Below, in pieces: positions 1 through 64,000 of a DNA stretch of 64,000 bases. The translations under genes were made by a program, and so were the position numbers. The notes under the pieces were generated by a model. It worked only from the letters and a program-made list of their open reading frames with translations. It did not search any database and was not told where the DNA came from. Source of the stretch: Parabacteroides sp. (GTDB taxonomy: Bacteria; Bacteroidota; Bacteroidia; Bacteroidales; Tannerellaceae); contig JAGBDR010000064.1 in assembly GCA_017937385.1 (NCBI GenBank), forward strand, positions 1 through 64,000. The letters are read 5' to 3'. The first letter of the stretch is position 1. Each line of letters begins with the position of its first letter.

Positions 1-416
1 CATTGAACTATCCGGTTTCTGATGTAAAAGTGTGGGGGCAAAACATTTCACACGGTCTTTTTGACTAACAGAAAGTCGGCCTTATTCCACACTTTGATGT
101 TGGTACTTTATGCAAAAATATAACAATTAAATATTATACAATAGAAAGTGGATGGCTACAAAACCAGAAGACCATCCGGGTGAAGCAAACAATCTACCGG
201 CTGAACAGAAGAAGGTCCGGACTACTCTTTGAGCTCAATCTCCATTTTGGTTCGCGGGAGAGAACATGCACGGAAATCCTCATCTGCACCCTAATTATTT
301 ATGATTGGGAGATTTGCGGATATTCTTCATCCGCTAAAATATATTTAGATGTGTAATGATAGAAAATTCAGACTAAATGTTATACATTTGGCATGCCATT
401 TGTTACTACTAAAAAT
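1..416. other. Left-edge non-coding stretch with a possible structured RNA
   Basis: No convincing protein frame is seen here. Bases 27-35 (AAAGTGTGG) are complementary to 87-95 (CCACACTTT), closing a roughly 70-nt foldable segment. On the minus strand a TAnnTTTG-type box lies at about 113-120, pointing toward the left edge, so a small RNA or the leader of a gene outside the window is possible. A TACATTTG box at 383-390 on the plus strand could serve the TPR gene. I do not recognise an RNA family. Confidence 0.25.
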
Positions 417-2594
417 ATGACACTACAAGAAATAAACAAAGCATACAACCGCATAGTCGGTTCATTGGACTGTAAAGAATTAAAAAATGCCTTCGATTCT
501 TTACAGGCTCTTATAGCGGGAAGCCGTGAATATTCTTTTCAAGACAAGCTGAACGAACTACAAGACACCTACAAGTATATGTTGCGCTACCGGATCGATG
601 GTATCCAAGACCCGATGCAGGAACAGATATACAACAATTTACAGGCATCGGCCTATGAACTGGCCGACTCGGTCAAACAGAAAGCATTGGCGAAAGAGTC
701 GCCTCTGTCCTACTACAGCCGCCGAAGAAGCCTGAACACACAACCGGCTCTCACTTACAAACAATTGCACAACCAGTTGTCGCTGGAACATGAAACCGGG
801 AAACAGAAAGAGAGCGACGCGTTCAACATCCTTATCTTTAATAAAATATGGGTGTCCTCTTTTCTGACGAAAGAGGAAGTTGAAGATATCCGCAGTATGC
901 TACTGGACAATGAACTGCCGTTCACGACCGGTTGCCAGATCGTTTCCGCCTTGATGTTAGGATTGCAAGAAGCATTCGACAAAGAAAAAATCTTTCTATT
1001 GTTCGACGCCGCCAACCATCCGGACGAAGAGATCAAAGCCAGGGCCTTGATTTCAATCCTGATCACATTATACACCTATCGGAAACGGACCGCCTTATAC
1101 CCACAAATAACCAACCGGCTGGCGGCATTGGCGGAAATTCCGGGATTCACTCAAACGATCCGGACAATCATCCTGCGCTTCATCTTAGCCCGCGAGACAG
1201 AAAAGATCACGCGCAAAATCCAAGATGAGATCATTCCGGAAATGATAAAGATAAGCCCGAAACTCAGCAGCAAGTTCAACCTGAAAGATCTCACACCCGA
1301 AGACATCACAAGCGCAGAGATGAACCCTGAATGGGAAAACTTCTTCTCGAACAACCATTTCGGCAAAAAGATGGAAGAATTCGGAGAACTTCAGCAGGAA
1401 GGAGCAGACATCATGCACTCGACTTTCATCCATTTGAAGAATTTCCAATTCTTCCGTGAGTTAAGCAACTGGCTGCTTCCTTTCACAATCGACCATTCGT
1501 CGTTCGACGCCCAATTCACTTCGGATAACCAGGCTGAAAAACAGATACTCGACTCTATGACATTTGCGGCCTTTATGTGCAATTCAGACAAATATTCGCT
1601 TTGTTTCAGTATGATGCAATTGCCCAAAGAAGCACGGAAGATGATGATGAACCAGTTCGACAGCCAGACTACGGAAATGATTTTACAGAATAAAGAAGAA
1701 TGGCTCAATAAACACGGCAAGCAGGATACAATCATCAGGCAATACATACAAGACTTATACCGTTTCTTCAAACTCTATCCGGGCCATCTGGATTTCACGG
1801 ATATTTTCACAATGCCGCTGGACTTCCACAACCTGCCCATCCTGCATCCTTATATATCGGACAAAGAAAGCCTGACAAGCATAGCCGAGTATTACCTCCA
1901 CAAAAACTATTTCAGCGACGCGCTGACCATATTCAACTTGTTGGCGGAAACAGACCAGGAGAGCGACATCCTTTTCCAGAAAATCGGTTATTGCAAACAG
2001 ATGGAAGGAGATTTGAAAGGCGCCTTGGAAGCCTATCTGCACGCAGACTTGTTGAATTCCGAAAGCAAATGGGTGATCCGGAGAATCGCCGGTTGCTACC
2101 GTTCGCTCAAACAACCGGAAGAAGCATTGAGATATTACCACCGCTACGAAGCGTTAAATCCGGACAACCTATCGGTCCAGATCAGCATCGGCCATTGCCA
2201 TCTCGAACTGAAAGACTACAACGAAGCGCTGAAATGTTTCTTCAAAGTCGATTACCTGGACAATAAAAGCCATAAGGCATGGCGTCCTATCGCCTGGTGC
2301 TCTTTCCTGACCGGAAAATACGACCAGGCACGAAACTACTACAAGAAGATACTGGATAGCCAGCCCAGCACGCAAGACCTGTTGAACGCCGGACATACCG
2401 AATGGGCGTTGCAGAACATCAAAGGCGCACTCAACTTTTACCGGCAAGCCGTACAAAAGGAAGACGGGAATTTCCCCAAGTTCCAGGAACAGTTCAACCA
2501 AGACATCGCGGACTTGCTGATCGCCGGTATCGATCAAACGGAAGTCGCTCTGATGCTGGACCAGCTACGATACAGGATGGACGGGGAGATTTGA
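417..2594 (+). CDS. Tetratricopeptide-repeat protein of unknown function
   Basis: A roughly 725-aa protein with no signal peptide or membrane segment, so probably cytoplasmic. The N-terminal two thirds is helical and not recognised. The C-terminal third (roughly residues 490-690) has consecutive TPR-like helix pairs, seen in stretches such as LKGALEAYLHADLL, PEEALRYYHRYEALNP and YNEALKCFFKVDYLD. TPR domains are protein-protein interaction scaffolds; the partner cannot be inferred. An ATG at 393 is also in frame, but a TACATTTG promoter-like box (383-390) lies just upstream, too close for a transcript to include it comfortably, so 417 (MTLQEINKAYN) is preferred. The gene ends only 9 nt from a convergent small ORF. 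Confidence 0.85.
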   Translation: MTLQEINKAYNRIVGSLDCKELKNAFDSLQALIAGSREYSFQDKLNELQDTYKYMLRYRIDGIQDPMQEQIYNNLQASAYELADSVKQKALAKESPLSYYSRRRSLNTQPALTYKQLHNQLSLEHETGKQKESDAFNILIFNKIWVSSFLTKEEVEDIRSMLLDNELPFTTGCQIVSALMLGLQEAFDKEKIFLLFDAANHPDEEIKARALISILITLYTYRKRTALYPQITNRLAALAEIPGFTQTIRTIILRFILARETEKITRKIQDEIIPEMIKISPKLSSKFNLKDLTPEDITSAEMNPEWENFFSNNHFGKKMEEFGELQQEGADIMHSTFIHLKNFQFFRELSNWLLPFTIDHSSFDAQFTSDNQAEKQILDSMTFAAFMCNSDKYSLCFSMMQLPKEARKMMMNQFDSQTTEMILQNKEEWLNKHGKQDTIIRQYIQDLYRFFKLYPGHLDFTDIFTMPLDFHNLPILHPYISDKESLTSIAEYYLHKNYFSDALTIFNLLAETDQESDILFQKIGYCKQMEGDLKGALEAYLHADLLNSESKWVIRRIAGCYRSLKQPEEALRYYHRYEALNPDNLSVQISIGHCHLELKDYNEALKCFFKVDYLDNKSHKAWRPIAWCSFLTGKYDQARNYYKKILDSQPSTQDLLNAGHTEWALQNIKGALNFYRQAVQKEDGNFPKFQEQFNQDIADLLIAGIDQTEVALMLDQLRYRMDGEI

Positions 2595-2603
2595 CAATCT
2601 CCC

Positions 2604-2783
2604 TTACCCTCTGCTTCCGAAGCTACTTGTATCCGGATTGAGTTCCTTTACGGCATCTTTCACATCCTTATCGACTACCGGCTGGCAAGTGACTGCAACC
2701 CGTTGTACCGGATATTTTTCTTTTTTCCGATCCAACGCTTTCGATTCTGCACTCTCAGAAATCTTGTTCAATACGTTATCCAT
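2604..2783 (-). CDS. Small highly charged orphan protein, 59 aa
   Basis: A 59-residue frame starting MDNVLNKISESAESK and ending SSFGSRG, rich in Lys, Asp and Glu, with one Cys and no signal or membrane segment. The frame can be extended upstream to 2852, but that extension would cross a transcription terminator hairpin at 2821-2849 and reads like non-coding sequence, so the internal Met is chosen. I do not recognise a family. Its hydrophilic composition looks protein-like. It lies convergent with the TPR gene (9-nt gap) and downstream of the sugar-kinase terminator. Confidence 0.5.
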   Translation of the reverse strand: MDNVLNKISESAESKALDRKKEKYPVQRVAVTCQPVVDKDVKDAVKELNPDTSSFGSRG

Positions 2784-2820
2784 ATCATTTACTATTAATG
2801 TTTCTACAAATAGTAAACAA

Positions 2821-2849
2821 TAAAAATGGCTCGGAAGTTCCGAGCCATT
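2821..2849 (-). terminator. Rho-independent terminator of the sugar kinase gene
   Basis: A near-perfect 12-bp palindrome (AATGGCTCGGAA / TTCCGAGCCATT, one unpaired base between the arms), followed on the minus strand by TTTTTA. It lies 140 nt downstream of the PfkB-family kinase stop at 2990. Confidence 0.8.
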
Positions 2850-2989
2850 CAATCAACCCAAACAAAAAACCTAAACATCAACCATCTTTTTCCCTTTGTT
2901 CTTACAATAACGTTAAGGTTCCTTTCCACTAAACAATCTTTCAAACCTAAAATTTCTACCTATCAAATTATATATACATCTCAAATCCT

Positions 2990-3868
2990 TTATTCTCCGT
3001 ATGCCGGCCAAGCCCCTTCCTTTGTACAGACATAAGCGGCAATGCGGACGGCAAATTCATGCGCTTCCCTCAAGGAAGCCCCTTTCAACAGCGAAATGAC
3101 CAATGCGCCGGAGAATGCATCGCCGGCTCCGACCGTATCCGCCACCTGCACTTCCGGAGTCTGCAAAGTCGATTCTTCATCGGCGGTATAGATCGTGCTA
3201 TAAGCAGCTCCGGCCGTCAGAACCACCAGACGGAGGTTGTAGCGTTCGATAAACCAATGCGCCACCTCCCGATCCGTCCCTTCCAAATGAAACAGATCCC
3301 GCAAGATCACCAACTCCCCGTCATTCACTTTCAACATATTCGCCAGATAAAGCGACTCTTCGATCAGCTCTTTCGTATAATAACGCTGGCGTAAATTGAT
3401 GTCGAAACAACGATAAGCCTCGTCAGGTGCGAAAGACAGAATCGCCTGTATCGTTTCCCTCGATTGTGCGGAACGTTGTCCTAACGTACCGAAACAAATG
3501 GCATCGGCCCGCTCGGCCAAGTCGATCGCATTCGCTGTCGGCGAAAGATGATCCCAGGCGACACGTTCGTTAATCGTATAGTCGGGGACACCATCCTGCA
3601 AGGAAACTTGTACCGTACCGGTCGGATAAGGAACTTTCTCAATCAGATACTGAATCGAATTATTATCCAGTTCTTTGAGAATCTCACGTCCCAGCTCATC
3701 ATCACCCACGGCGCTGATCGCATATCCCTCCGCTCCTAACCGTGAAGCATGGTAAACGAAGTTGATCGGAGCACCGCCCGCTTTTCTTCCCGTCGGCAGC
3801 ATATCCCACAGAAGTTCTCCTATGCCTACCACGACCGGTTTCTTGTTATTGCCTTGCATTTGTTTCAT
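2990..3868 (-). CDS. PfkB-family carbohydrate kinase, probable fructokinase
   Basis: A 292-aa ribokinase-fold (PfkB) sugar kinase that would phosphorylate a monosaccharide with ATP in the cytoplasm. The N-terminal substrate region carries GELLWDMLP and the GGAPINFVYHASRLG glycine-rich segment; the C-terminal PfkB signature DTVGAGDAFSGAL contains the catalytic Asp and anion hole. Fructose is inferred as substrate from resemblance to Bacteroides fructokinases and because the next gene upstream encodes a hybrid two-component sensor of the kind that binds fructose in B. thetaiotaomicron (BT1754, from memory). A -7 box (3909-3916) without a good -33 box, preceded by GTTAC palindromes, suggests activator-dependent expression. 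No fructan hydrolase or transporter accompanies it in this window. Confidence 0.88.
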   Translation of the reverse strand: MKQMQGNNKKPVVVGIGELLWDMLPTGRKAGGAPINFVYHASRLGAEGYAISAVGDDELGREILKELDNNSIQYLIEKVPYPTGTVQVSLQDGVPDYTINERVAWDHLSPTANAIDLAERADAICFGTLGQRSAQSRETIQAILSFAPDEAYRCFDINLRQRYYTKELIEESLYLANMLKVNDGELVILRDLFHLEGTDREVAHWFIERYNLRLVVLTAGAAYSTIYTADEESTLQTPEVQVADTVGAGDAFSGALVISLLKGASLREAHEFAVRIAAYVCTKEGAWPAYGE

Positions 3869-3908
3869 TATCGTTTATAAATAAAAAATCATTTCGTTTA
3901 CCACGATG

Positions 3909-3916
3909 CAAAGATA
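3909..3916 (-). promoter_or_regulatory. -7 box of the sugar kinase promoter
   Basis: CAAAGATA on the plus strand reads TATCTTTG on the minus strand, an exact match to the Bacteroidota TAnnTTTG -7 element, about 40 nt before the kinase start. No TTTG is found at the usual -33 distance, as expected for an activator-dependent promoter. Confidence 0.6.
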
Positions 3917-3960
3917 CAGACCGGTAGCGGATGCGACGATAACAAATGCTACAAGATTGA

Positions 3961-4026
3961 TAACATATGTTACATTCCGTCCCTATTTCCAAGTTACATA
4001 CACAGATGTTACCTATATGTAACATC
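3961..4026 (-). promoter_or_regulatory. Candidate activator operators (GTTAC/GTAAC palindromes)
   Basis: Two palindromes lie between the sensor gene and the kinase promoter: TAACATATGTTA (3961-3972, perfect) and GATGTTAC-N6-GTAACATC (4005-4026, 8-bp arms). A further GTTAC half-site lies near 3993. They sit roughly 60-120 bp upstream of the predicted kinase start site, a sensible place for an AraC-type activator. That the adjacent hybrid regulator binds them is inference. The second palindrome could also help terminate the sensor transcript, although no T-run follows. Confidence 0.45.
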
Positions 4027-4031
4027 CGTTA

Positions 4032-6779
4032 TCAAAGGGAGGAACCGGTAGCTTTCTCCAGATACTCCGTCGGAGTAATATTATAGGCAGCTTTGAAACA
4101 TTTCGAGAAATAAGCCGGCGAACCGAAGCCCGTCGCATAAGCCACCTCATTCACATTCCCAGCTCTCCGGCGGAGCAAGTCGGCAGCTTTCTTCAAACGG
4201 AAATTACGCAGGAAATCGGTCGGCGTCACTCCGGCAAGCTCCTTTACTTTCCGATACAGGTGCACGCGCGACAAGCCCAGCTTCTCACTTCCTTTCTCGA
4301 TGCTGAAATCCGGGTCGGCATACGATTCTTCTATCAGTTTCAAGAAACGGTTCATAAAAAGATCGTCCATGCTTTCCGCCTTTTCCTCCTTTACGGAAAG
4401 GGCAGGCGAAGCAGCATCGCGGGCATACGCCTCACGCAACCGGACGCGGTCTTCCAACAACCGGATGATACGCAACCTCACGACATCTATATTGAAAGGC
4501 TTCTGGATATAGGCATCCGCACCGCCCGCAATCCCATACATCTGTTGCTTCTCGTCGGACAAGGCGGTCAGCAACATGACCGGAAGATGGCTCAGGACAA
4601 TATCCGATTTGATCTTGCGACAAAGGTCGAAGCCGTTCATCTCCGGCATCATCACATCGCTGACAACCATCGAAGCTCCTTCATTCATCAGCACTTCCAA
4701 CGCTTTCACACCGTTGTCGGCAACCAGCACATGGAAGTTCCGGCCCAACTCCGCCTGCAAATAGCCCCGTATATCCGGATCGTCTTCTACGACCAGAACC
4801 GTATAATCGTACGTGCGGTTCAAAACCTCCTGCAACTCATCCGTGTCCAGATTCGTGAAACCACTGGAGAACTCGGTTATGGAAAGATCGAACGTGCAGG
4901 ATTCGTCAAAATGGGATTTTCCTTTCAACAAGTCGACCGTAAAAACGGTATGCTGATACGGCACACTTTCCACCCGGATCGTCCCCTTATGCATATAAAC
5001 GAACTCGCGCGTCAGATGCAGACCGATTCCCGTCCCCGTCACATAATTCTGGTCGCCGGTAAAGAAGCGGTCAAAAACAGAAGCCAAGTTCTCCGGCGGA
5101 ATTCCCTTGCCATTATCTTCGACGGAAAGCTCGACCTGATCGCCTTTGTCTTTCAGGCGGACCGTGACCGCACCTCCGTCCAACGTAAACTTGAAAGCGT
5201 TGGACAAAAGATTCGCCAGAATCTTCTCCATCTTATCGCAGTCCACCCATACACGGACAGAAGGACAGTCATGCTCGAACGTGAACCGAATCTGCTTGCC
5301 GGCAGCCATCGCGTCGAAACAAGATTTCACCTCCGCCACAAAAGCAACCAAATCCACTTCGCTGACCCGCATATTCATCTTATTGCTCTCCACCTTGCGG
5401 AAATCGAGCAACTGGTCCACCACCCTCTTCAACCTCTCTGCATTTTTCCGGATAATCCGGATATCATCCGCCAGCGAAGAACCTTCGGGCGCCTCTTTCG
5501 ACAACTTGCCGAGCGGACCGAGAACAAGCGTCAGCGGTGTTTTGATCTCATGCGTGATATTGGTATAGAATTGCAGTTTCTGGGCCGTTGACTTCTCAAT
5601 ATAACGGTTTGCCTCGGCCAATTCTTCCTTTTGCTGCTGTACCTGCAAATACGTGCGCTTCAACTCGCGGTTCTTCCGCTTCACCGTCCGGTTCACATGG
5701 ATCACATACAAGGCGGACAATAGTAACAAGCCCATCAACAAAAGGATGATGCCGACGGAACTTTGGAGGAACGTGTATCGGGAAAGTATCTTCTCTAAAG
5801 TATCCCGTTGCAATTCGATCTGATGCTGATAGTCGACCACCTGTTCAGACTGAATGAACAACGTCCCGGCATTGTTCTTGTCGATCAAAGCGGAAGAGAG
5901 CAAATATTGCCGCGACACCTCTTCTCCGTTCAATATCTGCATGGCTACGCGGATAGCCAGGCTTCCACCCGTCGGGTACAAAATCGAAGCGGCCAATTCT
6001 CCGTGCATAACGGCTTCCAGCCCCGAACCACGTCCCGAAACGGCATCGATCCCGACAAAGCGGATCCGGTCCGCCAGCCCAGGATACCTTTTTTCGATCG
6101 CCCGGCGGGCAGCCATTGCCATCGCATCATTATGGGCAAACACGACATCCAGATACTCCAGCGAATCCATCTTCGCCATCTCTTTCTCCACCGTTTCCGG
6201 CTTCCATTTTCCGATAATTTCTTTCACCTGGATGCGGGAGTTCAGGACACCCATAAACCCGCGATGGCGTTCCTGTGCCGGGGAAGAGCCCGGTAATCCC
6301 CATATCTCCAACACGACAGGATATTTATCCCTCACCTGGCGGTTCACGAAAAAGCCGGCCTGACGGCCAATCTCGCAGTTGTCGCCGCCAATATACGTCG
6401 TATACTCATCCGAACTGATCTTCCGGTCTACCAAGATGGTCGGGATGCCAGCACGATACGCCTCGATCGCGACAGGCGTGACAGGCTCCGACTCATTGGG
6501 AGAGATGATCAGCAGGTCGACTTTCCGCTTGATCAGGCTCCGTATCTGTTCCACTTGCAGCAAACTACTATCCGCCGCATCCTCGATCAACAAGGAGACA
6601 CCCGGATATTCAGAGGCCTGTACCTTCATATCCAGCAACATCGACTTGCGCCAGGACCCCTCAAGCGTACATTGAGAGATGCCGATCACAAACTTTTTCT
6701 TCTCCGGATCTGTTTTACAGGAAAAACAGAATGCAAGAAGCAAGGCTAATAAAGCGTAATAAGTTAGAGCGGGTTTCAT
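4032..6779 (-). CDS. Hybrid two-component system regulator with periplasmic sugar-binding sensor (BT1754-like)
   Basis: A 915-aa one-protein two-component system. Residues 1-21 form a lipoprotein-like or uncleaved signal (Cys21). Residues 30-315 resemble a type I periplasmic sugar-binding protein (LacI/RbsB fold). A membrane helix spans about 340-362 and a coiled coil about 365-405. The histidine kinase has its phospho-acceptor His410 (ITHEIKTPLTL), followed by an ATPase with DNGKGIPPENL and GTGIGLHL. A receiver domain follows (LVVEDDPDIRG, SDVMMPEMNG, IQKPF) and then a C-terminal AraC-type HTH pair. This PBP-type sensor architecture matches the B. thetaiotaomicron fructose sensor BT1754 (from memory); most other family members use two-bladed propeller sensors. 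It probably activates the adjacent sugar kinase. The upstream region has a -7 box and a 22-bp repeat array. Confidence 0.93.
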   Translation of the reverse strand: MKPALTYYALLALLLAFCFSCKTDPEKKKFVIGISQCTLEGSWRKSMLLDMKVQASEYPGVSLLIEDAADSSLLQVEQIRSLIKRKVDLLIISPNESEPVTPVAIEAYRAGIPTILVDRKISSDEYTTYIGGDNCEIGRQAGFFVNRQVRDKYPVVLEIWGLPGSSPAQERHRGFMGVLNSRIQVKEIIGKWKPETVEKEMAKMDSLEYLDVVFAHNDAMAMAARRAIEKRYPGLADRIRFVGIDAVSGRGSGLEAVMHGELAASILYPTGGSLAIRVAMQILNGEEVSRQYLLSSALIDKNNAGTLFIQSEQVVDYQHQIELQRDTLEKILSRYTFLQSSVGIILLLMGLLLLSALYVIHVNRTVKRKNRELKRTYLQVQQQKEELAEANRYIEKSTAQKLQFYTNITHEIKTPLTLVLGPLGKLSKEAPEGSSLADDIRIIRKNAERLKRVVDQLLDFRKVESNKMNMRVSEVDLVAFVAEVKSCFDAMAAGKQIRFTFEHDCPSVRVWVDCDKMEKILANLLSNAFKFTLDGGAVTVRLKDKGDQVELSVEDNGKGIPPENLASVFDRFFTGDQNYVTGTGIGLHLTREFVYMHKGTIRVESVPYQHTVFTVDLLKGKSHFDESCTFDLSITEFSSGFTNLDTDELQEVLNRTYDYTVLVVEDDPDIRGYLQAELGRNFHVLVADNGVKALEVLMNEGASMVVSDVMMPEMNGFDLCRKIKSDIVLSHLPVMLLTALSDEKQQMYGIAGGADAYIQKPFNIDVVRLRIIRLLEDRVRLREAYARDAASPALSVKEEKAESMDDLFMNRFLKLIEESYADPDFSIEKGSEKLGLSRVHLYRKVKELAGVTPTDFLRNFRLKKAADLLRRRAGNVNEVAYATGFGSPAYFSKCFKAAYNITPTEYLEKATGSSL

Positions 6780-6802
6780 TCTGTTTCAATTTCGGGTTTC
6801 TG

Positions 6803-6810
6803 CAAATATA
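6803..6810 (-). promoter_or_regulatory. -7 box of the hybrid regulator promoter
   Basis: CAAATATA on the plus strand reads TATATTTG on the minus strand, matching TAnnTTTG, 24 nt before the start codon at 6779. The expected -33 position (around 6830) abuts the first unit of the 22-bp repeat array. Confidence 0.5.
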
Positions 6811-6833
6811 CGGAAAAATAGCATAAAAATAAA

Positions 6834-6939
6834 TTCCATACCCATGAAAAAAGAAGTTCCATAGGCATGGAACTGTTGTTCCATAAGCATGAAACGATAT
6901 TCCCATAGGCATGGAACTATATTTCCATAGGCACAGGAC
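6834..6939. repeat. Five tandem 22-bp units, each holding an imperfect palindrome
   Basis: Units start at 6834, 6856, 6878, 6900 and 6922, exactly 22 bp apart. The core consensus is GTTCCATAGGCATGGAAC, an imperfect palindrome; the spacer bases vary. Units 2 and 4 are closest to consensus and units 1 and 5 are degenerate at one end. The array lies between the ends of the cyclophilin gene (6965) and the predicted -33 position of the hybrid regulator promoter. The period of about two helical turns would place the palindromes on one DNA face. Confidence 0.85.
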
Positions 6940-6964
6940 TTTCCCTGTCTGCCTACCGGAATTT

Positions 6965-7777
6965 CTATTTCTGGAATACTTTAGTCGAGCGGATCACCAC
7001 GTCTTTCACAGGACGGTCGTTCTTATCCGTCTTGACAAGCGACATCTTCTCGACCACATCGAAGCCTTCCACCACTTCCCCGAAGATCGTCACCGAACCA
7101 TCCAGATGCGGCACGCCGCCGACCGACTTGTAAATCTCCCGACGGTCAGCCGGAATCGTGTAATAACCCAGCACCTCAAGCGTATCTTCCACCATGATGA
7201 GCGCCCGGTTCTCCAACTCCGTCTTCATCGAGTCGGCAGCCAAGGCGGGCTCCTGTTTCTTCAAACGGTCCCGGAATTTATAGAACAACCAGTTCCGGCG
7301 TATTTCGTTGATGCGGGCCTCTTTCTGCGCCAACTCCTCATCCGTCAGTTTCTTTCCTTGCACGAAGCAGAATTGCGTGCCGGCGGACGCCCGTTCGATG
7401 TTCACATCATCGCTTTCCTTCGCGTCGATCAATGCGCCGCGCTTATTGAAATGATGGGGCAAGATCTCGGCAGGAACGGTATACCCGCCGTCGCCATCCC
7501 CATAAAGCACATGAGGTTCATGCGCTTTGCTGGCCGGATCGCCACCCTGCACGACAAAATCCTGAATGATGCGGTGAAACAACATCCCTTCATATTCGCC
7601 GGACTGACAGAGCCGGATGAAATTATCCCGGTGCAAAGGCGTATCGTCATAAAGCAAGACGGTCACCTTTCCCATCGAAGTGCTCACCGTTACATAAACC
7701 GGCTTATTCGGGTCCAGCGGCTTCTCCGCACAGGAAACCCAAACCAACAAAGACAAACCAAACAACCACAATCGCAT
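6965..7777 (-). CDS. Cyclophilin-type peptidyl-prolyl isomerase, exported
   Basis: A 270-aa protein with an N-terminal hydrophobic signal and a Cys at residue 16 (WVSCAEK) that may be lipidated, so probably in the periplasm facing a membrane. The cyclophilin fold is shown by TSMGKVTVLLYDDTPLHRDN, FHRIIQDFVVQGGD and, near the C-terminus, FGEVVEGFDVVEKM. A helical insertion of about 70 residues (roughly 135-205) separates the two halves, as in several Bacteroidota cyclophilins. It would speed proline cis-trans isomerisation during folding of exported proteins. It lies 71 nt downstream of the U32 gene and may be the last gene of the metA operon. Confidence 0.92.
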   Translation of the reverse strand: MRLWLFGLSLLVWVSCAEKPLDPNKPVYVTVSTSMGKVTVLLYDDTPLHRDNFIRLCQSGEYEGMLFHRIIQDFVVQGGDPASKAHEPHVLYGDGDGGYTVPAEILPHHFNKRGALIDAKESDDVNIERASAGTQFCFVQGKKLTDEELAQKEARINEIRRNWLFYKFRDRLKKQEPALAADSMKTELENRALIMVEDTLEVLGYYTIPADRREIYKSVGGVPHLDGSVTIFGEVVEGFDVVEKMSLVKTDKNDRPVKDVVIRSTKVFQK

Positions 7778-7848
7778 TCTCTTCCCTCCAATCCTGTTTT
7801 TAATTCTTTAACTCCTTAATTCTTTCATTCTCCAATTTTTCCCAACTC

Positions 7849-9681
7849 TCACTCCTCCCTCCAGATCTCCATCCTGCAATGCTTGCAATCGAACCGCAAC
7901 CGGAGACGCGTATCCTTATAAAGCAAATAATACGGTTCCTTATAAGGAGATGGATTCTTCTGATAAGTAGGACACCAGCCCATGCTATAACGCAAGCAAT
8001 GCTTGGTAAACATCAACGGAACATCTTTCCGGGGAGACAGTTCGAACGCCGGGTCGATCCGCTCCACTCCATGGTCCCGGTAGAAAGAACGGGCTTTTCC
8101 GTTGGCGACATTCCCCAAGTAAGTCAACTGGCGTTCGGGGAAAGGCACCGATTTGGCCGGCTGCACCCGTTTCGCTATCTCACGGGGATAACGGGCCCGA
8201 CGGGTTTCCAGCAATTTCTCCACGCCTCTACGACGCATCTCGGCCAGTAGTGAAGAGGGAACGAACCAGTTTTCAGACAACCTGACCACCACCTCCGAAA
8301 CCTCGAAAGGCGTATTTCCCAACTTGGACAACTGCGTCCGGATATTGTCCTGTTGTTCCCGGCGGGCCGGCTCTTTCGCGAACGGTTCGGTCAACAAAAT
8401 CCGTGCGCCCGTCTCATCCTCCATACCCAGTGTGAAGCCGAAAGGGTTGTCCTGAAACTCGATCTTTACGGACAACTTGCGTTCGGCAGACGGCTTGGCC
8501 AGCAACCGGTCAAACGCCTGGTCGAAATTGCGGTAAAGCGGCGTCTTGGACGCAAGCGACGGCCGGTCCAAAGGAAACACCCGGTTCGCCTCCACCCGGT
8601 TCACGCGGAATCCCTCCAACTCGCCTTTCTTGTTGAAGAAGACAAGCCCGTCTCCGTTGTTCAACTGTTTCAGTCCTGCCACGGTAAAGGAATTGCCTTT
8701 GATCTCCTTGACCGTCCCGACCGGTTCGCCCAACGACTTAGGCGTGTCGAAAGCGGTAATATCCGCCGTCCGCCCCTCCAACAGGAACGAGGTAAAGCCG
8801 CGATTAAAACTCTTTTCGGCTACCGGTTCGAACGTGTAAGTGCTTCGCCCCGCAGAGGCACGGTGATATTCCGGCCGGCGCAACAAGATGGCATCCAACT
8901 TTTTCCGGTAATAGGCCGTGATATTCTTCACATAGCCGACATCTTTCAACCGCCCTTCGATCTTGAGGGAAGAGACGCCAGCGTCCAACAGGGCTTCCAG
9001 TTGGTCGGAACGGTTCATGTCCTTGAGCGAAAGCAAGTGCTTAGGACCGACGATCTCCGCCCCTGTCGCATCGACCATCGTATAGGGCAAACGGCAATAT
9101 TGGGCACATTCTCCGCGATTGGCACTACGCCCGCTCAGGGCGGCACTCAGGTAACATTGTCCGCTATAACTGACACAAAGGGCGCCATGCACAAACACCT
9201 CCAACGGAACGGTGGTCGCTTCCGCAATCCGGCGGATCTCGCCCAACGAGAGTTCACGCGCCAGGACCACCTGCGTAAAACCGGCGGCTTCGAGGAAACG
9301 GACCTTTTCCGGCGTGCGGTTGTCCGTCTGCGTGCTGGCGTGAAGCGGAATAGGCGGCAAGTCGAGCCGGGTAATTCCCATGTCCTGAACAATCAGGGCA
9401 TCCGCTCCGGCACGCCACAGGTCCCAGATCATCCGTTCGGCCTCCTCCAGTTCCTCATCTTTCAGGATTGTGTTGAGCGTAACGTAGATGCGGACACCAT
9501 AGAGATGCGCATACTCGCAAAGTTCGCGTATATCCTCCAACGAATTGCCGGCAGCGGCACGCGCACCGAACTTAGGCGCACCGATATAGACGGCATCGGC
9601 GCCATGCTTGACCGCCTCAATCCCGCAATTGAGGTCCTTAGCCGGAGAGAGTAATTCGACGGGACGGGATTTTATTTGCAT
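7849..9681 (-). CDS. U32-family protein, RlhA/TrhP-like RNA hydroxylation enzyme
   Basis: A 610-aa member of the family annotated as U32 peptidase or collagenase-like. The U32 signature is present (EVFVHGALCVSYSGQC, followed by SGRSANRGECAQYCRLPY) with its conserved cysteines. Characterised E. coli members RlhA and TrhP are needed for hydroxylation of 23S rRNA C2501 and of tRNA U34, and probably carry an iron-sulfur cluster. The length and a DUF3656-like C-terminal region (LSKLGNTPF...PSSLLAEMRR) look closer to RlhA than to the shorter TrhP. A C-terminal Cys cluster (HCLRYSMGWC, CKHC) is specific to this group. RNA modification is therefore more likely than proteolysis. It starts 15 nt after the metA stop. 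Confidence 0.88.
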   Translation of the reverse strand: MQIKSRPVELLSPAKDLNCGIEAVKHGADAVYIGAPKFGARAAAGNSLEDIRELCEYAHLYGVRIYVTLNTILKDEELEEAERMIWDLWRAGADALIVQDMGITRLDLPPIPLHASTQTDNRTPEKVRFLEAAGFTQVVLARELSLGEIRRIAEATTVPLEVFVHGALCVSYSGQCYLSAALSGRSANRGECAQYCRLPYTMVDATGAEIVGPKHLLSLKDMNRSDQLEALLDAGVSSLKIEGRLKDVGYVKNITAYYRKKLDAILLRRPEYHRASAGRSTYTFEPVAEKSFNRGFTSFLLEGRTADITAFDTPKSLGEPVGTVKEIKGNSFTVAGLKQLNNGDGLVFFNKKGELEGFRVNRVEANRVFPLDRPSLASKTPLYRNFDQAFDRLLAKPSAERKLSVKIEFQDNPFGFTLGMEDETGARILLTEPFAKEPARREQQDNIRTQLSKLGNTPFEVSEVVVRLSENWFVPSSLLAEMRRRGVEKLLETRRARYPREIAKRVQPAKSVPFPERQLTYLGNVANGKARSFYRDHGVERIDPAFELSPRKDVPLMFTKHCLRYSMGWCPTYQKNPSPYKEPYYLLYKDTRLRLRFDCKHCRMEIWREE

Positions 9682-9696
9682 GATCTCATTTCTTGA

Positions 9697-10629
9697 TTAC
9701 AAATCACCTAACTTACTGATATCCTCGATCCGGAACGGGGTTTCCTGATAGACATAGTAGTTCAGCCAGTTGGTGAACAACAAATTGGCATGGCCGCGCC
9801 AACGGACTACCGGTCCGAGGGCGGGATCGTTGTCGCGATAATAATTGCGGGGAATGGCAATCGGCAAACCTTTGTTCACGTCGCGCACATACTCGTCGTT
9901 CAGCGTGTAGGGCGAATATTCGGAATGACCGGTGATAAAGAACTCGCGTCCTCCACGCGCCATCGCCATATAGACACCGGACTCTTCGCTTTCGGACAAA
10001 AGCGTCAGCTCGGGCACTTTCATCACATCCTCGCGGCGTATCTCCGTATGCCGGCTATGCGGTACATAGAACTCGTCGTCGAAGCCCCGGAAGATCGGCA
10101 CGTATGGTTCGCACAACGTATGGCGGAACACGCCGAACATCTTGGCAGGCAAATCGTATTTGGGTACACCATAGAAATGGTACAACCCGGCCTGCGCCGC
10201 CCAACATATATATAAGGTAGAAGTCACATGCGTGCGCGCCCAATCGAATATTCCGGTCACCTCCTCCCAATAGGTCACTTCCTCGAAAGGCATCTGCTCT
10301 ACCGGAGCACCCGTGATGATCATGCCGTCGTAGAAGTCATCTTTCATTTCGTCGAAGTCTTTATAAAATTCCCGCATGTGCTCGATCGGCGTGTTCTTGG
10401 GCGTATGGCCCTTTATCTTCATAAAGTCAAGCTCCACTTGCAGAGGTGTATTACTCAGAAGACGAACAAGATCTGTCTCCGTCGTGATCTTCAACGGCAT
10501 CAGGTTCAGCACAACCACGCGCAGGGGACGGATGTCCTGTTCAGACGCACGCAACGAGTCCATCACAAAGATGTGCTCTTTCTTCAGCAGCTCGATGGCT
10601 GGCAAATTTTTCTGTAGGTTTAAAGGCAT
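9697..10629 (-). CDS. metA: Homoserine O-acetyltransferase (MetA family)
   Basis: A 310-aa cytoplasmic enzyme of methionine biosynthesis that acylates L-homoserine. The catalytic Cys142 (ICWAAQAG), His235 and Glu237 (GHSEYS) align with the E. coli MetA triad. Residue 111 is Glu (TGAPVE), whereas E. coli has Gly (TGAPLG). A Gly-to-Glu change at this site is reported to switch the acyl donor from succinyl-CoA to acetyl-CoA, so acetyl transfer is inferred despite the usual succinyltransferase name. The length is normal for the family. It heads a probable operon with the U32 protein and cyclophilin and has its own TAnnTTTG promoter. Confidence 0.95.
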   Translation of the reverse strand: MPLNLQKNLPAIELLKKEHIFVMDSLRASEQDIRPLRVVVLNLMPLKITTETDLVRLLSNTPLQVELDFMKIKGHTPKNTPIEHMREFYKDFDEMKDDFYDGMIITGAPVEQMPFEEVTYWEEVTGIFDWARTHVTSTLYICWAAQAGLYHFYGVPKYDLPAKMFGVFRHTLCEPYVPIFRGFDDEFYVPHSRHTEIRREDVMKVPELTLLSESEESGVYMAMARGGREFFITGHSEYSPYTLNDEYVRDVNKGLPIAIPRNYYRDNDPALGPVVRWRGHANLLFTNWLNYYVYQETPFRIEDISKLGDL

Positions 10630-10660
10630 CTTCTTTCCTAGATATTGTTGATATTGATTG

Positions 10661-10690
10661 CAAAGATAAGGAGAATTTCTCTTTCAACCC
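10661..10690 (-). promoter_or_regulatory. metA: metA promoter
   Basis: On the minus strand TATCTTTG (10661-10668) matches the TAnnTTTG -7 element, with GTTG about 16 nt upstream as a shortened -33 element. It lies about 32 nt before the metA start. No SAM riboswitch was recognised between the promoter and the gene. Confidence 0.5.
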
Positions 10691-10876
10691 ATTGTCAAAA
10701 TGATAGTATGATTGCATCTATTTCAAAATAATAGGGCATTTATCCGAAATTACACTTACGGGTAATATTTTTTAACATTCAAAAAGACAATAAATGTCCC
10801 TTTTTACTATCAAATTGACTTTCTTTGAAAATAAATCGTTATTTCTCCCGTTAGTAGATTTATAATTAGATGAAAT

Positions 10877-13282
10877 ATGAAGATTCGTGCAATAACTATA
10901 CTACTATTTATATTATTTTCGGTACCTGTTTTCGGGCAAGGACATGCCAAAATCAGCGGTTATATCCGCGATGCGGACGGCAATCCGCTGGACTTAGTCA
11001 ATATCCGGGTCAAGAATACGTTGAACGGGACGATGAGCAACGAAAAAGGCTACTACTCGCTTTCGGTCGCTACCGGCGATTCGGTAACGCTGCTCTATTC
11101 ATGCTTAGGGTACAACAAAGCCGAACGGATCATCCCGCAAGTGACGAAAGATATGCGGCTCAACGTACAAATGAACTACACATCCCTTGAACTGGGCGAA
11201 GTCGTGGCCACCGCCATCCGCAAACAGACCACCACTCTCGAAACCCTGAATGCCGACCGCGTCAAATTGCTCCCCGACCCTGCCGGAGGAAGCATCGAAA
11301 GTTTAGTCGTCACCTTTGCAGGCGTTACGTCCAACAACGAGTTGAGCTCGCAATACTCCGTGCGCGGTGGCAGCTACGACGAAAACATCGTCTATGTGAA
11401 CGGGCTGGAAGTGTTCCGCCCGCTACTCATCCGTTCCGGCCAACAGGAAGGGCTGAGCTTCATCAACCCCGATATGACGGAAGCCGTCAACTTTTCCGCC
11501 GGCGGGTTCGAGGCACGTTACGGCGACAAGATGAGTTCCGTGTTGGACATCACCTATAAAAAACCAAAAAGATTCGAAGGCTCAGCCTCCGCCAGCCTGT
11601 TGGGAGCCAATGCCTACGTGGGAAGTTCGTCCGGCAAGTTCACGCAGGTAACCGGCTTCCGCTACAAAACCGGCCGTTCGCTTCTGAAAACAACCGATAC
11701 GGATGCCGAGTATGATCCGAACTTCATCGACTTGCAGACTTACATGACCTACCAGTTTGCCCCGAAATGGGAGATCAACTTCCTCGGAAACTTAGCCATA
11801 AACAATTACAAATTCATTCCCCACACCCGCGAGACCTCTTTCGGAACGGCGACAAACGCCCAGAAGTTCAAGGTTTATATGCGCGGACAGGAACGGGACA
11901 AGTTTGAAACCCTGTTCGGAGCGCTTACACTCAAACATAACCCGAACGACCATACGGAACTCGGCCTACAGGCCTCCGCTTTCACCAGCAAGGAAGAGGA
12001 AGGATATGATATCGCCGGCGACTACTGGCTGGGCGACGCGGCCGAAGGAGGAGGCGGAGAAATAGAAGGATTGTCCATCGCTCGCTACAACGAGCACGCC
12101 CGCAACCGTCTGCACTCCAACATCATGAATGTCGGGCACTATGGTATTGCCCGCATGAAAAGCAACACATTGAAATGGGGTGCCACCGTCCAGATGGAGA
12201 AGATCAACGACAAGATCAACGAATGGGAAAAACGCGATTCTGCCGGCTATTCCCTTCCGCAAGGAGGCGATAATGTCAATGTGATCGCCAACCTGTTCTC
12301 GGACAACAAACTGGAAAGCACACGTGTTTCCGGCTATTTGCAGGATATATTCAAGTTCCGCACCAAACAAGGCCTGTTCACGCTGGTCGGCGGTGTACGC
12401 GGAAGTTACTGGAGCTACAACAAGGAGTTCATATTCAGCCCGCGCGTATCGATCGGTTTTATCCCGAACTTCGACCAGAACCTGACTTTCCGCCTAGCTT
12501 CCGGCCTATATTACCAATCCCCGTTCTATAAGGAATTGCGTACAACCGTACAGGATGAATATGGCAATAGCATCATACAGTTGAACAAAGACCTGAAATC
12601 GCAACGTTCCATCCATGTCATTGCCGGAGGCGATTATACTTTCCGGGCATCAGACCGGAACTTCAAGCTCAGTGCCGACCTGTACTACAAGAAGTTAGAC
12701 AACCTGAACCCCTACACGGTAGACAATGTCAAAATCCGCTACTATGGCGAGAATTGCGCACAAGGCCATGCAATGGGCTTTGATGTCAAATTCTTCGGCG
12801 AATTTGTTCCGGGCACGGACTCCTGGATCAGTTTCTCCTTGATGAAAGCGGAACAAAGCATCCGGGGAAGCCAATATGTACCGATGCCCAACAGCCAAGG
12901 ATACAACGTTTCACTCTTCTTCCAGGACTATTTTCCAGGCTACAAACGGGTCAAACTGAATCTGAAAGGCGTCCTTTCCGGAGGGCTTCCCGTCACCGCC
13001 CCGCGCACGGGCTACGAAGACGGCTACTTCCGCACACCGGCCTACAAGCGTGTAGACCTCGGTTTCTCGTACCAGCTGGCCGGAGGAACAGACGCGATCA
13101 TGGACCGCGGATTCTTCCGTAACCTCAAGAATATCTGGCTCGGACTCGACATCTTCAACCTGTTCGACATCAAGAACACAAGCTCTTACTATTGGATCAC
13201 TAACATCGACAACCACCAGTATGCGATCCCGAACTACCTGACCGGACGGCAATTGAACGTCCGGCTTATCGTCGACTTTTGA
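10877..13282 (+). CDS. TonB-dependent outer-membrane receptor
   Basis: An 801-aa outer-membrane receptor. It has a signal peptide (residues 1-20), then a carboxypeptidase-regulatory-like beta-sandwich (HAKISGYIRDADGNPLDLVN, to about 100), a plug domain (about 110-220, SSQYSVRGGSYDENIVYVNG) and a C-terminal barrel ending in Phe (LNVRLIVDF), the usual outer-membrane insertion signal. It is shorter than SusC proteins and has no SusD partner beside it, so it may import a metal chelate, vitamin or other small ligand; the substrate is unknown. A long inverted repeat follows the stop codon and the downstream gene has its own promoter, so it seems monocistronic. Confidence 0.92.
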   Translation: MKIRAITILLFILFSVPVFGQGHAKISGYIRDADGNPLDLVNIRVKNTLNGTMSNEKGYYSLSVATGDSVTLLYSCLGYNKAERIIPQVTKDMRLNVQMNYTSLELGEVVATAIRKQTTTLETLNADRVKLLPDPAGGSIESLVVTFAGVTSNNELSSQYSVRGGSYDENIVYVNGLEVFRPLLIRSGQQEGLSFINPDMTEAVNFSAGGFEARYGDKMSSVLDITYKKPKRFEGSASASLLGANAYVGSSSGKFTQVTGFRYKTGRSLLKTTDTDAEYDPNFIDLQTYMTYQFAPKWEINFLGNLAINNYKFIPHTRETSFGTATNAQKFKVYMRGQERDKFETLFGALTLKHNPNDHTELGLQASAFTSKEEEGYDIAGDYWLGDAAEGGGGEIEGLSIARYNEHARNRLHSNIMNVGHYGIARMKSNTLKWGATVQMEKINDKINEWEKRDSAGYSLPQGGDNVNVIANLFSDNKLESTRVSGYLQDIFKFRTKQGLFTLVGGVRGSYWSYNKEFIFSPRVSIGFIPNFDQNLTFRLASGLYYQSPFYKELRTTVQDEYGNSIIQLNKDLKSQRSIHVIAGGDYTFRASDRNFKLSADLYYKKLDNLNPYTVDNVKIRYYGENCAQGHAMGFDVKFFGEFVPGTDSWISFSLMKAEQSIRGSQYVPMPNSQGYNVSLFFQDYFPGYKRVKLNLKGVLSGGLPVTAPRTGYEDGYFRTPAYKRVDLGFSYQLAGGTDAIMDRGFFRNLKNIWLGLDIFNLFDIKNTSSYYWITNIDNHQYAIPNYLTGRQLNVRLIVDF

Positions 13283-13284
13283 AA

Positions 13285-13331
13285 TTTATGATTTATAATT
13301 TATGCTCGACACACGAATTATAAATCATAAA
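13285..13331. terminator. AT-rich 16-bp inverted repeat after the TonB receptor gene
   Basis: TTTATGATTTATAATT (13285-13300) and its exact reverse complement (13316-13331) flank a 15-nt loop, two bases after the receptor stop. It can form a long AT-rich hairpin, plausible as terminator or mRNA-stabilising end. Similar ATTTATGATTTAT motifs are common between Bacteroidota genes. Confidence 0.55.
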
Positions 13332-13336
13332 TCTTA

Positions 13337-13366
13337 TTTCATAATTCATAAAAAAGTGTACCTTTG
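13337..13366 (+). promoter_or_regulatory. Promoter of the methylmalonyl-CoA operon
   Basis: TACCTTTG (13359-13366) matches the -7 element exactly, with TTTC 18 nt upstream (13337-13340) as an imperfect -33 element. The mce start codon is 47 nt downstream. Confidence 0.65.
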
Positions 13367-13412
13367 CCCACATAGAACAAAAACAATATTAACTTACTAA
13401 ATTATTATTGAC

Positions 13413-13820
13413 ATGGAACTTACACATATCGAACATTTAGGTATTGCAGTAAAGAGCATTGAAGCTTGCCTGCCATACTACGAAGAAGTTTTGGGACTGA
13501 AATGCTACAACATCGAAGAAGTGGCAGACCAAAAGGTAAAAACAGCATTCTTTAAAGTGGGCCAGACTAAGATCGAGTTGCTGGAACCGACAAGTGAAGA
13601 CAGCACAATCGCTAAATTCATCGAAAAGAAAGGAGAAGGCATCCACCATATCGCATTTGCTGTTCCCGACGTACAGGCAGCATTGGACGAAGCAGAATCA
13701 AAAGGCGTCAGACTGATCGACAAAGCGCCTCGCGGAGGTGCCGAAGGTCTGAACATCGCATTCCTTCACCCGAAATCGACTTGTAGCGTTCTGACGGAAC
13801 TTTGCATGCCGGGAAAATAA
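13413..13820 (+). CDS. mce: Methylmalonyl-CoA epimerase
   Basis: A 135-aa vicinal-oxygen-chelate protein that interconverts (R)- and (S)-methylmalonyl-CoA. Family metal-ligand positions are visible: His in THIEHLGIAV near the N-terminus, the KIELLEP segment, His in GIHHIAFAV and Glu in LTELC near the end. The length matches bacterial epimerases. It is the first gene of the cluster that continues with the sodium-pumping methylmalonyl-CoA decarboxylase, so it supplies the correct epimer after the mutase reaction on the route from succinate to propionate. An intergenic palindromic repeat separates it from mmdA. Confidence 0.95.
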   Translation: MELTHIEHLGIAVKSIEACLPYYEEVLGLKCYNIEEVADQKVKTAFFKVGQTKIELLEPTSEDSTIAKFIEKKGEGIHHIAFAVPDVQAALDEAESKGVRLIDKAPRGGAEGLNIAFLHPKSTCSVLTELCMPGK

Positions 13821-13823
13821 GAG

Positions 13824-13898
13824 ACAATGGACAATTGAGAATCGACAATTGACAATTATCGGATGTTTCTTAATTGTCAATTGTCCATTGCCAATTGT
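13824..13898. repeat. Palindromic CAATTGACAATT-type intergenic repeat
   Basis: Repeated ACAATTG and ATTGTC words form inverted copies. CAATTGACAATTA (13846-13858) pairs with TAATTGTCAATTG (13871-13883), and outer words ACAATGGACAATTG and CAATTGTCCATTG extend the structure. It lies inside the operon between mce and mmdA and could form a strong mRNA hairpin that tunes expression of the two sides. Such repeats are scattered through Bacteroidota genomes. Confidence 0.75.
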
Positions 13899-13939
13899 CA
13901 ATTAAATAAGTTCATTTCTAACAATAAATCAAATATACA

Positions 13940-15493
13940 ATGAGTAACCAACTTGAAAAAGTAAAAGAGCTTATCGCCCTTCGCGAAACAGCTCGTTTAG
14001 GTGGTGGAGAGAAAAGAATTGAATCTCAGCACAAGAAAGGCAAATACACTGCACGCGAACGTATTGCCATGTTGCTGGATGAAGGAAGTTTCGAAGAGTT
14101 CGATATGTTTGTCAAACACCGTTGTTCCAACTTCGGTATTGAAAAGACTAAATTCCTGGGTGATGGTATCGTGACCGGATATGGTACGATCGACGGACGT
14201 TTGGTATATGTCTACGCACAGGATTTCACCGTATTCGGCGGTGCCTTGTCTGAAGCATTGGCCATGAAGATCTGCAAGGTGATGGATCAGGCCATGAAGA
14301 TGGGGGCTCCCGTTATCGGTTTGAACGACTCAGGGGGTGCACGTATCCAGGAAGGTGTGAACGCATTGGCCGGTTATGCTGAAATCTTCCAGCGTAATAT
14401 CCTGGCATCCGGTGTGATTCCTCAGATTTCCGGTATCTTCGGTCCGTGTGCCGGTGGTGCGGTTTACTCGCCTGCATTGACAGACTTCAACATCATGACC
14501 CGCGGAACAAGCTATATGTTCCTGACCGGTCCGAAAGTTGTCAAAACCGTGACAGGCGAAGACGTGACACAAGAACAGTTAGGTGGCGCAAGCGTACATT
14601 CCACAAAGTCCGGCGTGGCCCACTTCGCGGTCGACACCGAAGAAGACGGTCTACAACTGATCCGCAAATTGATCAGCTTCCTGCCCCAGAACAACCTGGA
14701 AGAGACTCCGCTGATCGAATGCAAGGACCCGATCGACCGTCTGGACGACAACTTGAACGAGATCATCCCCGACAACCCCAACCAGGCATACGATATGTAT
14801 GAAGTCATCGGAACCATCATTGATAACGGTGAATTCCTGGAAGTACATGCCGACTATGCCAAGAACATCATCGTTGGTTTCGCCCGTTTCAACGGCCAGA
14901 CCGTTGGTATCGTAGCCAACCAGCCGAAAGTAATGGCAGGCTGTCTGGACAGCAACGCTTCCCGCAAGGCAGGCCGTTTCGTCCGCTTCTGCGATGCGTT
15001 CAACATTCCGTTGGTTACATTGGTCGATGTACCGGGATTCTTGCCGGGCACAGGCCAGGAATACAACGGCGTCATCCTGCACGGAGCCAAATTGCTTTAC
15101 GCTTACGGCGAAGCGACTGTTCCGAAAGTAACCGTCACATTGCGTAAGTCTTACGGAGGTGCCTATTGCGTGATGAGCTCCAAACATCTGCGCGGCGATA
15201 TGAACTACGCATGGCCGACCGCCGAAATCGCCGTCATGGGCCCGAGCGGAGCCGTAGAAGTCATCTTCGCCAAAGAAGTGGCTGCTTCAGAAGATCCGAA
15301 GGCTTGTGCTGCTGAAAAGGAAGCCGAATACAAGAAAGCATTTGCGAACCCGTACAATGCCGCCCAATACGGTTACATCGACGACGTGATCGAACCGCGT
15401 AACACCCGTTTCCGCATTATTCGTGCTTTACAACAGTTGCAGACCAAGAAGTTAAGCAACCCTGCTAAGAAACACGACAATCTGCCTCTATAA
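13940..15493 (+). CDS. mmdA: Methylmalonyl-CoA decarboxylase alpha (carboxyltransferase) subunit
   Basis: A 517-aa carboxyltransferase with two crotonase-like halves. It transfers the carboxyl group of (S)-methylmalonyl-CoA to enzyme-bound biotin, releasing propionyl-CoA. The oxyanion-hole loops are seen in GGARIQEGV and [14 protein letters not shown] in the N-half and in [17 protein letters not shown] and SYGGAYCVM in the C-half. The sequence alone does not separate it from propionyl-CoA carboxylase beta subunits. The neighbours do: the operon holds membrane beta and gamma subunits and a separate biotin carrier but no biotin carboxylase, so it is the sodium-pumping decarboxylase. It is normal in length. 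Confidence 0.95.
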
Positions 15494-15508
15494 TTCTTAA
15501 AACAGGAA

Positions 15509-16426
15509 ATGAATATGACTAATAAGAAAATAGGGGTATTGCTGTTGCTCATGGCACTGTTTTCATTCGGTGCCCAGGCACAGTTGACTACCTCCGTCAA
15601 AATAAACGAAGTGCTGGTTGTCAACGAAGATAACTTCGTCGACGACTACGGCAAACGCCATCCGTGGATCGAGCTTTTCAACAACTCGGCAGGGACCGTC
15701 GATTTGAGAGGCTGTTACCTGACCGACATCGACTGGAAAGGCAAGAAACCGGATGTCAAAAAGATGTATATGATCCCGAAAGGGGACGTGCTGACCAAGA
15801 TTCCTCCTCGCCAGCACACACTTTTCTGGGCAGATAACGAACCGACAAGAGGGACTTTCCATGTAAACTTCACCTTATCGCCTGACAAAGACAACTATAT
15901 CGCGCTTTACGATGCTGACGGGACGACACTGATCGATGAGATCGTGATTCCGGCCGGACAGAGAGCCGATGTAAGTTACGGTCTGGATGTCGATGGATCA
16001 GGGAAATGGGGTACATTGAGCAAAGTGACTCCGAGCACGAACAACGTGACCTTGGATTCCAACGAAAAGATCGAGAACTTCCAGAGAAACGATTCATGGG
16101 GTATCGGTATGACCGTTACCGCAATGGCCGTCGTATTCTTAGGTCTGCTCATTCTGTTCTTAGTATTCAAGCAAATCGGAAACATCGCCATCAATGCCAG
16201 CAAACGTAATGCGCAAAAAGCCGCAGGAGAAGGTACGACTCTTGCTGCCAATGCCGGACAAGAATCCGGTGAAATTTTTGCGGCAATCGCTACTGCCCTG
16301 TATGAAATGAGCGATGACAATCACGATATTGAGAATACCGTATTAACCATCCGTAAAGTCCAACGCAGCTATTCACCTTGGAGTTCTAAGATCTATACGT
16401 TGCGTCAGTCTCCTAACAAAAAATAA
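15509..16426 (+). CDS. Decarboxylase gamma subunit fused to a lamin-tail-like domain
   Basis: A 305-aa protein with signal peptide (1-25), then an exported beta-sandwich of the lamin-tail type (about 28-160; KINEVLVVNED, HPWIELFNNS, LRGCYLTDIDW), then a linker, one membrane helix (about 197-220; TVTAMAVVFLGLLILFLVF) and a cytoplasmic tail. The membrane part matches OadG/MmdD gamma subunits, which anchor and assemble the sodium pump. Ordinary gamma subunits are about 80-120 aa, so the extracytoplasmic domain is an addition. Its role is unknown; lamin-tail domains in bacteria are usually adhesive. The gene sits 15 nt after mmdA and 22 nt before the biotin carrier gene. An alternative start lies two codons downstream. 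Confidence 0.85.
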   Translation: MNMTNKKIGVLLLLMALFSFGAQAQLTTSVKINEVLVVNEDNFVDDYGKRHPWIELFNNSAGTVDLRGCYLTDIDWKGKKPDVKKMYMIPKGDVLTKIPPRQHTLFWADNEPTRGTFHVNFTLSPDKDNYIALYDADGTTLIDEIVIPAGQRADVSYGLDVDGSGKWGTLSKVTPSTNNVTLDSNEKIENFQRNDSWGIGMTVTAMAVVFLGLLILFLVFKQIGNIAINASKRNAQKAAGEGTTLAANAGQESGEIFAAIATALYEMSDDNHDIENTVLTIRKVQRSYSPWSSKIYTLRQSPNKK

Positions 16427-16448
16427 TTATCTCTTAAAATCCAATTGA

Positions 16449-16880
16449 ATGAAAAGTTTTAAATATACCATAAACGGTAATGTATACAAAGTACACATCA
16501 ACTCAGTCGTGGATGACATTGCTGAAGTTGAAGTAAACGGGACTCCATACAGTGTAAAGATGGAAAAACCGGCTAAGAAACAAATGGTAACACTCAAACG
16601 TCCCGCCCAAGCTCCGACAACAGCTTCCGGTGCTCCCGTAGTAAGCCGTCCGGCGACTCCCAGCGTGGCCGGTGCTGTCAAGTCTCCGCTGCCAGGTGTA
16701 ATTCTGAGTGTAGATTGCAAAGTCGGCGATACAGTGAAGAGAGGCCAGAAGATTCTCGTCCTCGAAGCCATGAAGATGGAAAACAACATCAACGCCGACC
16801 GCGACGGTAAGATTGTAGAAATAAAAGTAAACAAAGGCGACTCTGTACTGGAAGGGGCAGACCTCGTCGTAATCGGCTAA
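16449..16880 (+). CDS. mmdC: Biotin carboxyl carrier subunit of methylmalonyl-CoA decarboxylase
   Basis: A 143-aa biotin carrier that shuttles the carboxyl group from the alpha subunit to the membrane beta subunit. The C-terminal biotinyl domain (about 72-143) has EAMKM with the biotinylated Lys109, the usual 35 or so residues from the end. A Pro/Ala-rich linker (about 50-75) provides the swinging arm, and an N-terminal domain of about 45 residues (MKSFKYTINGNVYKV) may bind the other subunits. It starts 22 nt after the gamma gene and stops 4 nt before the beta gene, so it is translationally linked. Confidence 0.95.
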   Translation: MKSFKYTINGNVYKVHINSVVDDIAEVEVNGTPYSVKMEKPAKKQMVTLKRPAQAPTTASGAPVVSRPATPSVAGAVKSPLPGVILSVDCKVGDTVKRGQKILVLEAMKMENNINADRDGKIVEIKVNKGDSVLEGADLVVIG

Positions 16881-16884
16881 GCTT

Positions 16885-18078
16885 ATGTTGACATCCATAT
16901 TATTACAAGCGGCAGGGGCATCCGAAAGTTTTCTGCAATTCCTGATGGAAAACATTCAGATATTCCTCTCCTATACAGGATTCGCAAACGCGACCCCCGG
17001 ACATATCATCATGCTACTGGTCGGGTTGTTGTTCATTTTCCTGGCTATCCGGTTCGAATTCGAGCCTATGCTTCTGATCCCGATCGGATTCGGTATTTTG
17101 ATCGGTAACATCCCCTTCAAAGATGCAGGTTTGCAATTAGGTATCTATGAAGAAGGGTCCGTCTTGAATATCCTCTACCAGGGAGTCAAACAGGGTTGGT
17201 ATCCACCTCTGATTTTCCTCGGAATCGGAGCCATGACCGACTTCTCGGCCTTGATCTCCAATCCGAAACTGATGCTGGTCGGAGCAGCCGCCCAGTTCGG
17301 TATTTTCGGTGCTTACATCATCGCCCTGCAAATGGGATTCGATCCGAGCCAAGCCGGAGCAATCGGTATCATCGGTGGTGCCGACGGTCCTACGGCAATT
17401 TTCCTGTCCTCTAAGTTAGCTCCGAACCTGATGGGAGCGATTGCGGTATCAGCCTATTCCTATATGGCTTTGGTACCGATTATCCAACCGCCGTTCATGC
17501 GTCTGTTGACAACCCATAAGGAACGTGTGATCCGTATGAAACCGCCGAGAGCCGTTTCCCAGACGGAAAAGATCATTTTCCCGATCGTAGGTCTGTTGTT
17601 GACAGCATTTTTGGTTCCGTCCGGTCTCCCCTTGTTAGGTATGTTGTTCTTCGGAAACTTGATCAAAGAGAGCGGCGTCACTCGCCGTCTGGCCGAAACA
17701 GCTCGCGGTCCGCTGATTGACGTTATCACGATCCTGTTAGGTATCACGGTAGGAGCTTCCACACAAGCCACCCAGTTCCTGACACTGAACTCCATCAAGA
17801 TTTTCGGTCTGGGAGCCTTGTCATTCGTGATCGCAACTTGTGCCGGTGTATTGTTCGTCAAGTTCTTCAACCTGTTCTTGAAGGAAGGCAACAAGATCAA
17901 CCCGCTTATCGGTAACTCCGGCGTATCTGCCGTACCCGACGCAGCCCGTATTTCGCAAAACGTTGGTTTGGAATACGACCCGAGCAACTACTTGCTGATG
18001 CACGCCATGGGCCCGAACGTAGCAGGTGTGATCGGTTCAGCCGTAGCCGCCGGTATCTTGCTGGGATTCTTGGGATAA
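16885..18078 (+). CDS. mmdB: Sodium-translocating decarboxylase beta subunit
   Basis: A 397-aa polytopic inner-membrane protein that decarboxylates carboxybiotin and pumps Na+ outward. Family motifs include GADGPTAIFLSSKLAP (after IIGG), the PLGMLFFGNLIKESGV-like segment (LPLLGMLFFGNLIKESG) and the C-terminal GNSGVSAVPDAAR and HAMGPNVAGVIGSAVAAG. The conserved Asp of GGADGPT is reported to be needed for Na+ transport in the K. pneumoniae oxaloacetate enzyme. It is the last gene of the operon and is followed by a strong terminator. Together with mmdA, gamma and mmdC it makes a complete pump. Confidence 0.96.
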   Translation: MLTSILLQAAGASESFLQFLMENIQIFLSYTGFANATPGHIIMLLVGLLFIFLAIRFEFEPMLLIPIGFGILIGNIPFKDAGLQLGIYEEGSVLNILYQGVKQGWYPPLIFLGIGAMTDFSALISNPKLMLVGAAAQFGIFGAYIIALQMGFDPSQAGAIGIIGGADGPTAIFLSSKLAPNLMGAIAVSAYSYMALVPIIQPPFMRLLTTHKERVIRMKPPRAVSQTEKIIFPIVGLLLTAFLVPSGLPLLGMLFFGNLIKESGVTRRLAETARGPLIDVITILLGITVGASTQATQFLTLNSIKIFGLGALSFVIATCAGVLFVKFFNLFLKEGNKINPLIGNSGVSAVPDAARISQNVGLEYDPSNYLLMHAMGPNVAGVIGSAVAAGILLGFLG

Positions 18079-18103
18079 TTGATTCTTCATTATCTATATG
18101 AGA

Positions 18104-18140
18104 AAAAAGGCTCCGTGTCGTTTCGATACGGAGCCTTTTT
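18104..18140. terminator. Bidirectional rho-independent terminator
   Basis: A hairpin with arms AAAAGGCTCCGT and ACGGAGCCTTTTT around an 11-nt loop, ending in T-runs on both strands. It lies between mmdB and the convergent Crp/Fnr-type regulator gene (stop at 18159) and can serve both. Confidence 0.9.
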
Positions 18141-18158
18141 ATATCTGGATTAAGCTTT

Positions 18159-18779
18159 TTACTTCTGCTCTTTATTTAACTGAGTAAATATTTTAGAAAA
18201 GGTTTCTTGTGTCATATCCAAATAAGAAGCTATATTATAACGAGGCACATGTTTCATCCAATAATGTATTTCACGAGTCTCCATGTAATGTCTGATTCTC
18301 CCTTCGGCTTGGTTACTACGCATCCTAAATGTTTTTTCCTCACTTTCAATCGCATACATTTCAAGCACTTTACAAATAATAGCCACAAACTCCGTACTTT
18401 TTTCCCAAAGTTTGTCAAAATGTTCCCGCTTGAAACAAACAGCGGTCGTATCTTCCGTAGCTTTTATATTAATCAAAGAAGGTTGTTTTCCTAAAAAACT
18501 ATGCCATGACGTACAAAAATCACCTCCATCGGCAAACCGCATAATACATTCTTTCCCATCTTTATTATAAAAACAGGAGCAAAATCCATCTGCAATGAAA
18601 AACAAGACATTACATTCCCTATTTTCAGTCAGTAATAATTCTCCTTTCGCAAACCGAACCGGCATGCTTGTATCGTAAATCAGTTCACGAAGACTTTCGG
18701 AAACCGGATGATAATTATTCATCACGGTAAACAATTTCTCATAAACGATATCATATAGTACCTTCCTATTATCTTCCAT
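18159..18779 (-). CDS. Crp/Fnr-family transcriptional regulator
   Basis: A 206-aa protein with an N-terminal cyclic-nucleotide-binding-type beta-roll (about 25-135; FAKGELLLTENRECNVLFFIADG, with SLINIKATEDTTAVCF closing the barrel) and a C-terminal winged helix (about 150-200; RIRHYMETREIHYWMKHVPRYNIASYLDMTQETFSKI). The recognition helix TQETFSKIFTQL is of the Bacteroidota type that keeps TxETxSR-like spacing. No Fnr-type cysteine cluster is seen and the canonical cAMP-binding residues are not obvious, so the ligand is unknown. It is convergent with mmdB and stands between the propionate operon and the caspase operon; whether it controls either is unknown. Confidence 0.9.
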   Translation of the reverse strand: MEDNRKVLYDIVYEKLFTVMNNYHPVSESLRELIYDTSMPVRFAKGELLLTENRECNVLFFIADGFCSCFYNKDGKECIMRFADGGDFCTSWHSFLGKQPSLINIKATEDTTAVCFKREHFDKLWEKSTEFVAIICKVLEMYAIESEEKTFRMRSNQAEGRIRHYMETREIHYWMKHVPRYNIASYLDMTQETFSKIFTQLNKEQK

Positions 18780-18922
18780 TTGTTTCTTATTTTAAATTCA
18801 ATAAAAATCGTATCTCTTCTATTTGAGATAAAAAAACTTTTTGTGACAAAAATGCCTCGCTATTATTGCTTGCGAAACTAAAAAAGTCTTTACTAATTTC
18901 TATTGATGTAAAATAAGAAACG

Positions 18923-19906
18923 CTAATACAAGATAAAAGAATCGTCTCCATAGAAGCAAGGAGTCTGCTCTTGATAGATCTTCTTCGAATTTTCAGAAAC
19001 GTTTGAATAAATATATTGATACAATTCATCGGCCGTCACATGTCCATCTGCATTCAGATCAGCTTTTCCACGTAACCCTATTGCCAAAAAATAAGTAAAT
19101 AATCCCGTATGAGCCTCATCCAAAACCAAAGCTGCCTGATTAACAGACGAAGACGTGAATACCCTAAAATTAGGATTCATAAGCCACGGTTGATAAAGCA
19201 GAGGCTTTACTTTAACCCCTTTCGTATGCATCAAATTCAAAGGAGTTCCCGATTGAGAAAATTTTCCCAATCCACTGAAACAAGCATCGATAAACACAGT
19301 CGTACTTCTTGCTTTCAATTTATCCAATTGCTCAAATAGTGTATTCAAGCTATACCCCTGTTTCTCTATCAACCGCATCTTAACGTCAGCCGGAAGCATA
19401 TAAACATCCCCTCCATCAGAAGCCGATACCCCATGGCCAGAATAATAGACATACAAATCCGTCTTTCCTTTTTCAACTATCCGAGCTAATTCTCCCTCTT
19501 CCGCATGAAACAAATTCTCAAAAAAGAAACCGGATACCTCTTTATTTTTATGGACAATCACTCTATCCATGCCCAATAATGCTTTAAAATAGCGGGAAAT
19601 CAATTCTGCATCTCGTGCTGCATAAGGCGCAGCCGGAATAAAATCATATTGTTCCACCCCTATGATAACAGCAACGGAATAAGGGCGTACCGGAACATCA
19701 TCCGGCAAAGAGTCCAGATCGGCAATCTGTAAAGACGACATATAATGCGCTTTCAACGAATTATATGATTCCATCAACTTAACGGGTGATTCAACCATAC
19801 TGAACTGCACAGGAACAGAACGTCCGGATATTCTTTTCTGTCCTGTTGCCTGTGACAAAAATCCCATGCACAACCATACAATAAATGTCAAAACGATCTT
19901 CTTCAT
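18923..19906 (-). CDS. Exported caspase-fold (peptidase C14) protein
   Basis: A 327-aa protein with a Sec signal peptide (1-22) and a caspase-like domain (about 75-280). The dyad is intact: His158 in YYSGHGVSA and Cys209 in VFIDACFSG. A C-terminal EF-hand-like loop (283-294, DLNADGHVTADE) places D, N, D, H, T, E at the six ligand positions, suggesting calcium control. The start used is 1 nt after the transglutaminase-like stop; an upstream in-frame Met at 19936 lies inside that gene. It is the last gene of an eight-gene unit. Export sets it apart from the cytosolic caspase-like effectors of antiphage systems. The substrate is unknown; other proteins of this operon are candidates. Confidence 0.9.
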   Translation of the reverse strand: MKKIVLTFIVWLCMGFLSQATGQKRISGRSVPVQFSMVESPVKLMESYNSLKAHYMSSLQIADLDSLPDDVPVRPYSVAVIIGVEQYDFIPAAPYAARDAELISRYFKALLGMDRVIVHKNKEVSGFFFENLFHAEEGELARIVEKGKTDLYVYYSGHGVSASDGGDVYMLPADVKMRLIEKQGYSLNTLFEQLDKLKARSTTVFIDACFSGLGKFSQSGTPLNLMHTKGVKVKPLLYQPWLMNPNFRVFTSSSVNQAALVLDEAHTGLFTYFLAIGLRGKADLNADGHVTADELYQYIYSNVSENSKKIYQEQTPCFYGDDSFILY

Positions 19907-19907
19907 T

Positions 19908-21269
19908 TTACTTTTTCTGTTTGGAATATGAAACAATGACAGGTTTCAAGGAAGCACAAGCAGGGATGACTTTTCCGGGAACAGCCCCTCGATAGGACGG
20001 ATCACAAATCAAAAATTCTTTATTCCGAAACTTAAAAGTCGCTCCCCGATATTCCTCGTAACGCTCTACAGCGACAGCCACATGTGCAGGATAATATAAA
20101 ACCAACACTTCGCTTGCCATATACCGGTATATCAACCAAGCCAAAAATACAGATAAATCTTCACAATCTGCATAAGGATAAAAGATTGTTTCTTCCGGGA
20201 AATAATAAACTTCTGTTCCATGTACCTCCATATCCGGTTTATGAGAAATTATTTGCTGTACAAAATCCAACAACCACGCGATTTGTCCCAATTCGGATTT
20301 TCCAGCTAAATGAACCTTTACAATCTCGTCCACCCTCTTTCCAAAAGCCTCCGATGGCACCGCGCCAAAATAAACAGACAAATCACACAACGGGAAAGTC
20401 GCATAAAAATCAAGCAAATTCCGATTCAAAGACAAAGAAAAAGAATATTTGCCGGTAAACTCACGGCCAACCAGTTTTTCCGGAAACGTTAATGCCGATA
20501 CGATCTTTAACGAAACCGATTTTTCCGCTTTCGGATAATCAGACACGGTCGTATAAAGCTTCTTCAACTGCCTGGAAGAAAAATCCATCACATAATACTT
20601 TTTCCCGTCCACCCGGATAAACGGAAGTTTATAAACTTCCTCCTCAAATGAAAGTAACAATACCAGGACATCTTTCTCCACCCTGCCGATCTTCGCTTTA
20701 TAACCGGCATTGCTCAGCACGTAAAACAAAAACAAAGTTTGCTCGCAAGACAAAGATGGATTCCATTGCCGGCTTGCATATTTAAGCAACAGATAATTAC
20801 CCCAGTCATTCAAGTTGAACTGTCGGGAATATTCCATATAGGACCTAAAAAAAGCAGTAAAATCTTCCGATCCTAACTTTCGCCATCCCGCAGCAACCTC
20901 CTTTTCGGACAAATCGGACAAAGACCACTTCTCTCCTCCCATAGACGGGAAATGCAAAGAACTGCCGAAAAAAGAATCATCCGGTTGCAGCCATCCGCCC
21001 GCTTTCGTTTCGCCAGAAGATATTACATCAGCATAAACAGGTGGCTCTGTTCCCTCATAAACCGTAAACACCTGCCAGGCCTGCTCCAAATAATCGGCGA
21101 AATTCCGGTTAATGCTATCTTCAAAATTATAATAATCAGCCTCGATGGAAGAAAGAAAATCTTCAAATTCATCCTCCGCACTTACTTGAGCACCTACCTG
21201 TTCCGCATATTTTACATTCCAAAAACAGACAAACAACAACCAGCCATATAGGAAACGTATTCTTCTCAT
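19908..21269 (-). CDS. Exported transglutaminase-like protein
   Basis: A 453-aa protein with an N-terminal hydrophobic signal (1-28) and no assigned N-terminal domain. The C-terminal portion has a papain/transglutaminase arrangement: Cys369 in YADCEDLSVFLAWL, His396 in YYPAHVAVAVE and Asp423 in LICDPSYRG, with the usual spacing. Such proteins act as proteases, cross-linkers or amidases, and which applies here is unknown. The central region (160-300) contains SCEQTLFLFYVLSNAGYKAK, which looks like an older transglutaminase-like lobe without a complete triad. It lies 8 nt after the DUF4384-like gene and 1 nt before the caspase gene, so the two putative thiol hydrolases should be coexpressed. 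Confidence 0.78.
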   Translation of the reverse strand: MRRIRFLYGWLLFVCFWNVKYAEQVGAQVSAEDEFEDFLSSIEADYYNFEDSINRNFADYLEQAWQVFTVYEGTEPPVYADVISSGETKAGGWLQPDDSFFGSSLHFPSMGGEKWSLSDLSEKEVAAGWRKLGSEDFTAFFRSYMEYSRQFNLNDWGNYLLLKYASRQWNPSLSCEQTLFLFYVLSNAGYKAKIGRVEKDVLVLLLSFEEEVYKLPFIRVDGKKYYVMDFSSRQLKKLYTTVSDYPKAEKSVSLKIVSALTFPEKLVGREFTGKYSFSLSLNRNLLDFYATFPLCDLSVYFGAVPSEAFGKRVDEIVKVHLAGKSELGQIAWLLDFVQQIISHKPDMEVHGTEVYYFPEETIFYPYADCEDLSVFLAWLIYRYMASEVLVLYYPAHVAVAVERYEEYRGATFKFRNKEFLICDPSYRGAVPGKVIPACASLKPVIVSYSKQKK

Positions 21270-21277
21270 GCACCGGA

Positions 21278-22273
21278 CTATTCAGTAAGAAAAGAAAAAT
21301 ATTGTTCGCTCCGAGACTCTTCCGGTATACGGCGCAACCATCCCAATACATTACCGACTGTGGCCTTTCCACTGAAAGGTATATCCTCATTGGTAGCCAC
21401 CACCAACAAAATATTCTGTTCGTAGCGCACCTGCCTGTCCCCTTTCTCCACACCATATTCTACCCATTGACTCCGGGGGAAAAAATATTCCACACCTTTC
21501 TTATACAAAGTACGCTCTTCATAAATACCCGGATACAATTGTTCTACCCCATCCGCGTCAAACACAAACAGATGAAAATAACAATCCTGCCCGGAAGTCA
21601 ACGAGAAACGTAAAGACTCACCATCCCGATACGCACGACGCAAACCATCCAAAACAAAAAAACAAGTTTTAGAACGAGAAGGACTTTGAACTACATTCGT
21701 CGGAATCACCGCATAGGCAATTTCGCTCGCCCACTTCCTGTCGCAACCCATCGTAAGCTGTACTTCAACCTTTCCGTCCGTTCCTTCCTTGTAAATTTCC
21801 AACAACGGATAAAGATCGGCAAGCCGTGTCGTGACCAAATTCTTGCTGCTCGCAACCGTTTGCATCACGGTATTCCCGTCCGACATTTCCATCCGGTTTG
21901 TCACTAACTGACCGATACGGGTTTCCATTAATCCGGCAAGTTGCACCTTCGCCAAACTCTCAGCTTGCAGACGTGCCGCTTCAAAACTCTCACCGGACGA
22001 TTGGGCGGAAACAACGAAATAACGCACTTCCCCTTTGGCATCTTTCTCCCTTTGGTAACGCCATGATTCGGCAAGTTGCTCTTTCATTGGCAACTTGCCG
22101 GCTATCGTACGATAGCCCTCCGCTTTCAAACGGCAGACGGCCTCCTGCAAATACTCTTCATCCGTTTCCCCGCCAGGTACTTTGTCTGTCAAACGCACCT
22201 TACAAGCACACAAACACAAAAGCAAAGCCAATACAAACCGTTTATTCCACCACATCATCCTCTTCTTTTTCAT
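21278..22273 (-). CDS. Lipoprotein with LPP20-like and DUF4384-like regions
   Basis: A 331-aa probable lipoprotein: hydrophobic segment then LCACK, with Cys24 the likely lipidation site. Residues 85-150 (SSGESFEAARLQAESLAKVQLAGLM) resemble the LPP20-type helix rich in Ala and Arg. Residues 215-260 (YRDGESLRFSLTSGQDCYF, then DGVEQLYPG) resemble DUF4384, a domain often found beside or fused to bacterial caspases. The start at 22273 or at Met6 (22258) overlaps the end of the upstream zinc-finger gene, suggesting translational coupling. The function is unknown; a periplasmic partner of the caspase is a reasonable inference. Confidence 0.72.
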   Translation of the reverse strand: MKKKRMMWWNKRFVLALLLCLCACKVRLTDKVPGGETDEEYLQEAVCRLKAEGYRTIAGKLPMKEQLAESWRYQREKDAKGEVRYFVVSAQSSGESFEAARLQAESLAKVQLAGLMETRIGQLVTNRMEMSDGNTVMQTVASSKNLVTTRLADLYPLLEIYKEGTDGKVEVQLTMGCDRKWASEIAYAVIPTNVVQSPSRSKTCFFVLDGLRRAYRDGESLRFSLTSGQDCYFHLFVFDADGVEQLYPGIYEERTLYKKGVEYFFPRSQWVEYGVEKGDRQVRYEQNILLVVATNEDIPFSGKATVGNVLGWLRRIPEESRSEQYFSFLTE

Positions 22274-22673
22274 TCAACTTCACTACTGTGCTATCCGCAT
22301 CGTTCCCAATCGAATCCCCCAAATGCAGAACCGGAGGTTCATTCATTTCCAATTGTAGCTCATCATCCGGATGAGAGATCCGGAAACAATAACTGCCAAC
22401 CGCCAAAGTGACCGCTATGCATGCTACGGCAACCACACGAGTAAAGACAGAAAAAGTCAAACGACGTTTTTTAGCGTTTGACTTTTCCGCATCGAATGCG
22501 GAAACCACCTCTTCCTCTCCCTCTTGTGCCAAAAGACGCATACGTTCCAGATTCATCCGGCAAGCCTCACAATGAAACAGATGGAATTGGAATGCCTCCA
22601 CCTCCTCCGGTGTCAATCTGTCCAAGAAATAATCCCGCAACTGCCTATCTTTATGCTCACTACATCTATCCAT
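22242..22673 (-). CDS. Zinc-finger membrane protein, anti-sigma-factor-like
   Basis: A 143-aa single-pass protein. The N-terminus has the HxxxCxxC zinc motif of anti-sigma factors (His31, Cys35, Cys38 in HLFHCEACRM), then a basic stretch (KKRRL), one membrane helix (about 76-97) and an acidic periplasmic tail. The gene starts 1 nt after the sigma-like gene, the classical sigma/anti-sigma order. By family knowledge the zinc domain would hold the sigma factor at the membrane until an envelope signal arrives. The sequence does not show how the signal is sensed. Confidence 0.75.
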   Translation of the reverse strand: MDRCSEHKDRQLRDYFLDRLTPEEVEAFQFHLFHCEACRMNLERMRLLAQEGEEEVVSAFDAEKSNAKKRRLTFSVFTRVVAVACIAVTLAVGSYCFRISHPDDELQLEMNEPPVLHLGDSIGNDADSTVVKLNEKEEDDVVE

Positions 22674-22674
22674 C

Positions 22675-23838
22675 TTACTTTCCTTTCAATAGTTCTACAA
22701 AACGTTGCCTTAACAAACGTCGGGTACGGACCACATCCTGCCTCAATTTACCGGCCAAACGGCTCCTTTCCTCAACGGATACCTCCCGGTCTTTCATTGC
22801 GGCGATTTTTTCATAAGACAACCCCTCCACATAATGCAAGAATATCAACTCGGCCTTTTCTTCTATTCCTCGGGTCAATTCCGAATACCAAGGTTCCAAT
22901 TTATCCCAAAAGACAACAGCAAGACCACGCTTTACCTCAACTTCATCATCACAATCAATATCATGCAGATTTCCATCCTGCAAACCGATATCATCTTCTG
23001 TTTCCTCTTCATACAAAAAAACGTCTGAAGACATCTCGCCGGTAACAGTCAACACGATATCCGGAAGATTATATTTTCGAACAGCTTCTCTACATTTATT
23101 CAAGCACATACGGGCTATATAATTACGAAAATGCAAAGAGGTTTCAAAGACCGGAATGTTTTTCTCCACAACCTTGTCGTGCAACAGCAAAGAAGTATCC
23201 GTCCACACATCCTGCAAAACATCTTTTCGATACAGGATTGAAACAGATTGCCCGGATGTAACAGTTTCAGCTATCTTTTTTACAGTCAGGTATAAATCAT
23301 CCCAAAATTCAGAATCATCCTTTTCCAAACGTATCATCAGATTTTCCAGATCAACAGGGAAAAAGTTCCGGCAATCATCCCGGCAAATCTCTTCCAATAT
23401 TACCGGAGTGTCGATTGTCAACAATAAAGGCCTCTCTTTCAGAAACAACTCCTCGTCCAACATTGCAGACAACTTAAACGCAAGCGTTTTCCCTGGAACA
23501 GCCAACTCCTTATCGATCGTCGGTCCTTTGTATTGTTCACGCAACGTCGCAATTATCCGCCTCTTCAAACCGAACAAAAAACATCTGAATGAAGCAGAAT
23601 CTCCGGCCTCCCGAATAAAACCGGCATAATCCAGTTGCCGATAAAACTGCAACAGCACCTCTCTGCGCCAAACACGAAAACGGGCAAAATTTTCTAAAAC
23701 AGAAAGATCGGCAGCCCCAAACACCGGCAACAACAAACATACACCTTCCTCCACAGAAGACAACAAGCCCAAATCAACCAATCGATAGGCTTCGCATTCC
23801 TTCCGGACCAACTCTGCAATCACACTCTTTATTGTCAT
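22675..23838 (-). CDS. Sigma-70-family-like protein with long N-terminal extension
   Basis: A 387-aa cytoplasmic protein. Residues about 176-255 resemble sigma region 2 (EFWDDLYLTVKKIAETV, DVLQDVWTDTSLLL, FRNYIARMCLNKCREAVRK) and 327-382 resemble region 4 (EEKAELIFLHYVEGLSYEKI, then a basic helix RTRRLLRQRFVELL). ECF sigma factors are normally about 160-200 aa, so the first 170 residues are an extra domain; they hold another VWRREVLLQFYRQLDYAGF segment that could be a degenerate second copy of region 2. The next gene is an anti-sigma-like membrane protein. Target promoters are unknown; autoregulation of this operon is plausible. The assignment rests on motif resemblance and needs a profile search. 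Confidence 0.6.
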   Translation of the reverse strand: MTIKSVIAELVRKECEAYRLVDLGLLSSVEEGVCLLLPVFGAADLSVLENFARFRVWRREVLLQFYRQLDYAGFIREAGDSASFRCFLFGLKRRIIATLREQYKGPTIDKELAVPGKTLAFKLSAMLDEELFLKERPLLLTIDTPVILEEICRDDCRNFFPVDLENLMIRLEKDDSEFWDDLYLTVKKIAETVTSGQSVSILYRKDVLQDVWTDTSLLLHDKVVEKNIPVFETSLHFRNYIARMCLNKCREAVRKYNLPDIVLTVTGEMSSDVFLYEEETEDDIGLQDGNLHDIDCDDEVEVKRGLAVVFWDKLEPWYSELTRGIEEKAELIFLHYVEGLSYEKIAAMKDREVSVEERSRLAGKLRQDVVRTRRLLRQRFVELLKGK

Positions 23839-23847
23839 TGCCTCTCA

Positions 23848-24687
23848 TTAAAAAAACAATCCGACAGCCCCATTCACCTCAAAAAACGAGAAACCGACCG
23901 TATTCGCCCCTAAAGACACAGCCAGTTTCTTATATCTGAAAATTCCTCCTAACTCAGCCTCTATTCCGTCCGCACTATGAGAAGTATTAATAGCCCACAA
24001 CTCTCCGGTCTTGTGCCCGTCCGAATAATCAAAGCTTTCCGCATGCCACATCAGACGGCGATAGCCATATCCCGCACCTGCATACAGATACAAGCAGTTC
24101 ATCGGCCGATACAATACTCCGCCAGTAATACCAAGACGACTGCGCCTGGAATCTTTATCCACAATATAAAACTCATCTTCCCTGTTATAATTGAAACGCC
24201 CTGAATTTTCGCACGTATAAGGCGCATCCTTCGTCGAGAAATTCGTCTTTCCTCTCACATAGCCACCCCAACGGGCCACCCGCCCATACATCAGGCCGAA
24301 ACAAGAGGTTCCGGACACGCTATACATTAACATGTTTTCCGCCTTCAGCTTCTCCTTCACCACATCCCCGCGCAATTCAAAGACTATCTGCCCATCCAAC
24401 TGTCCTATTTCATCCACTGCTTGCCAAATGACCGATTTCGTCCCGTTTCCTACCACTTTTCCTATATCACCTTGCACCTGTACCAAAGGACCGGCGAAAC
24501 TCTCTCCCCCATTGGTACTGACAAACAAATTCAGCATGGCAAACGAATCAAAAGGCATACGACTGAGCGTATAATGCACCCGTATCGCCCGACCAAAAGG
24601 TTCAAAACGGACGTCCGATATGCGTTGGGCACGCAATGACCATCCTGCAACTAAAAACAATATCCAGATAAACGCGACTCTTCTCAT
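23848..24687 (-). CDS. Exported beta-barrel-like protein, paralogue of the protein at 42094-42942
   Basis: About 279 aa with a signal peptide (MRRVAFIWILFLVAGWSLRA). The N-terminal half is a beta domain with a WQAVDEIGQLDGQIVFELRG segment. The C-terminal 140 residues look like an outer-membrane barrel ending VNGAVGLFF. The block SRLGITGGVLYRPMNCLYLY...EAELGGIFRYKKLAVSLGA closely matches the C-terminal block of the protein encoded at 42094-42942 in the tubulin unit. A more upstream Met at 24723 lies within the previous gene, so the Met 5 nt after that stop is chosen. The function is unknown; an outer-membrane anchor is inferred. Confidence 0.75.
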   Translation of the reverse strand: MRRVAFIWILFLVAGWSLRAQRISDVRFEPFGRAIRVHYTLSRMPFDSFAMLNLFVSTNGGESFAGPLVQVQGDIGKVVGNGTKSVIWQAVDEIGQLDGQIVFELRGDVVKEKLKAENMLMYSVSGTSCFGLMYGRVARWGGYVRGKTNFSTKDAPYTCENSGRFNYNREDEFYIVDKDSRRSRLGITGGVLYRPMNCLYLYAGAGYGYRRLMWHAESFDYSDGHKTGELWAINTSHSADGIEAELGGIFRYKKLAVSLGANTVGFSFFEVNGAVGLFF

Positions 24688-24692
24688 CCTCT

Positions 24693-26015
24693 TTACTTGT
24701 CTTTTTCTGGTGAATACATCCATAAACCATAATCAGCGCTCCCTATATACCCGCCCCGATCCGTACCTGCCGAAAACGATAAATAGTCAGGCAACCACAG
24801 CGTGATGCCCGCGCGGGACTCCCAGACATCCCGCTCCGGAACATATTCCCACAGGTCACGCGTATAATTCAACCACTCACCATATATGTTCTCATATCCG
24901 AAACCGGCATATAAACGGCCGTCAATAACGAATCCGCGCATATCCGACCGGCCGGTTCCGGGGAAATCCGCACGCCTGAACCAAGTATCCGTATCCGGGA
25001 CATATTCCCATAAATTATTGGACAACAGCGGATCGCTTCCATAAGCGAATCGTCCCCCCATGACAAACACACGATCCTTGGCCACAAGCACCAATGTATT
25101 GCTTACTTTTTCACCGGGAAAATCAGCTTTCTTGCTCCAACTTCCCGAAACCGGATCCAAGACCTCGACCGTCATCGGAAAATCAGCCCACATTCCACCC
25201 GTTGAAATCAAATAGCCCTTATCCTTATAAACAAAAGAAGCCATCAAAGAAGAATAACATCCCGGAGAATCCGGCAGCAACCTCCAGGAACGATCCGACA
25301 GATCATATTCCCACAAATCAGACATCAGGTTACAAACACCATTTTCTCCCACGACATGTCCCAATCCCATATACACTTTATCCTTCAGCACATACACGAC
25401 CGGATTACTCCGTTTGCCAGCCGGAAAATCAGCAATCCGATCCCACAGGCAAGAATCCGAAGCGAACTTCCAAATTGCCGTTCCTCCTACATTTATTTGT
25501 TTATTTATTTCACATTCCTGGAAATAAAGATCATCCCCCATGACAAAAGCCAATTCATAAAAAGCCTTCCGATCCGGGAAATCAGCGATTTTCTTCCACG
25601 CGATATCCGCATCTGCCACAGAAGTCCTGAATTTGAATACCTCCGAATAGCCCTTTTCTTTCCGGCTTTCCGCATACACCCGGCAATAATACAGAGTCGC
25701 CGGAAGCAAATTAGTCATTTTGACCTCAATGATTCCCTCTTGATACAAAGGCAACAAATCTATTTTGCACCGCATGGTGTCCGGCCGGTCCGAATCCGTT
25801 CCATAACACAAATAAAAACGGCGGGGCATCCGATCGCTTGCCGGCGAAATAACGATACTCAATGTCGCCTCCCGCAAAAAGACCGGACTGGCCGATTTTA
25901 TCGAAACGACCGGCAAAGGAACGTCTCCCCACGATTCATAATCCGGAATTTCAGGATCCATCGCAGAACAGGCACAAAGCCACAGACAACCCCCAAAAAG
26001 AATCTTATTCCACAT
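24693..26015 (-). CDS. Kelch-repeat lipoprotein with FN3-like stalk
   Basis: About 440 aa. A lipoprotein signal ends at a Cys cluster (LCACSAMDPEIPD). Residues about 38-135 form a fibronectin-type-III-like domain (RFYLCYGT, LLPATLYYCRVYAES). The rest has Kelch repeats, each with a W-x-x-x-A-D-F-P step (WKKIADFPDRK, WDRIADFPAGK, WSKKADFPGEK, WFRRADFPGTG) and LWEYVP strands, giving a probable beta-propeller. It should face outward on the cell surface and bind a ligand or partner. The start overlaps the end of the preceding Kelch gene by 11 nt. It is a paralogue of that gene and is intact. Confidence 0.85.
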   Translation of the reverse strand: MWNKILFGGCLWLCACSAMDPEIPDYESWGDVPLPVVSIKSASPVFLREATLSIVISPASDRMPRRFYLCYGTDSDRPDTMRCKIDLLPLYQEGIIEVKMTNLLPATLYYCRVYAESRKEKGYSEVFKFRTSVADADIAWKKIADFPDRKAFYELAFVMGDDLYFQECEINKQINVGGTAIWKFASDSCLWDRIADFPAGKRSNPVVYVLKDKVYMGLGHVVGENGVCNLMSDLWEYDLSDRSWRLLPDSPGCYSSLMASFVYKDKGYLISTGGMWADFPMTVEVLDPVSGSWSKKADFPGEKVSNTLVLVAKDRVFVMGGRFAYGSDPLLSNNLWEYVPDTDTWFRRADFPGTGRSDMRGFVIDGRLYAGFGYENIYGEWLNYTRDLWEYVPERDVWESRAGITLWLPDYLSFSAGTDRGGYIGSADYGLWMYSPEKDK

Positions 26016-27354
26016 ATTTCCAAACTCCATCATAGATACTTCCGATATACACGTGCCCTCTCAATGCAAACGAGAGGGTAGGCCGAATATTAAACCAATC
26101 AGTCAAGACACTCCTACGGCTCCATCGATCCGTATCCGGATCATAGCACCACCAATCGATCGCCTGCATCTGGTATGTTTCCGTCACCGGCTGAATGCCA
26201 AACCCGGCATAGCCTTTCCCATCTAAGGCGACAGCAACCATCTGTTCACGTCCACCTCCCCTGAAATCCAAACGCCTGTGCCACGTATCCGTATCGGCTT
26301 CATATTCCCACATACACGAGGCATATTCCACCTTGTTGTCCTCCACACTCCCGCCGTCCTCCATCCGGTTCGTTATCCCGGTAAAGACAAAGGGCCTGCC
26401 GTCAACCACAAAAGAGGAAGCATGTTGCAACTTATCGCCAGGAAAATCCTTTTTCCGGTTCCAGACATCCGACCGCGTGTCATATTCCCACACCTGCATC
26501 GGAGTCGAATTCCAGAAATCCGCCGAAGTCACCACATAAACCTTCTCTCCGACCCCAAACGCGGCCATCATCCCCGTCGTACCGGCCGGAATATCCGCCC
26601 TACGTTCCCATTGATTCGTTCCGGGGTCATAACACCACCAATCCCGCTGAAAATAATATCAATGATAACCTTCTTCCGTCACTTCTTCTATATCTCCCAA
26701 TCCGGCATACCCTTTTTCCCCTGCGACAACGGCAACCGGCCTAAGCCGGCAACCGAAAGGCAGGACAGACCGTTTCACCCATTCATCCGTTTCCGGCAAA
26801 TACTCGATCAATCTATTTCCTCCATCCGCAGGATAAAGTGATGAAAGAGCGAAATAGCGATCGGCAAAGTTAAACCCGCACACGTATTGCTCCTCTATCC
26901 AAGGAATGCTTGCCACCCTCTCCCACGAAGAATCATCGCTTGGAACTTTGGTCGAAAAGACCACGCTATTCGTATAGCTGCCGCTATCCGGACTGGCCAG
27001 ATAAAGACGGCAATAATAATTAGTAGCAGGTTCGAGATCAGGAAGGGAAAACAACCCCTCTTCCTGTCCGGATTCATACTGCGGATAAAGATCCTGCACA
27101 TAATCAGTCATATCCGGCAACGGATTGGTTTCGCTGTAACAGGCACGAAGCTGTGTCAGTTTCCTGTTTCCATGACTGACAATATTCATTTTCAGCACCG
27201 CGCCATATTGGGAAAGCTCCCACACATGGATAACAGCCTTCGGACTTTCCCCCTTTTCGTATGAATTATATCCGTCCGGTATATCCGGATCCGTTGCGGT
27301 ACATCCTAAATTTATAATCAAAAACAAAAATACACAATAATGCAGTACTTTCAT
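26005..27354 (-). pseudogene. Kelch-repeat lipoprotein gene interrupted by one in-frame TGA
   Basis: First gene of the caspase unit, a paralogue of the next Kelch gene: lipoprotein signal (INLGCTATDPDIPDG), FN3-like stalk (ATNYYCRLYLASP) and Kelch repeats. The frame stops at a TGA at 26659-26661 after DIEEVTEEGYH. Translating straight through in the same frame gives YYFQRDWWCYDPGTNQWERR and continues without any further stop to 26005. The sequence after the stop is a perfect Kelch repeat and aligns with the protein's own DWWCYDPDTDRWSRRS repeat. A single nonsense change, or a sequencing error, is the simplest reading. ATG at 27375 is an alternative start, but the predicted promoter favours 27354. 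Downstream genes can still be expressed. Confidence 0.85.
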
Positions 27355-27386
27355 ATTCCGCTTTTTACGGTTCATCTATCAAGCGA

Positions 27387-27418
27387 CAAAAGTAATGCAA
27401 ATAAACAAGGTTTACAAA
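27387..27418 (-). promoter_or_regulatory. Promoter of the Kelch-sigma-caspase operon
   Basis: On the minus strand TTTG (27415-27418), 20 nt, then TACTTTTG (27387-27394): a full match to the Bacteroidota TTTG-N19/20-TAnnTTTG promoter. Transcription would start near 27381, leaving a short leader before the ATG at 27354. This suggests that the housekeeping sigma factor transcribes the operon at a basal level. Confidence 0.7.
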
Positions 27419-27491
27419 AAATACGTTCATTTTCAGACCATTTTCAGACCACTTCTTAATCCATATCATTTTTTTTGAAAAACACTTCTCC

Positions 27492-27499
27492 TATTTTTG
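27492..27499 (+). promoter_or_regulatory. -7 box for the membrane protein gene at 27533
   Basis: TATTTTTG matches TAnnTTTG and lies 33 nt before the start codon. The nearest TTTG (27474-27477) is only 14 nt upstream, so the -33 element is weak or absent. The promoter is divergent from that of the caspase operon, about 100 nt away. Confidence 0.4.
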
Positions 27500-27532
27500 G
27501 CACGATTTTAAACAATTAATATACAAATCACC

Positions 27533-28540
27533 ATGAATGCACTAAAGTTAATAAGCCTGATTATCCTGTTGTTCCTGTCTTTCGAAACAATATCAGCAGA
27601 AAGAAACAATATCGTAGACAAACAGACCGTAACCTCTTCAACACAAACCTCCGTCCAAGAGAAACCAGACTCAGAAAAGGAATTAGGAGAAATTATCAGA
27701 CCATACACAAAGAAAATACAAAACATATTAATAAAAATCCGGATTCCGGGAGTGAAAGATCCATCTTATTATCTGTATATAAGTTTAGCATTATTACTTA
27801 CTTTCACGATCAGCATGTATTTGGAAAAAGAACACTTCCATTCTTCTATGATCACAACCTACTGCATTGCATTAGCCACATATTTTTGCGAGCTACTATA
27901 TTTAGCACATGATTCGGATCCGCTTTGGTTTATCTATCAAGAAAACTTCTTTAAGACATTATTATGGCTGATCGTTACATGCGTCATCTTATATCGGCAA
28001 ATTTGTACAACGATAGAGTTGGTCAACACAGCCACACTCCGTTCCGGATGCACCATTAACGGAAATATTGGTTTTATCGGAACCGGAATCGGAATTGCCG
28101 CCTTACTTGTTTGTGGCATATTCTTTACAGGATTTGTCAAAACACTCTTCTACATTTATACAGGATTTTTCCTTCTATTTATAATCGGACTTATCCTCAA
28201 TTCTAACTTAAAAAATCCGACCCATTTGCTTTTTACCATACTACTATTCAGCATGGGATGTCTAACCACAGCGATCTACACATTCAAAGTTGCCATCGTG
28301 ATCATTGCGGTAGTTTTCATTCTATTCATCGTTTATATACTATTTAATGTCCTTTTTGGTGGTGGCATAGGAAATGGTTCTTCCAAACGGTTCAAGATAA
28401 GAGATGAAAACGGTAATGAAAAAGAAGTCAAAGAAGTAACCGGCCTATTAGGTGAAAAGAGCTATCAAGGAGACGACGGAAGTGAATACGAATCCACCTA
28501 CAATATTTTTGATTCCGGAGAGTTGGAACGAAAAAAATGA
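27533..28540 (+). CDS. Polytopic membrane protein of unknown function
   Basis: A 335-aa protein with a signal-like N-terminus (to about residue 22), a hydrophilic periplasmic stretch (23-75), about seven membrane helices (starting with YYLYISLALLLTFTISMYL and ending VAIVIIAVVFILFIVYILF) and a hydrophilic C-terminal tail (NGNEKEVKEVTGLLGEKSY). No family is recognised. It is more AT-rich than the housekeeping genes, like the tubulin unit. It lies alone between the divergent caspase operon and the VirE/HU module. Its orientation and composition fit the tubulin unit 3 kb downstream, from which the VirE/HU module could have separated it. Confidence 0.75.
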   Translation: MNALKLISLIILLFLSFETISAERNNIVDKQTVTSSTQTSVQEKPDSEKELGEIIRPYTKKIQNILIKIRIPGVKDPSYYLYISLALLLTFTISMYLEKEHFHSSMITTYCIALATYFCELLYLAHDSDPLWFIYQENFFKTLLWLIVTCVILYRQICTTIELVNTATLRSGCTINGNIGFIGTGIGIAALLVCGIFFTGFVKTLFYIYTGFFLLFIIGLILNSNLKNPTHLLFTILLFSMGCLTTAIYTFKVAIVIIAVVFILFIVYILFNVLFGGGIGNGSSKRFKIRDENGNEKEVKEVTGLLGEKSYQGDDGSEYESTYNIFDSGELERKK

Positions 28541-28572
28541 GCATGATTATATGTAAATAGATAAAAATTCTA

Positions 28573-28664
28573 CTATCATACTATCATACTCCAACACAAT
28601 CAACTGATCATCAGTGCATAGCAGCCATGATAGTTCATAAGTCAACTATCATGGCCACTATCAT
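28573..28664. repeat. Left cluster of ATGATAG/CTATCAT heptamers
   Basis: CTATCAT occurs at 28573-28579, 28581-28587, 28646-28652 and 28658-28664, and the inverted form ATGATAG at 28627-28633. The first two are spaced 8 bp apart. The cluster lies just downstream of the VirE-type gene. A matching cluster in mostly opposite orientation lies upstream of the HU-like gene at 31428-31529. Confidence 0.75.
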
Positions 28665-28698
28665 ACCATCATGTAAAAATCATACAGACCATTATATA

Positions 28699-30792
28699 TC
28701 AATCATTTATTTCTTCCACATAATAACAAGTACCCCTCATCGTCCGTTTATTGGGCACGTTATTCCGCTTCAGAAGTTTGCCAAAATTGATAATCATCAT
28801 TTTTGTAATGCTGAAACCGGGGTGTTTCTTGGCAATCAGGTCTAAGATTTCAGAGGCAAGAAGCGGCTTCGCCTCTTCCAAATTCCCTTCCACAATTTTG
28901 AAATAACGCAGGAACAACTGCTCTTCTGCCGGTCGCTGCTGAAAATCTTTGTTATTTTCGGTGATCAGCGCCTCTTCCTCAGGAGTAAACCAAAAACGCT
29001 CACCGCGCCTCAACAATTCTTTCGCTTCCGCATACAACTGGGCATAATCGACCGGCTGGACATAATCGATCCGTCCCTTTACTTCCACGCAAATGAAACG
29101 CCGGCTCCCGGTCGGATCCGTCAGCAAGTCATAATTATTGCTGGTCGCGACAAATGTGGCATAACGGCGCAAGTTGCGGTTCGTACTCTGGTAAGGCAAA
29201 CGGGTATTCACAACCGCCTTTTGCAGAATATGCTTCAGAAAACTCTGGTGCGAACTTTTCACCGAATCGAACTCGTCTATATTGATCAAGGCATACCGGT
29301 GCAAAGCCAATTCCACCTCGCGGCGATTCCCGAAATCGATACTGTCCGTATAATAAGGACGCAACACAGGAGGCAACAGGTTTAAACAAAACGTGGACTT
29401 TCCACACCCCTGGTCGCCGACCAGCAGAGGCGTCGTGCTATTCCCATGCTCCAAGTCCAACTCCATCCAATGCGCCACCATACTCAGAAACCAACGGTAG
29501 AAAAAATCGGACCACACAGGATTATCGCAAGGAACGCGCCCGGCCAACGCCCGGATATGTTCCTTCCCGTCCCAAACCGGAAGATTCCTGAGGAAATGAT
29601 CGATAGGATGATACACTGGAACACGATCGGAATTGACATACCGGTCAATATCCTTATCCCAGACATTCAATCCTTCCTGTTGAGCTTCCAGGCAAATGGT
29701 ATTCCTGACTTTCGGTGTATAAGGCTTGTAGACAAACTGTATCATCGAACGGTCCAAAAACTCCACTCCCCCGCTCATCTCATTTGTCCGGAAGAAATAA
29801 CGCCGGTTCATGAACTCGTCCAGTCGCAGCACCAACGACATGGACGAGGGGATGGAAGAAAGCGGATCCGCCCGGCTTGAAACCTTCTCCAACGTATAAG
29901 CCGTACGAAAAGCCATGCGGATCCCTATCTTATACTTTTTCAAAGCCTCATAGCGCAACGTCCAGCCCAACGCCTCCTCTTCCGGTATTCCAAGCCGGCA
30001 ACAAGTCTGGGCCAAGTCGATGAACAACAGTTGGATATCATCTTCCGGGCTCTCCGAGAACCGACGCGTCATTTCCATCAAGACAACGCTGAACAGCGTG
30101 GCGATCTGCCCGTTACGATCGGTTCCCGGAGCCATCATCTCCAACGGATCCCGGACCGGTGAAGGCACGATCCTCAAGTCACCCCCGTCCGGCATCTGCA
30201 AAGGCTGTTCGATCCGGATAGCCACCGCACTCGGATTATAATAGGCATCCGGATCCGTGCTCATCCGGCAACCGCGCGACAAGAGCGGCTCCTTGAGCGA
30301 AACAATACTGCTCAACTGCGGCTGGTAATGCCGTACTGCCAACTGATAAGCCATAGCATGGAACATACGGGCCTGTTCCTCCTTTTTTGGCAATGAGCCG
30401 TCGGGCAAGACAAAAGGGACCACAATCTTGACCGAACGCCCGCTCAACCCGACAAACGCCAGCAAGGTCTGCGGTAAAGCAGCGGCCTCACGGCGAATGG
30501 CCTCCGCCTCGCTTTTATTCTCTAACCCGTTCACCTCCAATAAGACATACCCATTATAACGCCTCAACTGTATGCCTTCGCCACTCTTTCTGAACGTCGC
30601 GCCGAAAGCCAGTACCGGAAGTTTTCCTGACAAATCCCGGGTTCGTGCCAAAAAGGCCATATTCAATTTCTGGCGAACAAGAAGCAACTCTTCCGTGCTC
30701 TTGTTCTCCTTCAACAAGCCGACAATATAGTCCATATCGCGCGAACACATCCGCAGCACACCCCTCTGATACCTATAATAAGTGATTTGCAT
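28699..30792 (-). CDS. VirE N-domain / VapE-type helicase-like protein (BT4734 family)
   Basis: A 697-aa protein. Residues about 45-200 correspond to the Bacteroidota VirE/BT4734 N-terminal domain, a primase-like fold. A superfamily-3-like or VapE ATPase domain follows: Walker A GDQGCGKST (459-467), Walker B INIDEFD (503-509), and an ATSNNYDLLTDPTGSRRF segment with the sensor Asn and arginine finger. The C-terminal region is winged-helix-like (ITKMMIINFGKLLKRNNV). VapE-type primase-helicases are common in phages, satellites and integrative elements. The start codon overlaps the HU-like stop as TAATG, so the two are translationally coupled. Flanking heptamer clusters may be its target sites. 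DNA replication or element maintenance is inferred, not shown. Confidence 0.88.
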   Translation of the reverse strand: MQITYYRYQRGVLRMCSRDMDYIVGLLKENKSTEELLLVRQKLNMAFLARTRDLSGKLPVLAFGATFRKSGEGIQLRRYNGYVLLEVNGLENKSEAEAIRREAAALPQTLLAFVGLSGRSVKIVVPFVLPDGSLPKKEEQARMFHAMAYQLAVRHYQPQLSSIVSLKEPLLSRGCRMSTDPDAYYNPSAVAIRIEQPLQMPDGGDLRIVPSPVRDPLEMMAPGTDRNGQIATLFSVVLMEMTRRFSESPEDDIQLLFIDLAQTCCRLGIPEEEALGWTLRYEALKKYKIGIRMAFRTAYTLEKVSSRADPLSSIPSSMSLVLRLDEFMNRRYFFRTNEMSGGVEFLDRSMIQFVYKPYTPKVRNTICLEAQQEGLNVWDKDIDRYVNSDRVPVYHPIDHFLRNLPVWDGKEHIRALAGRVPCDNPVWSDFFYRWFLSMVAHWMELDLEHGNSTTPLLVGDQGCGKSTFCLNLLPPVLRPYYTDSIDFGNRREVELALHRYALINIDEFDSVKSSHQSFLKHILQKAVVNTRLPYQSTNRNLRRYATFVATSNNYDLLTDPTGSRRFICVEVKGRIDYVQPVDYAQLYAEAKELLRRGERFWFTPEEEALITENNKDFQQRPAEEQLFLRYFKIVEGNLEEAKPLLASEILDLIAKKHPGFSITKMMIINFGKLLKRNNVPNKRTMRGTCYYVEEIND

Positions 30793-31178
30793 TACCAAGG
30801 ACTTCTTTCAAATTTGACAAATTCCATACTCTTTCTCACACAAGGAGCCATCCTGAAACAGACACGGCGAGCTTTCACCTGATGGGGCGTACACTTTTTC
30901 GGATCCTCAACCCCTTCACTCCCTGCCGAAAGATAAAAATCGCCCAACCCGTCCAACTCCACGGAATGCCCATCTCTCAACAATTCAAGGATCATTTCTC
31001 CGATTTCGCAAACCGAAGCAAACACATCGCCCCGGCTCAACGAACAACGGTCGGCAATCAAATCCGCTAGTTTTTTCGTCGAAATCCGACCGCGTGTGAC
31101 CGGCACACCATAATAGCGTACCTTTTCCTCCGGACCTGTCTTGTCCAATTTTTGACGGACAACATAGTAATGTGCCAT
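30792..31178 (-). CDS. HU-like DNA-binding protein (Bacteroidota long form)
   Basis: A 128-aa protein starting MAHYYVVRQKLDKTGPEEK. The IHF/HU-like core is seen in RGRISTKKLADLIADRCSLSRGDVFASV and then in LLRDGHSVELDGLGDFYLSAG, matching the Bacteroidota HU-related family that has an extra N-terminal strand. It would bend or bind DNA. The longer in-frame start at 31283 is rejected because the extra residues cover a GC-rich hairpin and do not resemble the family. It is the first gene of a two-gene operon with the VirE/VapE-like protein and has a full TTTG-N19-TAnnTTTG promoter. Confidence 0.85.
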   Translation of the reverse strand: MAHYYVVRQKLDKTGPEEKVRYYGVPVTRGRISTKKLADLIADRCSLSRGDVFASVCEIGEMILELLRDGHSVELDGLGDFYLSAGSEGVEDPKKCTPHQVKARRVCFRMAPCVRKSMEFVKFERSPW

Positions 31179-31269
31179 AAATAACAGTATTTTTAATAGT
31201 AAACAATCATATATTCTCACGTAGACTCCCATTTTAACACTCTTGACACCCCCATCTGAAGGACATCCA

Positions 31270-31302
31270 CACCCGGGTCCCATCTATTCCGAGACCCGGG
31301 TG
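31270..31302 (-). promoter_or_regulatory. GC-rich hairpin in the leader of the HU-VirE transcript
   Basis: CACCCGGGTC (31270-31279) and GACCCGGGTG (31293-31302) form a perfect 10-bp stem with a 13-nt loop. It lies between the predicted HU promoter and the HU start, so it would be in the 5' leader. No T-run follows on the minus strand, so it is not a plain terminator in that direction. An attenuator or protein-binding site is possible. Confidence 0.5.
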
Positions 31303-31322
31303 ACGGGTGTTTTTCCTTATTG

Positions 31323-31353
31323 CAAAGATACAAATAATATGCGGTAAAACAAA
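31323..31353 (-). promoter_or_regulatory. Promoter of the HU-VirE operon
   Basis: On the minus strand TTTG (31350-31353), 19 nt, then TATCTTTG (31323-31330): exact consensus in both elements and in spacing. The predicted leader is about 140 nt. Confidence 0.75.
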
Positions 31354-31427
31354 GATTATCAAATATTTTTATTACATACATCATTCATTTATCCCGTTAT
31401 TTTAAAAAGTACTCATACAACAAAACA

Positions 31428-31529
31428 ATGATAGCATGATAGTAAAGAATGATAGTAAAAATGAACAACTATCATATAAATAAATTGCTGAACATAAATA
31501 TATTATGAAAAATAATGATAGTATGATAG
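31428..31529. repeat. Right cluster of ATGATAG/CTATCAT heptamers
   Basis: ATGATAG occurs at 31428-31434, 31436-31442, 31449-31455, 31515-31521 and 31523-31529, and CTATCAT at 31469-31475. Two pairs are spaced exactly 8 bp apart, as in the left cluster. Six copies in about 100 bp is far above chance even in AT-rich DNA. The arrangement resembles iterons. Confidence 0.78.
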
Positions 31530-31607
31530 CAAAATCAAAAAATGAATTGTAGAAGTATATATACAGAAGTCTTATTCTATCTTAAATTTTTTACAATATT
31601 TTACCAA

Positions 31608-31615
31608 TATATTTG
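31608..31615 (+). promoter_or_regulatory. -7 box of the tubulin-unit promoter
   Basis: TATATTTG matches TAnnTTTG, about 48 nt before the first gene of the unit. The expected -33 position is only T-rich (TTTT). No other promoter match this good was noticed between here and 48.7 kb, although not every gap was searched exhaustively. Confidence 0.45.
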
Positions 31616-31662
31616 TCACAAATAAATGCAATTCCACAATTAGGAATATAACGAGTCAATTA

Positions 31663-32130
31663 ATGCTTATTTTATATATGTCTGTTTTGTTTGGAAACAT
31701 ATTAGGATGCCTTCTCGGCGGGTTCCTGTTGAGTTTGTTGCTCACCGGCATCTGCTACCTTATCCCCAAAGGGATGTATGCACATCCGCAACACTCGGTT
31801 GGCAGTATCGCAGTCTTGCTTGTCAGTTTCTTTTTCTTCCTGTTCCAATCCACTCTGCTGGTAGGCGGATTCAAAGCGAAACGATATGTCGGGCAAGCGA
31901 AAGCTGCCGTCGAATCGTTTTCAAACGGGAACCCCGCCACCATACTTCCGGAAAAAAGCAATGGCCAAATCAACTGGTACATCGCCCGCCGGTTCGGATG
32001 GCTGGTGGGCGGACTACTCGTAACCGGGGTGGCAATGTACAGGCTTTGCGAGGAAGACAAACGGCGTGCCACCACGAGATACAGAAGACATTACCCCAAT
32101 CGTCATTCATCAAGAAGATATCACAAATAA
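31663..32130 (+). CDS. Small membrane protein, first gene of the tubulin unit
   Basis: A 155-aa protein with three predicted membrane helices (about 5-33, 46-69 and 110-127) and a strongly basic C-terminal tail (residues 130-155, rich in Arg, His and Tyr). No family is recognised. It lies 20 nt before the tubulin-like gene, so it is probably cotranscribed and could recruit the GTPase to the membrane. That role is inference. Confidence 0.7.
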   Translation: MLILYMSVLFGNILGCLLGGFLLSLLLTGICYLIPKGMYAHPQHSVGSIAVLLVSFFFFLFQSTLLVGGFKAKRYVGQAKAAVESFSNGNPATILPEKSNGQINWYIARRFGWLVGGLLVTGVAMYRLCEEDKRRATTRYRRHYPNRHSSRRYHK

Positions 32131-32150
32131 CATCAAAACATATAAACTGT

Positions 32151-35100
32151 ATGGCAAATCATTTAATCATAGGATTAGGAGGCACAGGAGGACAAATCTT
32201 GTGCGGGTTACGAAAACGCATCTTTGCGGAAACCGGTAAAAAAGTTATCAGTGGAGACACGAATATCGAATACCTATACGTAGATTCATCCACCGATGAC
32301 TTGGACAACCGCTCCAACTGGACTTATATGGGAGAACCCCTTCATCTCTCACCAGCACAAAAAGTATGTATCCATGGGATGAGAGCCGATGTAATGCAAA
32401 ATCCCCATGCTTACCCGGGTATCGAAGCATTCCTGACAGAGCACGACCGCCAACTGCTTCAAAACGATCAAGTACAGTCTATCATCGATACCGGTATCGG
32501 TGGCCAACGTCGTCGGTTCGGCCGTATGCTGATTGCCAACAATATCGGTACACACGATCTGCAGAGAAGCTTTACTTCACGTTTAAAAGAACAAACCCTT
32601 CAATTAATCAATAGAGGAGATGGCAGGCTTGACTTTCATGTCTGCGCCGGTTTGGCCGGTGGAACCGGCTCCGGTTCCGTCATCGATGTCATTGCCCAAA
32701 TCCGAAAAGAAACCGCCCACATGGGTGATCATTTCCGCCTGTTCCTTTATTTATATGTACCCGAAATATTGGTTCCTGACAAACATAACTCCGGTTACTA
32801 CCATGCCAACGGATACGCAGCACTTGCGGAACTCAATGCCTTGTCGTTAAACCAATATCACCCGACAGACGTCACTGGGGAAAAAGATTATCAGACCCAA
32901 AAAGTCGCCCGTCTTCTGAATGACTGTGACGCATTTACCAAAGCATATCTATTCAGTAACTTCAACGAAGAGAACAAAGTGCTTCCTAAGTCGGGAAAAC
33001 TGACGGATGCCGTCGCCGATTTCATCTATCAACGCACAGTTGTCCCTGGGGAAGTGGGGGAAAATGGTACGATGGCACGTTTGGTGAATGCCGAAAACAA
33101 TGGAAACGCCCCGGAGAAAGACGAAGCGGGTGTGAATGTCCATTCACGTGAGTGCGTCACATTCGGTACAAAACGGATAGAATATCCCGAAGAGGAAATT
33201 ATCGAATATGTTTCGCTCGAATATACGGCCCAAGTCGCCAAACAATTGGCTTTCAACAATTGGGTGGACAGTCGTGGATTCGACACATGCAGCATTGACG
33301 AGGTGGGGTTGGGTTATCGCGCCTCATTCACGACTACAGATCAGCAAGTACTCGAAACACTAAAAATTTCCGACCGTTACGTGACCCTCCAGACAGCCAT
33401 CAAAGATATCCCAGGGGTGACAAACAACTGGCAGGAATATTACAGCTATTGGGAGAACATCACCCACTTCTTCGGCACAGACGCGATGGATGGCAAACAG
33501 AAAACCTGGTTTGACACGTTCAACGACAATTGCGAGATTGAATATAACACAAACTTCCGAAACGGGGGTGTCGTCCATTTCTTCGAACAGCAACAATCCG
33601 AAAACAATGGATATGCCGCCCACATCAGAAAGCACATAGAAAGCCTGTTGTTCGGTGAATGGCTTGGCGGAAACAAATCGCTGCTCGAAGTGATTAAGTA
33701 TGTACAGCTGCTGATTTCTGTGAACGAAGAACGTATAACCCAATTCGACAACCGGATTGCCGAGACCAACAACTATATCCAAACGACTACGCTTATCGAT
33801 ATCGAAGCAATCAACAACGAATGGAACCACCAAGGTATTTTTGACAGGGCCAGAAGGATATTTAACAAATATCAATCGGCAAAATGCGAACTCTACACCG
33901 CAAAAACCGAAATGGAAAGCTACAAGTATGCCAAAACACTGCTCTTGAAAGTGAACGAACAACTCGGAATGATGCTGCAAGGCATGATAGATTTCAACAC
34001 CTCACTCGATGCCGTGTTAAAAGGAGCCCTCTTATCTGCACAAAACAAATGCAAAGTCAAACCGGACACCGCAACTGGAGAAGCAGAAGTGCTTGACAAG
34101 AAATATGACCCGGAAAGAATCCGCCAAATTACCAAAAACTTCGTAATCGACCGAGAAAGACAAAGAAATTGCGCAAGGGATGTCCGTGAGGCATTAGTGA
34201 GACCATTAGGGGAAGACAGGCGTACGTTTGCCTCCCTGAACGACAGTTTGGGCAGCTACGACGAAATGACAAGAAGTATCCTCAATGTTTGTGAAAACCA
34301 TGCCAAAGCAGACCTCACAGATTTAGGGAACAGGGACCATACCCTGAAAGTGCTGAATGTGAATATCCTTGATAAAATCAGGCAAGAATACCCGACCGAC
34401 GAAGCCCTGGAAAACTACGTCAGAGGACTGATCCAACAAGCCACCTGCTTCATGCAATTCGCCCCCGCAGAAATGGGCAGAGTCATTGCCGGACAACCGG
34501 CCCTCGGTATGAATCGGATGGTCCAATTGTGCCTGCCGGCCAATAGCGAAAATCCAAAATTCCGTGAAAAATTCATTCAAGTCTTTGCCAATCAGTACCC
34601 CGGATTCAACCCTGAAACAGATGTGGCACTACACAACAAGAGCCATCAGATGGTAATCGTATCGGCCTCCTTCTCCATGCCACTCCGCTACATCAACAAC
34701 TTGAGATTCATGGAACAGAAATACAGAGAACTAACCCACGGTCCACAGGCGGAATTAAACAAAGTACTGCTTCATACCGAATCGTTTACCAATCCGCTCC
34801 CGGAGCTTTTCGAAGCAAACAATACAGACAAACGGGCACGGCTTCTTCCTTATTCAGCCATCCTCCACAGCTTGGGAATCCTGGAAGATAAAACCGATCC
34901 TGAAACAGGTGCCACATTCAAGGCTTTCAGCATCGGAAGCGGATTCAGCCGTAGATGGGTACGCGTAGGAAAACAGATGGAAGAAACAACGAGACTATTG
35001 GTACAAGATGCCGTGCTCGCCAGATCTATCACAGACTTCATTGACAATCTGTTAGCTACCGAATACAGGTTGAACAGCAAGAAAGCAGAACTGAGAACCG

Positions 35101-35225
35101 CACTTGAAAACACAGTATGCAATACGATTCTGCCGCTTTGCGGTAACAATGACCTCGACCCACTGTTCGTGGAATACCGTACGGCCGCAGAGAAGCTCTT
35201 TGCAGATAAATTAACAGACAGATAA
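32151..35225 (+). CDS. Large tubulin/FtsZ-like GTPase homologue (Tubulin_2 type)
   Basis: A 1,024-aa cytoplasmic protein. The N-terminus has the glycine loop IIGLGGTGGQI (6-16), followed by the tubulin signature AGLAGGTGSGS (166-176), which contacts GTP phosphates in tubulin and FtsZ. The HANGYAALAEL segment (218-228) lies where this family has a conserved helix. This fits the bacterial tubulin-like family (Pfam Tubulin_2, from memory) rather than FtsZ itself, which is about 350-450 aa. The remaining 700 residues are helical, with charged coiled stretches around 530-610. The frame stays open 148 codons upstream, but that part overlaps the membrane-protein gene; the ATG at 32151 is chosen. The family's function is unknown; filament formation is possible. 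Confidence 0.85.
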   Translation: MANHLIIGLGGTGGQILCGLRKRIFAETGKKVISGDTNIEYLYVDSSTDDLDNRSNWTYMGEPLHLSPAQKVCIHGMRADVMQNPHAYPGIEAFLTEHDRQLLQNDQVQSIIDTGIGGQRRRFGRMLIANNIGTHDLQRSFTSRLKEQTLQLINRGDGRLDFHVCAGLAGGTGSGSVIDVIAQIRKETAHMGDHFRLFLYLYVPEILVPDKHNSGYYHANGYAALAELNALSLNQYHPTDVTGEKDYQTQKVARLLNDCDAFTKAYLFSNFNEENKVLPKSGKLTDAVADFIYQRTVVPGEVGENGTMARLVNAENNGNAPEKDEAGVNVHSRECVTFGTKRIEYPEEEIIEYVSLEYTAQVAKQLAFNNWVDSRGFDTCSIDEVGLGYRASFTTTDQQVLETLKISDRYVTLQTAIKDIPGVTNNWQEYYSYWENITHFFGTDAMDGKQKTWFDTFNDNCEIEYNTNFRNGGVVHFFEQQQSENNGYAAHIRKHIESLLFGEWLGGNKSLLEVIKYVQLLISVNEERITQFDNRIAETNNYIQTTTLIDIEAINNEWNHQGIFDRARRIFNKYQSAKCELYTAKTEMESYKYAKTLLLKVNEQLGMMLQGMIDFNTSLDAVLKGALLSAQNKCKVKPDTATGEAEVLDKKYDPERIRQITKNFVIDRERQRNCARDVREALVRPLGEDRRTFASLNDSLGSYDEMTRSILNVCENHAKADLTDLGNRDHTLKVLNVNILDKIRQEYPTDEALENYVRGLIQQATCFMQFAPAEMGRVIAGQPALGMNRMVQLCLPANSENPKFREKFIQVFANQYPGFNPETDVALHNKSHQMVIVSASFSMPLRYINNLRFMEQKYRELTHGPQAELNKVLLHTESFTNPLPELFEANNTDKRARLLPYSAILHSLGILEDKTDPETGATFKAFSIGSGFSRRWVRVGKQMEETTRLLVQDAVLARSITDFIDNLLATEYRLNSKKAELRTALENTVCNTILPLCGNNDLDPLFVEYRTAAEKLFADKLTDR

Positions 35226-35248
35226 TAATCAGATAAAAAAGAAATAAT

Positions 35249-35833
35249 ATGCCTAAGAAAACAGGAGTTTGTATCAATATCGGGGGAAATTGCCCGAAAG
35301 CAAAAAGCAGAGAAATACAGACAGCCGATGTCTCAAATTTCAAGTGTGCACATTGCGGTGGTGAACTGAGAGAAAAAAACGGTGGAGGTGGCGGCATAAA
35401 TAAAAAGTTAATTGCAGCGATTGCTTCTGGCGTATTACTCATTGGAGGTATCGGTGGAGGACTTTACAAATATTCCCACAAAACCATCACCGATACAGAA
35501 GTTGAAATGGGAACGAAAGTAGAAGCAGAAGAAACCGTTGCGCCTACCGAGAAAGGAACTTCCGAAAAGACGAACCTTCCTCCTGCCCCATCCAACGGTA
35601 CCGACCTCGGTTACGCCGTTTGGACCGGGAAGGTGGATGCCAACGGTTTGCCCGATGATTCCAACGGACGTATGTACTTCAAAGAACGCCACCGCATCAG
35701 CCCGAACGACGACTTGGAACGGTATGCTGAAGCCGGGGAATCGATTGTCGGTGAATATGTCAACGGCAAACTGATACAAGGGAAATGGTATAAAAAAGAT
35801 AATAATATAGAAAGTATCATTTTAGGTAACTAA
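35249..35833 (+). CDS. Zinc-ribbon membrane protein of the tubulin unit
   Basis: A 194-aa protein. The N-terminal 40 residues form a zinc ribbon with Cys8, Cys15, Cys33 and Cys36 (GVCINIGGNCPKA and FKCAHCGGEL), a type also seen at the N-terminus of other Bacteroidota signalling proteins. A Gly-rich linker leads to one membrane helix (about 53-73), followed by an exported charged linker and a C-terminal domain with a MORN-like strand (GRMYFKERHRISP). With the zinc ribbon in the cytoplasm and the tail outside, it could link the tubulin homologue to the envelope proteins. It starts 23 nt after the tubulin-like gene and ends 5 nt before the next. Confidence 0.75.
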   Translation: MPKKTGVCINIGGNCPKAKSREIQTADVSNFKCAHCGGELREKNGGGGGINKKLIAAIASGVLLIGGIGGGLYKYSHKTITDTEVEMGTKVEAEETVAPTEKGTSEKTNLPPAPSNGTDLGYAVWTGKVDANGLPDDSNGRMYFKERHRISPNDDLERYAEAGESIVGEYVNGKLIQGKWYKKDNNIESIILGN

Positions 35834-35838
35834 AAAGT

Positions 35839-36837
35839 ATGAAACCCTTACCTATATATTATATTCTATTACTTGTAGCAATGGCTAACCATGCCATTGC
35901 TACAAATCCCGTATCAAGCATCAACGCGACTTTTCTCACTCGCCATGACTCGATATTGACCGGACAGCCGAATCAACATACGATCTTCCGTTTCTTCTGC
36001 CGGTACACGGAAGAATTACAAAAGTTATCTTCTAAAACACAAAAACAAAAAATACAATCAGACGACATCATCATCCACGCAGGTGATTTAACCAGTCTCT
36101 CGTTCATCAACGACAGTACAGCCCTGCAAATAGAGACCAGAAACAAAAGACATTACATCCGGTTGAATAACCAGGGAATCCTTTTTTTCGAAATGTCAAC
36201 CCCGCAATCGTATGAATTGCTGGCCGGAAAAGACAAAAAAGAACTGGAGAACGGCTTCATCAAAGAAATTACCGATTTCAACGAACCGCCCGTTTCTCAA
36301 TCGGACCTGTCCGACTTGAACATCACCGACTCGCTTTCAGTGTATACTGAAAACGGACAGATATTCCACATTCCAGAAATAGCATTCAAGCGTTATTACC
36401 GGAAAAACGGACATGGTTACCAACTGCTGGTCGACCCTGCATTTCCGGAAGAAAGTGTCTATAACCTTTTCCTTTCCGAGCAGACGCCCGGCCAATACAC
36501 CCTGCAATTGAAACTCCGCAAATACGGTTTCAAAAAGGAAAATTTTGAAGTATCCCTGAAGAAATGGATTCAATTTTGCGAATATACCGGTTGCGAATGT
36601 TATGCAGGAATAGAGAAGATAGAGAATGGGAAAATACACGCGGCCATTTTCGCCGTAAACACGACCCTGCAATATAACCACGTCATGTATGTCGCGATGC
36701 CACAAGAACTGTTGGCCCGGCAGGAAGGAAACATCACGGGGGAAGTGCACGTCTATATACCCACCGACAACATCAAAGAGTTAATCGGTGAATACAAGGA
36801 AAAGAATAAAGTATATAAAATAAATATCAAGAAATGA
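35839..36837 (+). CDS. Exported protein of unknown function
   Basis: A 332-aa protein with a cleavable signal (to about residue 21, MANHAIATN). The rest is a mix of beta strands and helices, with a central SVYTENGQIFHIPEIAFKRYY stretch and a C-terminal region rich in Lys. It has no lipobox and no barrel-like C-terminus, so it should be soluble in the periplasm or secreted. I do not recognise a family. Its stop overlaps the next start (ATGATGA), indicating translational coupling. Confidence 0.72.
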   Translation: MKPLPIYYILLLVAMANHAIATNPVSSINATFLTRHDSILTGQPNQHTIFRFFCRYTEELQKLSSKTQKQKIQSDDIIIHAGDLTSLSFINDSTALQIETRNKRHYIRLNNQGILFFEMSTPQSYELLAGKDKKELENGFIKEITDFNEPPVSQSDLSDLNITDSLSVYTENGQIFHIPEIAFKRYYRKNGHGYQLLVDPAFPEESVYNLFLSEQTPGQYTLQLKLRKYGFKKENFEVSLKKWIQFCEYTGCECYAGIEKIENGKIHAAIFAVNTTLQYNHVMYVAMPQELLARQEGNITGEVHVYIPTDNIKELIGEYKEKNKVYKINIKK

Positions 36838-37709
36838 TGAAAAAGATTTTTTGTATTCTGACAGCATGCCTGTTTTGTTCTACATTGATGGCACAGAACA
36901 TCATGGAAAAAACAAAAAAAGAGATGAACCGCATCAAGTTATCCCGGGCATATATCAGTTCCGAAGCAACGATGCCGACCCTGCAAGAAGCAATCGACAT
37001 CGCCAACGAATCCCTGCTTCAATCTATTGACCAATGGGTGAAAGAGGAAAAGAAATACCAAGGTGTAAAACAAGTGGCGATACAAGACATCAATTCCTGC
37101 CTTGAAAAAATGGATATGAACCGGGGTAACAACGTACGTGTGCTGGTCTATATCAAGAAAAAGGACATCATTCCGATTTACGGAAACGGGCAGATATTGT
37201 TGACCGATGACGAGCAAGAGGAAACAGCAATCGCACAGGCGGTCACCCCGAAACCCGTCAGAGAAACAGTGCAACCGGAACAGACAAACCCGGAAACGCC
37301 CCGACCCAAACAGGAACAATCGAAACCGAAGCAAGAACAGTCCCTGCCAGTTCAATCAACATCAATAGAATCAGCCCCGGTACATAAGCCGAAGCAAGCG
37401 CCCGTCAGACAAGAACAAGCGCCTCAGATGTCCAATTTGCAACGTATCCTGGCAGCCCGGACCATGAATGACATCAAAGTCATTTTTCATGAATTGAAAG
37501 AAAATTACGCCATCACATACGGGAAATACAATTCGACAGAATTGGATATTTCCACCTGCTATCTGCTCTTTTACGACCGACAAGGACAAATTACCGGCAT
37601 ATTGGGTCAAGGAGGACAAAAGCGCATGAATCTTCGAACCAACCAACTGGAATCGATGAACCAGTATAACGGAAATGCCGCCTATTGGTTCATACTAACT
37701 AAAGAATAA
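36834..37709 (+). CDS. Exported protein with Pro/Gln-rich linker
   Basis: A 291-aa protein with a signal peptide (to about residue 21). An N-terminal helical domain (about 22-120; TLQEAIDIANESLLQSIDQWV) resembles LPP20-like or curli-assembly-like periplasmic domains only loosely. A Pro/Gln/Lys/Glu-rich linker (about 138-200, repeated KPKQEQ) separates it from a C-terminal domain of about 90 residues ending NAAYWFILTKE. The linker would span the periplasm or peptidoglycan. Function unknown. It overlaps the previous gene by 4 nt and lies 13 nt before the duplicated pair. Confidence 0.7.
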   Translation: MMKKIFCILTACLFCSTLMAQNIMEKTKKEMNRIKLSRAYISSEATMPTLQEAIDIANESLLQSIDQWVKEEKKYQGVKQVAIQDINSCLEKMDMNRGNNVRVLVYIKKKDIIPIYGNGQILLTDDEQEETAIAQAVTPKPVRETVQPEQTNPETPRPKQEQSKPKQEQSLPVQSTSIESAPVHKPKQAPVRQEQAPQMSNLQRILAARTMNDIKVIFHELKENYAITYGKYNSTELDISTCYLLFYDRQGQITGILGQGGQKRMNLRTNQLESMNQYNGNAAYWFILTKE

Positions 37710-37722
37710 AAAACAAAGAAAC

Positions 37723-38736
37723 ATGAGACATTCTATTTTACAAACAGCAACGATTCTTTTCCACCTTATCCTTTTACCCTGTTTTATCAGGGCTGAAGGT
37801 TCAGTACGTTTGACATTGAAGGATACTTCTTCTGCCCCCAAACAGGCGATCGAACAAAACGCAAGTGCCTTGTTAAGCCAGATCAACCAAGCGTTCGACG
37901 CGAAACAGAGCGGACTGGACCTGAAGGAAATCGACATAACCGACAAGGCCAAAGAGTCATTGGCCTCTCTTTGGGCAAACGTCCATTTCAAATGTGACGA
38001 CAGCGACGTGATACAGGACTGCCTGACTACAAGCAGCGGATTCCAAGTACGCCAGATCCCATTACTCATCGAGCCGCAAGGAGCTACCACCGCTGATGAT
38101 TCCTATCAAGAGGCGGTCATCAACTTCGAACCGTCAGGACAGATTTCCAGCTTCTATTTTACCATCGGTACAAATCTTTACTCCAAGGTAATGAGTAGCA
38201 AAAAAGAGGTGACAGATATCCGTCGACGTATGCAAATACTTGACTATGTAGAGCATTTTCGTACAGCCTACAATCAAAAGGACATCAACTTCTTAGAGCA
38301 GGTATTCAGTGACGATGCGTTGATCATCGTCGGTAAAGTCGTCAAAACACAACCGGCAGATATCAACAACTTTGTCGGACAAACAAAAGTAGAATTCATC
38401 AAACGGACCAAACAGGAGTACTTAAACAATCTCAAAAAAACTTTTGTAGCAAATAAATTCATCAATGTCAAATTTGATGAAATTAAAGTAGTGAGACATC
38501 CCAATCCGGCTAAAAAGGATTTTTACGGTGTCACACTGCACCAACTCTATTCATCCAGTACATACAGTGACGACGGTTATCTATTTCTGCTGTGGGACTT
38601 CAAAGAGGAAGATAGCCCCAAAATCCATGTTCGTACTTGGCAACCTAAATATACAGACAACTCCAAGAGCCAAATAGCCACTCCGGAAGATAAAATCTTC
38701 ACGATAAGCGATTTTGAAATTGATATTGATATTTAA
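37723..38736 (+). CDS. Exported protein, first copy of a tandem duplicate, NTF2-like region
   Basis: A 337-aa exported protein (signal to about residue 24). Residues 160-225 (VEHFRTAYNQKDINFLEQVF then DALIIVGKVV) resemble an NTF2-like/SnoaL cone, a fold that often binds small ligands or peptidoglycan; this is a motif-level guess. It is about 90 percent identical in protein to the next gene by eye, with an almost base-identical block near the 5' end. It starts 13 nt after the previous gene, and the second copy follows after 17 nt. Function unknown. Confidence 0.72.
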   Translation: MRHSILQTATILFHLILLPCFIRAEGSVRLTLKDTSSAPKQAIEQNASALLSQINQAFDAKQSGLDLKEIDITDKAKESLASLWANVHFKCDDSDVIQDCLTTSSGFQVRQIPLLIEPQGATTADDSYQEAVINFEPSGQISSFYFTIGTNLYSKVMSSKKEVTDIRRRMQILDYVEHFRTAYNQKDINFLEQVFSDDALIIVGKVVKTQPADINNFVGQTKVEFIKRTKQEYLNNLKKTFVANKFINVKFDEIKVVRHPNPAKKDFYGVTLHQLYSSSTYSDDGYLFLLWDFKEEDSPKIHVRTWQPKYTDNSKSQIATPEDKIFTISDFEIDIDI

Positions 38737-38753
38737 CAAAAAAAGAAACAAAT

Positions 38754-39761
38754 ATGAAACGGACAATTTTACAAGTAACAACATTCTTTGTCGCTCTTCT
38801 TTTTCAACCTTGTTTTATCCAAGCAGAAGATTCGGTTCGTTTGACATTGAAGAATGCTTCTTCGGCTCCGAAACAGACGATCGAACAAAACGCAAGTGCC
38901 TTGTTAAGCCAGATCAACCAAGCGTTCGACGCGAAACAAAGCGGACTGGACCTGAAGGGAATCGATATAACCGACAAGGCCAAAGAGTCATTGGCCTCTC
39001 TTTGGGCAAACGTCCATTTCAAATGTGACGACAGCGACGTGATACAGGACTGCCTGACTACAAGCAGCGGATTCCAAGTACGCCAGATCCCATTACTCAT
39101 CGAACCGCAAGGAGCAACGACTGCCGACGACACCTACCAGGAAGCCGTCATCAGCTTCGAGCCTTCGGGACAGATATCCAGTTTTTACTTTACCATCGGC
39201 ACGAATCTTTACTCCAAGGTGATGAAAAACGGAAATGAAGTTACGGATGTACGCCGACGTATGCAGATCCTTGACTACGTGGAACATTTCCGTACTGCCT
39301 ACAATCAAAAAGACATCAATTTTCTGGAACAGGTGTTCAGTGATGATGCGTTGATCATTGTTGGCAAAGTCGTCAAAACACAGCCCACCGACATCAACAA
39401 TTTTGTCGGACAAACAAAAGTGGAGTTCGTTAAACGAACCAAACAGGAGTACTTAAACAATCTCAAAAAAACTTTTGCAGTAAACAAATTCATCAATGTC
39501 AAATTTGATGAAATCAAAGTAGTGAGACATCCCCATCCGACAAAAAAAGACTTCTATGGTGTTACACTTCACCAACTCTACTCATCCAGTACATATAGCG
39601 ACGACGGCTACTTGTTCTTACTTTGGGACTTCCGTAACGAAGATGCCCCACAAATACACGTCCGCACTTGGCAACCCAAATATACGGACAATACCAAGAT
39701 ACAAATAGCTACCCCGAAAGAAGAGATTTTCCAATTAGGCGATTTTGAAATTGATATTTAA
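38754..39761 (+). CDS. Exported protein, second copy of the tandem duplicate
   Basis: A 335-aa protein, the paralogue of the preceding gene with the same signal, N-terminal domain and NTF2-like region. Differences concentrate in the signal peptide, in residues about 155-162 (KNGNEV versus SSKKEV) and at the C-terminus (EEIFQLGDFEIDI). The stretch 38887-39115 is almost base-identical to 37849-38095, whereas codons after it differ at many third positions, suggesting gene conversion of the 5' half after an older duplication. The two products could form a heterodimer. Confidence 0.72.
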   Translation: MKRTILQVTTFFVALLFQPCFIQAEDSVRLTLKNASSAPKQTIEQNASALLSQINQAFDAKQSGLDLKGIDITDKAKESLASLWANVHFKCDDSDVIQDCLTTSSGFQVRQIPLLIEPQGATTADDTYQEAVISFEPSGQISSFYFTIGTNLYSKVMKNGNEVTDVRRRMQILDYVEHFRTAYNQKDINFLEQVFSDDALIIVGKVVKTQPTDINNFVGQTKVEFVKRTKQEYLNNLKKTFAVNKFINVKFDEIKVVRHPHPTKKDFYGVTLHQLYSSSTYSDDGYLFLLWDFRNEDAPQIHVRTWQPKYTDNTKIQIATPKEEIFQLGDFEIDI

Positions 39762-39779
39762 TAAAAAGATACATCAACC

Positions 39780-41162
39780 ATGTTATTAAAAAGATATCTA
39801 CTTTTCGTGCTATTATGGGTCTATGTTTTTAATGTACCTCTTGTTGCCCAAGAGAAAATCGTCAAAATCACAGACCTGAAAGAGTTGAACACGAATCTTT
39901 CAAATGCAAACGAGGCTATTGTCTTGGTGAAATCCGCCATCGAAGATATCGAGGTTAAAACCAATATGGACAATCCGATTGACAAGCCAAGCACAACATC
40001 CAACGGTGTTTTCACCTATAAACTGGTCATCCGAATCGGAGAAGACGAATTGGACGGAGCAAAGGTAGTCAGCCGACAAATCCAAGTCAGCAGCCAATAT
40101 GGGAACGCCAATCTGAAATGCAAAATAGCTCCCGGCAAACAATACGAATGTTTCTTCAATGTTCCCCCCGAGTTCGCCTACGCCGACGAGAGTGTAAGCG
40201 GAGGGCTATATGCATCTTCCCAAGCGCAGATAGCCTTTATCAGCACCATTCCCACATTGACAATCAACTATAACAAAAGGGAAGTCGTCAAAGAGGGAGT
40301 CATACAAGCCTCACTCCCCACTTATCTGACCGTCAGCAAAGAAGACAATACCTATTTTTTTCGTTTTGCATTGGACAGAACAGAAACGCAAACCGAATCT
40401 TTCAAAAAACCGGTATTCCAAATTATTCACACCGATGAAACGGGAGAAACCAATCAGTTGGAAATCCGCTTAAATGAGGCACAGGAGGTAAAGGCTAAGA
40501 CCAGCCTTAAATACCGTATTTTCTATAAAAACATTGTTGGAGGAAAAGATTCATTTGCCGAACTGATAGAAAAAGCTCGCTCCGAAGAAGAAGAAAAAGA
40601 CTTTCTGTCTGCCGCCGAATACTATAGAAATGCTCGTAAACACACAGATTGTCCCAAAGACCAAGAGACCGAATTGGAAGCATTGATGCAGGAAATGTAC
40701 AAATGGAGAAAAATAGACTTCATGGTCAACAAATTCTTGAGCGATGCCGAAAGGGTCGAAAGTACCAAAGGGTTTACTGACGATAGTGTCTTCATCTACA
40801 ATCGAGGAGTCATACGTTGCCTGAACGATTTGCTGGAGAAATATCCGGACTACCAACCCTATTTGGAAAAGAAGGAAGAATTGGAGAAAAAACTGGAAAA
40901 ACATCCGATGAACTTCAAGACAGAGGTACAAACTAAAATCGTTCACCACCAAGTAATCACCGGAAAGGGATACAAAGGCGGAATCGACATCTTCGCCGCC
41001 TATTCGAAGAAAAAGAACACCAAAGACCAAGATCGCATCGGACGCACCCGAAGCGACGGAACTTTCCGAATCGTATTGGAAAACGAACTGAACTACCTTT
41101 ATTTTTATGGAGATAAGGAAGCTACACCGATCACTCCATATACGAAAGTACTCAATAGGTAA
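39780..41162 (+). CDS. Exported multi-domain protein of the tubulin unit
   Basis: A 460-aa protein with a signal peptide (to about residue 24, VAQEKIVKI). The first half is beta-rich; the opening KITDLKELNTNLSNANEAIV is reminiscent of the first strand of PEGA-like modules in the protein encoded at 42094-42942. Residues about 260-380 are helical, with a TPR-like pair (FLSAAEYYRNARKH). The last 60 residues look like a small beta domain (GGIDIFAAYSKKK, RSDGTFRIVL) of the carboxypeptidase-regulatory type. No family is assigned. It is probably a periplasmic scaffold. Confidence 0.7.
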   Translation: MLLKRYLLFVLLWVYVFNVPLVAQEKIVKITDLKELNTNLSNANEAIVLVKSAIEDIEVKTNMDNPIDKPSTTSNGVFTYKLVIRIGEDELDGAKVVSRQIQVSSQYGNANLKCKIAPGKQYECFFNVPPEFAYADESVSGGLYASSQAQIAFISTIPTLTINYNKREVVKEGVIQASLPTYLTVSKEDNTYFFRFALDRTETQTESFKKPVFQIIHTDETGETNQLEIRLNEAQEVKAKTSLKYRIFYKNIVGGKDSFAELIEKARSEEEEKDFLSAAEYYRNARKHTDCPKDQETELEALMQEMYKWRKIDFMVNKFLSDAERVESTKGFTDDSVFIYNRGVIRCLNDLLEKYPDYQPYLEKKEELEKKLEKHPMNFKTEVQTKIVHHQVITGKGYKGGIDIFAAYSKKKNTKDQDRIGRTRSDGTFRIVLENELNYLYFYGDKEATPITPYTKVLNR

Positions 41163-41189
41163 ATTATTAATTTTTAAATACAAATAAAC

Positions 41190-42077
41190 ATGAAAGCAAA
41201 ATCCATTGACATCAGTTGGACCTTAATCGCAATATTATTCATCTGCTTACCAGATATGGCTTTCGGCTTAAACCAGAAAAAGGGGAAAGAGAAAAAGCCT
41301 AAAAAGGAATTCGTATGGGACTGGGACGGCAAAAAAACCGGAGTCCAAGAGGTAGATGACTATCTGTTAGGATGTGACAGTTTGTGGACCGGCATAGAAA
41401 ACTTTAGAAAAGATGTTGACAGCTACGAATACTACGATCATACTTTCAGTGTAAACGATAAGAAATACACGACTGTATTCATGATCGATACGATCAACAA
41501 GAACTTTTTAAGTCCCGGACTTGTCAACTGGCAATTTACACAATCAACGGGAGCCGTCACCTTGCTGGCATTAACCGCAACTAATTTGGCCCTACAGACA
41601 ACAAATGCAACAATGGCTCTACCGAAATTAGGGTTGAACGCCTTTTCATACGGCAAATATATCAAAGCAGGTCCGATCATCATCGGGAAAGCCAAAAAAG
41701 AATTCGACACCATCCGTTCCAACTATACATTGACCCGTCGCCGTTTCTTGACAGCCCGTAAAGAATCCATTCCGATGGAAGAATATCCAACGGAACTAAA
41801 AGAGAAATTAAAAGAATTGTTCGCCATCCAAGACGACAAGACGTTCGAAAAATACTTCAAAAAACATATCCTCGTCATTGAGTATGTAGAAAAAGCAGAA
41901 CAAGAGGTAGTAGACGAAGTGGTCAAGGTCGAAAAAACGGAAGAAGAAAAAGACCAATCGGCAGACAACATTCACATAATCAATGCCTCCGATTACGGTT
42001 TGGCAGATACTCCGGAGGGAGAAACGGAACCTACCGTGACGGAAGAAGATACGGAAAACTATTTATCATACAATTAA
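41190..42077 (+). CDS. Exported protein of unknown function with acidic tail
   Basis: A 295-aa protein with a signal peptide (to about residue 27), a very basic segment (KKGKEKKPKKE), a central TGAVTLLALTATNLALQTT region that is weakly hydrophobic but too polar for a clear membrane helix, a charged helical region (170-250) and an acidic C-terminus. No family is recognised. It is placed between the multi-domain protein and the barrel, 27 and 16 nt from them. Confidence 0.68.
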   Translation: MKAKSIDISWTLIAILFICLPDMAFGLNQKKGKEKKPKKEFVWDWDGKKTGVQEVDDYLLGCDSLWTGIENFRKDVDSYEYYDHTFSVNDKKYTTVFMIDTINKNFLSPGLVNWQFTQSTGAVTLLALTATNLALQTTNATMALPKLGLNAFSYGKYIKAGPIIIGKAKKEFDTIRSNYTLTRRRFLTARKESIPMEEYPTELKEKLKELFAIQDDKTFEKYFKKHILVIEYVEKAEQEVVDEVVKVEKTEEEKDQSADNIHIINASDYGLADTPEGETEPTVTEEDTENYLSYN

Positions 42078-42093
42078 CATAAACATTTATCAA

Positions 42094-42942
42094 ATGAAGC
42101 ATTGGATCATCATAAGCTTACTATTTTGGGTAAGCCTACCTGCTTTTACGCAGGAAATTCGCGTCAAATCTTACAAACAACTGAACAACGACCTCACCGC
42201 CCGTACCATGGAACGGTTGGACGGAAACGATGAACCTTGTTCAATCATTAAAATCACATCTACCGGGAAAGGTTTTACTTTTGGTGGAGATGTCATAGGT
42301 GAACCGATTATCCGAACAGGAGAAACTATGATTTACGTACCGGAAGGAACCCGACGGATCACTATACGCCACCCGAAATACGGAGTCTTACGTTATGAAA
42401 TTCCTCGCGTCCAAAAACAGGCCGTCTACGAATTAGTATTGAAACTGATCGAAGACAAAAACAACAAAATAAGAACTCTGGTATTACCTACATTAGGATA
42501 TAACCCGGAGCAACTCTCATACGGTCTCATGGTCGGGTTGGTCAAAAGGACTGGTGGCTATGTAAAAGCAAAATACAACTTCAACAATCTATCGACCAGC
42601 GGATGGGAATGCAACGATACAGGAACACTCCTTGACGGGGCTGAAAGCCTCCCTTGGTATTCCGGACATACGGAAACCAGCCGTTTGGCTATTACGGGTG
42701 GATTATTACAACGATTATGGAAGAGCGGTTATATCTACGCCGGTGCCGGATGGGGATTCCGAACTTTGGGATGGGAAACGACTGATGGTATGTGGATAAA
42801 AAACATAGACCATTCTTATAGAGGAGTAGAAGCCGAATTGGGCTTGATTCTACGTTTTGGTGGATTTGCGGTTTCAGCAGGTGCACAAACAAACCAATTC
42901 AAATATGTGGAAGCCAATATGGGCATCGGTATTATGTTCTAA
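42094..42942 (+). CDS. PEGA-like domain plus beta-barrel-like exported protein
   Basis: A 282-aa protein with signal peptide (to about residue 19, PAFTQEIRVK). Residues 20-125 form a PEGA-like module common in Bacteroidota (KSYKQLNNDLTA, IYVPEGTRRITIRHPKYGVLRYEIP). Residues 140-282 are a barrel-like domain ending VEANMGIGIMF. Its SRLAITGGLLQRLWKSGYIYAGAGWGF and GVEAELGLILRFGGFAVSAGA segments match the protein encoded at 23848-24687 in the caspase unit. An outer-membrane anchor for lipoproteins of the same unit is inferred. Confidence 0.78.
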   Translation: MKHWIIISLLFWVSLPAFTQEIRVKSYKQLNNDLTARTMERLDGNDEPCSIIKITSTGKGFTFGGDVIGEPIIRTGETMIYVPEGTRRITIRHPKYGVLRYEIPRVQKQAVYELVLKLIEDKNNKIRTLVLPTLGYNPEQLSYGLMVGLVKRTGGYVKAKYNFNNLSTSGWECNDTGTLLDGAESLPWYSGHTETSRLAITGGLLQRLWKSGYIYAGAGWGFRTLGWETTDGMWIKNIDHSYRGVEAELGLILRFGGFAVSAGAQTNQFKYVEANMGIGIMF

Positions 42943-42958
42943 TTTCAACAAAAGAAAA

Positions 42959-44431
42959 ATGAAACAATACAAATATATCTTATTAACATGCTTGATGACC
43001 GGTTTCTTCGCATGCGAAGAAGATACCGCACCGGAGATGATGGCGCCGGCTCTGTCATTAGAGGCCCCATCAGATCGTGGACGTTCTTTCATCACACTCA
43101 ACGGGTACATCTCCGAACTTAGCCAGGTGAAAGAAGCAGGGTTCGTACTTTGGGAAACCGGAACAGAAGGAACCGAACTTGAATTTCCCCAACAAGAATT
43201 TTCGGATAACCGAATCCAAAGCCTTGTCAAGAACTTGAAGCCAGGTACGACCTATTCCTATTACCTATATGCGCAAAACGGAATCAACCGGACAACAACG
43301 GAAGAACAAGATTTCACCACTCCCAAAACTTCCGCAGCATTGGTCGGGGAAACCCAAAAAGACGGAACAACATTTACGGCAACTATTGAAGACGACGGCG
43401 GAAGTAGTATCACTACCAAGGGTTTTTGTTGGAGTACAACAGGAAAAGCATCCATCTTCGACAATACTGTTTTGATTGAAGGCTCCAATTCCGATATAAC
43501 AGCAACAATTCCAGAGTTGGCATCAGCCATCTCCTATTCGGTCCGTGCTTTCGCACAAAACAAAGAAGGATATCTGGCGTATGGAGCGGAAATTCGTTAT
43601 GTCAATGAAGAATTTCCGTTGAACATACCGAACGGCCCGTTCAAAGACTACTTGTTACAAAATTTCGATCTAAATCATGATGGAGCCATCTCTAATTTGG
43701 AAGCAGAGAATGTAACACATATTGAAATTCGTACAACAAATATTCAATCATTGAAAGGAATTGAATATTTTACCAATTTACAATCTTTGATTTGTACCGG
43801 CAATATAGAAGAGGGTGCCTGGAAAGAAGAAGGATTACTGACTGACTTAGATATCAGTAATAATAGGCAATTGACTCATCTGGAATGTGGAAATAATCAA
43901 TTGACAAAGTTGAATCTTAGTTATAATACAGCATTGACATATTTAAATGTATCCCAAAATCGACTTTCCCAATTAGATATAAGTAACAATTTAGATCTAT
44001 TTTGGTTTAATTGTTCGCACAATCCGATCAAGTCCATAGACATCAGCAAACATACAGGGCTAAGATATTTATATATCCACGGGACAGAGATGGAAACAAT
44101 TGATGTCAGTCAAAATCGGGAATTGGAATTACTTTGTTTGCAATCTTGCAAATTCAAACAAGTGGATGTCCATCAGAACCTTAAATTGCAAGAGTTAATG
44201 TGCGATGGAAACGAACTAACCAATTTAGATTTATCCCAAAATGCAATGTTAAATACTCTGCAATGCGCATATAACAATTTAACCTCGTTGGATATCAGTA
44301 ACCAATCCGGGTTAGTCTATTTGGATTGCTTGAATAATCCATTACAGACAATCTGGGTCTGGAATGGGTTCAACAAAGCAAACGACGCGAATTTTAAGAA
44401 ACCGGCAAATGCCACTTATAGAGTAAAATAA
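42959..44431 (+). CDS. Surface lipoprotein: FN3-like stalk, EF-hand-like loop, LRR tip
   Basis: A 490-aa lipoprotein (signal ends GFFACEED). Two FN3-like domains (about 25-115 and 120-215) form a stalk shared with the next gene. A loop DLNHDGAISNLE (about 240) has EF-hand or dockerin spacing and is followed by at least eight leucine-rich repeats of the LDISNN-x-x-LTHLECGNNQL type. The ORF can be extended upstream to 42857, but that overlaps the barrel gene; the ATG 16 nt after its stop is chosen. The repeat-coding part is clearly more AT-rich than the stalk-coding part. It probably displays the LRR face outside the cell for protein or glycan binding. Confidence 0.85.
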   Translation: MKQYKYILLTCLMTGFFACEEDTAPEMMAPALSLEAPSDRGRSFITLNGYISELSQVKEAGFVLWETGTEGTELEFPQQEFSDNRIQSLVKNLKPGTTYSYYLYAQNGINRTTTEEQDFTTPKTSAALVGETQKDGTTFTATIEDDGGSSITTKGFCWSTTGKASIFDNTVLIEGSNSDITATIPELASAISYSVRAFAQNKEGYLAYGAEIRYVNEEFPLNIPNGPFKDYLLQNFDLNHDGAISNLEAENVTHIEIRTTNIQSLKGIEYFTNLQSLICTGNIEEGAWKEEGLLTDLDISNNRQLTHLECGNNQLTKLNLSYNTALTYLNVSQNRLSQLDISNNLDLFWFNCSHNPIKSIDISKHTGLRYLYIHGTEMETIDVSQNRELELLCLQSCKFKQVDVHQNLKLQELMCDGNELTNLDLSQNAMLNTLQCAYNNLTSLDISNQSGLVYLDCLNNPLQTIWVWNGFNKANDANFKKPANATYRVK

Positions 44432-44432
44432 T

Positions 44433-46286
44433 ATGGACAAAATTAAACGCATATTCTATTTCTTAATGGCTATTACATTGATCGCTTGCGAGAAAGATAC
44501 AGCTCCAGAAACAACCGTATTGGAAATCCGAACGGAAGATCCAACCAACTATGGCCGCAAATCCGTTACGCTAAACGGAAGTATTTCCGATCCGGATGCC
44601 GTACAAGAAGCAGGATTCCTCTTTTGGAAAACAGAAGACAAAGATCATGCCATTGATCTGCCCTGCGAAGAGATCGGTGATCAGATATTCGCAGTCGCCG
44701 ACGGGTTAATCACAGGAGAATCGTATGTATATTGTTGTTATGTCGGCAACGGCATCAACCGCATGATGGGACAAACCAAAAGTTTCCGAACTCCAACAAT
44801 TGGCGTACCATTAATCTCCAAACCTGAATGGATAGATGAACGGACCGTCAGAGCCCAAATTTGGGATGATGGCATAGATGAAAGCGGATCACATATCGTA
44901 GCCAAAGGTTTCTGCTGGAACACCACTGGACGACCAACCGTATTCGATCAGAAAATAGTCATAAACAATGAGGACTCTTTCGAAGCTCAATTACCCGGAA
45001 TTCAAAGTAATACGGATGTGTATATCCGTGCTTTTGCACAAAACGACAGTTCTTATTTGGCTTATGGACCGGAAAACAAAATTTATATCGAAAGAAAAGG
45101 TATCAATTCGTTAGATGAATTAAGAATGTTCAAAGATGAACTAAATAATGAAGAAGATATTTCTTCTTGGCTGGACAACGGAACTGTTTATTTGAATTGT
45201 GACATTGATATGTCTGAATTGCCTGGATTTTATGATTTTTCAATTGATTATTGTGATTTCGTTTTTGAAGGGAATAATCACACAATTAAAATCAATGCAT
45301 TCTATCCGAATGGCTACGAAGAAGACTTTATCACTTTAGGCCTTTTCAAGCAAATTTCAGAAAAAGGGATCGTGCGAAATTTGAATATCGATTACACAGG
45401 ACAGAATTATGGTGTTCTATATATTGATAAATCCGCAAACATCGGCAATATCGCCGGACATAACTGGGGAACAATAGAAAACTGTACTTCCCATAAAACA
45501 AGTTTTTATGTCGGTCCGGAAGGCAAATATACCAGTGTCGGAGGTATTTGTGCTTATAATAGTGGTACAATCGAGAATTGTACTAACTATGGCGATATCA
45601 CCGGTTCATGGCTTGTCGGAGGTATTTGCGCTGTTAACTGGGGAATTATAAAAAATTGTAGAAACTTTGGCAACATATCAAACATTTATCACGAAGATGG
45701 AGATGGAGATTGTACTTGCGGTATAGCATTTTCCTCCAATGGAATCATTCATGCTTGTGAAAATCATGGAGATATAACAGGTGAAAGCGCATGGAACTCT
45801 GGAATTGGTTCAACTATAAATTCTTCCTACATTACTGAATGTATAAACTTCGGCAATGTTAAAGGTTATTGTAACGTCGCTGGCATTTCAGCAGAAATAA
45901 GCGACTCTACTATTGTTGAAAAATGTACCAACAATGGCGATATCACCCTATTAGTCTCCGATTATAATCATAATAAGAGTGTTGGAGGTATTGCAAGTTA
46001 TGTAGGATATATAACAAATGAAACAGCAACATCAGGAATCATCCTTAACTGCAAAAATACAGCGCACATTACCGATGAAACATCAATAGGAGATATTGGT
46101 AACATTGCGGGAGTGATCAATGTCAAAGGCAAAGTGGAAGGATGCATATATGGTGGAACCGTCAATGGTGCTACTGGAACAAGAGAAAATGCCATCGGAC
46201 GAATCGAAACCGGCGGTTCGTTCAAGAGTTTGAAATCTAAATCAGCAAGCAGTTCCACTCGAATACCTTTCCAGTTCAAAGAATAA
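44433..46286 (+). CDS. Surface lipoprotein: FN3-like stalk with GLUG-type repeat tip
   Basis: A 617-aa lipoprotein (signal ends TLIACEKDT). The two FN3-like stalk domains are paralogous to those of the preceding gene (for example KGFCWNTTG versus KGFCWSTTG, and YIRAFAQN versus SVRAFAQN). The tip is a right-handed beta-helix-like array of GLUG-type repeats (GGICAYNSGTIENCTNYGDI, GGICAVNWGIIKNCRNFGNI and about six more). GLUG repeats occur in surface and adhesion proteins. Only 1 nt separates it from the preceding gene. The tip-coding region is AT-rich relative to the stalk. It is likely displayed on the surface beside the LRR protein. Confidence 0.85.
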   Translation: MDKIKRIFYFLMAITLIACEKDTAPETTVLEIRTEDPTNYGRKSVTLNGSISDPDAVQEAGFLFWKTEDKDHAIDLPCEEIGDQIFAVADGLITGESYVYCCYVGNGINRMMGQTKSFRTPTIGVPLISKPEWIDERTVRAQIWDDGIDESGSHIVAKGFCWNTTGRPTVFDQKIVINNEDSFEAQLPGIQSNTDVYIRAFAQNDSSYLAYGPENKIYIERKGINSLDELRMFKDELNNEEDISSWLDNGTVYLNCDIDMSELPGFYDFSIDYCDFVFEGNNHTIKINAFYPNGYEEDFITLGLFKQISEKGIVRNLNIDYTGQNYGVLYIDKSANIGNIAGHNWGTIENCTSHKTSFYVGPEGKYTSVGGICAYNSGTIENCTNYGDITGSWLVGGICAVNWGIIKNCRNFGNISNIYHEDGDGDCTCGIAFSSNGIIHACENHGDITGESAWNSGIGSTINSSYITECINFGNVKGYCNVAGISAEISDSTIVEKCTNNGDITLLVSDYNHNKSVGGIASYVGYITNETATSGIILNCKNTAHITDETSIGDIGNIAGVINVKGKVEGCIYGGTVNGATGTRENAIGRIETGGSFKSLKSKSASSSTRIPFQFKE

Positions 46287-46322
46287 ATTTTCCGAATAAT
46301 CTTAATAAACAAATAAATAAAA

Positions 46323-46874
46323 ATGAAAAAGTTATTATTTTTTATCGTATGGATCGCTAGTATTTTATCAGTACATGCGCAAGATGCTTTCATGAAGGGA
46401 GATAACCTAATTAGTGCAAAAATCGGTATTGGTAATGGTTTGGCGTTTTCTGGTACATATGAAAAATGTATTCTGGACGGTTTGTTCCGAAATGAAAACG
46501 GAGCAATCGGTCTCGGCGGTTATTTGGGTTATGCACATGACAAAGTAGAAATGTCGGAACAAGGCATTACGGTCGGTTGCAAATACAACGATATCATTAT
46601 CGGGGTACAAGGGAACCTGCACATGCAATTCGTTGACCGTTTGGATACCTATGCCGGTGCTATGCTCGGATATGAAATCGTCAATTCCAAACACTACGGA
46701 CAAAGTGATGATCCCAATTTCGACTATAGCCACTATCTTGAGGCTGATGTCAGCGGTATAACGTTTTCGCTTCATGTGGGTGCACGTTATTATCTGACCG
46801 ACAACATCTCAGCTAACGTGGAATTAGGTTACGGGGTGGCTTTTGCTAACATCGGATTATCTTATCGATTCTAA
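46323..46874 (+). CDS. Small outer-membrane beta-barrel protein
   Basis: A 183-aa protein with signal peptide (to about residue 19, SVHAQDAF) and eight or so amphipathic strands with aromatic girdles (KIGIGNGLAFSGTYEKC, GLGGYLGYAHDKV, DIIIGVQGNLHMQF, TYAGAMLGYEIV, GITFSLHVGARYYL, NISANVELGYGVAFANIGL) and a terminal Phe (SYRF). This fits an OmpA/OmpX-like eight-stranded barrel. It lies 36 nt after the GLUG lipoprotein gene. Its role in the unit is unknown; an envelope anchor or a small pore is possible. Confidence 0.82.
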   Translation: MKKLLFFIVWIASILSVHAQDAFMKGDNLISAKIGIGNGLAFSGTYEKCILDGLFRNENGAIGLGGYLGYAHDKVEMSEQGITVGCKYNDIIIGVQGNLHMQFVDRLDTYAGAMLGYEIVNSKHYGQSDDPNFDYSHYLEADVSGITFSLHVGARYYLTDNISANVELGYGVAFANIGLSYRF

Positions 46875-46918
46875 ATGTAACATATCAGTTTTTATAAACC
46901 TTTTTAATTCAAAAAATA

Positions 46919-47953
46919 ATGAACAAAAAAAACATTCTTGACTACACATTCAGCATTCTTTTATGTTGCTTCTTGTTTCCCACAGCCATCCAAGCACAAT
47001 CTTTCTTAAAAAAGACATTGAAAGTATTGGACGCTGTAAACGAGATCAATAAAACGAATAATACATCCAAAGAAGAAAACAACAAACAGAACAATGTACA
47101 ACTCAATACGAATACCCCAAACGGATTCCGCATCACCGCTCCTTTTCAGGATCTGATGTTCAAAATCAGAAGTTGTACAGCAACAGGTTCCACTATAACC
47201 CTTGAACTCACCGTTAAGAATCGGGGAAAGAACCAACATTTTATGTTTGGCGGTGATGATCAAAGAGTACGTACGATCGTTGTTGATGATCAAGACAATT
47301 CGTATGATTATGAGAAAATAAAAATCGCTTTTGGAGATGAATATGCCGAAATATGTAAAGGACAACTATTCCCTACCAATGTGCCTATTAAAATGCATAT
47401 TTATATCAATGATGTCGATCCTTCTGCACAAATGATCACCATGTTTACCCTTCGGGTCGAAGGATTCGATACCCCGATTACATTTTACAACATTCCTATA
47501 GAACATCCGGTCGCCATTATTTCAACCGAAGACAAAGGGAATACTTCAACAAAATCGCCAACCAACGTTTCATTCATGAAAGACGAACAAAAAGACACAC
47601 AAACAATCTCGCAACTTAAAATGATAATTGGAAAATGGCAATTAGTATCCCAAAAAAAAGACGGTAAAGAGATTCCATTCAAATCATGTACCTTAGAATT
47701 TCACAAAACACCAGAAGATGACCCGTATAACAAAAACATGACCGAGACGATCGCTGGAAAAACACAAAAAAGCGGATACGGAATTATACCGGGTAAAGAC
47801 GAACTCTCCATGTGTCTTCCAAGTCTGACTAACGATGAAGAAGACAACGGATATATAATCAAAACTGTCGATACCCAAAAACTTATTTTAACTTTTAATT
47901 ACAATGGTGTTCCCGGTACCAGTGGTGAGCTTACATTTATAAAAATCAATTAG
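46919..47953 (+). CDS. Exported protein with lipocalin-like C-terminus
   Basis: A 344-aa protein with a signal peptide (to about residue 26, AIQAQSFLK), an Asn/Lys/Thr-rich linker (44-65), a beta-sandwich domain (about 70-200; STITLELTVKNRGKNQHFMF) and a C-terminal region (235-344) that looks lipocalin-like (LKMIIGKWQLVSQKKDGKE and KLILTFNYNGVPGTSGELTF). Small lipocalin-like domains of this kind are common in Bacteroidota lipoproteins. Function unknown. It is the last intact gene of the tubulin unit. Confidence 0.7.
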   Translation: MNKKNILDYTFSILLCCFLFPTAIQAQSFLKKTLKVLDAVNEINKTNNTSKEENNKQNNVQLNTNTPNGFRITAPFQDLMFKIRSCTATGSTITLELTVKNRGKNQHFMFGGDDQRVRTIVVDDQDNSYDYEKIKIAFGDEYAEICKGQLFPTNVPIKMHIYINDVDPSAQMITMFTLRVEGFDTPITFYNIPIEHPVAIISTEDKGNTSTKSPTNVSFMKDEQKDTQTISQLKMIIGKWQLVSQKKDGKEIPFKSCTLEFHKTPEDDPYNKNMTETIAGKTQKSGYGIIPGKDELSMCLPSLTNDEEDNGYIIKTVDTQKLILTFNYNGVPGTSGELTFIKIN

Positions 47954-48202
47954 TTTAACGTCAATACATTTACAAAATGAAAAAAAATTTCAATTTTTAT
48001 TACTACTTGAGTGGTATTTGTTTACTGAGTTTACTTTTTTCATTCACATCTTGCAAATCAAAGATGGATGAAAAAGAAGTTTACAAATATTTTAAAGAAT
48101 CACCAGCCGTCACCTTGTATGCGACATGTTGCTTTACAAAAGAACAACCTGATTTGAAAGATGATTTCTTAGGAAAATGTAGAGAATATTATTACAAAGC
48201 TT

Positions 48203-48356
48203 ATAATTACACAGGGCAACCGCATCAAAATTTCATCAACTACTTAACTTGCTGATAATCAAATGTGACATTTTATAATATTGGATAAGATACAAAATAA
48301 ACCAGTATTGATTATCAGATTGTTAAGAATTTGATGCGGTTGCCCTGATAATTACA
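48203..48356. repeat. 9-bp target-site duplication ATAATTACA flanking the MITE
   Basis: ATAATTACA is present at 48203-48211 and again at 48348-48356, exactly abutting the two ends of the inserted element. Both copies are unmutated, which points to a recent insertion. Confidence 0.9.
48212..48347. mobile_element. 136-bp non-autonomous element (MITE)
   Basis: The ends are perfect 18-bp inverted repeats, CAGGGCAACCGCATCAAA (48212-48229) and its complement (48330-48347). A second inverted pair, CTGATAATCAA and TTGATTATCAG, lies inside, so most of the element can fold into one long imperfect hairpin. It has no coding capacity and must have been mobilised by a related transposase elsewhere. A 9-bp target duplication is compatible with several families, including IS4-like; the parent element is not in this window. 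Confidence 0.9.
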
Positions 48357-48757
48357 AGATCGTTGACATATATGATTTCCAAGTTACCGACCAAAGTGTT
48401 GAAGGCTACCTCATCCTTGAACCAACAAATGAAACAAAAGCTTGTGAAAAGTTCGATACAGAACATAAAAATACTCCACATAAAGCACAAGTGGAAACAA
48501 AAATGAAATGTTCTTTTGAATTCAATAAAATAGAAGGGAAATGGAAGTTGATAAAATTCCAATCTGAACAATACCTCAGAAGATATTGGGATAAAAACGA
48601 AGGATGTGAAAACTCTAAGTGGAAAGATTTGATCGATTTGGATATGTTACGTCATCGAGACCGGAAAGTTTATGAATATTAAATAAAAAATCTCCCCTTT
48701 TTAGGATGAACTCCCAAAAGTTAGCAAGATCAAGGAGACGGTATCAAAATTCAACAA

Positions 48758-48804
48758 TGAATTGCCCCCAAAAGTTAGACACAAAACTTTTGGGGTACAA
48801 TTCA
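48758..48804. mobile_element. Palindromic remnant of insertion-sequence ends
   Basis: TGAATTG...CCCCAAAAGTT, a 9-nt centre, then AACTTTTGGGG...CAATTCA forms a 47-bp near-palindrome. Each half resembles an IS3-family terminal inverted repeat, so the two ends of an element seem to have collapsed together after loss of the interior. It could also act as a terminator for the tubulin unit. Confidence 0.45.
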
Positions 48805-48921
48805 GTTGACACAGTCCCTTTTTTGTGAGAAAAATATACGTAACATCACTATATTCTCGAATTTCAAATACGTCTATGTAAAAATAGCAATTTTCGAGTC
48901 GTTAAAGAAAAAGAGTTGTTG

Positions 48922-48929
48922 TAACTTTG
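48922..48929 (+). promoter_or_regulatory. ogt: -7 box of the ogt promoter
   Basis: TAACTTTG matches TAnnTTTG, about 60 nt before the ogt start. A good -33 element is not seen. Confidence 0.5.
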
Positions 48930-48988
48930 CACACGGAAACAGCAGACAGATATTAAGGTGACAGCCGTTATGACGGTAAGTTTTGAGT

Positions 48989-49513
48989 ATGAAAGTCATG
49001 AAAGAGAAAAATATCATTCGGATAAAACGTTATGAATCGCCGTGTGGCGTATTGATGCTCGGCTCGTTCGGCGACAAACTCTGTCTGTGCGACTGGCAGG
49101 TGGAGAAACACCGTGACCATGTGGACAGGCGGCTGAAAAGAATGCTGAACGCTGAGTTCAAGGAGGAGACTTCGGAAGTAATCGAAAAAGCCGGGAAACA
49201 GCTCGATGAGTTTTTTGCCGGGAAGCGCAAGGAGTTCGATGTGCCGTTGCTATTCGTCGGGACGGACTTTCAGAAAACGGTATGGAACGAATTACTGAAA
49301 ATTCCTTTCGGTAAGACGATTTCTTACGGAGAAATGGCACGAAGAATCGGAAGGCCCAAGGCTGTCCGTGCAGTAGCCAATGCAAACGGCGCAAATTCGA
49401 TGTCTATTTTCGCCCCCTGCCATCGTGTCATCGGAAGCGACCATTCGTTGACGGGCTACGGTGGCGGATTGGAGGCTAAACGGATACTATTGAAACTGGA
49501 AAGTGTTTTATGA
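48989..49513 (+). CDS. ogt: Methylated-DNA-protein-cysteine methyltransferase
   Basis: A protein of about 174 aa that removes alkyl groups from O6-alkylguanine in DNA by transferring them to its own Cys. The active-site motif PCHRVIG is intact, preceded by the helix-turn-helix with the arginine finger (SYGEMARRIGRPKAVRAVANANG) and followed by TGYGGGLEAKRILL. No Ada-type N-terminal domain is present, so it is an Ogt-type constitutive repair protein. An upstream TTG in frame at 48983 and an ATG at 48998 are alternative starts. It lies 65 nt before the MFS exporter gene. Confidence 0.95.
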   Translation: MKVMKEKNIIRIKRYESPCGVLMLGSFGDKLCLCDWQVEKHRDHVDRRLKRMLNAEFKEETSEVIEKAGKQLDEFFAGKRKEFDVPLLFVGTDFQKTVWNELLKIPFGKTISYGEMARRIGRPKAVRAVANANGANSMSIFAPCHRVIGSDHSLTGYGGGLEAKRILLKLESVL

Positions 49514-49578
49514 TACATTGAAGATAGCTTTAAGTTTTTCCTACCATTATCTGGAAACAGTAAAACTGGACCTGAACA

Positions 49579-50781
49579 ATGACAAATAAACGGACCCTAT
49601 CAAGCGGAAACAACACTGCCTATGCAGTCTTGCTGTCCATCGGTTTCGCACATCTGCTCAACGACATGATGCAGTCTGTGATTCCGGCAGTTTATCCTTT
49701 GTTAAAAGAAAAATTCGGTTTCACATTCGTACAGATCGGCGTCATCACTTTGGTGTCCCAACTTACGTCTTCGTTGTTGCAACCGTTCGCCGGGTGGTTT
49801 GCCGACAAACATCCGCAACCCTATTCGCTCGCCATTGGAATGGGATTTACACTGGTCGGTCTGTTAAGCCTTTCCGTAGCAATCTCTTTCGGCTGGATTC
49901 TGGTTGCGGTAGGACTGATCGGATGCGGTTCTTCGGTCTTTCATCCCGAATCATCGCGTGTGGCACAGTTGGCTTCAGGAGGTCGCAAAGGGCTCGCACA
50001 GTCGATTTTCCAAGTAGGCGGAAATGCCGGTAGTGCTATGGGACCGCTGCTTGCCGCACTTATCGTCATCCCATACGGCCAAGGTGCGATAGGCTGGTTT
50101 GCCTGGGTGGCATTGCTGGCTATTTTCTTGCTTGTCCGTATCGGCAACTGGCATAAGCAACAATTGCATGCTGCAATCCGCGACCGTGCGACTTCGGCAA
50201 AGGCTCCTGCTCCCCGATTCACAAAGCGGAAGGTGCATACGGCACTCTTTATTTTAGGGGTGTTGGTGTTCTCGAAATATTTCTATATCGCTTCGATGAC
50301 CAACTATTTCACATTCTTCCTGATGGATAAATTCTCCATGTCGGTACAAGGAGCGCAATACTGTCTTTTCGCATTTCTTGCAGCCTCAGCGGTCGGGACA
50401 TTCTTCGGCGGACCGTTGGGTGACCGCATCGGACGCAAATACGTTATCTGGGGGTCTATCCTCGGCGCCGCACCTTTCACGTTGTTGCTCCCTTACGTCG
50501 GGCAAAACGCGACCATTTTATTAGCCGTCATCATCGGTCTTGTCATTTCGTCGGCATTCTCGGCTATATTGGTCTATGCCACCGATCTGATGCCCGACAA
50601 AGTGGGCATGATTGCAGGCGTGTTCTTCGGACTGATGTTCGGCCTGGGTGGTTTGGGATCGGCGTTTTTCGGATGGCTGGCCGACAAGACGAGTGTGCAG
50701 TTCGTCTTTCAAATCAGTACGCTGCTGCCGCTGTTGGGCATAGTTACGGGATTTTTGCCGAATATAGAGCCGAAAAAATAA
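49579..50781 (+). CDS. fsr: MFS exporter, fosmidomycin-resistance family
   Basis: A 400-aa inner-membrane transporter with about 12 membrane helices. Features shared with Fsr-type exporters are the N-terminal GFAHLLNDMMQSVIPAVYPLL helix, the FADKHPQPYSLAIGMG loop, GSSVFHPESSRVAQLASGGRKG in the first half and GGPLGDRIGRKYVIWGS, the MFS motif A copy, at the start of the second. Members export fosmidomycin in E. coli, and the natural substrate is unknown. It follows ogt closely and may share its transcript. It converges with msrA, 42 nt away, without a clear terminator. Confidence 0.92.
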   Translation: MTNKRTLSSGNNTAYAVLLSIGFAHLLNDMMQSVIPAVYPLLKEKFGFTFVQIGVITLVSQLTSSLLQPFAGWFADKHPQPYSLAIGMGFTLVGLLSLSVAISFGWILVAVGLIGCGSSVFHPESSRVAQLASGGRKGLAQSIFQVGGNAGSAMGPLLAALIVIPYGQGAIGWFAWVALLAIFLLVRIGNWHKQQLHAAIRDRATSAKAPAPRFTKRKVHTALFILGVLVFSKYFYIASMTNYFTFFLMDKFSMSVQGAQYCLFAFLAASAVGTFFGGPLGDRIGRKYVIWGSILGAAPFTLLLPYVGQNATILLAVIIGLVISSAFSAILVYATDLMPDKVGMIAGVFFGLMFGLGGLGSAFFGWLADKTSVQFVFQISTLLPLLGIVTGFLPNIEPKK

Positions 50782-50823
50782 GTAGTATTCACCGTCGGAA
50801 CGGCTTTCGACATGTGGTAAAAA

Positions 50824-51387
50824 TTAACTTTCACACTCGTCCTTGTTTCCTCGTTTGTGATCCTGTATCAGAAAGTTTGCTTTGCGTGCCAACTCGAATA
50901 ATCCCGGATGAATGTGGCAGTAACCGTCCACATGCTTATCCAGATAATCCTGATGGTATTCCTCCGCGGCATAAAAATTGACAAGCGGTACCACCTCGAC
51001 AACAATCGGTTCCGTATATTCCTTAGCCAGTTCCTTTACGGCAGCTTCAATCACCGGGACATCCTCCTTATCGGTATAATAAATGCCCGTACGATACTGC
51101 AAACCGCTATCCTCCCCTTGCCGGTTGACGCTGGTCGGATCTATCGTCTGAAAATACAGGTTCAACAACAGGTCCAGCCCGACCGTTTGCGGATCATAAA
51201 CCACTTTCACCGTTTCCGCAGCTCCGGTATCGCCGGTACATACCTCTTCATACGTGGGATGGGGCACCTGACTGTTGGCATACCCCACTTCTGTATGCTC
51301 CACTCCTCTGATCTGCTTCAGGAAATGCTCCGTACCCCAAAAACAACCGCCGGCCAAATAGATTTCAGCCTTGTCTTTCATCTTCAT
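50824..51387 (-). CDS. msrA: Peptide-methionine (S)-S-oxide reductase
   Basis: A protein of about 187 aa that reduces methionine-S-sulfoxide in proteins. The catalytic motif AGGCFWGTEH is near the N-terminus, so Cys is within the first 15 residues. The conserved VGYANS, HPTYEEVCTGDTGAAETVKVVYDP and AEEYHQDYLDKH segments are present. It has no MsrB fusion and no signal peptide, so it is cytoplasmic. Possible starts are 51405, 51387 and 51381; an AGAAG ribosome-binding-like sequence precedes the last two. It is normal in length. Confidence 0.95.
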   Translation of the reverse strand: MKMKDKAEIYLAGGCFWGTEHFLKQIRGVEHTEVGYANSQVPHPTYEEVCTGDTGAAETVKVVYDPQTVGLDLLLNLYFQTIDPTSVNRQGEDSGLQYRTGIYYTDKEDVPVIEAAVKELAKEYTEPIVVEVVPLVNFYAAEEYHQDYLDKHVDGYCHIHPGLFELARKANFLIQDHKRGNKDECES

Positions 51388-51531
51388 ACTTCTTCTACTA
51401 TTCATTAAACGGACTTTGCTACCGGTTCAAACCGACCGCAATAACAGTGCAATAATAGCAATAAAATCGGAAATATTTTCCGGAAACAGAAAAAGAACTC
51501 CAATAGAGACTGGTATTCCAATTTTATTTTT

Positions 51532-51539
51532 CATCTTTG
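51532..51539 (+). promoter_or_regulatory. Near-consensus -7 box for the esterase gene
   Basis: CATCTTTG differs from TAnnTTTG at one base and lies 58 nt before the esterase start. No convincing -33 element is seen. Confidence 0.3.
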
Positions 51540-51596
51540 TACAAATTAATCAGATAAGGGATTTTGCCCAGACAAACGAATCTAATTGAATCATAC

Positions 51597-52457
51597 ATGA
51601 AAAACAGATTTTACATCTATCTTATCCTGTGTTTCCTATGCAACATGGCAGGATATTCGCAGAGCACAGTTTTCGAATCACTATCTTTCGAAAGTAACAA
51701 ATTAGGCAGGAAAGTCTCCTACTCCATCTACCTGCCTTCCGACTACAACACCTCGAAAAGGAACTATCCGGTCCTCTACCTCTTGCACGGCTATACGGAC
51801 AACGAAACCAACTGGATACAGATGGGACAAATGAAAACGATCGCCGACCGTGCCATCGCAAACGAGGAAGCCGTACCGATGATCATCGTCATGCCGGATG
51901 CATGGGACACCTGGTATATCAACCAATATGACGGAAAAGCCCCCTACGAAGATATGTTCTTCGAAGAACTTATCCCCTACATGGAAAAAACCTACCGGAT
52001 CCGCAGCCATAAAGAAAGCCGGGCGATTGCCGGCTTGTCGATGGGAGGCTACGGTTCGTTCCTGTACAGCCTGCACCATCCGGATATGTTCTGCGCATGC
52101 GCCCCGTTGAGCGCCGCCGTCTTCGACGACACAGTCATGGAGGCAAGAAAAAACAAATCGCACAAGGATTTATTCAACCGCCTGTTCGGGCCGGGAGATG
52201 AACACTGGCAAAAGAACAACGTCATGAAACTCCTTTCCGACTGGGATCAAAACGACCTGCCCCAAATCCGTTATTATATGGATTGCGGCGACGATGACGG
52301 CCTACTGGACGGCAATATGCAGGTACACCAGATCATGAGGCGGAAAGGAATCAGGCACGAGTTCCGGGTACGCGACGGTGGCCATAACTGGACCTATTGG
52401 CGGACAGCCTTACCTGAAGTCCTGAAATTTGTCAGCCAGACGTTCTGCAGAAGTTGA
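51597..52457 (+). CDS. Exported alpha/beta-hydrolase esterase (CE1/esterase D-like)
   Basis: A 286-aa secreted or periplasmic esterase with signal peptide (to about residue 21, NMAGYSQS). The nucleophile elbow is AGLSMGGYGS, the oxyanion segment LLHGYTDNETNW, and the catalytic His is probably in DGGHNWTYW near the end, with the acid in CGDDDGLLDG. The family includes feruloyl and acetyl-xylan esterases and the antigen-85-like group; the substrate cannot be told from the sequence. The ORF extends 11 codons upstream, but the Met before the signal sequence is chosen. It is monocistronic, ending at a bidirectional terminator. Confidence 0.9.
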   Translation: MKNRFYIYLILCFLCNMAGYSQSTVFESLSFESNKLGRKVSYSIYLPSDYNTSKRNYPVLYLLHGYTDNETNWIQMGQMKTIADRAIANEEAVPMIIVMPDAWDTWYINQYDGKAPYEDMFFEELIPYMEKTYRIRSHKESRAIAGLSMGGYGSFLYSLHHPDMFCACAPLSAAVFDDTVMEARKNKSHKDLFNRLFGPGDEHWQKNNVMKLLSDWDQNDLPQIRYYMDCGDDDGLLDGNMQVHQIMRRKGIRHEFRVRDGGHNWTYWRTALPEVLKFVSQTFCRS

Positions 52458-52514
52458 CAAAACCGCTTCTCACCTTGCTGTTCCTTGATTTCACGGGAAT
52501 CATACAACGACAAT

Positions 52515-52557
52515 AAAAGAGGGGCGTGCCCAACCGGACACGCCCCTCTTCTATTTT
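52515..52557. terminator. Bidirectional terminator between esterase gene and pfp
   Basis: Arms AAGAGGGGCGTG (52517-52528) and CACGCCCCTCTT (52539-52550) form a perfect 12-bp stem with a 10-nt loop. A-rich sequence before it and T-rich sequence after it give U-tracts in both directions, for the convergent genes. Confidence 0.9.
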
Positions 52558-52581
52558 CATCATCCATCTACAGGAATCCGC

Positions 52582-54228
52582 TTATTTCCCCTGTTCCAAC
52601 TGCAACGTCTTCGTCGGTTCGTCGCAAACTTCGCTCGGACCGAAATACTGGATAGGACCCGGATAAACATAACTGGTCGTCATAGCCCACTCGTCGCGAT
52701 TGGCAGCAAATTTCTTGAAAGGAGCGCCGTCGAGCTTAACCAATGCCTTCTGGATAACCGGCTTCATTTCGCCATGGCGTTTCTCCATGTTCATCATCAT
52801 GGTTACGGGGATACCGCCTGCCACCCACTGGTCGGCCGGAGCCGTCGTGTTGCGCACGGAAGACATATAACCGGTCTTGCCGGAAGCGATCAGGCAGGAA
52901 GCCGTGTAACCCAACGAATAACAGTAGTCCGCGTCGTAGTTGGACGGAGCAGCGCAACGGCCTTCATAACCGAAGAAGTGGTGCTGGGCAGCGAACTTGC
53001 CGGTATATTTGCCTTCTGCCTTCCATTCGGCCAACTTCTTGCCGACCATTTCAGACAGCAATTTTTCTGTTTCGATCAGCGAAACCTGTACGTTGCCGTG
53101 CGGGTCGCGGTCCAAAGACAGCTGGCGAGCCACGCCTTCCGGCAGGGATGCATACAGGTCGGAGTTATCTTTTGTCAACTTACTGATGATGTAAGCACGC
53201 TGTTCGCTCTTCTTGATCATCTTGAATTCGGCATCGTGCTTAGCCAGGAAGTCATTCAGTTCGGCAATCAGACGCTTCATAGCCGGAACAAATTCGATCA
53301 ATCCTTCAGGGATCAGTACCGTACCGAAGTTATGCCCTTCGGCAGCACGCTTGGCAACGATACCGGCGATGTAAGTCACGATATCGTCCAAAGACATATT
53401 CTTTTCTTCTACCTCTTCGGAGATAATACAGATGTTCGGCTGCGTCTGCAAAGCACATTCCAAAGCGATATGCGAAGCGGAACGTCCCATCAGCTTGATA
53501 AAGTGCCAGTATTTCTGTGCGGAGTTGCAGTCACGCTGGATGTTGCCGATCACTTCGGAGTAGACCTTGCAAGCGGTGTCGAAACCGAAAGAAGTTTCGA
53601 TCTGTTCGTTCTTCAGGTCGCCGTCGATCGTCTTCGGGCAACCGATTACCTGTACGCCGGCACCGATCGCCTTGTAGTATTCAGCCAAGACGCAGGCATT
53701 CGTGTTGGAGTCGTCGCCACCGATGATCACCAGCGCCTTGATGTCCAACTCTTTCAAGATTTCCAAGCCCTTGTCGAACTGTTCCTTCGTTTCCAGTTTG
53801 GTACGTCCCGAACCGATCATGTCGAAACCACCCGTGTTGCGGTATTCATCGATGATGTCGGCCGTCAGTTCCATATATTTATGATCGATCAGACCGCCGG
53901 GGCCCAGGATAAAGCCATACAGACGGGAAGCGGCGTTGCCTGCCTTGATACCGTCAAACAGACCTGCGATCACGTTGTGGCCGCCGGGAGCCTGTCCGCC
54001 GGAAAGAATCACACCGACATTCATGGCCGGCAGTTCCTTCTTTTCGTTACTCTTTTCAAACGTAACGACCGGCATTCCGTAGGTGTTCGGGAACAATTTC
54101 TTGATATCGTCCTGGTCGGCAACCGACTGTGTGTACTCGCCGTCAACGGCTTTCACAGCGCCTTTCAATGCAGCAGGTACCTTAGGCTGGTAGGCTGCTC
54201 TTGCAATTTGTAATGCACTCTTTGTCAT
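52582..54228 (-). CDS. pfp: Diphosphate-dependent 6-phosphofructokinase
   Basis: A 548-aa glycolytic enzyme of the long PPi-dependent class, which phosphorylates fructose 6-phosphate with diphosphate reversibly. Motifs are [15 protein letters not shown] (diphosphate loop), [11 protein letters not shown], where the second Asp in GGDDS marks PPi rather than ATP use, [10 protein letters not shown] with the catalytic Asp, and [16 protein letters not shown]. The length matches plant-type and Bacteroidota PFPs. It is monocistronic, with its own -7 box at 54283-54290. Confidence 0.95.
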
Positions 54229-54282
54229 TTCTTAATCTGATTTATTTTTATAACCTGTTTGATTCCTGATAAAAGAACGATG

Positions 54283-54290
54283 CAAAGATA
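54283..54290 (-). promoter_or_regulatory. pfp: -7 box of the pfp promoter
   Basis: CAAAGATA on the plus strand reads TATCTTTG on the minus strand, matching TAnnTTTG, 54 nt upstream of the pfp start. The -33 region is A-rich without an exact TTTG. Confidence 0.55.
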
Positions 54291-54368
54291 AAAATTTTCT
54301 GCCATTTATAAAAAAAGATTTCAAACTATGCCCTACTTTCCCTTCGTATCACTTTCGTATCACTTTCG

Positions 54369-54432
54369 TTTCATCTTCGCTTTTTGTTCGATCGGAAAGC
54401 GAGCAGAAAACGAAGGGAAAGCGAAGATGAAA
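54369..54432. repeat. 15-bp perfect inverted repeat between pfp and the GH92 operon
   Basis: TTTCATCTTCGCTTT (54369-54383) and its exact complement (54418-54432) flank a 34-nt loop that holds further AGCGA and AACGAAGG words. CTTTCGTATCA is also repeated just before it (about 54337-54370). It lies 37 nt downstream of the last GH92 gene, so it may end that transcript. No clear T-run is present. Confidence 0.55.
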
Positions 54433-54469
54433 TTTAATAAATTTAACCTAAACAACTATCTCCGTTCTC

Positions 54470-56785
54470 CTACTTTTGCCGATAAAGCATCGTTTTTCCC
54501 GGCAAAGAGAGGGAGGCCGGGCGGGCATCCGCCGATACGGCCCGCTTGTAGTTCGGCTTGTCGCTCATCACGAAATGGAGCGTGATGCCGGCCTGTACAT
54601 CGGCGTAAGAGAGGTAGGACTTGTCATATTTCTTGCCGTTGACATACAGTTCCTTGACATAGACGTTCTCCTTTGACCAGTTTTCGGTCGTCATCCGGAT
54701 CTCCTTCCCGTTGCTCATGGTGATGGTGAGCGCCTCGACGCAAGGAGAGCCGATGTTATAGATGTTGCTGGAGGGGGCCACGGGATAGAAGCCTGCGCAG
54801 TTGAACATATACCAAGCCGACATCTGTCCGCAGTCGTCGTTGCCGCTCAGCGATCCCGGTTCGTTGCCATAGAAACGGTCCACGATCTCCCGGACCCACT
54901 TCTGGCATTTCCAAGGTTTGCCCAGGTAGTTGTAGAGATAGGCGATGTGGTGGCAAGGTTCGTTACCATGCCAATAGCCGCCGATACGTCCCTGTATGTC
55001 GTGCGCTCCCGGAATATCATCCGGCAGTTCGACCGTGAAAAGGTCATCCAGGCGTTTCTCGAAAAGTTTCCGGCCGGCCAGGTCGATATATCCCTGCACG
55101 TCGTGGGGGACATACCAGGTGTATTGCATGGTGAAGCCCTCCGTAATATCGCCCCATCCGTTGATGGAACCCGGCCCCTGGTAGGCGATCGGGGCGAAAG
55201 GCGTACGCCAGTTCCCTTGGCTGTCGCGGCCGCGCATATATTTCGTCTCCGGGTCGATCAGCGTCTGGTAAGAGAGGGAGCGGTTCAGGAAATATTGATA
55301 GTCGTCGGTCTTCCCCAACGCTTTGGCTGCCTGTGCGATGCAATAGTCGTCGTAGGCGTATTCCAAAGTCTTGGAGACGGATTCGGCCTCTTTGTCGAAC
55401 GGGACATAACCGTTCTGCATATAGTCGGGCAGGCAGTCGTAATGCGGGTTCAGGGCGGTCGTCTTCATGGCCGCGTAGGCCCGTTCGTAGTCGAATCCCT
55501 TTACGCCCTTGACAATCATGTCCGCCAGGACGGAAACCGCGTGATAGCCGATCATGCACCAGGTCTCGTTACCGTAGAAGGACCAAATCGGGAGCATCTT
55601 CTCCACGCTCTTGTCAAAGTGCGCCAGCATGGAGTTGGCAATGTCGGCATTCACCTCCTGGTGCACTAAGTTGAACCAGGGATGCAGGGCGCGGTAGGTG
55701 TCCCACAAAGAGAGAGTCGTGTAGTTGGTAAAGCCCTTGGCCTGTTCGATGTTCTTGTCCAAGCCTCTGAAACGGCCATCCGCATCCTGGAAGACAAACG
55801 GATGGAGGGCGGCATGATAGGCGGAGGTGTAAAACGTCTCCTTGGACTTCCTGTCGGCGGTGATCCGGTATTTCTGCAATTCCTGTTCCCAGAGGTCCAC
55901 CCCTTTCTCCCGCAGGCCGTCGAAGGTCTGCCCGTCCAACTCCTGCAGGTTCATTTTCGCACCGTCCGTACTGACGGAAGAGATGGCCGTCTTGACGATC
56001 ACCTCCTCCCCTTCTTCGGTCGCGAACGTGAGGCAGGCCATCAGGTTCTTGCCCCAGGCCTCGCGGTCACTCCGGAAGCGGGAGGTGTTGTAGATCACCG
56101 GCTTCTTGTCCTGCATGAAGCGCAAGCCCGTCAGTTTCCGGGAAAAGACGGCGGTGAAATAGACATGGCGTTCGGGGCCCCACCCCTTCACTAATTTGTA
56201 GCCCGTCAGGGTCGAATCGTTCTCCATACGCAGGTTGGCCCATTCGCATGACTGCCAAAGCGTATGGTTCATGTCGATCATGATAAACGCTTTGTCCGAC
56301 TTGGGATAGGTGAAGCGGAACATGCCGCTCCGCAGGCCGGCCGTCATTTCCGCCTTTACACCGTAGTCCTGCAAGCGGACGGCGTAGTAGTTCGGGGTAG
56401 CGCGTTCTTCGTCGTGCGTGTAACGGGAGCGGTAGCCGGCATCGGGATTCTCACGGGTTCCGGGTTCCAGTTTCATCTCGCCGGTTCCGGGGATAAAGAG
56501 GAAATCCCCCAAGTCGGGGATGCCGGTTCCGCTCAGATGGGTCAGGCTGAAGCCCAAGAGCGACGTATGGTTATATTTGTAGCCGGCTGCCGCGTCGTAG
56601 TACTTAGCATCCGTATCCGGACTGATCTGGATCCCGCCGAACGGGATCTGTGCTCCCGGATAGACATTGCCGTAACCATCCGTCCCGACCATCGGATTGA
56701 CATAGTCCGTCAGTTTTTCATTTTGTGCCGTGCCGGACAGAGTGGCACACGACAGGGCAATCAACGTGCAGATTCGTAATTTCAT
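54470..56785 (-). CDS. GH92 alpha-mannosidase (third of three)
   Basis: A 771-aa exported glycoside hydrolase family 92 enzyme, calcium-dependent exo-alpha-mannosidase. It has a signal peptide (to about residue 20), the N-terminal beta-sandwich opening (LTDYVNPMVGTDGYGNVYPGA, QISPDTD) and the C-terminal (alpha/alpha)6 barrel with WHGNEPCHHIAYLYNYLG and GNDDCGQMSAWYMF, the latter containing the catalytic-base aspartates. The Met preceded by AAAGGA is chosen; an upstream Met at 56803 is possible. It is most like the GH92 at 59239-61566. It lacks the His-Glu pair that I recall as characteristic of alpha-1,2-selective members, so another linkage is likely. A terminator hairpin just upstream may lower its expression. 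Confidence 0.94.
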   Translation of the reverse strand: MKLRICTLIALSCATLSGTAQNEKLTDYVNPMVGTDGYGNVYPGAQIPFGGIQISPDTDAKYYDAAAGYKYNHTSLLGFSLTHLSGTGIPDLGDFLFIPGTGEMKLEPGTRENPDAGYRSRYTHDEERATPNYYAVRLQDYGVKAEMTAGLRSGMFRFTYPKSDKAFIMIDMNHTLWQSCEWANLRMENDSTLTGYKLVKGWGPERHVYFTAVFSRKLTGLRFMQDKKPVIYNTSRFRSDREAWGKNLMACLTFATEEGEEVIVKTAISSVSTDGAKMNLQELDGQTFDGLREKGVDLWEQELQKYRITADRKSKETFYTSAYHAALHPFVFQDADGRFRGLDKNIEQAKGFTNYTTLSLWDTYRALHPWFNLVHQEVNADIANSMLAHFDKSVEKMLPIWSFYGNETWCMIGYHAVSVLADMIVKGVKGFDYERAYAAMKTTALNPHYDCLPDYMQNGYVPFDKEAESVSKTLEYAYDDYCIAQAAKALGKTDDYQYFLNRSLSYQTLIDPETKYMRGRDSQGNWRTPFAPIAYQGPGSINGWGDITEGFTMQYTWYVPHDVQGYIDLAGRKLFEKRLDDLFTVELPDDIPGAHDIQGRIGGYWHGNEPCHHIAYLYNYLGKPWKCQKWVREIVDRFYGNEPGSLSGNDDCGQMSAWYMFNCAGFYPVAPSSNIYNIGSPCVEALTITMSNGKEIRMTTENWSKENVYVKELYVNGKKYDKSYLSYADVQAGITLHFVMSDKPNYKRAVSADARPASLSLPGKTMLYRQK

Positions 56786-56811
56786 ATTCAATTCCTTTGT
56801 CATGATACATA

Positions 56812-56850
56812 AAAAGGACTATCTGAAACAAGGTCCAAATAGCCCTTTTG
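56812..56850 (-). terminator. Hairpin with U-run inside the GH92 operon
   Basis: AAAAGGACTAT (56813-56823) pairs with ATAGCCCTTTT (56840-56850), one mismatch, followed on the minus strand by TTTTT. It lies directly before the third GH92 gene. A second stem, ACCGGAAG / CTTCCGGT, spans 56863-56914. The hairpins probably cause partial termination after the second GH92 gene. Confidence 0.65.
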
Positions 56851-56932
56851 ATTATAGTTATACCGGAAGTCTTATTATAATTAAGTGCTTATGTTAATAT
56901 ATAGGCTTCCGGTTCTCTATATGCAGTATAGC

Positions 56933-59221
56933 TTATTTTCCCAACTCACGGGTGAACGAATAGGGAGCGTCGCCGTCCTGCGTGCCCCGGTTCGTGTTCG
57001 GAGTGGCCGACATGTTATACTGGATGTTCATGCCGCGCATCAGGTCGCCGTGTGTCAGATAGTTCTTCGTATAGTTCTTGCCGTTCACCTTCATGGAGGA
57101 GATGTAACGGTTTGCCTGAGCGTTGTTGTCGGCCTTGATCACGACCTTCTTGCCGTTTTCCAGGTTCAGCGTCACGTTCTTGAAGAGCGGAGAGCCCAGG
57201 ATATACTGGTCCGTACCCGGACAAACCGGATAGAAGCCGAGGGCGGAGAATACATACCAGGCCGAAGTCTGCCCGTTGTCTTCATCACCGCAATAGCCGT
57301 CGGGAGTGGCGAAGTAGAGCTTGTCCATCACTTCGCGTACCCAGTACTGTGCTTTCCAGGGTTCACCGGAATAGTTGTACAGGTAGATCATGTGCTGGAT
57401 CGGCTGGTTGCCATGTGCATAGTTGCCCATGTTCATGATCTGCATTTCACGGATTTCATGGATCACACCACCGTAATAGCTGTCGTCAAACAAAGGCGGA
57501 ACGTTGAAGACGGAGTCCATCATGGCGTTGAAACCGGCCTTTCCGCCCATCAGGTCAATCAGCCCTTGCGGGTCGTGGAAGACCGACCAGGTATAATGCC
57601 AGCTGTTGCCTTCCGTAAAGGCATCCCCCCATTTCAAGGGATTGAACGGAGACTGGAAGGAACCGTCCTCGTTGCGGCCGCGCATCAGCTTGGTTTCCGC
57701 GTCGAACAAGTTCTTGTAGTTCATCGCATGTTTCGCGAAAACGGCGATTTCAGATTCCGGTTTGCCCAACGCCTTGCCTAACTTGTAGATGGCCCAGTCG
57801 TCGTAGGCATATTCCAATGTGCGGGCGGCACTTTCGTTGATCTTCACGTTATAAGGCACATAGCCTAACTTGTTGTAATATTCATAGCCCAGGCGTCCGG
57901 TCGATTTTACCTTCGGATGCACGCTGTTGGCACCATGCACGACAGCTTCCCAAAGCGTTTCGATGTCATATCCGCGAAGGCCTTTCAGGTAAGCATCCGC
58001 CACGACGGAAGCCGAGTTGTTGCCGACCATGCAACCCCGATGGCCCGGACTTGCCCATTCCGGCAAGAAGCCGCTTTCTTTATAGGTATTGGCAAGCCCC
58101 TCTTGCATCTTCACGTTCATATCCGGATACATCAGGTTGAGGAACGGGAAGAGGCAACGGAAGGTGTCCCAGAAACCGGTGTCGGTAAACAGGTAGCCCG
58201 GCAGTACCTCGCCGTTGTAAGGGCTGTAGTGCATCACCTTGCCCTGGGCATCCAGTTCATAGAAGCTGCGCGGGAAGAGCAGCGAACGATAGAGGCAGGA
58301 ATAGAACGTGCGCAGTTTGTCGACATCGTTATCCTCAACGACGATACGCCCCAACGTCTCGTTCCATACCTGACGGCCGGCTTCGGCGATTTCGTCAAAC
58401 GAACGGCCGCCCAATTCCTTCAAGTTCAGCTCGGCCTGTTCCGGGCTGATGAAAGAGGAGGCCACACGGGCATGGACAAGCTCGCCCTTGCGGGTAGAGA
58501 AGCCGATAATGGCGCCGCTATGGTCTTCCTTCGCTTCGGTTTCGCCCTTGCGGATCTCATCGTCGCCGACAGCGGCCTGATAGGTAAAGGGCTTGTCGAA
58601 GACGACGACGAAATAGTTGCGGAAGTTCTGCGGGACGCCTCCGCTGTTGCGGGTCGTGTAGCCGATGATCTTGTTTTCTTCGGGGATGATCCTGACGTAA
58701 GAACCCCGGTCGAAGGCATCGACAATCACGTATGAATGGTCTGATTCGGGGAAGGTGAAGCGGAACATGGCGGCACGTTCCGTCGGGGTGATTTCCGTCA
58801 CGACATCGTGGTCGGCCAGGTAGACCCGGTAGTAGTTCGGTTTGGCCACTTCAGCCTTGTGGGAAAACCAGCTGGCGCGTTTATCCTGGTTGAAGACGAC
58901 TTTGCCGGTAATCGGCATGATGGCGAACTGCCCGTAGTCGTTGATCCAGGGGCTGGGCTGGTGGGTCTGTTTGAACCCGCGGATCTTGTCCGCGTCATAC
59001 GTATAAGCCCAACCGTCTCCCATCTTGCCGGTCTGGGGCATCCAGAAATTCATGCCCCAGGGCATGGCAATCGCCGGATAGGTGTTACCGGTCGAGAGGG
59101 AAATTTTCGACTGGCTCCCGACCAGTGGATTCACGTAATCCACCAGGTCCTTCTTGTCGGCCGCATCCAACGTAAAGAGGCTGCCGAAAAGCGTAATCGC
59201 TAAAATGAATAATTTCTTCAT
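56933..59221 (-). CDS. GH92 alpha-mannosidase, probably alpha-1,2-specific (BT3990-like)
   Basis: A 762-aa exported GH92 enzyme (signal to about residue 20, TLDAADKK). The N-terminal domain opens LVDYVNPLVGSQSKISLSTG. The C-terminal catalytic barrel has GGVIHEIREMQ, then MGNYAHGNQPIQHMIYLYNY and GDEDNGQTSAWYVFSALGFY. The His-Glu pair in VIHEIREM corresponds, as I recall it, to the pair in B. thetaiotaomicron BT3990 that reads alpha-1,2-linked mannose, and the two other GH92 proteins here lack it. It is therefore the likely alpha-1,2-mannosidase for high-mannose N-glycans or fungal mannan. It starts 17 nt after the preceding GH92 gene. Confidence 0.95.
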   Translation of the reverse strand: MKKLFILAITLFGSLFTLDAADKKDLVDYVNPLVGSQSKISLSTGNTYPAIAMPWGMNFWMPQTGKMGDGWAYTYDADKIRGFKQTHQPSPWINDYGQFAIMPITGKVVFNQDKRASWFSHKAEVAKPNYYRVYLADHDVVTEITPTERAAMFRFTFPESDHSYVIVDAFDRGSYVRIIPEENKIIGYTTRNSGGVPQNFRNYFVVVFDKPFTYQAAVGDDEIRKGETEAKEDHSGAIIGFSTRKGELVHARVASSFISPEQAELNLKELGGRSFDEIAEAGRQVWNETLGRIVVEDNDVDKLRTFYSCLYRSLLFPRSFYELDAQGKVMHYSPYNGEVLPGYLFTDTGFWDTFRCLFPFLNLMYPDMNVKMQEGLANTYKESGFLPEWASPGHRGCMVGNNSASVVADAYLKGLRGYDIETLWEAVVHGANSVHPKVKSTGRLGYEYYNKLGYVPYNVKINESAARTLEYAYDDWAIYKLGKALGKPESEIAVFAKHAMNYKNLFDAETKLMRGRNEDGSFQSPFNPLKWGDAFTEGNSWHYTWSVFHDPQGLIDLMGGKAGFNAMMDSVFNVPPLFDDSYYGGVIHEIREMQIMNMGNYAHGNQPIQHMIYLYNYSGEPWKAQYWVREVMDKLYFATPDGYCGDEDNGQTSAWYVFSALGFYPVCPGTDQYILGSPLFKNVTLNLENGKKVVIKADNNAQANRYISSMKVNGKNYTKNYLTHGDLMRGMNIQYNMSATPNTNRGTQDGDAPYSFTRELGK

Positions 59222-59238
59222 GGGTAGAATATGTTTAA

Positions 59239-61566
59239 TTAATTAGAAGACAAGGAATAGGGTTTGTCTGTCCCTGCAAAGATACGCTTTTTATTGGGAG
59301 AGGCCGCCATTTCGAACGTCAATGTACCGCCGTCCATGATATCTTGCTGGGTGATGTAGCCTTTCGTGTAGGGTTTGCCGTTCAGCTTGACCGACTTGAC
59401 ATAGCGGTTTTTGTCGCTCACCTTGTCGGCTTTTATTTCAAAGGTCTTGCCGTTCTCCAACTTCACCTTCAGATAAGGCAGGTAGGGAGCGCCCAGCACG
59501 TACTGGTCCGTACCCGGGCAGACCGGATAGAAGCCCATCGACGAAAGGATATACCAGGCAGACATCTGTCCGCAGTCGTCGTTGCCGCACAGGCCGTCGA
59601 TGTTGTTGCGGTACATCTTGTTCATGATCTCGCGCTGCCAGTATTGCGTTTTCCAGGGCTGCGAGGTCCAGGCATACAGGAAGGGGATATGGTGGCTCGG
59701 TTCGTTGCCGTGCACATAGCCGCCCAACAGGCCCTCCTCCGTCACGTCCTCGGTCTGGGCGAAAAACTCGGCGGGCAGGTGCATCGTAAACAGGGAGTCG
59801 AGTTTGGCGACAAAAGAGTTGTCCCCTCCCATCAGGCGGATCATGTTGTCTACATCCTGCGGCACGTAGAACGAATAGTTCAGGGCATTTCCCTCGATAA
59901 AGCCTTCGCCATGCGTATTCAGCAAGCTGAAATTCTCTTTCCAGCGTCCGTCGGCATAGCGGGGACGGGCATATCCGATACGCGTATCGAAGACATTCGC
60001 ATAATAGGCCGCCCGTTTTCTATAGGTATCGGCAACGGAGCGGTTGCCGGCCAACAGGGCCGTGTGGTAGATGGTCCAGTCGTCGTAGGCATATTCCAGT
60101 GTCAGGGAAGCGGCACTGCCGTTATGGTCGAGTGCGACATAGCCTTTTTCCATGTATTCGCCGGTCCCGTCCAGGTAAGGGATCGTGGAGCTGCTGACCA
60201 TCGCTTTCAAGACCTCGTCCTTGTCCAGCGGAAGGCCTTTGGCGACGGCATCGGCCAAGACGGAGACGGAATGGTAGCCGATCATGCACCAGTTCTCATT
60301 GGCCATGTGGCTCCAGATGGGCAAGGCCTTATGTACGCTTTGTTCGCAATGTTTCAGCATGGAGCGGGCGATGTCGGTATTGACCCGGCGGTTGATAATG
60401 TTGAACAACGGATGCAAGGCCCGATAGGTGTCCCAAACGGAAAAGACCGTATAGTTCGTGAAATCGTCAGCCCGGTGGATATTGTGGTCCAACCCGCGAT
60501 ACTGTCCGTCCACGTCCGTGTAGACGCAGGGGTTGATCATGGTGTGATACAAAGAGGTGTACAGCATCGCCAACTGGTCGTCCGTGCCGGTCGCTTCGAT
60601 AACGGACAGTTCCTTGTTCCAGGTTTCATCGGCCCGGGCCGCCAACTGGTCGAAACGATAGCCGGAGGCTTCGGCCCGCAGGTTCTTCAAGGCGCCGTCG
60701 GCACTGACTCCCGAAAGGGCGACTTTCACTTCCAGCTCCTCGGAGGCTGCCGGATCGAAGTCAAAATAAGCGACGATCTTGCGCCCGCCTATATCGGGGA
60801 AGTTTTCTTTCATATTGAACTTGCCGTATCCGCCCCGGTAATTGATCTTCGCCTTTTCCTCACATCCGTAGTGGATGACCGGTTTGGAGAAAGACATGGC
60901 AAAATAGGTGTAATTGGTACGTGCCCATCCGTTCGTGATCCGGTAGCCCGTGACCAGTGTATCGTTTTCGACCCGGATATTCGTCCAAAGAACTTTTCCG
61001 TCGTAGTTATAGATGCCGTGGATCATATCCAAGATAATCCGTTGGTTCTTGGCCTCTTTCGGGAAGGTATATTTATGCACGCCCACCCGTTTGGTGGCCG
61101 TCAGCTGCGCTTTCACGCCGTAGTCGGCCAGCATCACTTCATAGTAGCCGGGACGGGAGACCTCCGTATCATGGGAGAAACGCGAACGGTAGCCGCCGTC
61201 CGGATGAGTGGCCGTTCCGGGATTCAGTTTCAACTCGCCGGTGACCGGCATAATCAGGATATCGCCGAGATCGGAATGCCCGGTCCCGCTGAAATGCGTA
61301 TGGCTGAACCCGACGATACTGCTGTCCTTGTGTTGATAGCCGGCGCAATATTCGTAGGCACGCGGCTGATACTTGCCATCCACGTTATGCGGGATCGTAT
61401 CCGTATCCGGACTCAACTGAACCAGCCCGAAAGGCACACAAGCCCCCGGAAACGTATGCCCCATCCCGTTCGTCCCGATAATCGGATTCACCAACGCGGT
61501 CTTATCCTGGGCGAACAGGCAACCGACGGACAGCCATGCGGAAAAGAAAAGAATTGTTTTCTTCAT
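59239..61566 (-). CDS. GH92 alpha-mannosidase (first of three)
   Basis: A 775-aa exported GH92 enzyme (signal to about residue 19, GCLFAQDKT). Family signatures are ALVNPIIGTNGMGHTFPGAC, LVQLSPDTD, FSHTHFSGTGHSDLGDIL, GYVHGNEPSHHIPFLY and GNDDCGQMSAWYILSSMGFY. It groups with the third copy (HGNEP-type) and not with the second. Linkage specificity cannot be read with certainty; alpha-1,3 or alpha-1,4/1,6 activity is possible. It lies 17 nt downstream of the metalloprotease gene and 17 nt before the second GH92 gene, in one transcript with them. Confidence 0.95.
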   Translation of the reverse strand: MKKTILFFSAWLSVGCLFAQDKTALVNPIIGTNGMGHTFPGACVPFGLVQLSPDTDTIPHNVDGKYQPRAYEYCAGYQHKDSSIVGFSHTHFSGTGHSDLGDILIMPVTGELKLNPGTATHPDGGYRSRFSHDTEVSRPGYYEVMLADYGVKAQLTATKRVGVHKYTFPKEAKNQRIILDMIHGIYNYDGKVLWTNIRVENDTLVTGYRITNGWARTNYTYFAMSFSKPVIHYGCEEKAKINYRGGYGKFNMKENFPDIGGRKIVAYFDFDPAASEELEVKVALSGVSADGALKNLRAEASGYRFDQLAARADETWNKELSVIEATGTDDQLAMLYTSLYHTMINPCVYTDVDGQYRGLDHNIHRADDFTNYTVFSVWDTYRALHPLFNIINRRVNTDIARSMLKHCEQSVHKALPIWSHMANENWCMIGYHSVSVLADAVAKGLPLDKDEVLKAMVSSSTIPYLDGTGEYMEKGYVALDHNGSAASLTLEYAYDDWTIYHTALLAGNRSVADTYRKRAAYYANVFDTRIGYARPRYADGRWKENFSLLNTHGEGFIEGNALNYSFYVPQDVDNMIRLMGGDNSFVAKLDSLFTMHLPAEFFAQTEDVTEEGLLGGYVHGNEPSHHIPFLYAWTSQPWKTQYWQREIMNKMYRNNIDGLCGNDDCGQMSAWYILSSMGFYPVCPGTDQYVLGAPYLPYLKVKLENGKTFEIKADKVSDKNRYVKSVKLNGKPYTKGYITQQDIMDGGTLTFEMAASPNKKRIFAGTDKPYSLSSN

Positions 61567-61583
61567 GATATTTCGTTTCTATT

Positions 61584-62690
61584 TTATTTTGTCAAATAAG
61601 CCTGATACTCATTCCACAACCCTTCGATGCTGGCCTCTTCGCCGAACATACGCTTCATCGCTTTGTCGAAACTCCATTCGTCGAGGTCGCGGACGGTCTC
61701 ATGGAATTTGCGGATGGCATCGGGGTCTTTGGTGGTCAGCCATTGGATGAAGAAACCGGTCGTGCGATAGCCGTCCATCCAGTTGCCACCCGGTTTACGG
61801 GTACTCATATCGAAATAGCCGGCCTGGGCGCGGACGGCATCTGCCAAGCCTTCGATACAGGCCCAGAAAGTCTTGTTGGTCGAATAGGAACCGATTCCTT
61901 TCGGTTCGAACTGATAGGCGTGCACCAATTCATGGTACAGAACGCCACGTGTTTCGAAGTCGAGCTTATAAAGAGATTCGTTGGCCGACTTCTCGATATG
62001 TTGTGTGCTGTAGACAATCGAGGTATGGGCCGGATTGCCGCTCTTGGCGGAGACTCCTTCATAGTCTTTCAGTGTATAATCGATTTTCTGTACATCGTTC
62101 ATCGTATCCTTGTCCGCATAGAAAAGGATTTCGGCCACCTTGCGGGCATGAAAGCGGATATAGGCGTCCGGATCCTGCACCAATCCAGCATAAACGGAAG
62201 CCCCTTCCGTCTCCGGATCAAGCACTTCAAAGTCGACGGCAGGATATTTGAAGTTTTCCCAATTGGCCGCCAGGTTGGTGTCAAAGAACAGGACATCGCC
62301 CAATACCAGCGTGTCACCGGCAGCCGTACGGGCTTCCAGCATATATTGCTTGTAATTGGATGGCTTGGCTATCGGGCAAAGGATCTCCTGATAGCGGGAA
62401 CAGAACGCCTGATCTTTCCGCTCATCCACCACTACCCAGTTCTTTCCGTCATAGGAACCTTTCAAAGTCCACGCAGACGGATCATGTGCCGGTGTCTCGC
62501 CGGACGAATAGATTTTATAACTTTGAACGGGAACCGTATATTGTTCATCAAACACCACTTTATTGACCCCTTCCGTCCCTACAAAACAAGTTGTCGGATT
62601 TCCATCGGACAATTCTGGAACATTCACCGGCAATTCTGTTTGACAAGAAGAGAATAGGATCCCTACCAATACTGATACATACATCTTCAT
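61584..62690 (-). CDS. Basic-secretory-protein-type metalloprotease lipoprotein with discoidin-like domain
   Basis: A 368-aa lipoprotein (signal ends GILFSSCQTE). Residues about 20-140 resemble an F5/8 type C (discoidin) carbohydrate-binding domain (VQSYKIYSSGETPAHDPSAWTL, SYDGKNWVVVDERKDQ). Residues 150-368 match the basic secretory protein/peptidase family with the zinc motif HELVH in GVLYHELVHAYQ and a downstream FWACIEGLADAVRAQAGY segment. It may cleave glycoproteins at the surface so that the mannosidases can reach their glycans, or just bind mannoside. It follows the SusD-like gene after a terminator-like hairpin. Confidence 0.88.
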   Translation of the reverse strand: MKMYVSVLVGILFSSCQTELPVNVPELSDGNPTTCFVGTEGVNKVVFDEQYTVPVQSYKIYSSGETPAHDPSAWTLKGSYDGKNWVVVDERKDQAFCSRYQEILCPIAKPSNYKQYMLEARTAAGDTLVLGDVLFFDTNLAANWENFKYPAVDFEVLDPETEGASVYAGLVQDPDAYIRFHARKVAEILFYADKDTMNDVQKIDYTLKDYEGVSAKSGNPAHTSIVYSTQHIEKSANESLYKLDFETRGVLYHELVHAYQFEPKGIGSYSTNKTFWACIEGLADAVRAQAGYFDMSTRKPGGNWMDGYRTTGFFIQWLTTKDPDAIRKFHETVRDLDEWSFDKAMKRMFGEEASIEGLWNEYQAYLTK

Positions 62691-62733
62691 ACCTCAAATA
62701 TATTTTATTCCGTTTTCAATCAAAAATCAAACA

Positions 62734-62776
62734 AACATTCTACCGGAGATACCCCCAAGTACCTCCGGTGAATGTT
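62734..62776 (-). terminator. Hairpin between the SusD-like gene and the downstream enzyme genes
   Basis: AACATTC-T-ACCGGAG and CTCCGGT-GAATGTT form a stem of about 14 bp (one bulge) around TACCCCCAAGTAC-like loop bases, followed on the minus strand by TTGTTTGATTTTTGATT. It is 37 nt past the SusD-like stop. Such hairpins probably make the SusCD genes more abundant in mRNA than the enzyme genes. Confidence 0.65.
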
Positions 62777-62812
62777 CGAAACTAAAAACACAAACTCCCT
62801 ATCATTTATTCA

Positions 62813-64000
62813 TTAATTCCATCCCGGATTCTGATGTCCCTGCAAAGCCGGGTTAGCCTGCATTTCGTCCAGCGGAATCGGCCACAAGAGGACATATTCG
62901 GGAATAGCTCCTACGCGGATCTGTCCGTCCGGCTTGTTCTGGATCTTGGCTGAAGACAGAGGTACCCAATTGAGCTTACCGGAATGCAAGCCGGCTTCTT
63001 CCGGATACAGACGAGTACGGCGGATATCATCCCAAACTTTGAATTCCAACGGGAACTCATGCAAGCGTTCTGTCAAGATAGACTGGATCAACGCATCTCC
63101 CGTAGCGGTTTCGTTTGCCAGGCCGGCACGTTTACGTACCTGGTTCAAATAGCCTAATGCCGCACTTTCCTGCCCTGTACGCGCCAAACCTTCAGCCGCG
63201 ATCAGCAATATTTCGGCATAGCGGAACGTCGGCATATTGTAATCGCCATCATGACCTTCCATCAGAGCTTTTTCGTCAAACCAAGCCCAGTTGCCATAGT
63301 TGTTCAACGTATGGCTCACACCTGTTGCATCTGTATATTCCTTGAAGAAGAACTGTTTTTCATGTCCGCGGATATCAGCCGGATCATAACTGTTCAGAAT
63401 CATATCGCAAGGCAGATAGATGTTTTCCAGCACATCGCCGCCCGGATGGAAAATACCCTCTCCGTTTGCATCTTTCCACTGGAAAGCATCCGAACCCATC
63501 GAATGAGCTGTATAAGAGTTACCTACATTATGGTTGGAGTAGTTGTACTCTTTGGCATAGATAATCTCATTTGAGGTATTCGTCGTCTTAATGATGTTGA
63601 ATGCAGAATTGAGGTCATCACTACTTCCATTCGGCTGAATCAAAGCGTGCTGTCCGCCTTCAACCACCCGGATAGCCATCTGAGCCGCCTTTTCATAATC
63701 GGCATTTCCGCCATTCATCGGGGCACCTGCACGCTGCAAATAAACTTGTGCAAGCAACGTTTGGGCCATCGGCAGAGTCGCATAGCAACCATTATCATAG
63801 AACGCTTTGTTAGGCAATGCATTGTTGTTTACAATATCCAACAGGTCCTGTTCGATATAGCTATATACTTCAGCTGCCGGAACCCGTTCTTTGAACATAC
63901 CGTCGGTAGAGGTATAAGGTTCAGAGATATAAGGTACATCTCCAAATTCCTTTACCAACCAGAAGTAAGCATAGGCACGGAAGAATTTTCCCTGAGCCAC
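62813..64000 (-). CDS. SusD/RagB-family glycan-binding lipoprotein (5' end outside window)
   Basis: The C-terminal 395 or more residues of a SusD-like protein; the reading frame is open to the window edge, so the signal peptide and N-terminus are missing. Typical features are the TPR helices with GKFFRAYAYFWLVKEFGDVPYI and AQTLLAQVYLQRAGAP, and the conserved C-terminal RYAEILLIAAEGLARTGQ, ALGYLNQVRKRAGL, ILTERLHEFPLEFKVWDDIRRT and LWPIPLDEMQANPALQGHQNPGWN. SusD proteins cap a TonB-dependent SusC transporter at the surface, which should lie to the right of the window. With the three GH92 genes it marks a mannoside-utilisation locus. Confidence 0.95.
   Translation of the reverse strand: MAQGKFFRAYAYFWLVKEFGDVPYISEPYTSTDGMFKERVPAAEVYSYIEQDLLDIVNNNALPNKAFYDNGCYATLPMAQTLLAQVYLQRAGAPMNGGNADYEKAAQMAIRVVEGGQHALIQPNGSSDDLNSAFNIIKTTNTSNEIIYAKEYNYSNHNVGNSYTAHSMGSDAFQWKDANGEGIFHPGGDVLENIYLPCDMILNSYDPADIRGHEKQFFFKEYTDATGVSHTLNNYGNWAWFDEKALMEGHDGDYNMPTFRYAEILLIAAEGLARTGQESAALGYLNQVRKRAGLANETATGDALIQSILTERLHEFPLEFKVWDDIRRTRLYPEEAGLHSGKLNWVPLSSAKIQNKPDGQIRVGAIPEYVLLWPIPLDEMQANPALQGHQNPGWN

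Follow-up and report, generated by a model that had tools for sequence, protein, structure and literature searches.

A Tubulin_2 gene of Parabacteroides in a mosaic operon with a candidate trans-envelope connector

The FtsZl1 or Tubulin_2 family of bacterial tubulin relatives was described by Makarova and Koonin in 2010 (PMC2875224), and its role has been unsettled since then. The accessible text of that paper names Bacteroides caccae in the legend of its all-family alignment and offers membrane remodelling as an idea for the family, and a reviewer asked there how a cytoplasmic FtsZ-like protein acts with periplasmic or outer-membrane partners. The locus analyzed here lies in a window of 64,000 nucleotides (positions 1 to 64,000 of contig JAGBDR010000064.1, Parabacteroides sp. 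assembly GCA_017937385.1), and the carrier is a gut bacterium. As far as the accessible text describes the FtsZl1 family, the window has in common with it an N-terminal tubulin-like domain, a long remainder of the protein and envelope neighbours. A testable answer to the long-standing question is offered by one protein of this locus, designated C, since each half of it follows one of the two sides in inheritance.

The run comprises 15 co-directional genes between 31663 and 48255, spaced by -4 to 44 nt. ORFs in the analysis were taken from a simple longest-ORF caller rather than a trained gene finder. The 15 genes and a separate upstream operon are as follows.

18159..27375 (-): separate operon with a Crp-like regulator, a caspase-domain protein, DUF4384, anti-sigma and sigma-like proteins, a barrel paralogue of I, and kelch proteins
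31663..32130 (+): A, small (155 aa) membrane protein encoded upstream of the tubulin gene
32151..35225 (+): B, Tubulin_2 / FtsZl1 protein, 1,024 aa (PF13809)
35249..35833 (+): C, connector with zinc ribbon, hydrophobic stretch and putative MORN-type C-terminal domain (alignment, MORN profile)
35839..36837 (+): D, probably exported, 332 aa, no known family, conserved 3' of C
36834..37709 (+): E, exported, 291 aa, found in 14/16 loci
37723..38736 (+): F1, exported, NTF2-like domain (Pfam Cds6_C, PF24125, 28.6 bits, cut-off 27)
38754..39761 (+): F2, second copy of F1 in tandem with it (87% identity by sequence comparison)
39780..41162 (+): G, exported, first variable position after F by locus comparison
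41190..42077 (+): H, exported, with homologous relatives in loci L042, L044, L045 and L114
42094..42942 (+): I, barrel-like by eye, without a Pfam family, paralogue of 23848-24723 (-)
42959..44431 (+): J, variable cargo resembling an LRR lipoprotein (PF12799, 4.6e-12)
44433..46286 (+): K, GLUG-motif lipoprotein-like, variable cargo (PF07581, 2.7e-8)
46323..46874 (+): L, variable cargo resembling an outer-membrane barrel, found in non-tubulin operons too (PF13505, 9.7e-5, under cut-off)
46919..47953 (+): M, variable cargo, exported and with a weak likeness to lipocalins (PF13648, 0.012, under cut-off)
47977..48255 (+): N, short lipoprotein-like ORF (by eye), probably truncated, variable cargo (L175 relative)

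An N-terminal hydrophobicity threshold was passed by E, F1, F2, G, H, L and M; D and I fell below it and are signal-like by eye, and J, K and N were judged lipoprotein-like by eye. A had been called a three-helix membrane protein, of which two hydrophobic stretches are clear (13-31 and 49-67), whereas the third, near residue 115, was seen by eye only. The likeness of E to LPP20 is weak and comes only via a fused relative in L123 (E=0.003, under cut-off). J and K have a common N-terminus (37% over 227 aa), I matches its paralogue at 33% over 233 aa (E=4e-27), and N matches a 189-aa protein of L175 at 50% over 78 aa. Proteins at the G position elsewhere gave CarboxypepD_reg below cut-off (L043, L054) or PEGA (L063). 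Neither D nor F had a credible relative in PDB profile searches, and the two best matches of E were designed repeat proteins in which no single stretch passed by itself. Scans for promoters and terminators gave numbers close to those of shuffled sequence (47 against 42.8 and 16 against 16.4). The run had previously been drawn to 48682; its last gene stops at 48255, and what follows appears by eye to be a broken remainder of that gene.

Sequence profiles confirm B as a distant tubulin relative of the Tubulin_2 / FtsZl1 family, bearing out what the preliminary description had recognised: PF13809 matches aa 5-363 with E=4.2e-56 (191.2 bits against a gathering score of 27), the loops GLGGTGG and AGLAGGTGSGS occupy aa 8-14 and 166-176, and the glycines of the T1 and T4 nucleotide loops are invariant in the 17 rows of the B alignment. 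The Pfam Tubulin model PF00091 reached only 0.0016 (19.2 bits, cut-off 33), the Hhalign match to FtsZ was weak (probability 15%, 30 columns), and a PDB profile search had no tubulin and no credible relative of B among its matches. B is the sole Tubulin_2 match of the genome (90.5% complete), and an ordinary FtsZ is present on a different contig. A longer frame would start at 31707, which was judged unlikely because the 16 other alignment rows begin at the position of 32151 or at most nine residues earlier.

The core A-B-C-D-E-F recurs in Bacteroidales. Among nineteen core loci, representing 17 assemblies (L057 repeats part of the L056 genome, and L026, the same contig as L042, was counted once), C lies 3' of B in 18/18 testable loci and is followed by D in 17/17; F is present in 16/16 and E in 14/16, and the order B-C-D-(E)-F is kept in every testable core locus. 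Relatives of A were found 5' of B by profile or BLAST in 14 of the 17 testable core loci, as well as in L043 by tblastn (E=3e-8), and were not found in L055 and L063. The D profile matched 15 of the 393 genomes of an order sample, where all eight core-tubulin genomes have both D and full-length F, and a peptide-pattern search for close relatives gave two loci only. The possibility that neighbours change at random was checked across these genomes, and those within A-F proved non-random. Genes downstream of F differ between genomes, and four genus relatives have homologues of L, M and N in operons other than tubulin operons. The preliminary description of a 15-gene unit was therefore right about a co-directional run with gaps below 50 nt but too wide, because conservation is limited to A-F, and one unit of all 15 genes was rejected.

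C has a single hydrophobic stretch (54-72), and its cysteines 8, 15, 33 and 36 are invariant in all 18 alignment rows. Homology assigns to its C-terminus (aa 120-191) a probable MORN-type domain: the window's own C had no Pfam match at E<=0.01, and at the same threshold its relatives matched MORN in 9/18 cases and Big_2 in 7/18, some having Ig-like domains between the N-terminal part and the MORN end. Co-variation was examined on 13-15 loci with near-copies removed (L047 and L049 dropped) and 2000 permutations, and a 17-locus Mantel run used 500. B co-varies with the N-terminal zinc-ribbon and transmembrane half of C (r=0.50-0.55, p=0.0005), and the MORN half of C with D (0.26, p=0.007) and F (0.35, p=0.014). 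Correlation across the two blocks is weak or absent, as seen for B against the MORN half (-0.14 and -0.06) and for the GTPase part of B against D, E and F (0.05-0.12, p>0.2); that of the N-terminal half of C with D is borderline (0.17, p=0.07; 0.20, p=0.04 for all 17 loci). The MORN half and E are uncorrelated (0.08, p=0.30), and A could be placed in neither block. Single pairs of loci point the same way, with values of 82 for B and 62 for the N-terminal half of C between the window and L025 but 40, 25 and 45 for the MORN half, D and F, and the reverse between L041 and L046 (29 and 40 against 80, 64 and 77). The operon is thus a mosaic, with the tubulin gene and the zinc-ribbon/TM half of C on one side and the MORN half, D and F on the other, and the exchange point lies inside C. 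The proposal that coupling runs through the zinc-ribbon protein gains from this pattern.

A profile of the MORN end, built from 17 zinc-ribbon C proteins and run on 1,069 proteins at E<=0.01, matched outside the C proteins, including a C fragment in L114, only two kinases (L112, 1e-11; L117, 3e-6, partial), three TIR proteins (4e-21, 4e-15 and 4e-14) and a MORN lipoprotein-like protein of L141 (2e-19). Some transmembrane Ser/Thr kinases (L112 and L117, both with a Pfam kinase domain) and TIR-TM-MORN proteins (L113, L144 and L145) elsewhere thus end in the same kind of MORN domain as C and lie upstream of F; in these loci a kinase or TIR domain takes the place of the cytoplasmic head and tubulin is absent, unlike in the window operon. 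Pfam TIR_2 reached 3.5e-14 in L113, 7.6e-9 in L145 and 4.6e-6 in L144, the last narrowly missing the cut-off of 28 with its 27.6 bits. L112, L113 and L117 have D as well as F downstream, as in the tubulin operon; in L144 and L145 F is present and D and E were not recognised. The kinases of L118-L120 end in TPR (L119 and L120 by Pfam, L118 by eye), so the MORN ending is common to only two of five kinase loci, in one of them partly. A G444 kinase with a weak MORN match lacks F, and of 18 F loci outside Bacteroidales, some of them on short contigs, 17 showed no head of this kind. In the F tree, whose head labels were hand-assigned from gene maps (Pfam, cluster membership or eye; 22 of 52 rows unlabelled), the kinase locus L112 falls inside a tubulin clade (97/92, 99/94), although the placement of L112 and L113 is unsure because both are long branches. 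A literature search found no published description of such a head swap.

These findings suggest, with a probability of roughly 50%, a modular signalling system across the envelope, with C as its connector and tubulin as one of several heads that can replace each other on the cytoplasmic side. Its observed basis is the conserved gene order, the common MORN domain and a division into two co-varying blocks that runs through C; we infer physical contact between B and C, the topology, a signal that travels from outside to inside, polymerisation, and both stimulus and output. Periplasmic D, E and F, together with outer-membrane or surface cargo, would report the state of the envelope to the MORN domain, and the NTF2-like domain of F may touch peptidoglycan. 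C would then relay the signal via its one transmembrane helix to the cytoplasmic zinc ribbon, which would control B at the inner membrane. The ribbon may do so by nucleating a polymer or releasing one, and A would be a second membrane partner. Since related TM-MORN linkers carry Ser/Thr kinase or TIR domains, tubulin would fill a slot of signalling domains, and if all three serve as alternative heads on a single type of receptor, the known bacterial signalling outputs would come to include GTPases of the tubulin family. More tentatively, Bacteroidales may possess a plug-in receptor chassis of a TM-MORN linker with D-E-F, to which tubulin, Ser/Thr kinase or TIR could be attached by recombination inside the linker gene, perhaps for immunity. 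If such recombination exchanges heads and sensors, a tubulin polymer could be the output of envelope sensing.

A structural or force-generating polymer that acts through C to organise or remodel the envelope together with its surface cargo, in line with the membrane-remodelling precedent and envelope neighbours in the accessible text of PMC2875224, appears somewhat unlikely. The cargo here is exported, barrel-like and lipoprotein-like, and the mosaic suits a linker that works mechanically no less than one that signals; however, the kinase and TIR domains of related linkers have signalling or effector roles and are not motors, and the window operon has no recognised gene for a vWA protein, P-loop GTPase, OmpA domain or kinase.

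Defence or cell death, in which envelope sensing of phage or competitors leads to a harmful cytoplasmic output with tubulin in place of TIR or kinase effectors, is an unlikely role, although this reading overlaps the signalling one and both may hold together. Defence is only hinted at, by the TIR and kinase heads that related linkers bear in other loci. The L113 TIR head matches Thoeris ThsB models (1.4e-9), presence is patchy (13/123 family genomes over cut-off), and FGE-sulfatase-type proteins, reported in conflict systems in the accessible text of PMC7159879, follow F in tubulin locus L056 and TIR locus L144. By contrast, PADLOC (2023) matches of nine window proteins (A-I without F2) are at chance level (best E 0.028), including those of E and G, its kinase matches cover kinase domains in general, and it gave no match for the Tubulin_2 proteins of L041 and L060 or the TIR proteins of L144 and L145. 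Matches were likewise absent for B in phage records and viral contigs, for F in plasmids and viral contigs, and for operon DNA in plasmids. The caspase-domain gene upstream would favour defence, and its operon adjoins the tubulin operon in G000 and G105; but G434 (84% sigma identity) has the caspase operon with another operon at that place and no tubulin gene, which weakens the upstream operon as part of the system. Its sigma gene occurs in 6/38 genus genomes (L172 was used solely in the BLAST of this operon).

That B powers an apparatus for secretion, adhesion or gliding is improbable: barrel-like and surface-lipoprotein-like genes do lie downstream, but they vary between genomes, some occur in non-tubulin operons, and Pfam scans recognised no known secretion or gliding family. 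A TubZ-like DNA segregation tubulin of a mobile element, for which upstream VapE-type and HU-type genes might speak, is hardly credible given membrane and exported partners and the lack of matches in phages and viral contigs (B) and plasmids (operon DNA).

Compared with described systems, the proposed signalling operon differs from FtsZl1 operons, which in the accessible text of PMC2875224 carry a vWA, distinct GTPase, OmpA-family or kinase gene; none was recognised among the window's 15 genes (Pfam E<=1), gene L matching a general barrel model only, below cut-off. The window operon has the zinc-ribbon/MORN connector with D-E-F, although the 2010 supplementary gene tables may list some of these genes. 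F matches, just above cut-off, Pfam Cds6_C, by its name presumably the H. pylori Csd6 domain; its closest known counterpart is the NTF2-like domain of Csd6 / Pgp2, which in Pgp2 binds peptidoglycan (PMC8038945), and as a point of difference F had no match to a carboxypeptidase domain. GTPase-centric conflict systems (Kaur et al. 2020, PMC7159879) are, in their accessible text, like the window in having a tubulin-family protein beside membrane proteins and exchangeable parts, and FGS domains occur elsewhere among them. Their tubulin-bearing members, by the same text, are from Firmicutes and Actinobacteria and combine TRAFAC GTPases with vWA, neither of which Pfam scans recognised in the window operon, where a Bacteroidales tubulin gene is instead joined to a zinc-ribbon/MORN connector and D-E-F.

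Fifteen genes in the same direction span 31663-48255, separated by -4 to 44 nt. Their core (A-F) comprises the following features:

A, small membrane protein upstream of B
32151-35225 (+), B, Tubulin_2 (FtsZl1) protein
35249-35833, C, proposed connector between B and the exported proteins, with a candidate MORN end
D and E, exported or probably exported proteins after C
37723-39761, F1 and F2, tandem copies of F (exported or probably exported), 87% identical

The B reading frame encodes a 1,024-aa protein with both glycine-rich loops of the FtsZ/tubulin superfamily; it matched Pfam Tubulin_2 (E=4.2e-56), and the general Pfam Tubulin model only under its cut-off. Profile-profile comparison with 11 FtsZ proteins of related genomes aligned 30 columns near the second loop (probability 15%), and a PDB search with a profile of 17 B homologues found no tubulin. 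PF13809 and the glycine loops support membership of Tubulin_2, a family in which, according to Makarova and Koonin (PMC2875224), parts of the usual filament interface could not be recognised. The ordinary FtsZ of the same genome is encoded on another contig. By eye, two related loci also carry a degenerate second tubulin copy within or adjoining the operon, which is possibly a pseudo-GTPase partner: L042:5329-6444 (-), 372 aa, has both glycine loops altered, and L046:15430-17586 (-), 719 aa, lacks the second loop.

Tubulin_2 is rare and patchy, exceeding the cut-off in 16 of 393 sampled genomes of the order and 13 of 123 of the family. Gene calling around the matches gave 19 loci from 17 assemblies with a window-type tubulin, and neighbours were counted where the contig continues far enough. 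C follows B in 18/18 testable loci (with an extra ORF between them in L045), D comes next in 17/17 (with one extra ORF in L058), F follows in 16/16 and E in 14/16 (not in L044 and L050), and A precedes B in 15/17 (by tblastn only in L043; not in L055 and L063). F is mostly single in these relatives, L056 having a short extra copy. Among the 16 order genomes, the eight with core-type tubulin all have D and full-length F, which in G239 lie on a different contig from the tubulin. The remaining eight hold other Tubulin_2 branches: D is missing altogether from seven and lies on a separate contig in G363. A scan around two of these branches gave, among the neighbours, a papain-type protease, a trypsin-type protease and a vWA match under cut-off.

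C is arranged as an N-terminal zinc ribbon, one hydrophobic stretch and a MORN-type domain at the end. The four zinc-ribbon cysteines are invariant across 18 aligned rows, and at E<=0.01 Pfam detected MORN in 9/18 relatives and Big_2 Ig domains in 7/18. The C of the window had no Pfam match at this limit, and its putative MORN assignment comes through homology. The usual topology rules would put the ribbon in the cytoplasm and the MORN domain in the periplasm.

When 17 core loci are compared pair by pair, their identities form two blocks, B with the first 76 residues of C (C-N), and the MORN end with the exported proteins. The window and L025 share 82% identity in B and 62% in C-N, but 40% in MORN, 25% in D and 45% in F; L044 and L048 are similar (76 and 70; 32, 30 and 43), whereas L041 and L046 show the opposite pattern (29 and 40; 80, 64 and 77). 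Among pairs consistent throughout, the window and L042 share 63, 52, 72, 48 and 70% in B, C-N, MORN, D and F. After removal of L047 and L049, B covaried with C-N (r=0.50-0.55, p=0.0005), the MORN end with D (0.26, p=0.007) and F (0.35, p=0.014), and D, E and F with each other (0.45-0.59, p<=0.001), and C-N was borderline with D (0.17, p=0.07) and F (0.22, p=0.09). In the same set, no relation was found between the MORN end and B, C-N or E, or between the GTPase part of B and D, E or F. The simplest account is repeated recombination within gene C, between the TM stretch and MORN, each half staying with its partners. The F tree supports this mosaic account in part: tubulin rows require six changes, at least four forced by well-supported branches, and the kinase locus L112 falls inside a tubulin clade, but on a long branch.

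The F profile matched 52/393 order genomes, more than the 20 of tubulin at an equal E-value limit, and where the core tubulin is lacking, other genes, alternative cytoplasmic heads among them, stand in front of F. Labels lacking Pfam backing come from cluster membership or by eye.

Proteins in front of F at loci other than the core tubulin loci
L112: kinase with TM and MORN; Pfam
L117: kinase/FHA/PP2C set; Pfam
L118: kinase/FHA/PP2C set; Pfam for one kinase
L120: kinase/FHA set without PP2C; Pfam
L119: kinase; Pfam
L113, L145: TIR-TM-MORN protein; Pfam
L144: TIR-TM-MORN protein; Pfam just below cut-off
L115: histidine kinase and response regulator; Pfam
L106-L108, L111: exported proteins, Sel1 type among them; Pfam for L107

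Among 1,069 proteins, a profile of MORN ends from zinc-ribbon C proteins matched only C proteins, L112, L117 (partially), three TIR proteins, L141 and the contig-edge fragment L114. A widened profile gave 14 matches in 13/122 family genomes, 12 being C proteins (mostly its own rows) and two weakly matched kinases (about 1e-5), of which that of G444 is without F. Three observations speak against a simple story: the L118-L120 kinases have a TPR C-terminal end, L144 and L145 contain F with D and E not recognised, and 17/18 F loci outside the order showed no such head. In L122, L123, L124 and L125, F lies inside longer ORFs (417-634 aa) with no tubulin nearby, and same-cluster proteins come next in three of the four.

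Genes after F vary by genome, including G/H pairs, PEGA or weak CarboxypepD proteins, an FGE-sulfatase-type protein and other envelope-like proteins; four genus relatives, fetched by their sigma gene, carry homologues of window L, M or N in operons that have no tubulin. J and K (42959-46286) have a common N-terminal part (37% over 227 aa) and different ends, LRR and GLUG repeats, and resemble a constant stalk with swapped tips. After N, 48255-48983 looks by eye like its broken remainder. Another operon, 18159-27375 (-), conserved in G105 and G434, encodes a Crp-like regulator, a caspase-domain protein (C14, 1.4e-13), DUF4384, a zf-HC2 anti-sigma and a sigma-like protein, a barrel that is a paralogue of gene I, and kelch proteins. 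Differing envelope operons adjoin the sigma/anti-sigma homologues in genus relatives (L173-L176), which is a variable site, with a VapE-type gene in L173, L174 and L176.

Our reading of the operon is a receptor-like chassis whose cytoplasmic heads can be exchanged. The outside-in direction appears likelier than inside-out because the heads elsewhere are TIR and kinase. A defence role is possible, and PADLOC on the core proteins scanned did not support it. In the part of the literature covered, no account was recognised of a MORN linker common to tubulin, kinase and TIR heads. F scored barely above the cut-off of Pfam Cds6_C (NTF2-like domain), which we take to be the Csd6 domain. Since the NTF2 domain of Pgp2 binds peptidoglycan (PMC8038945), F may by analogy touch the cell wall.
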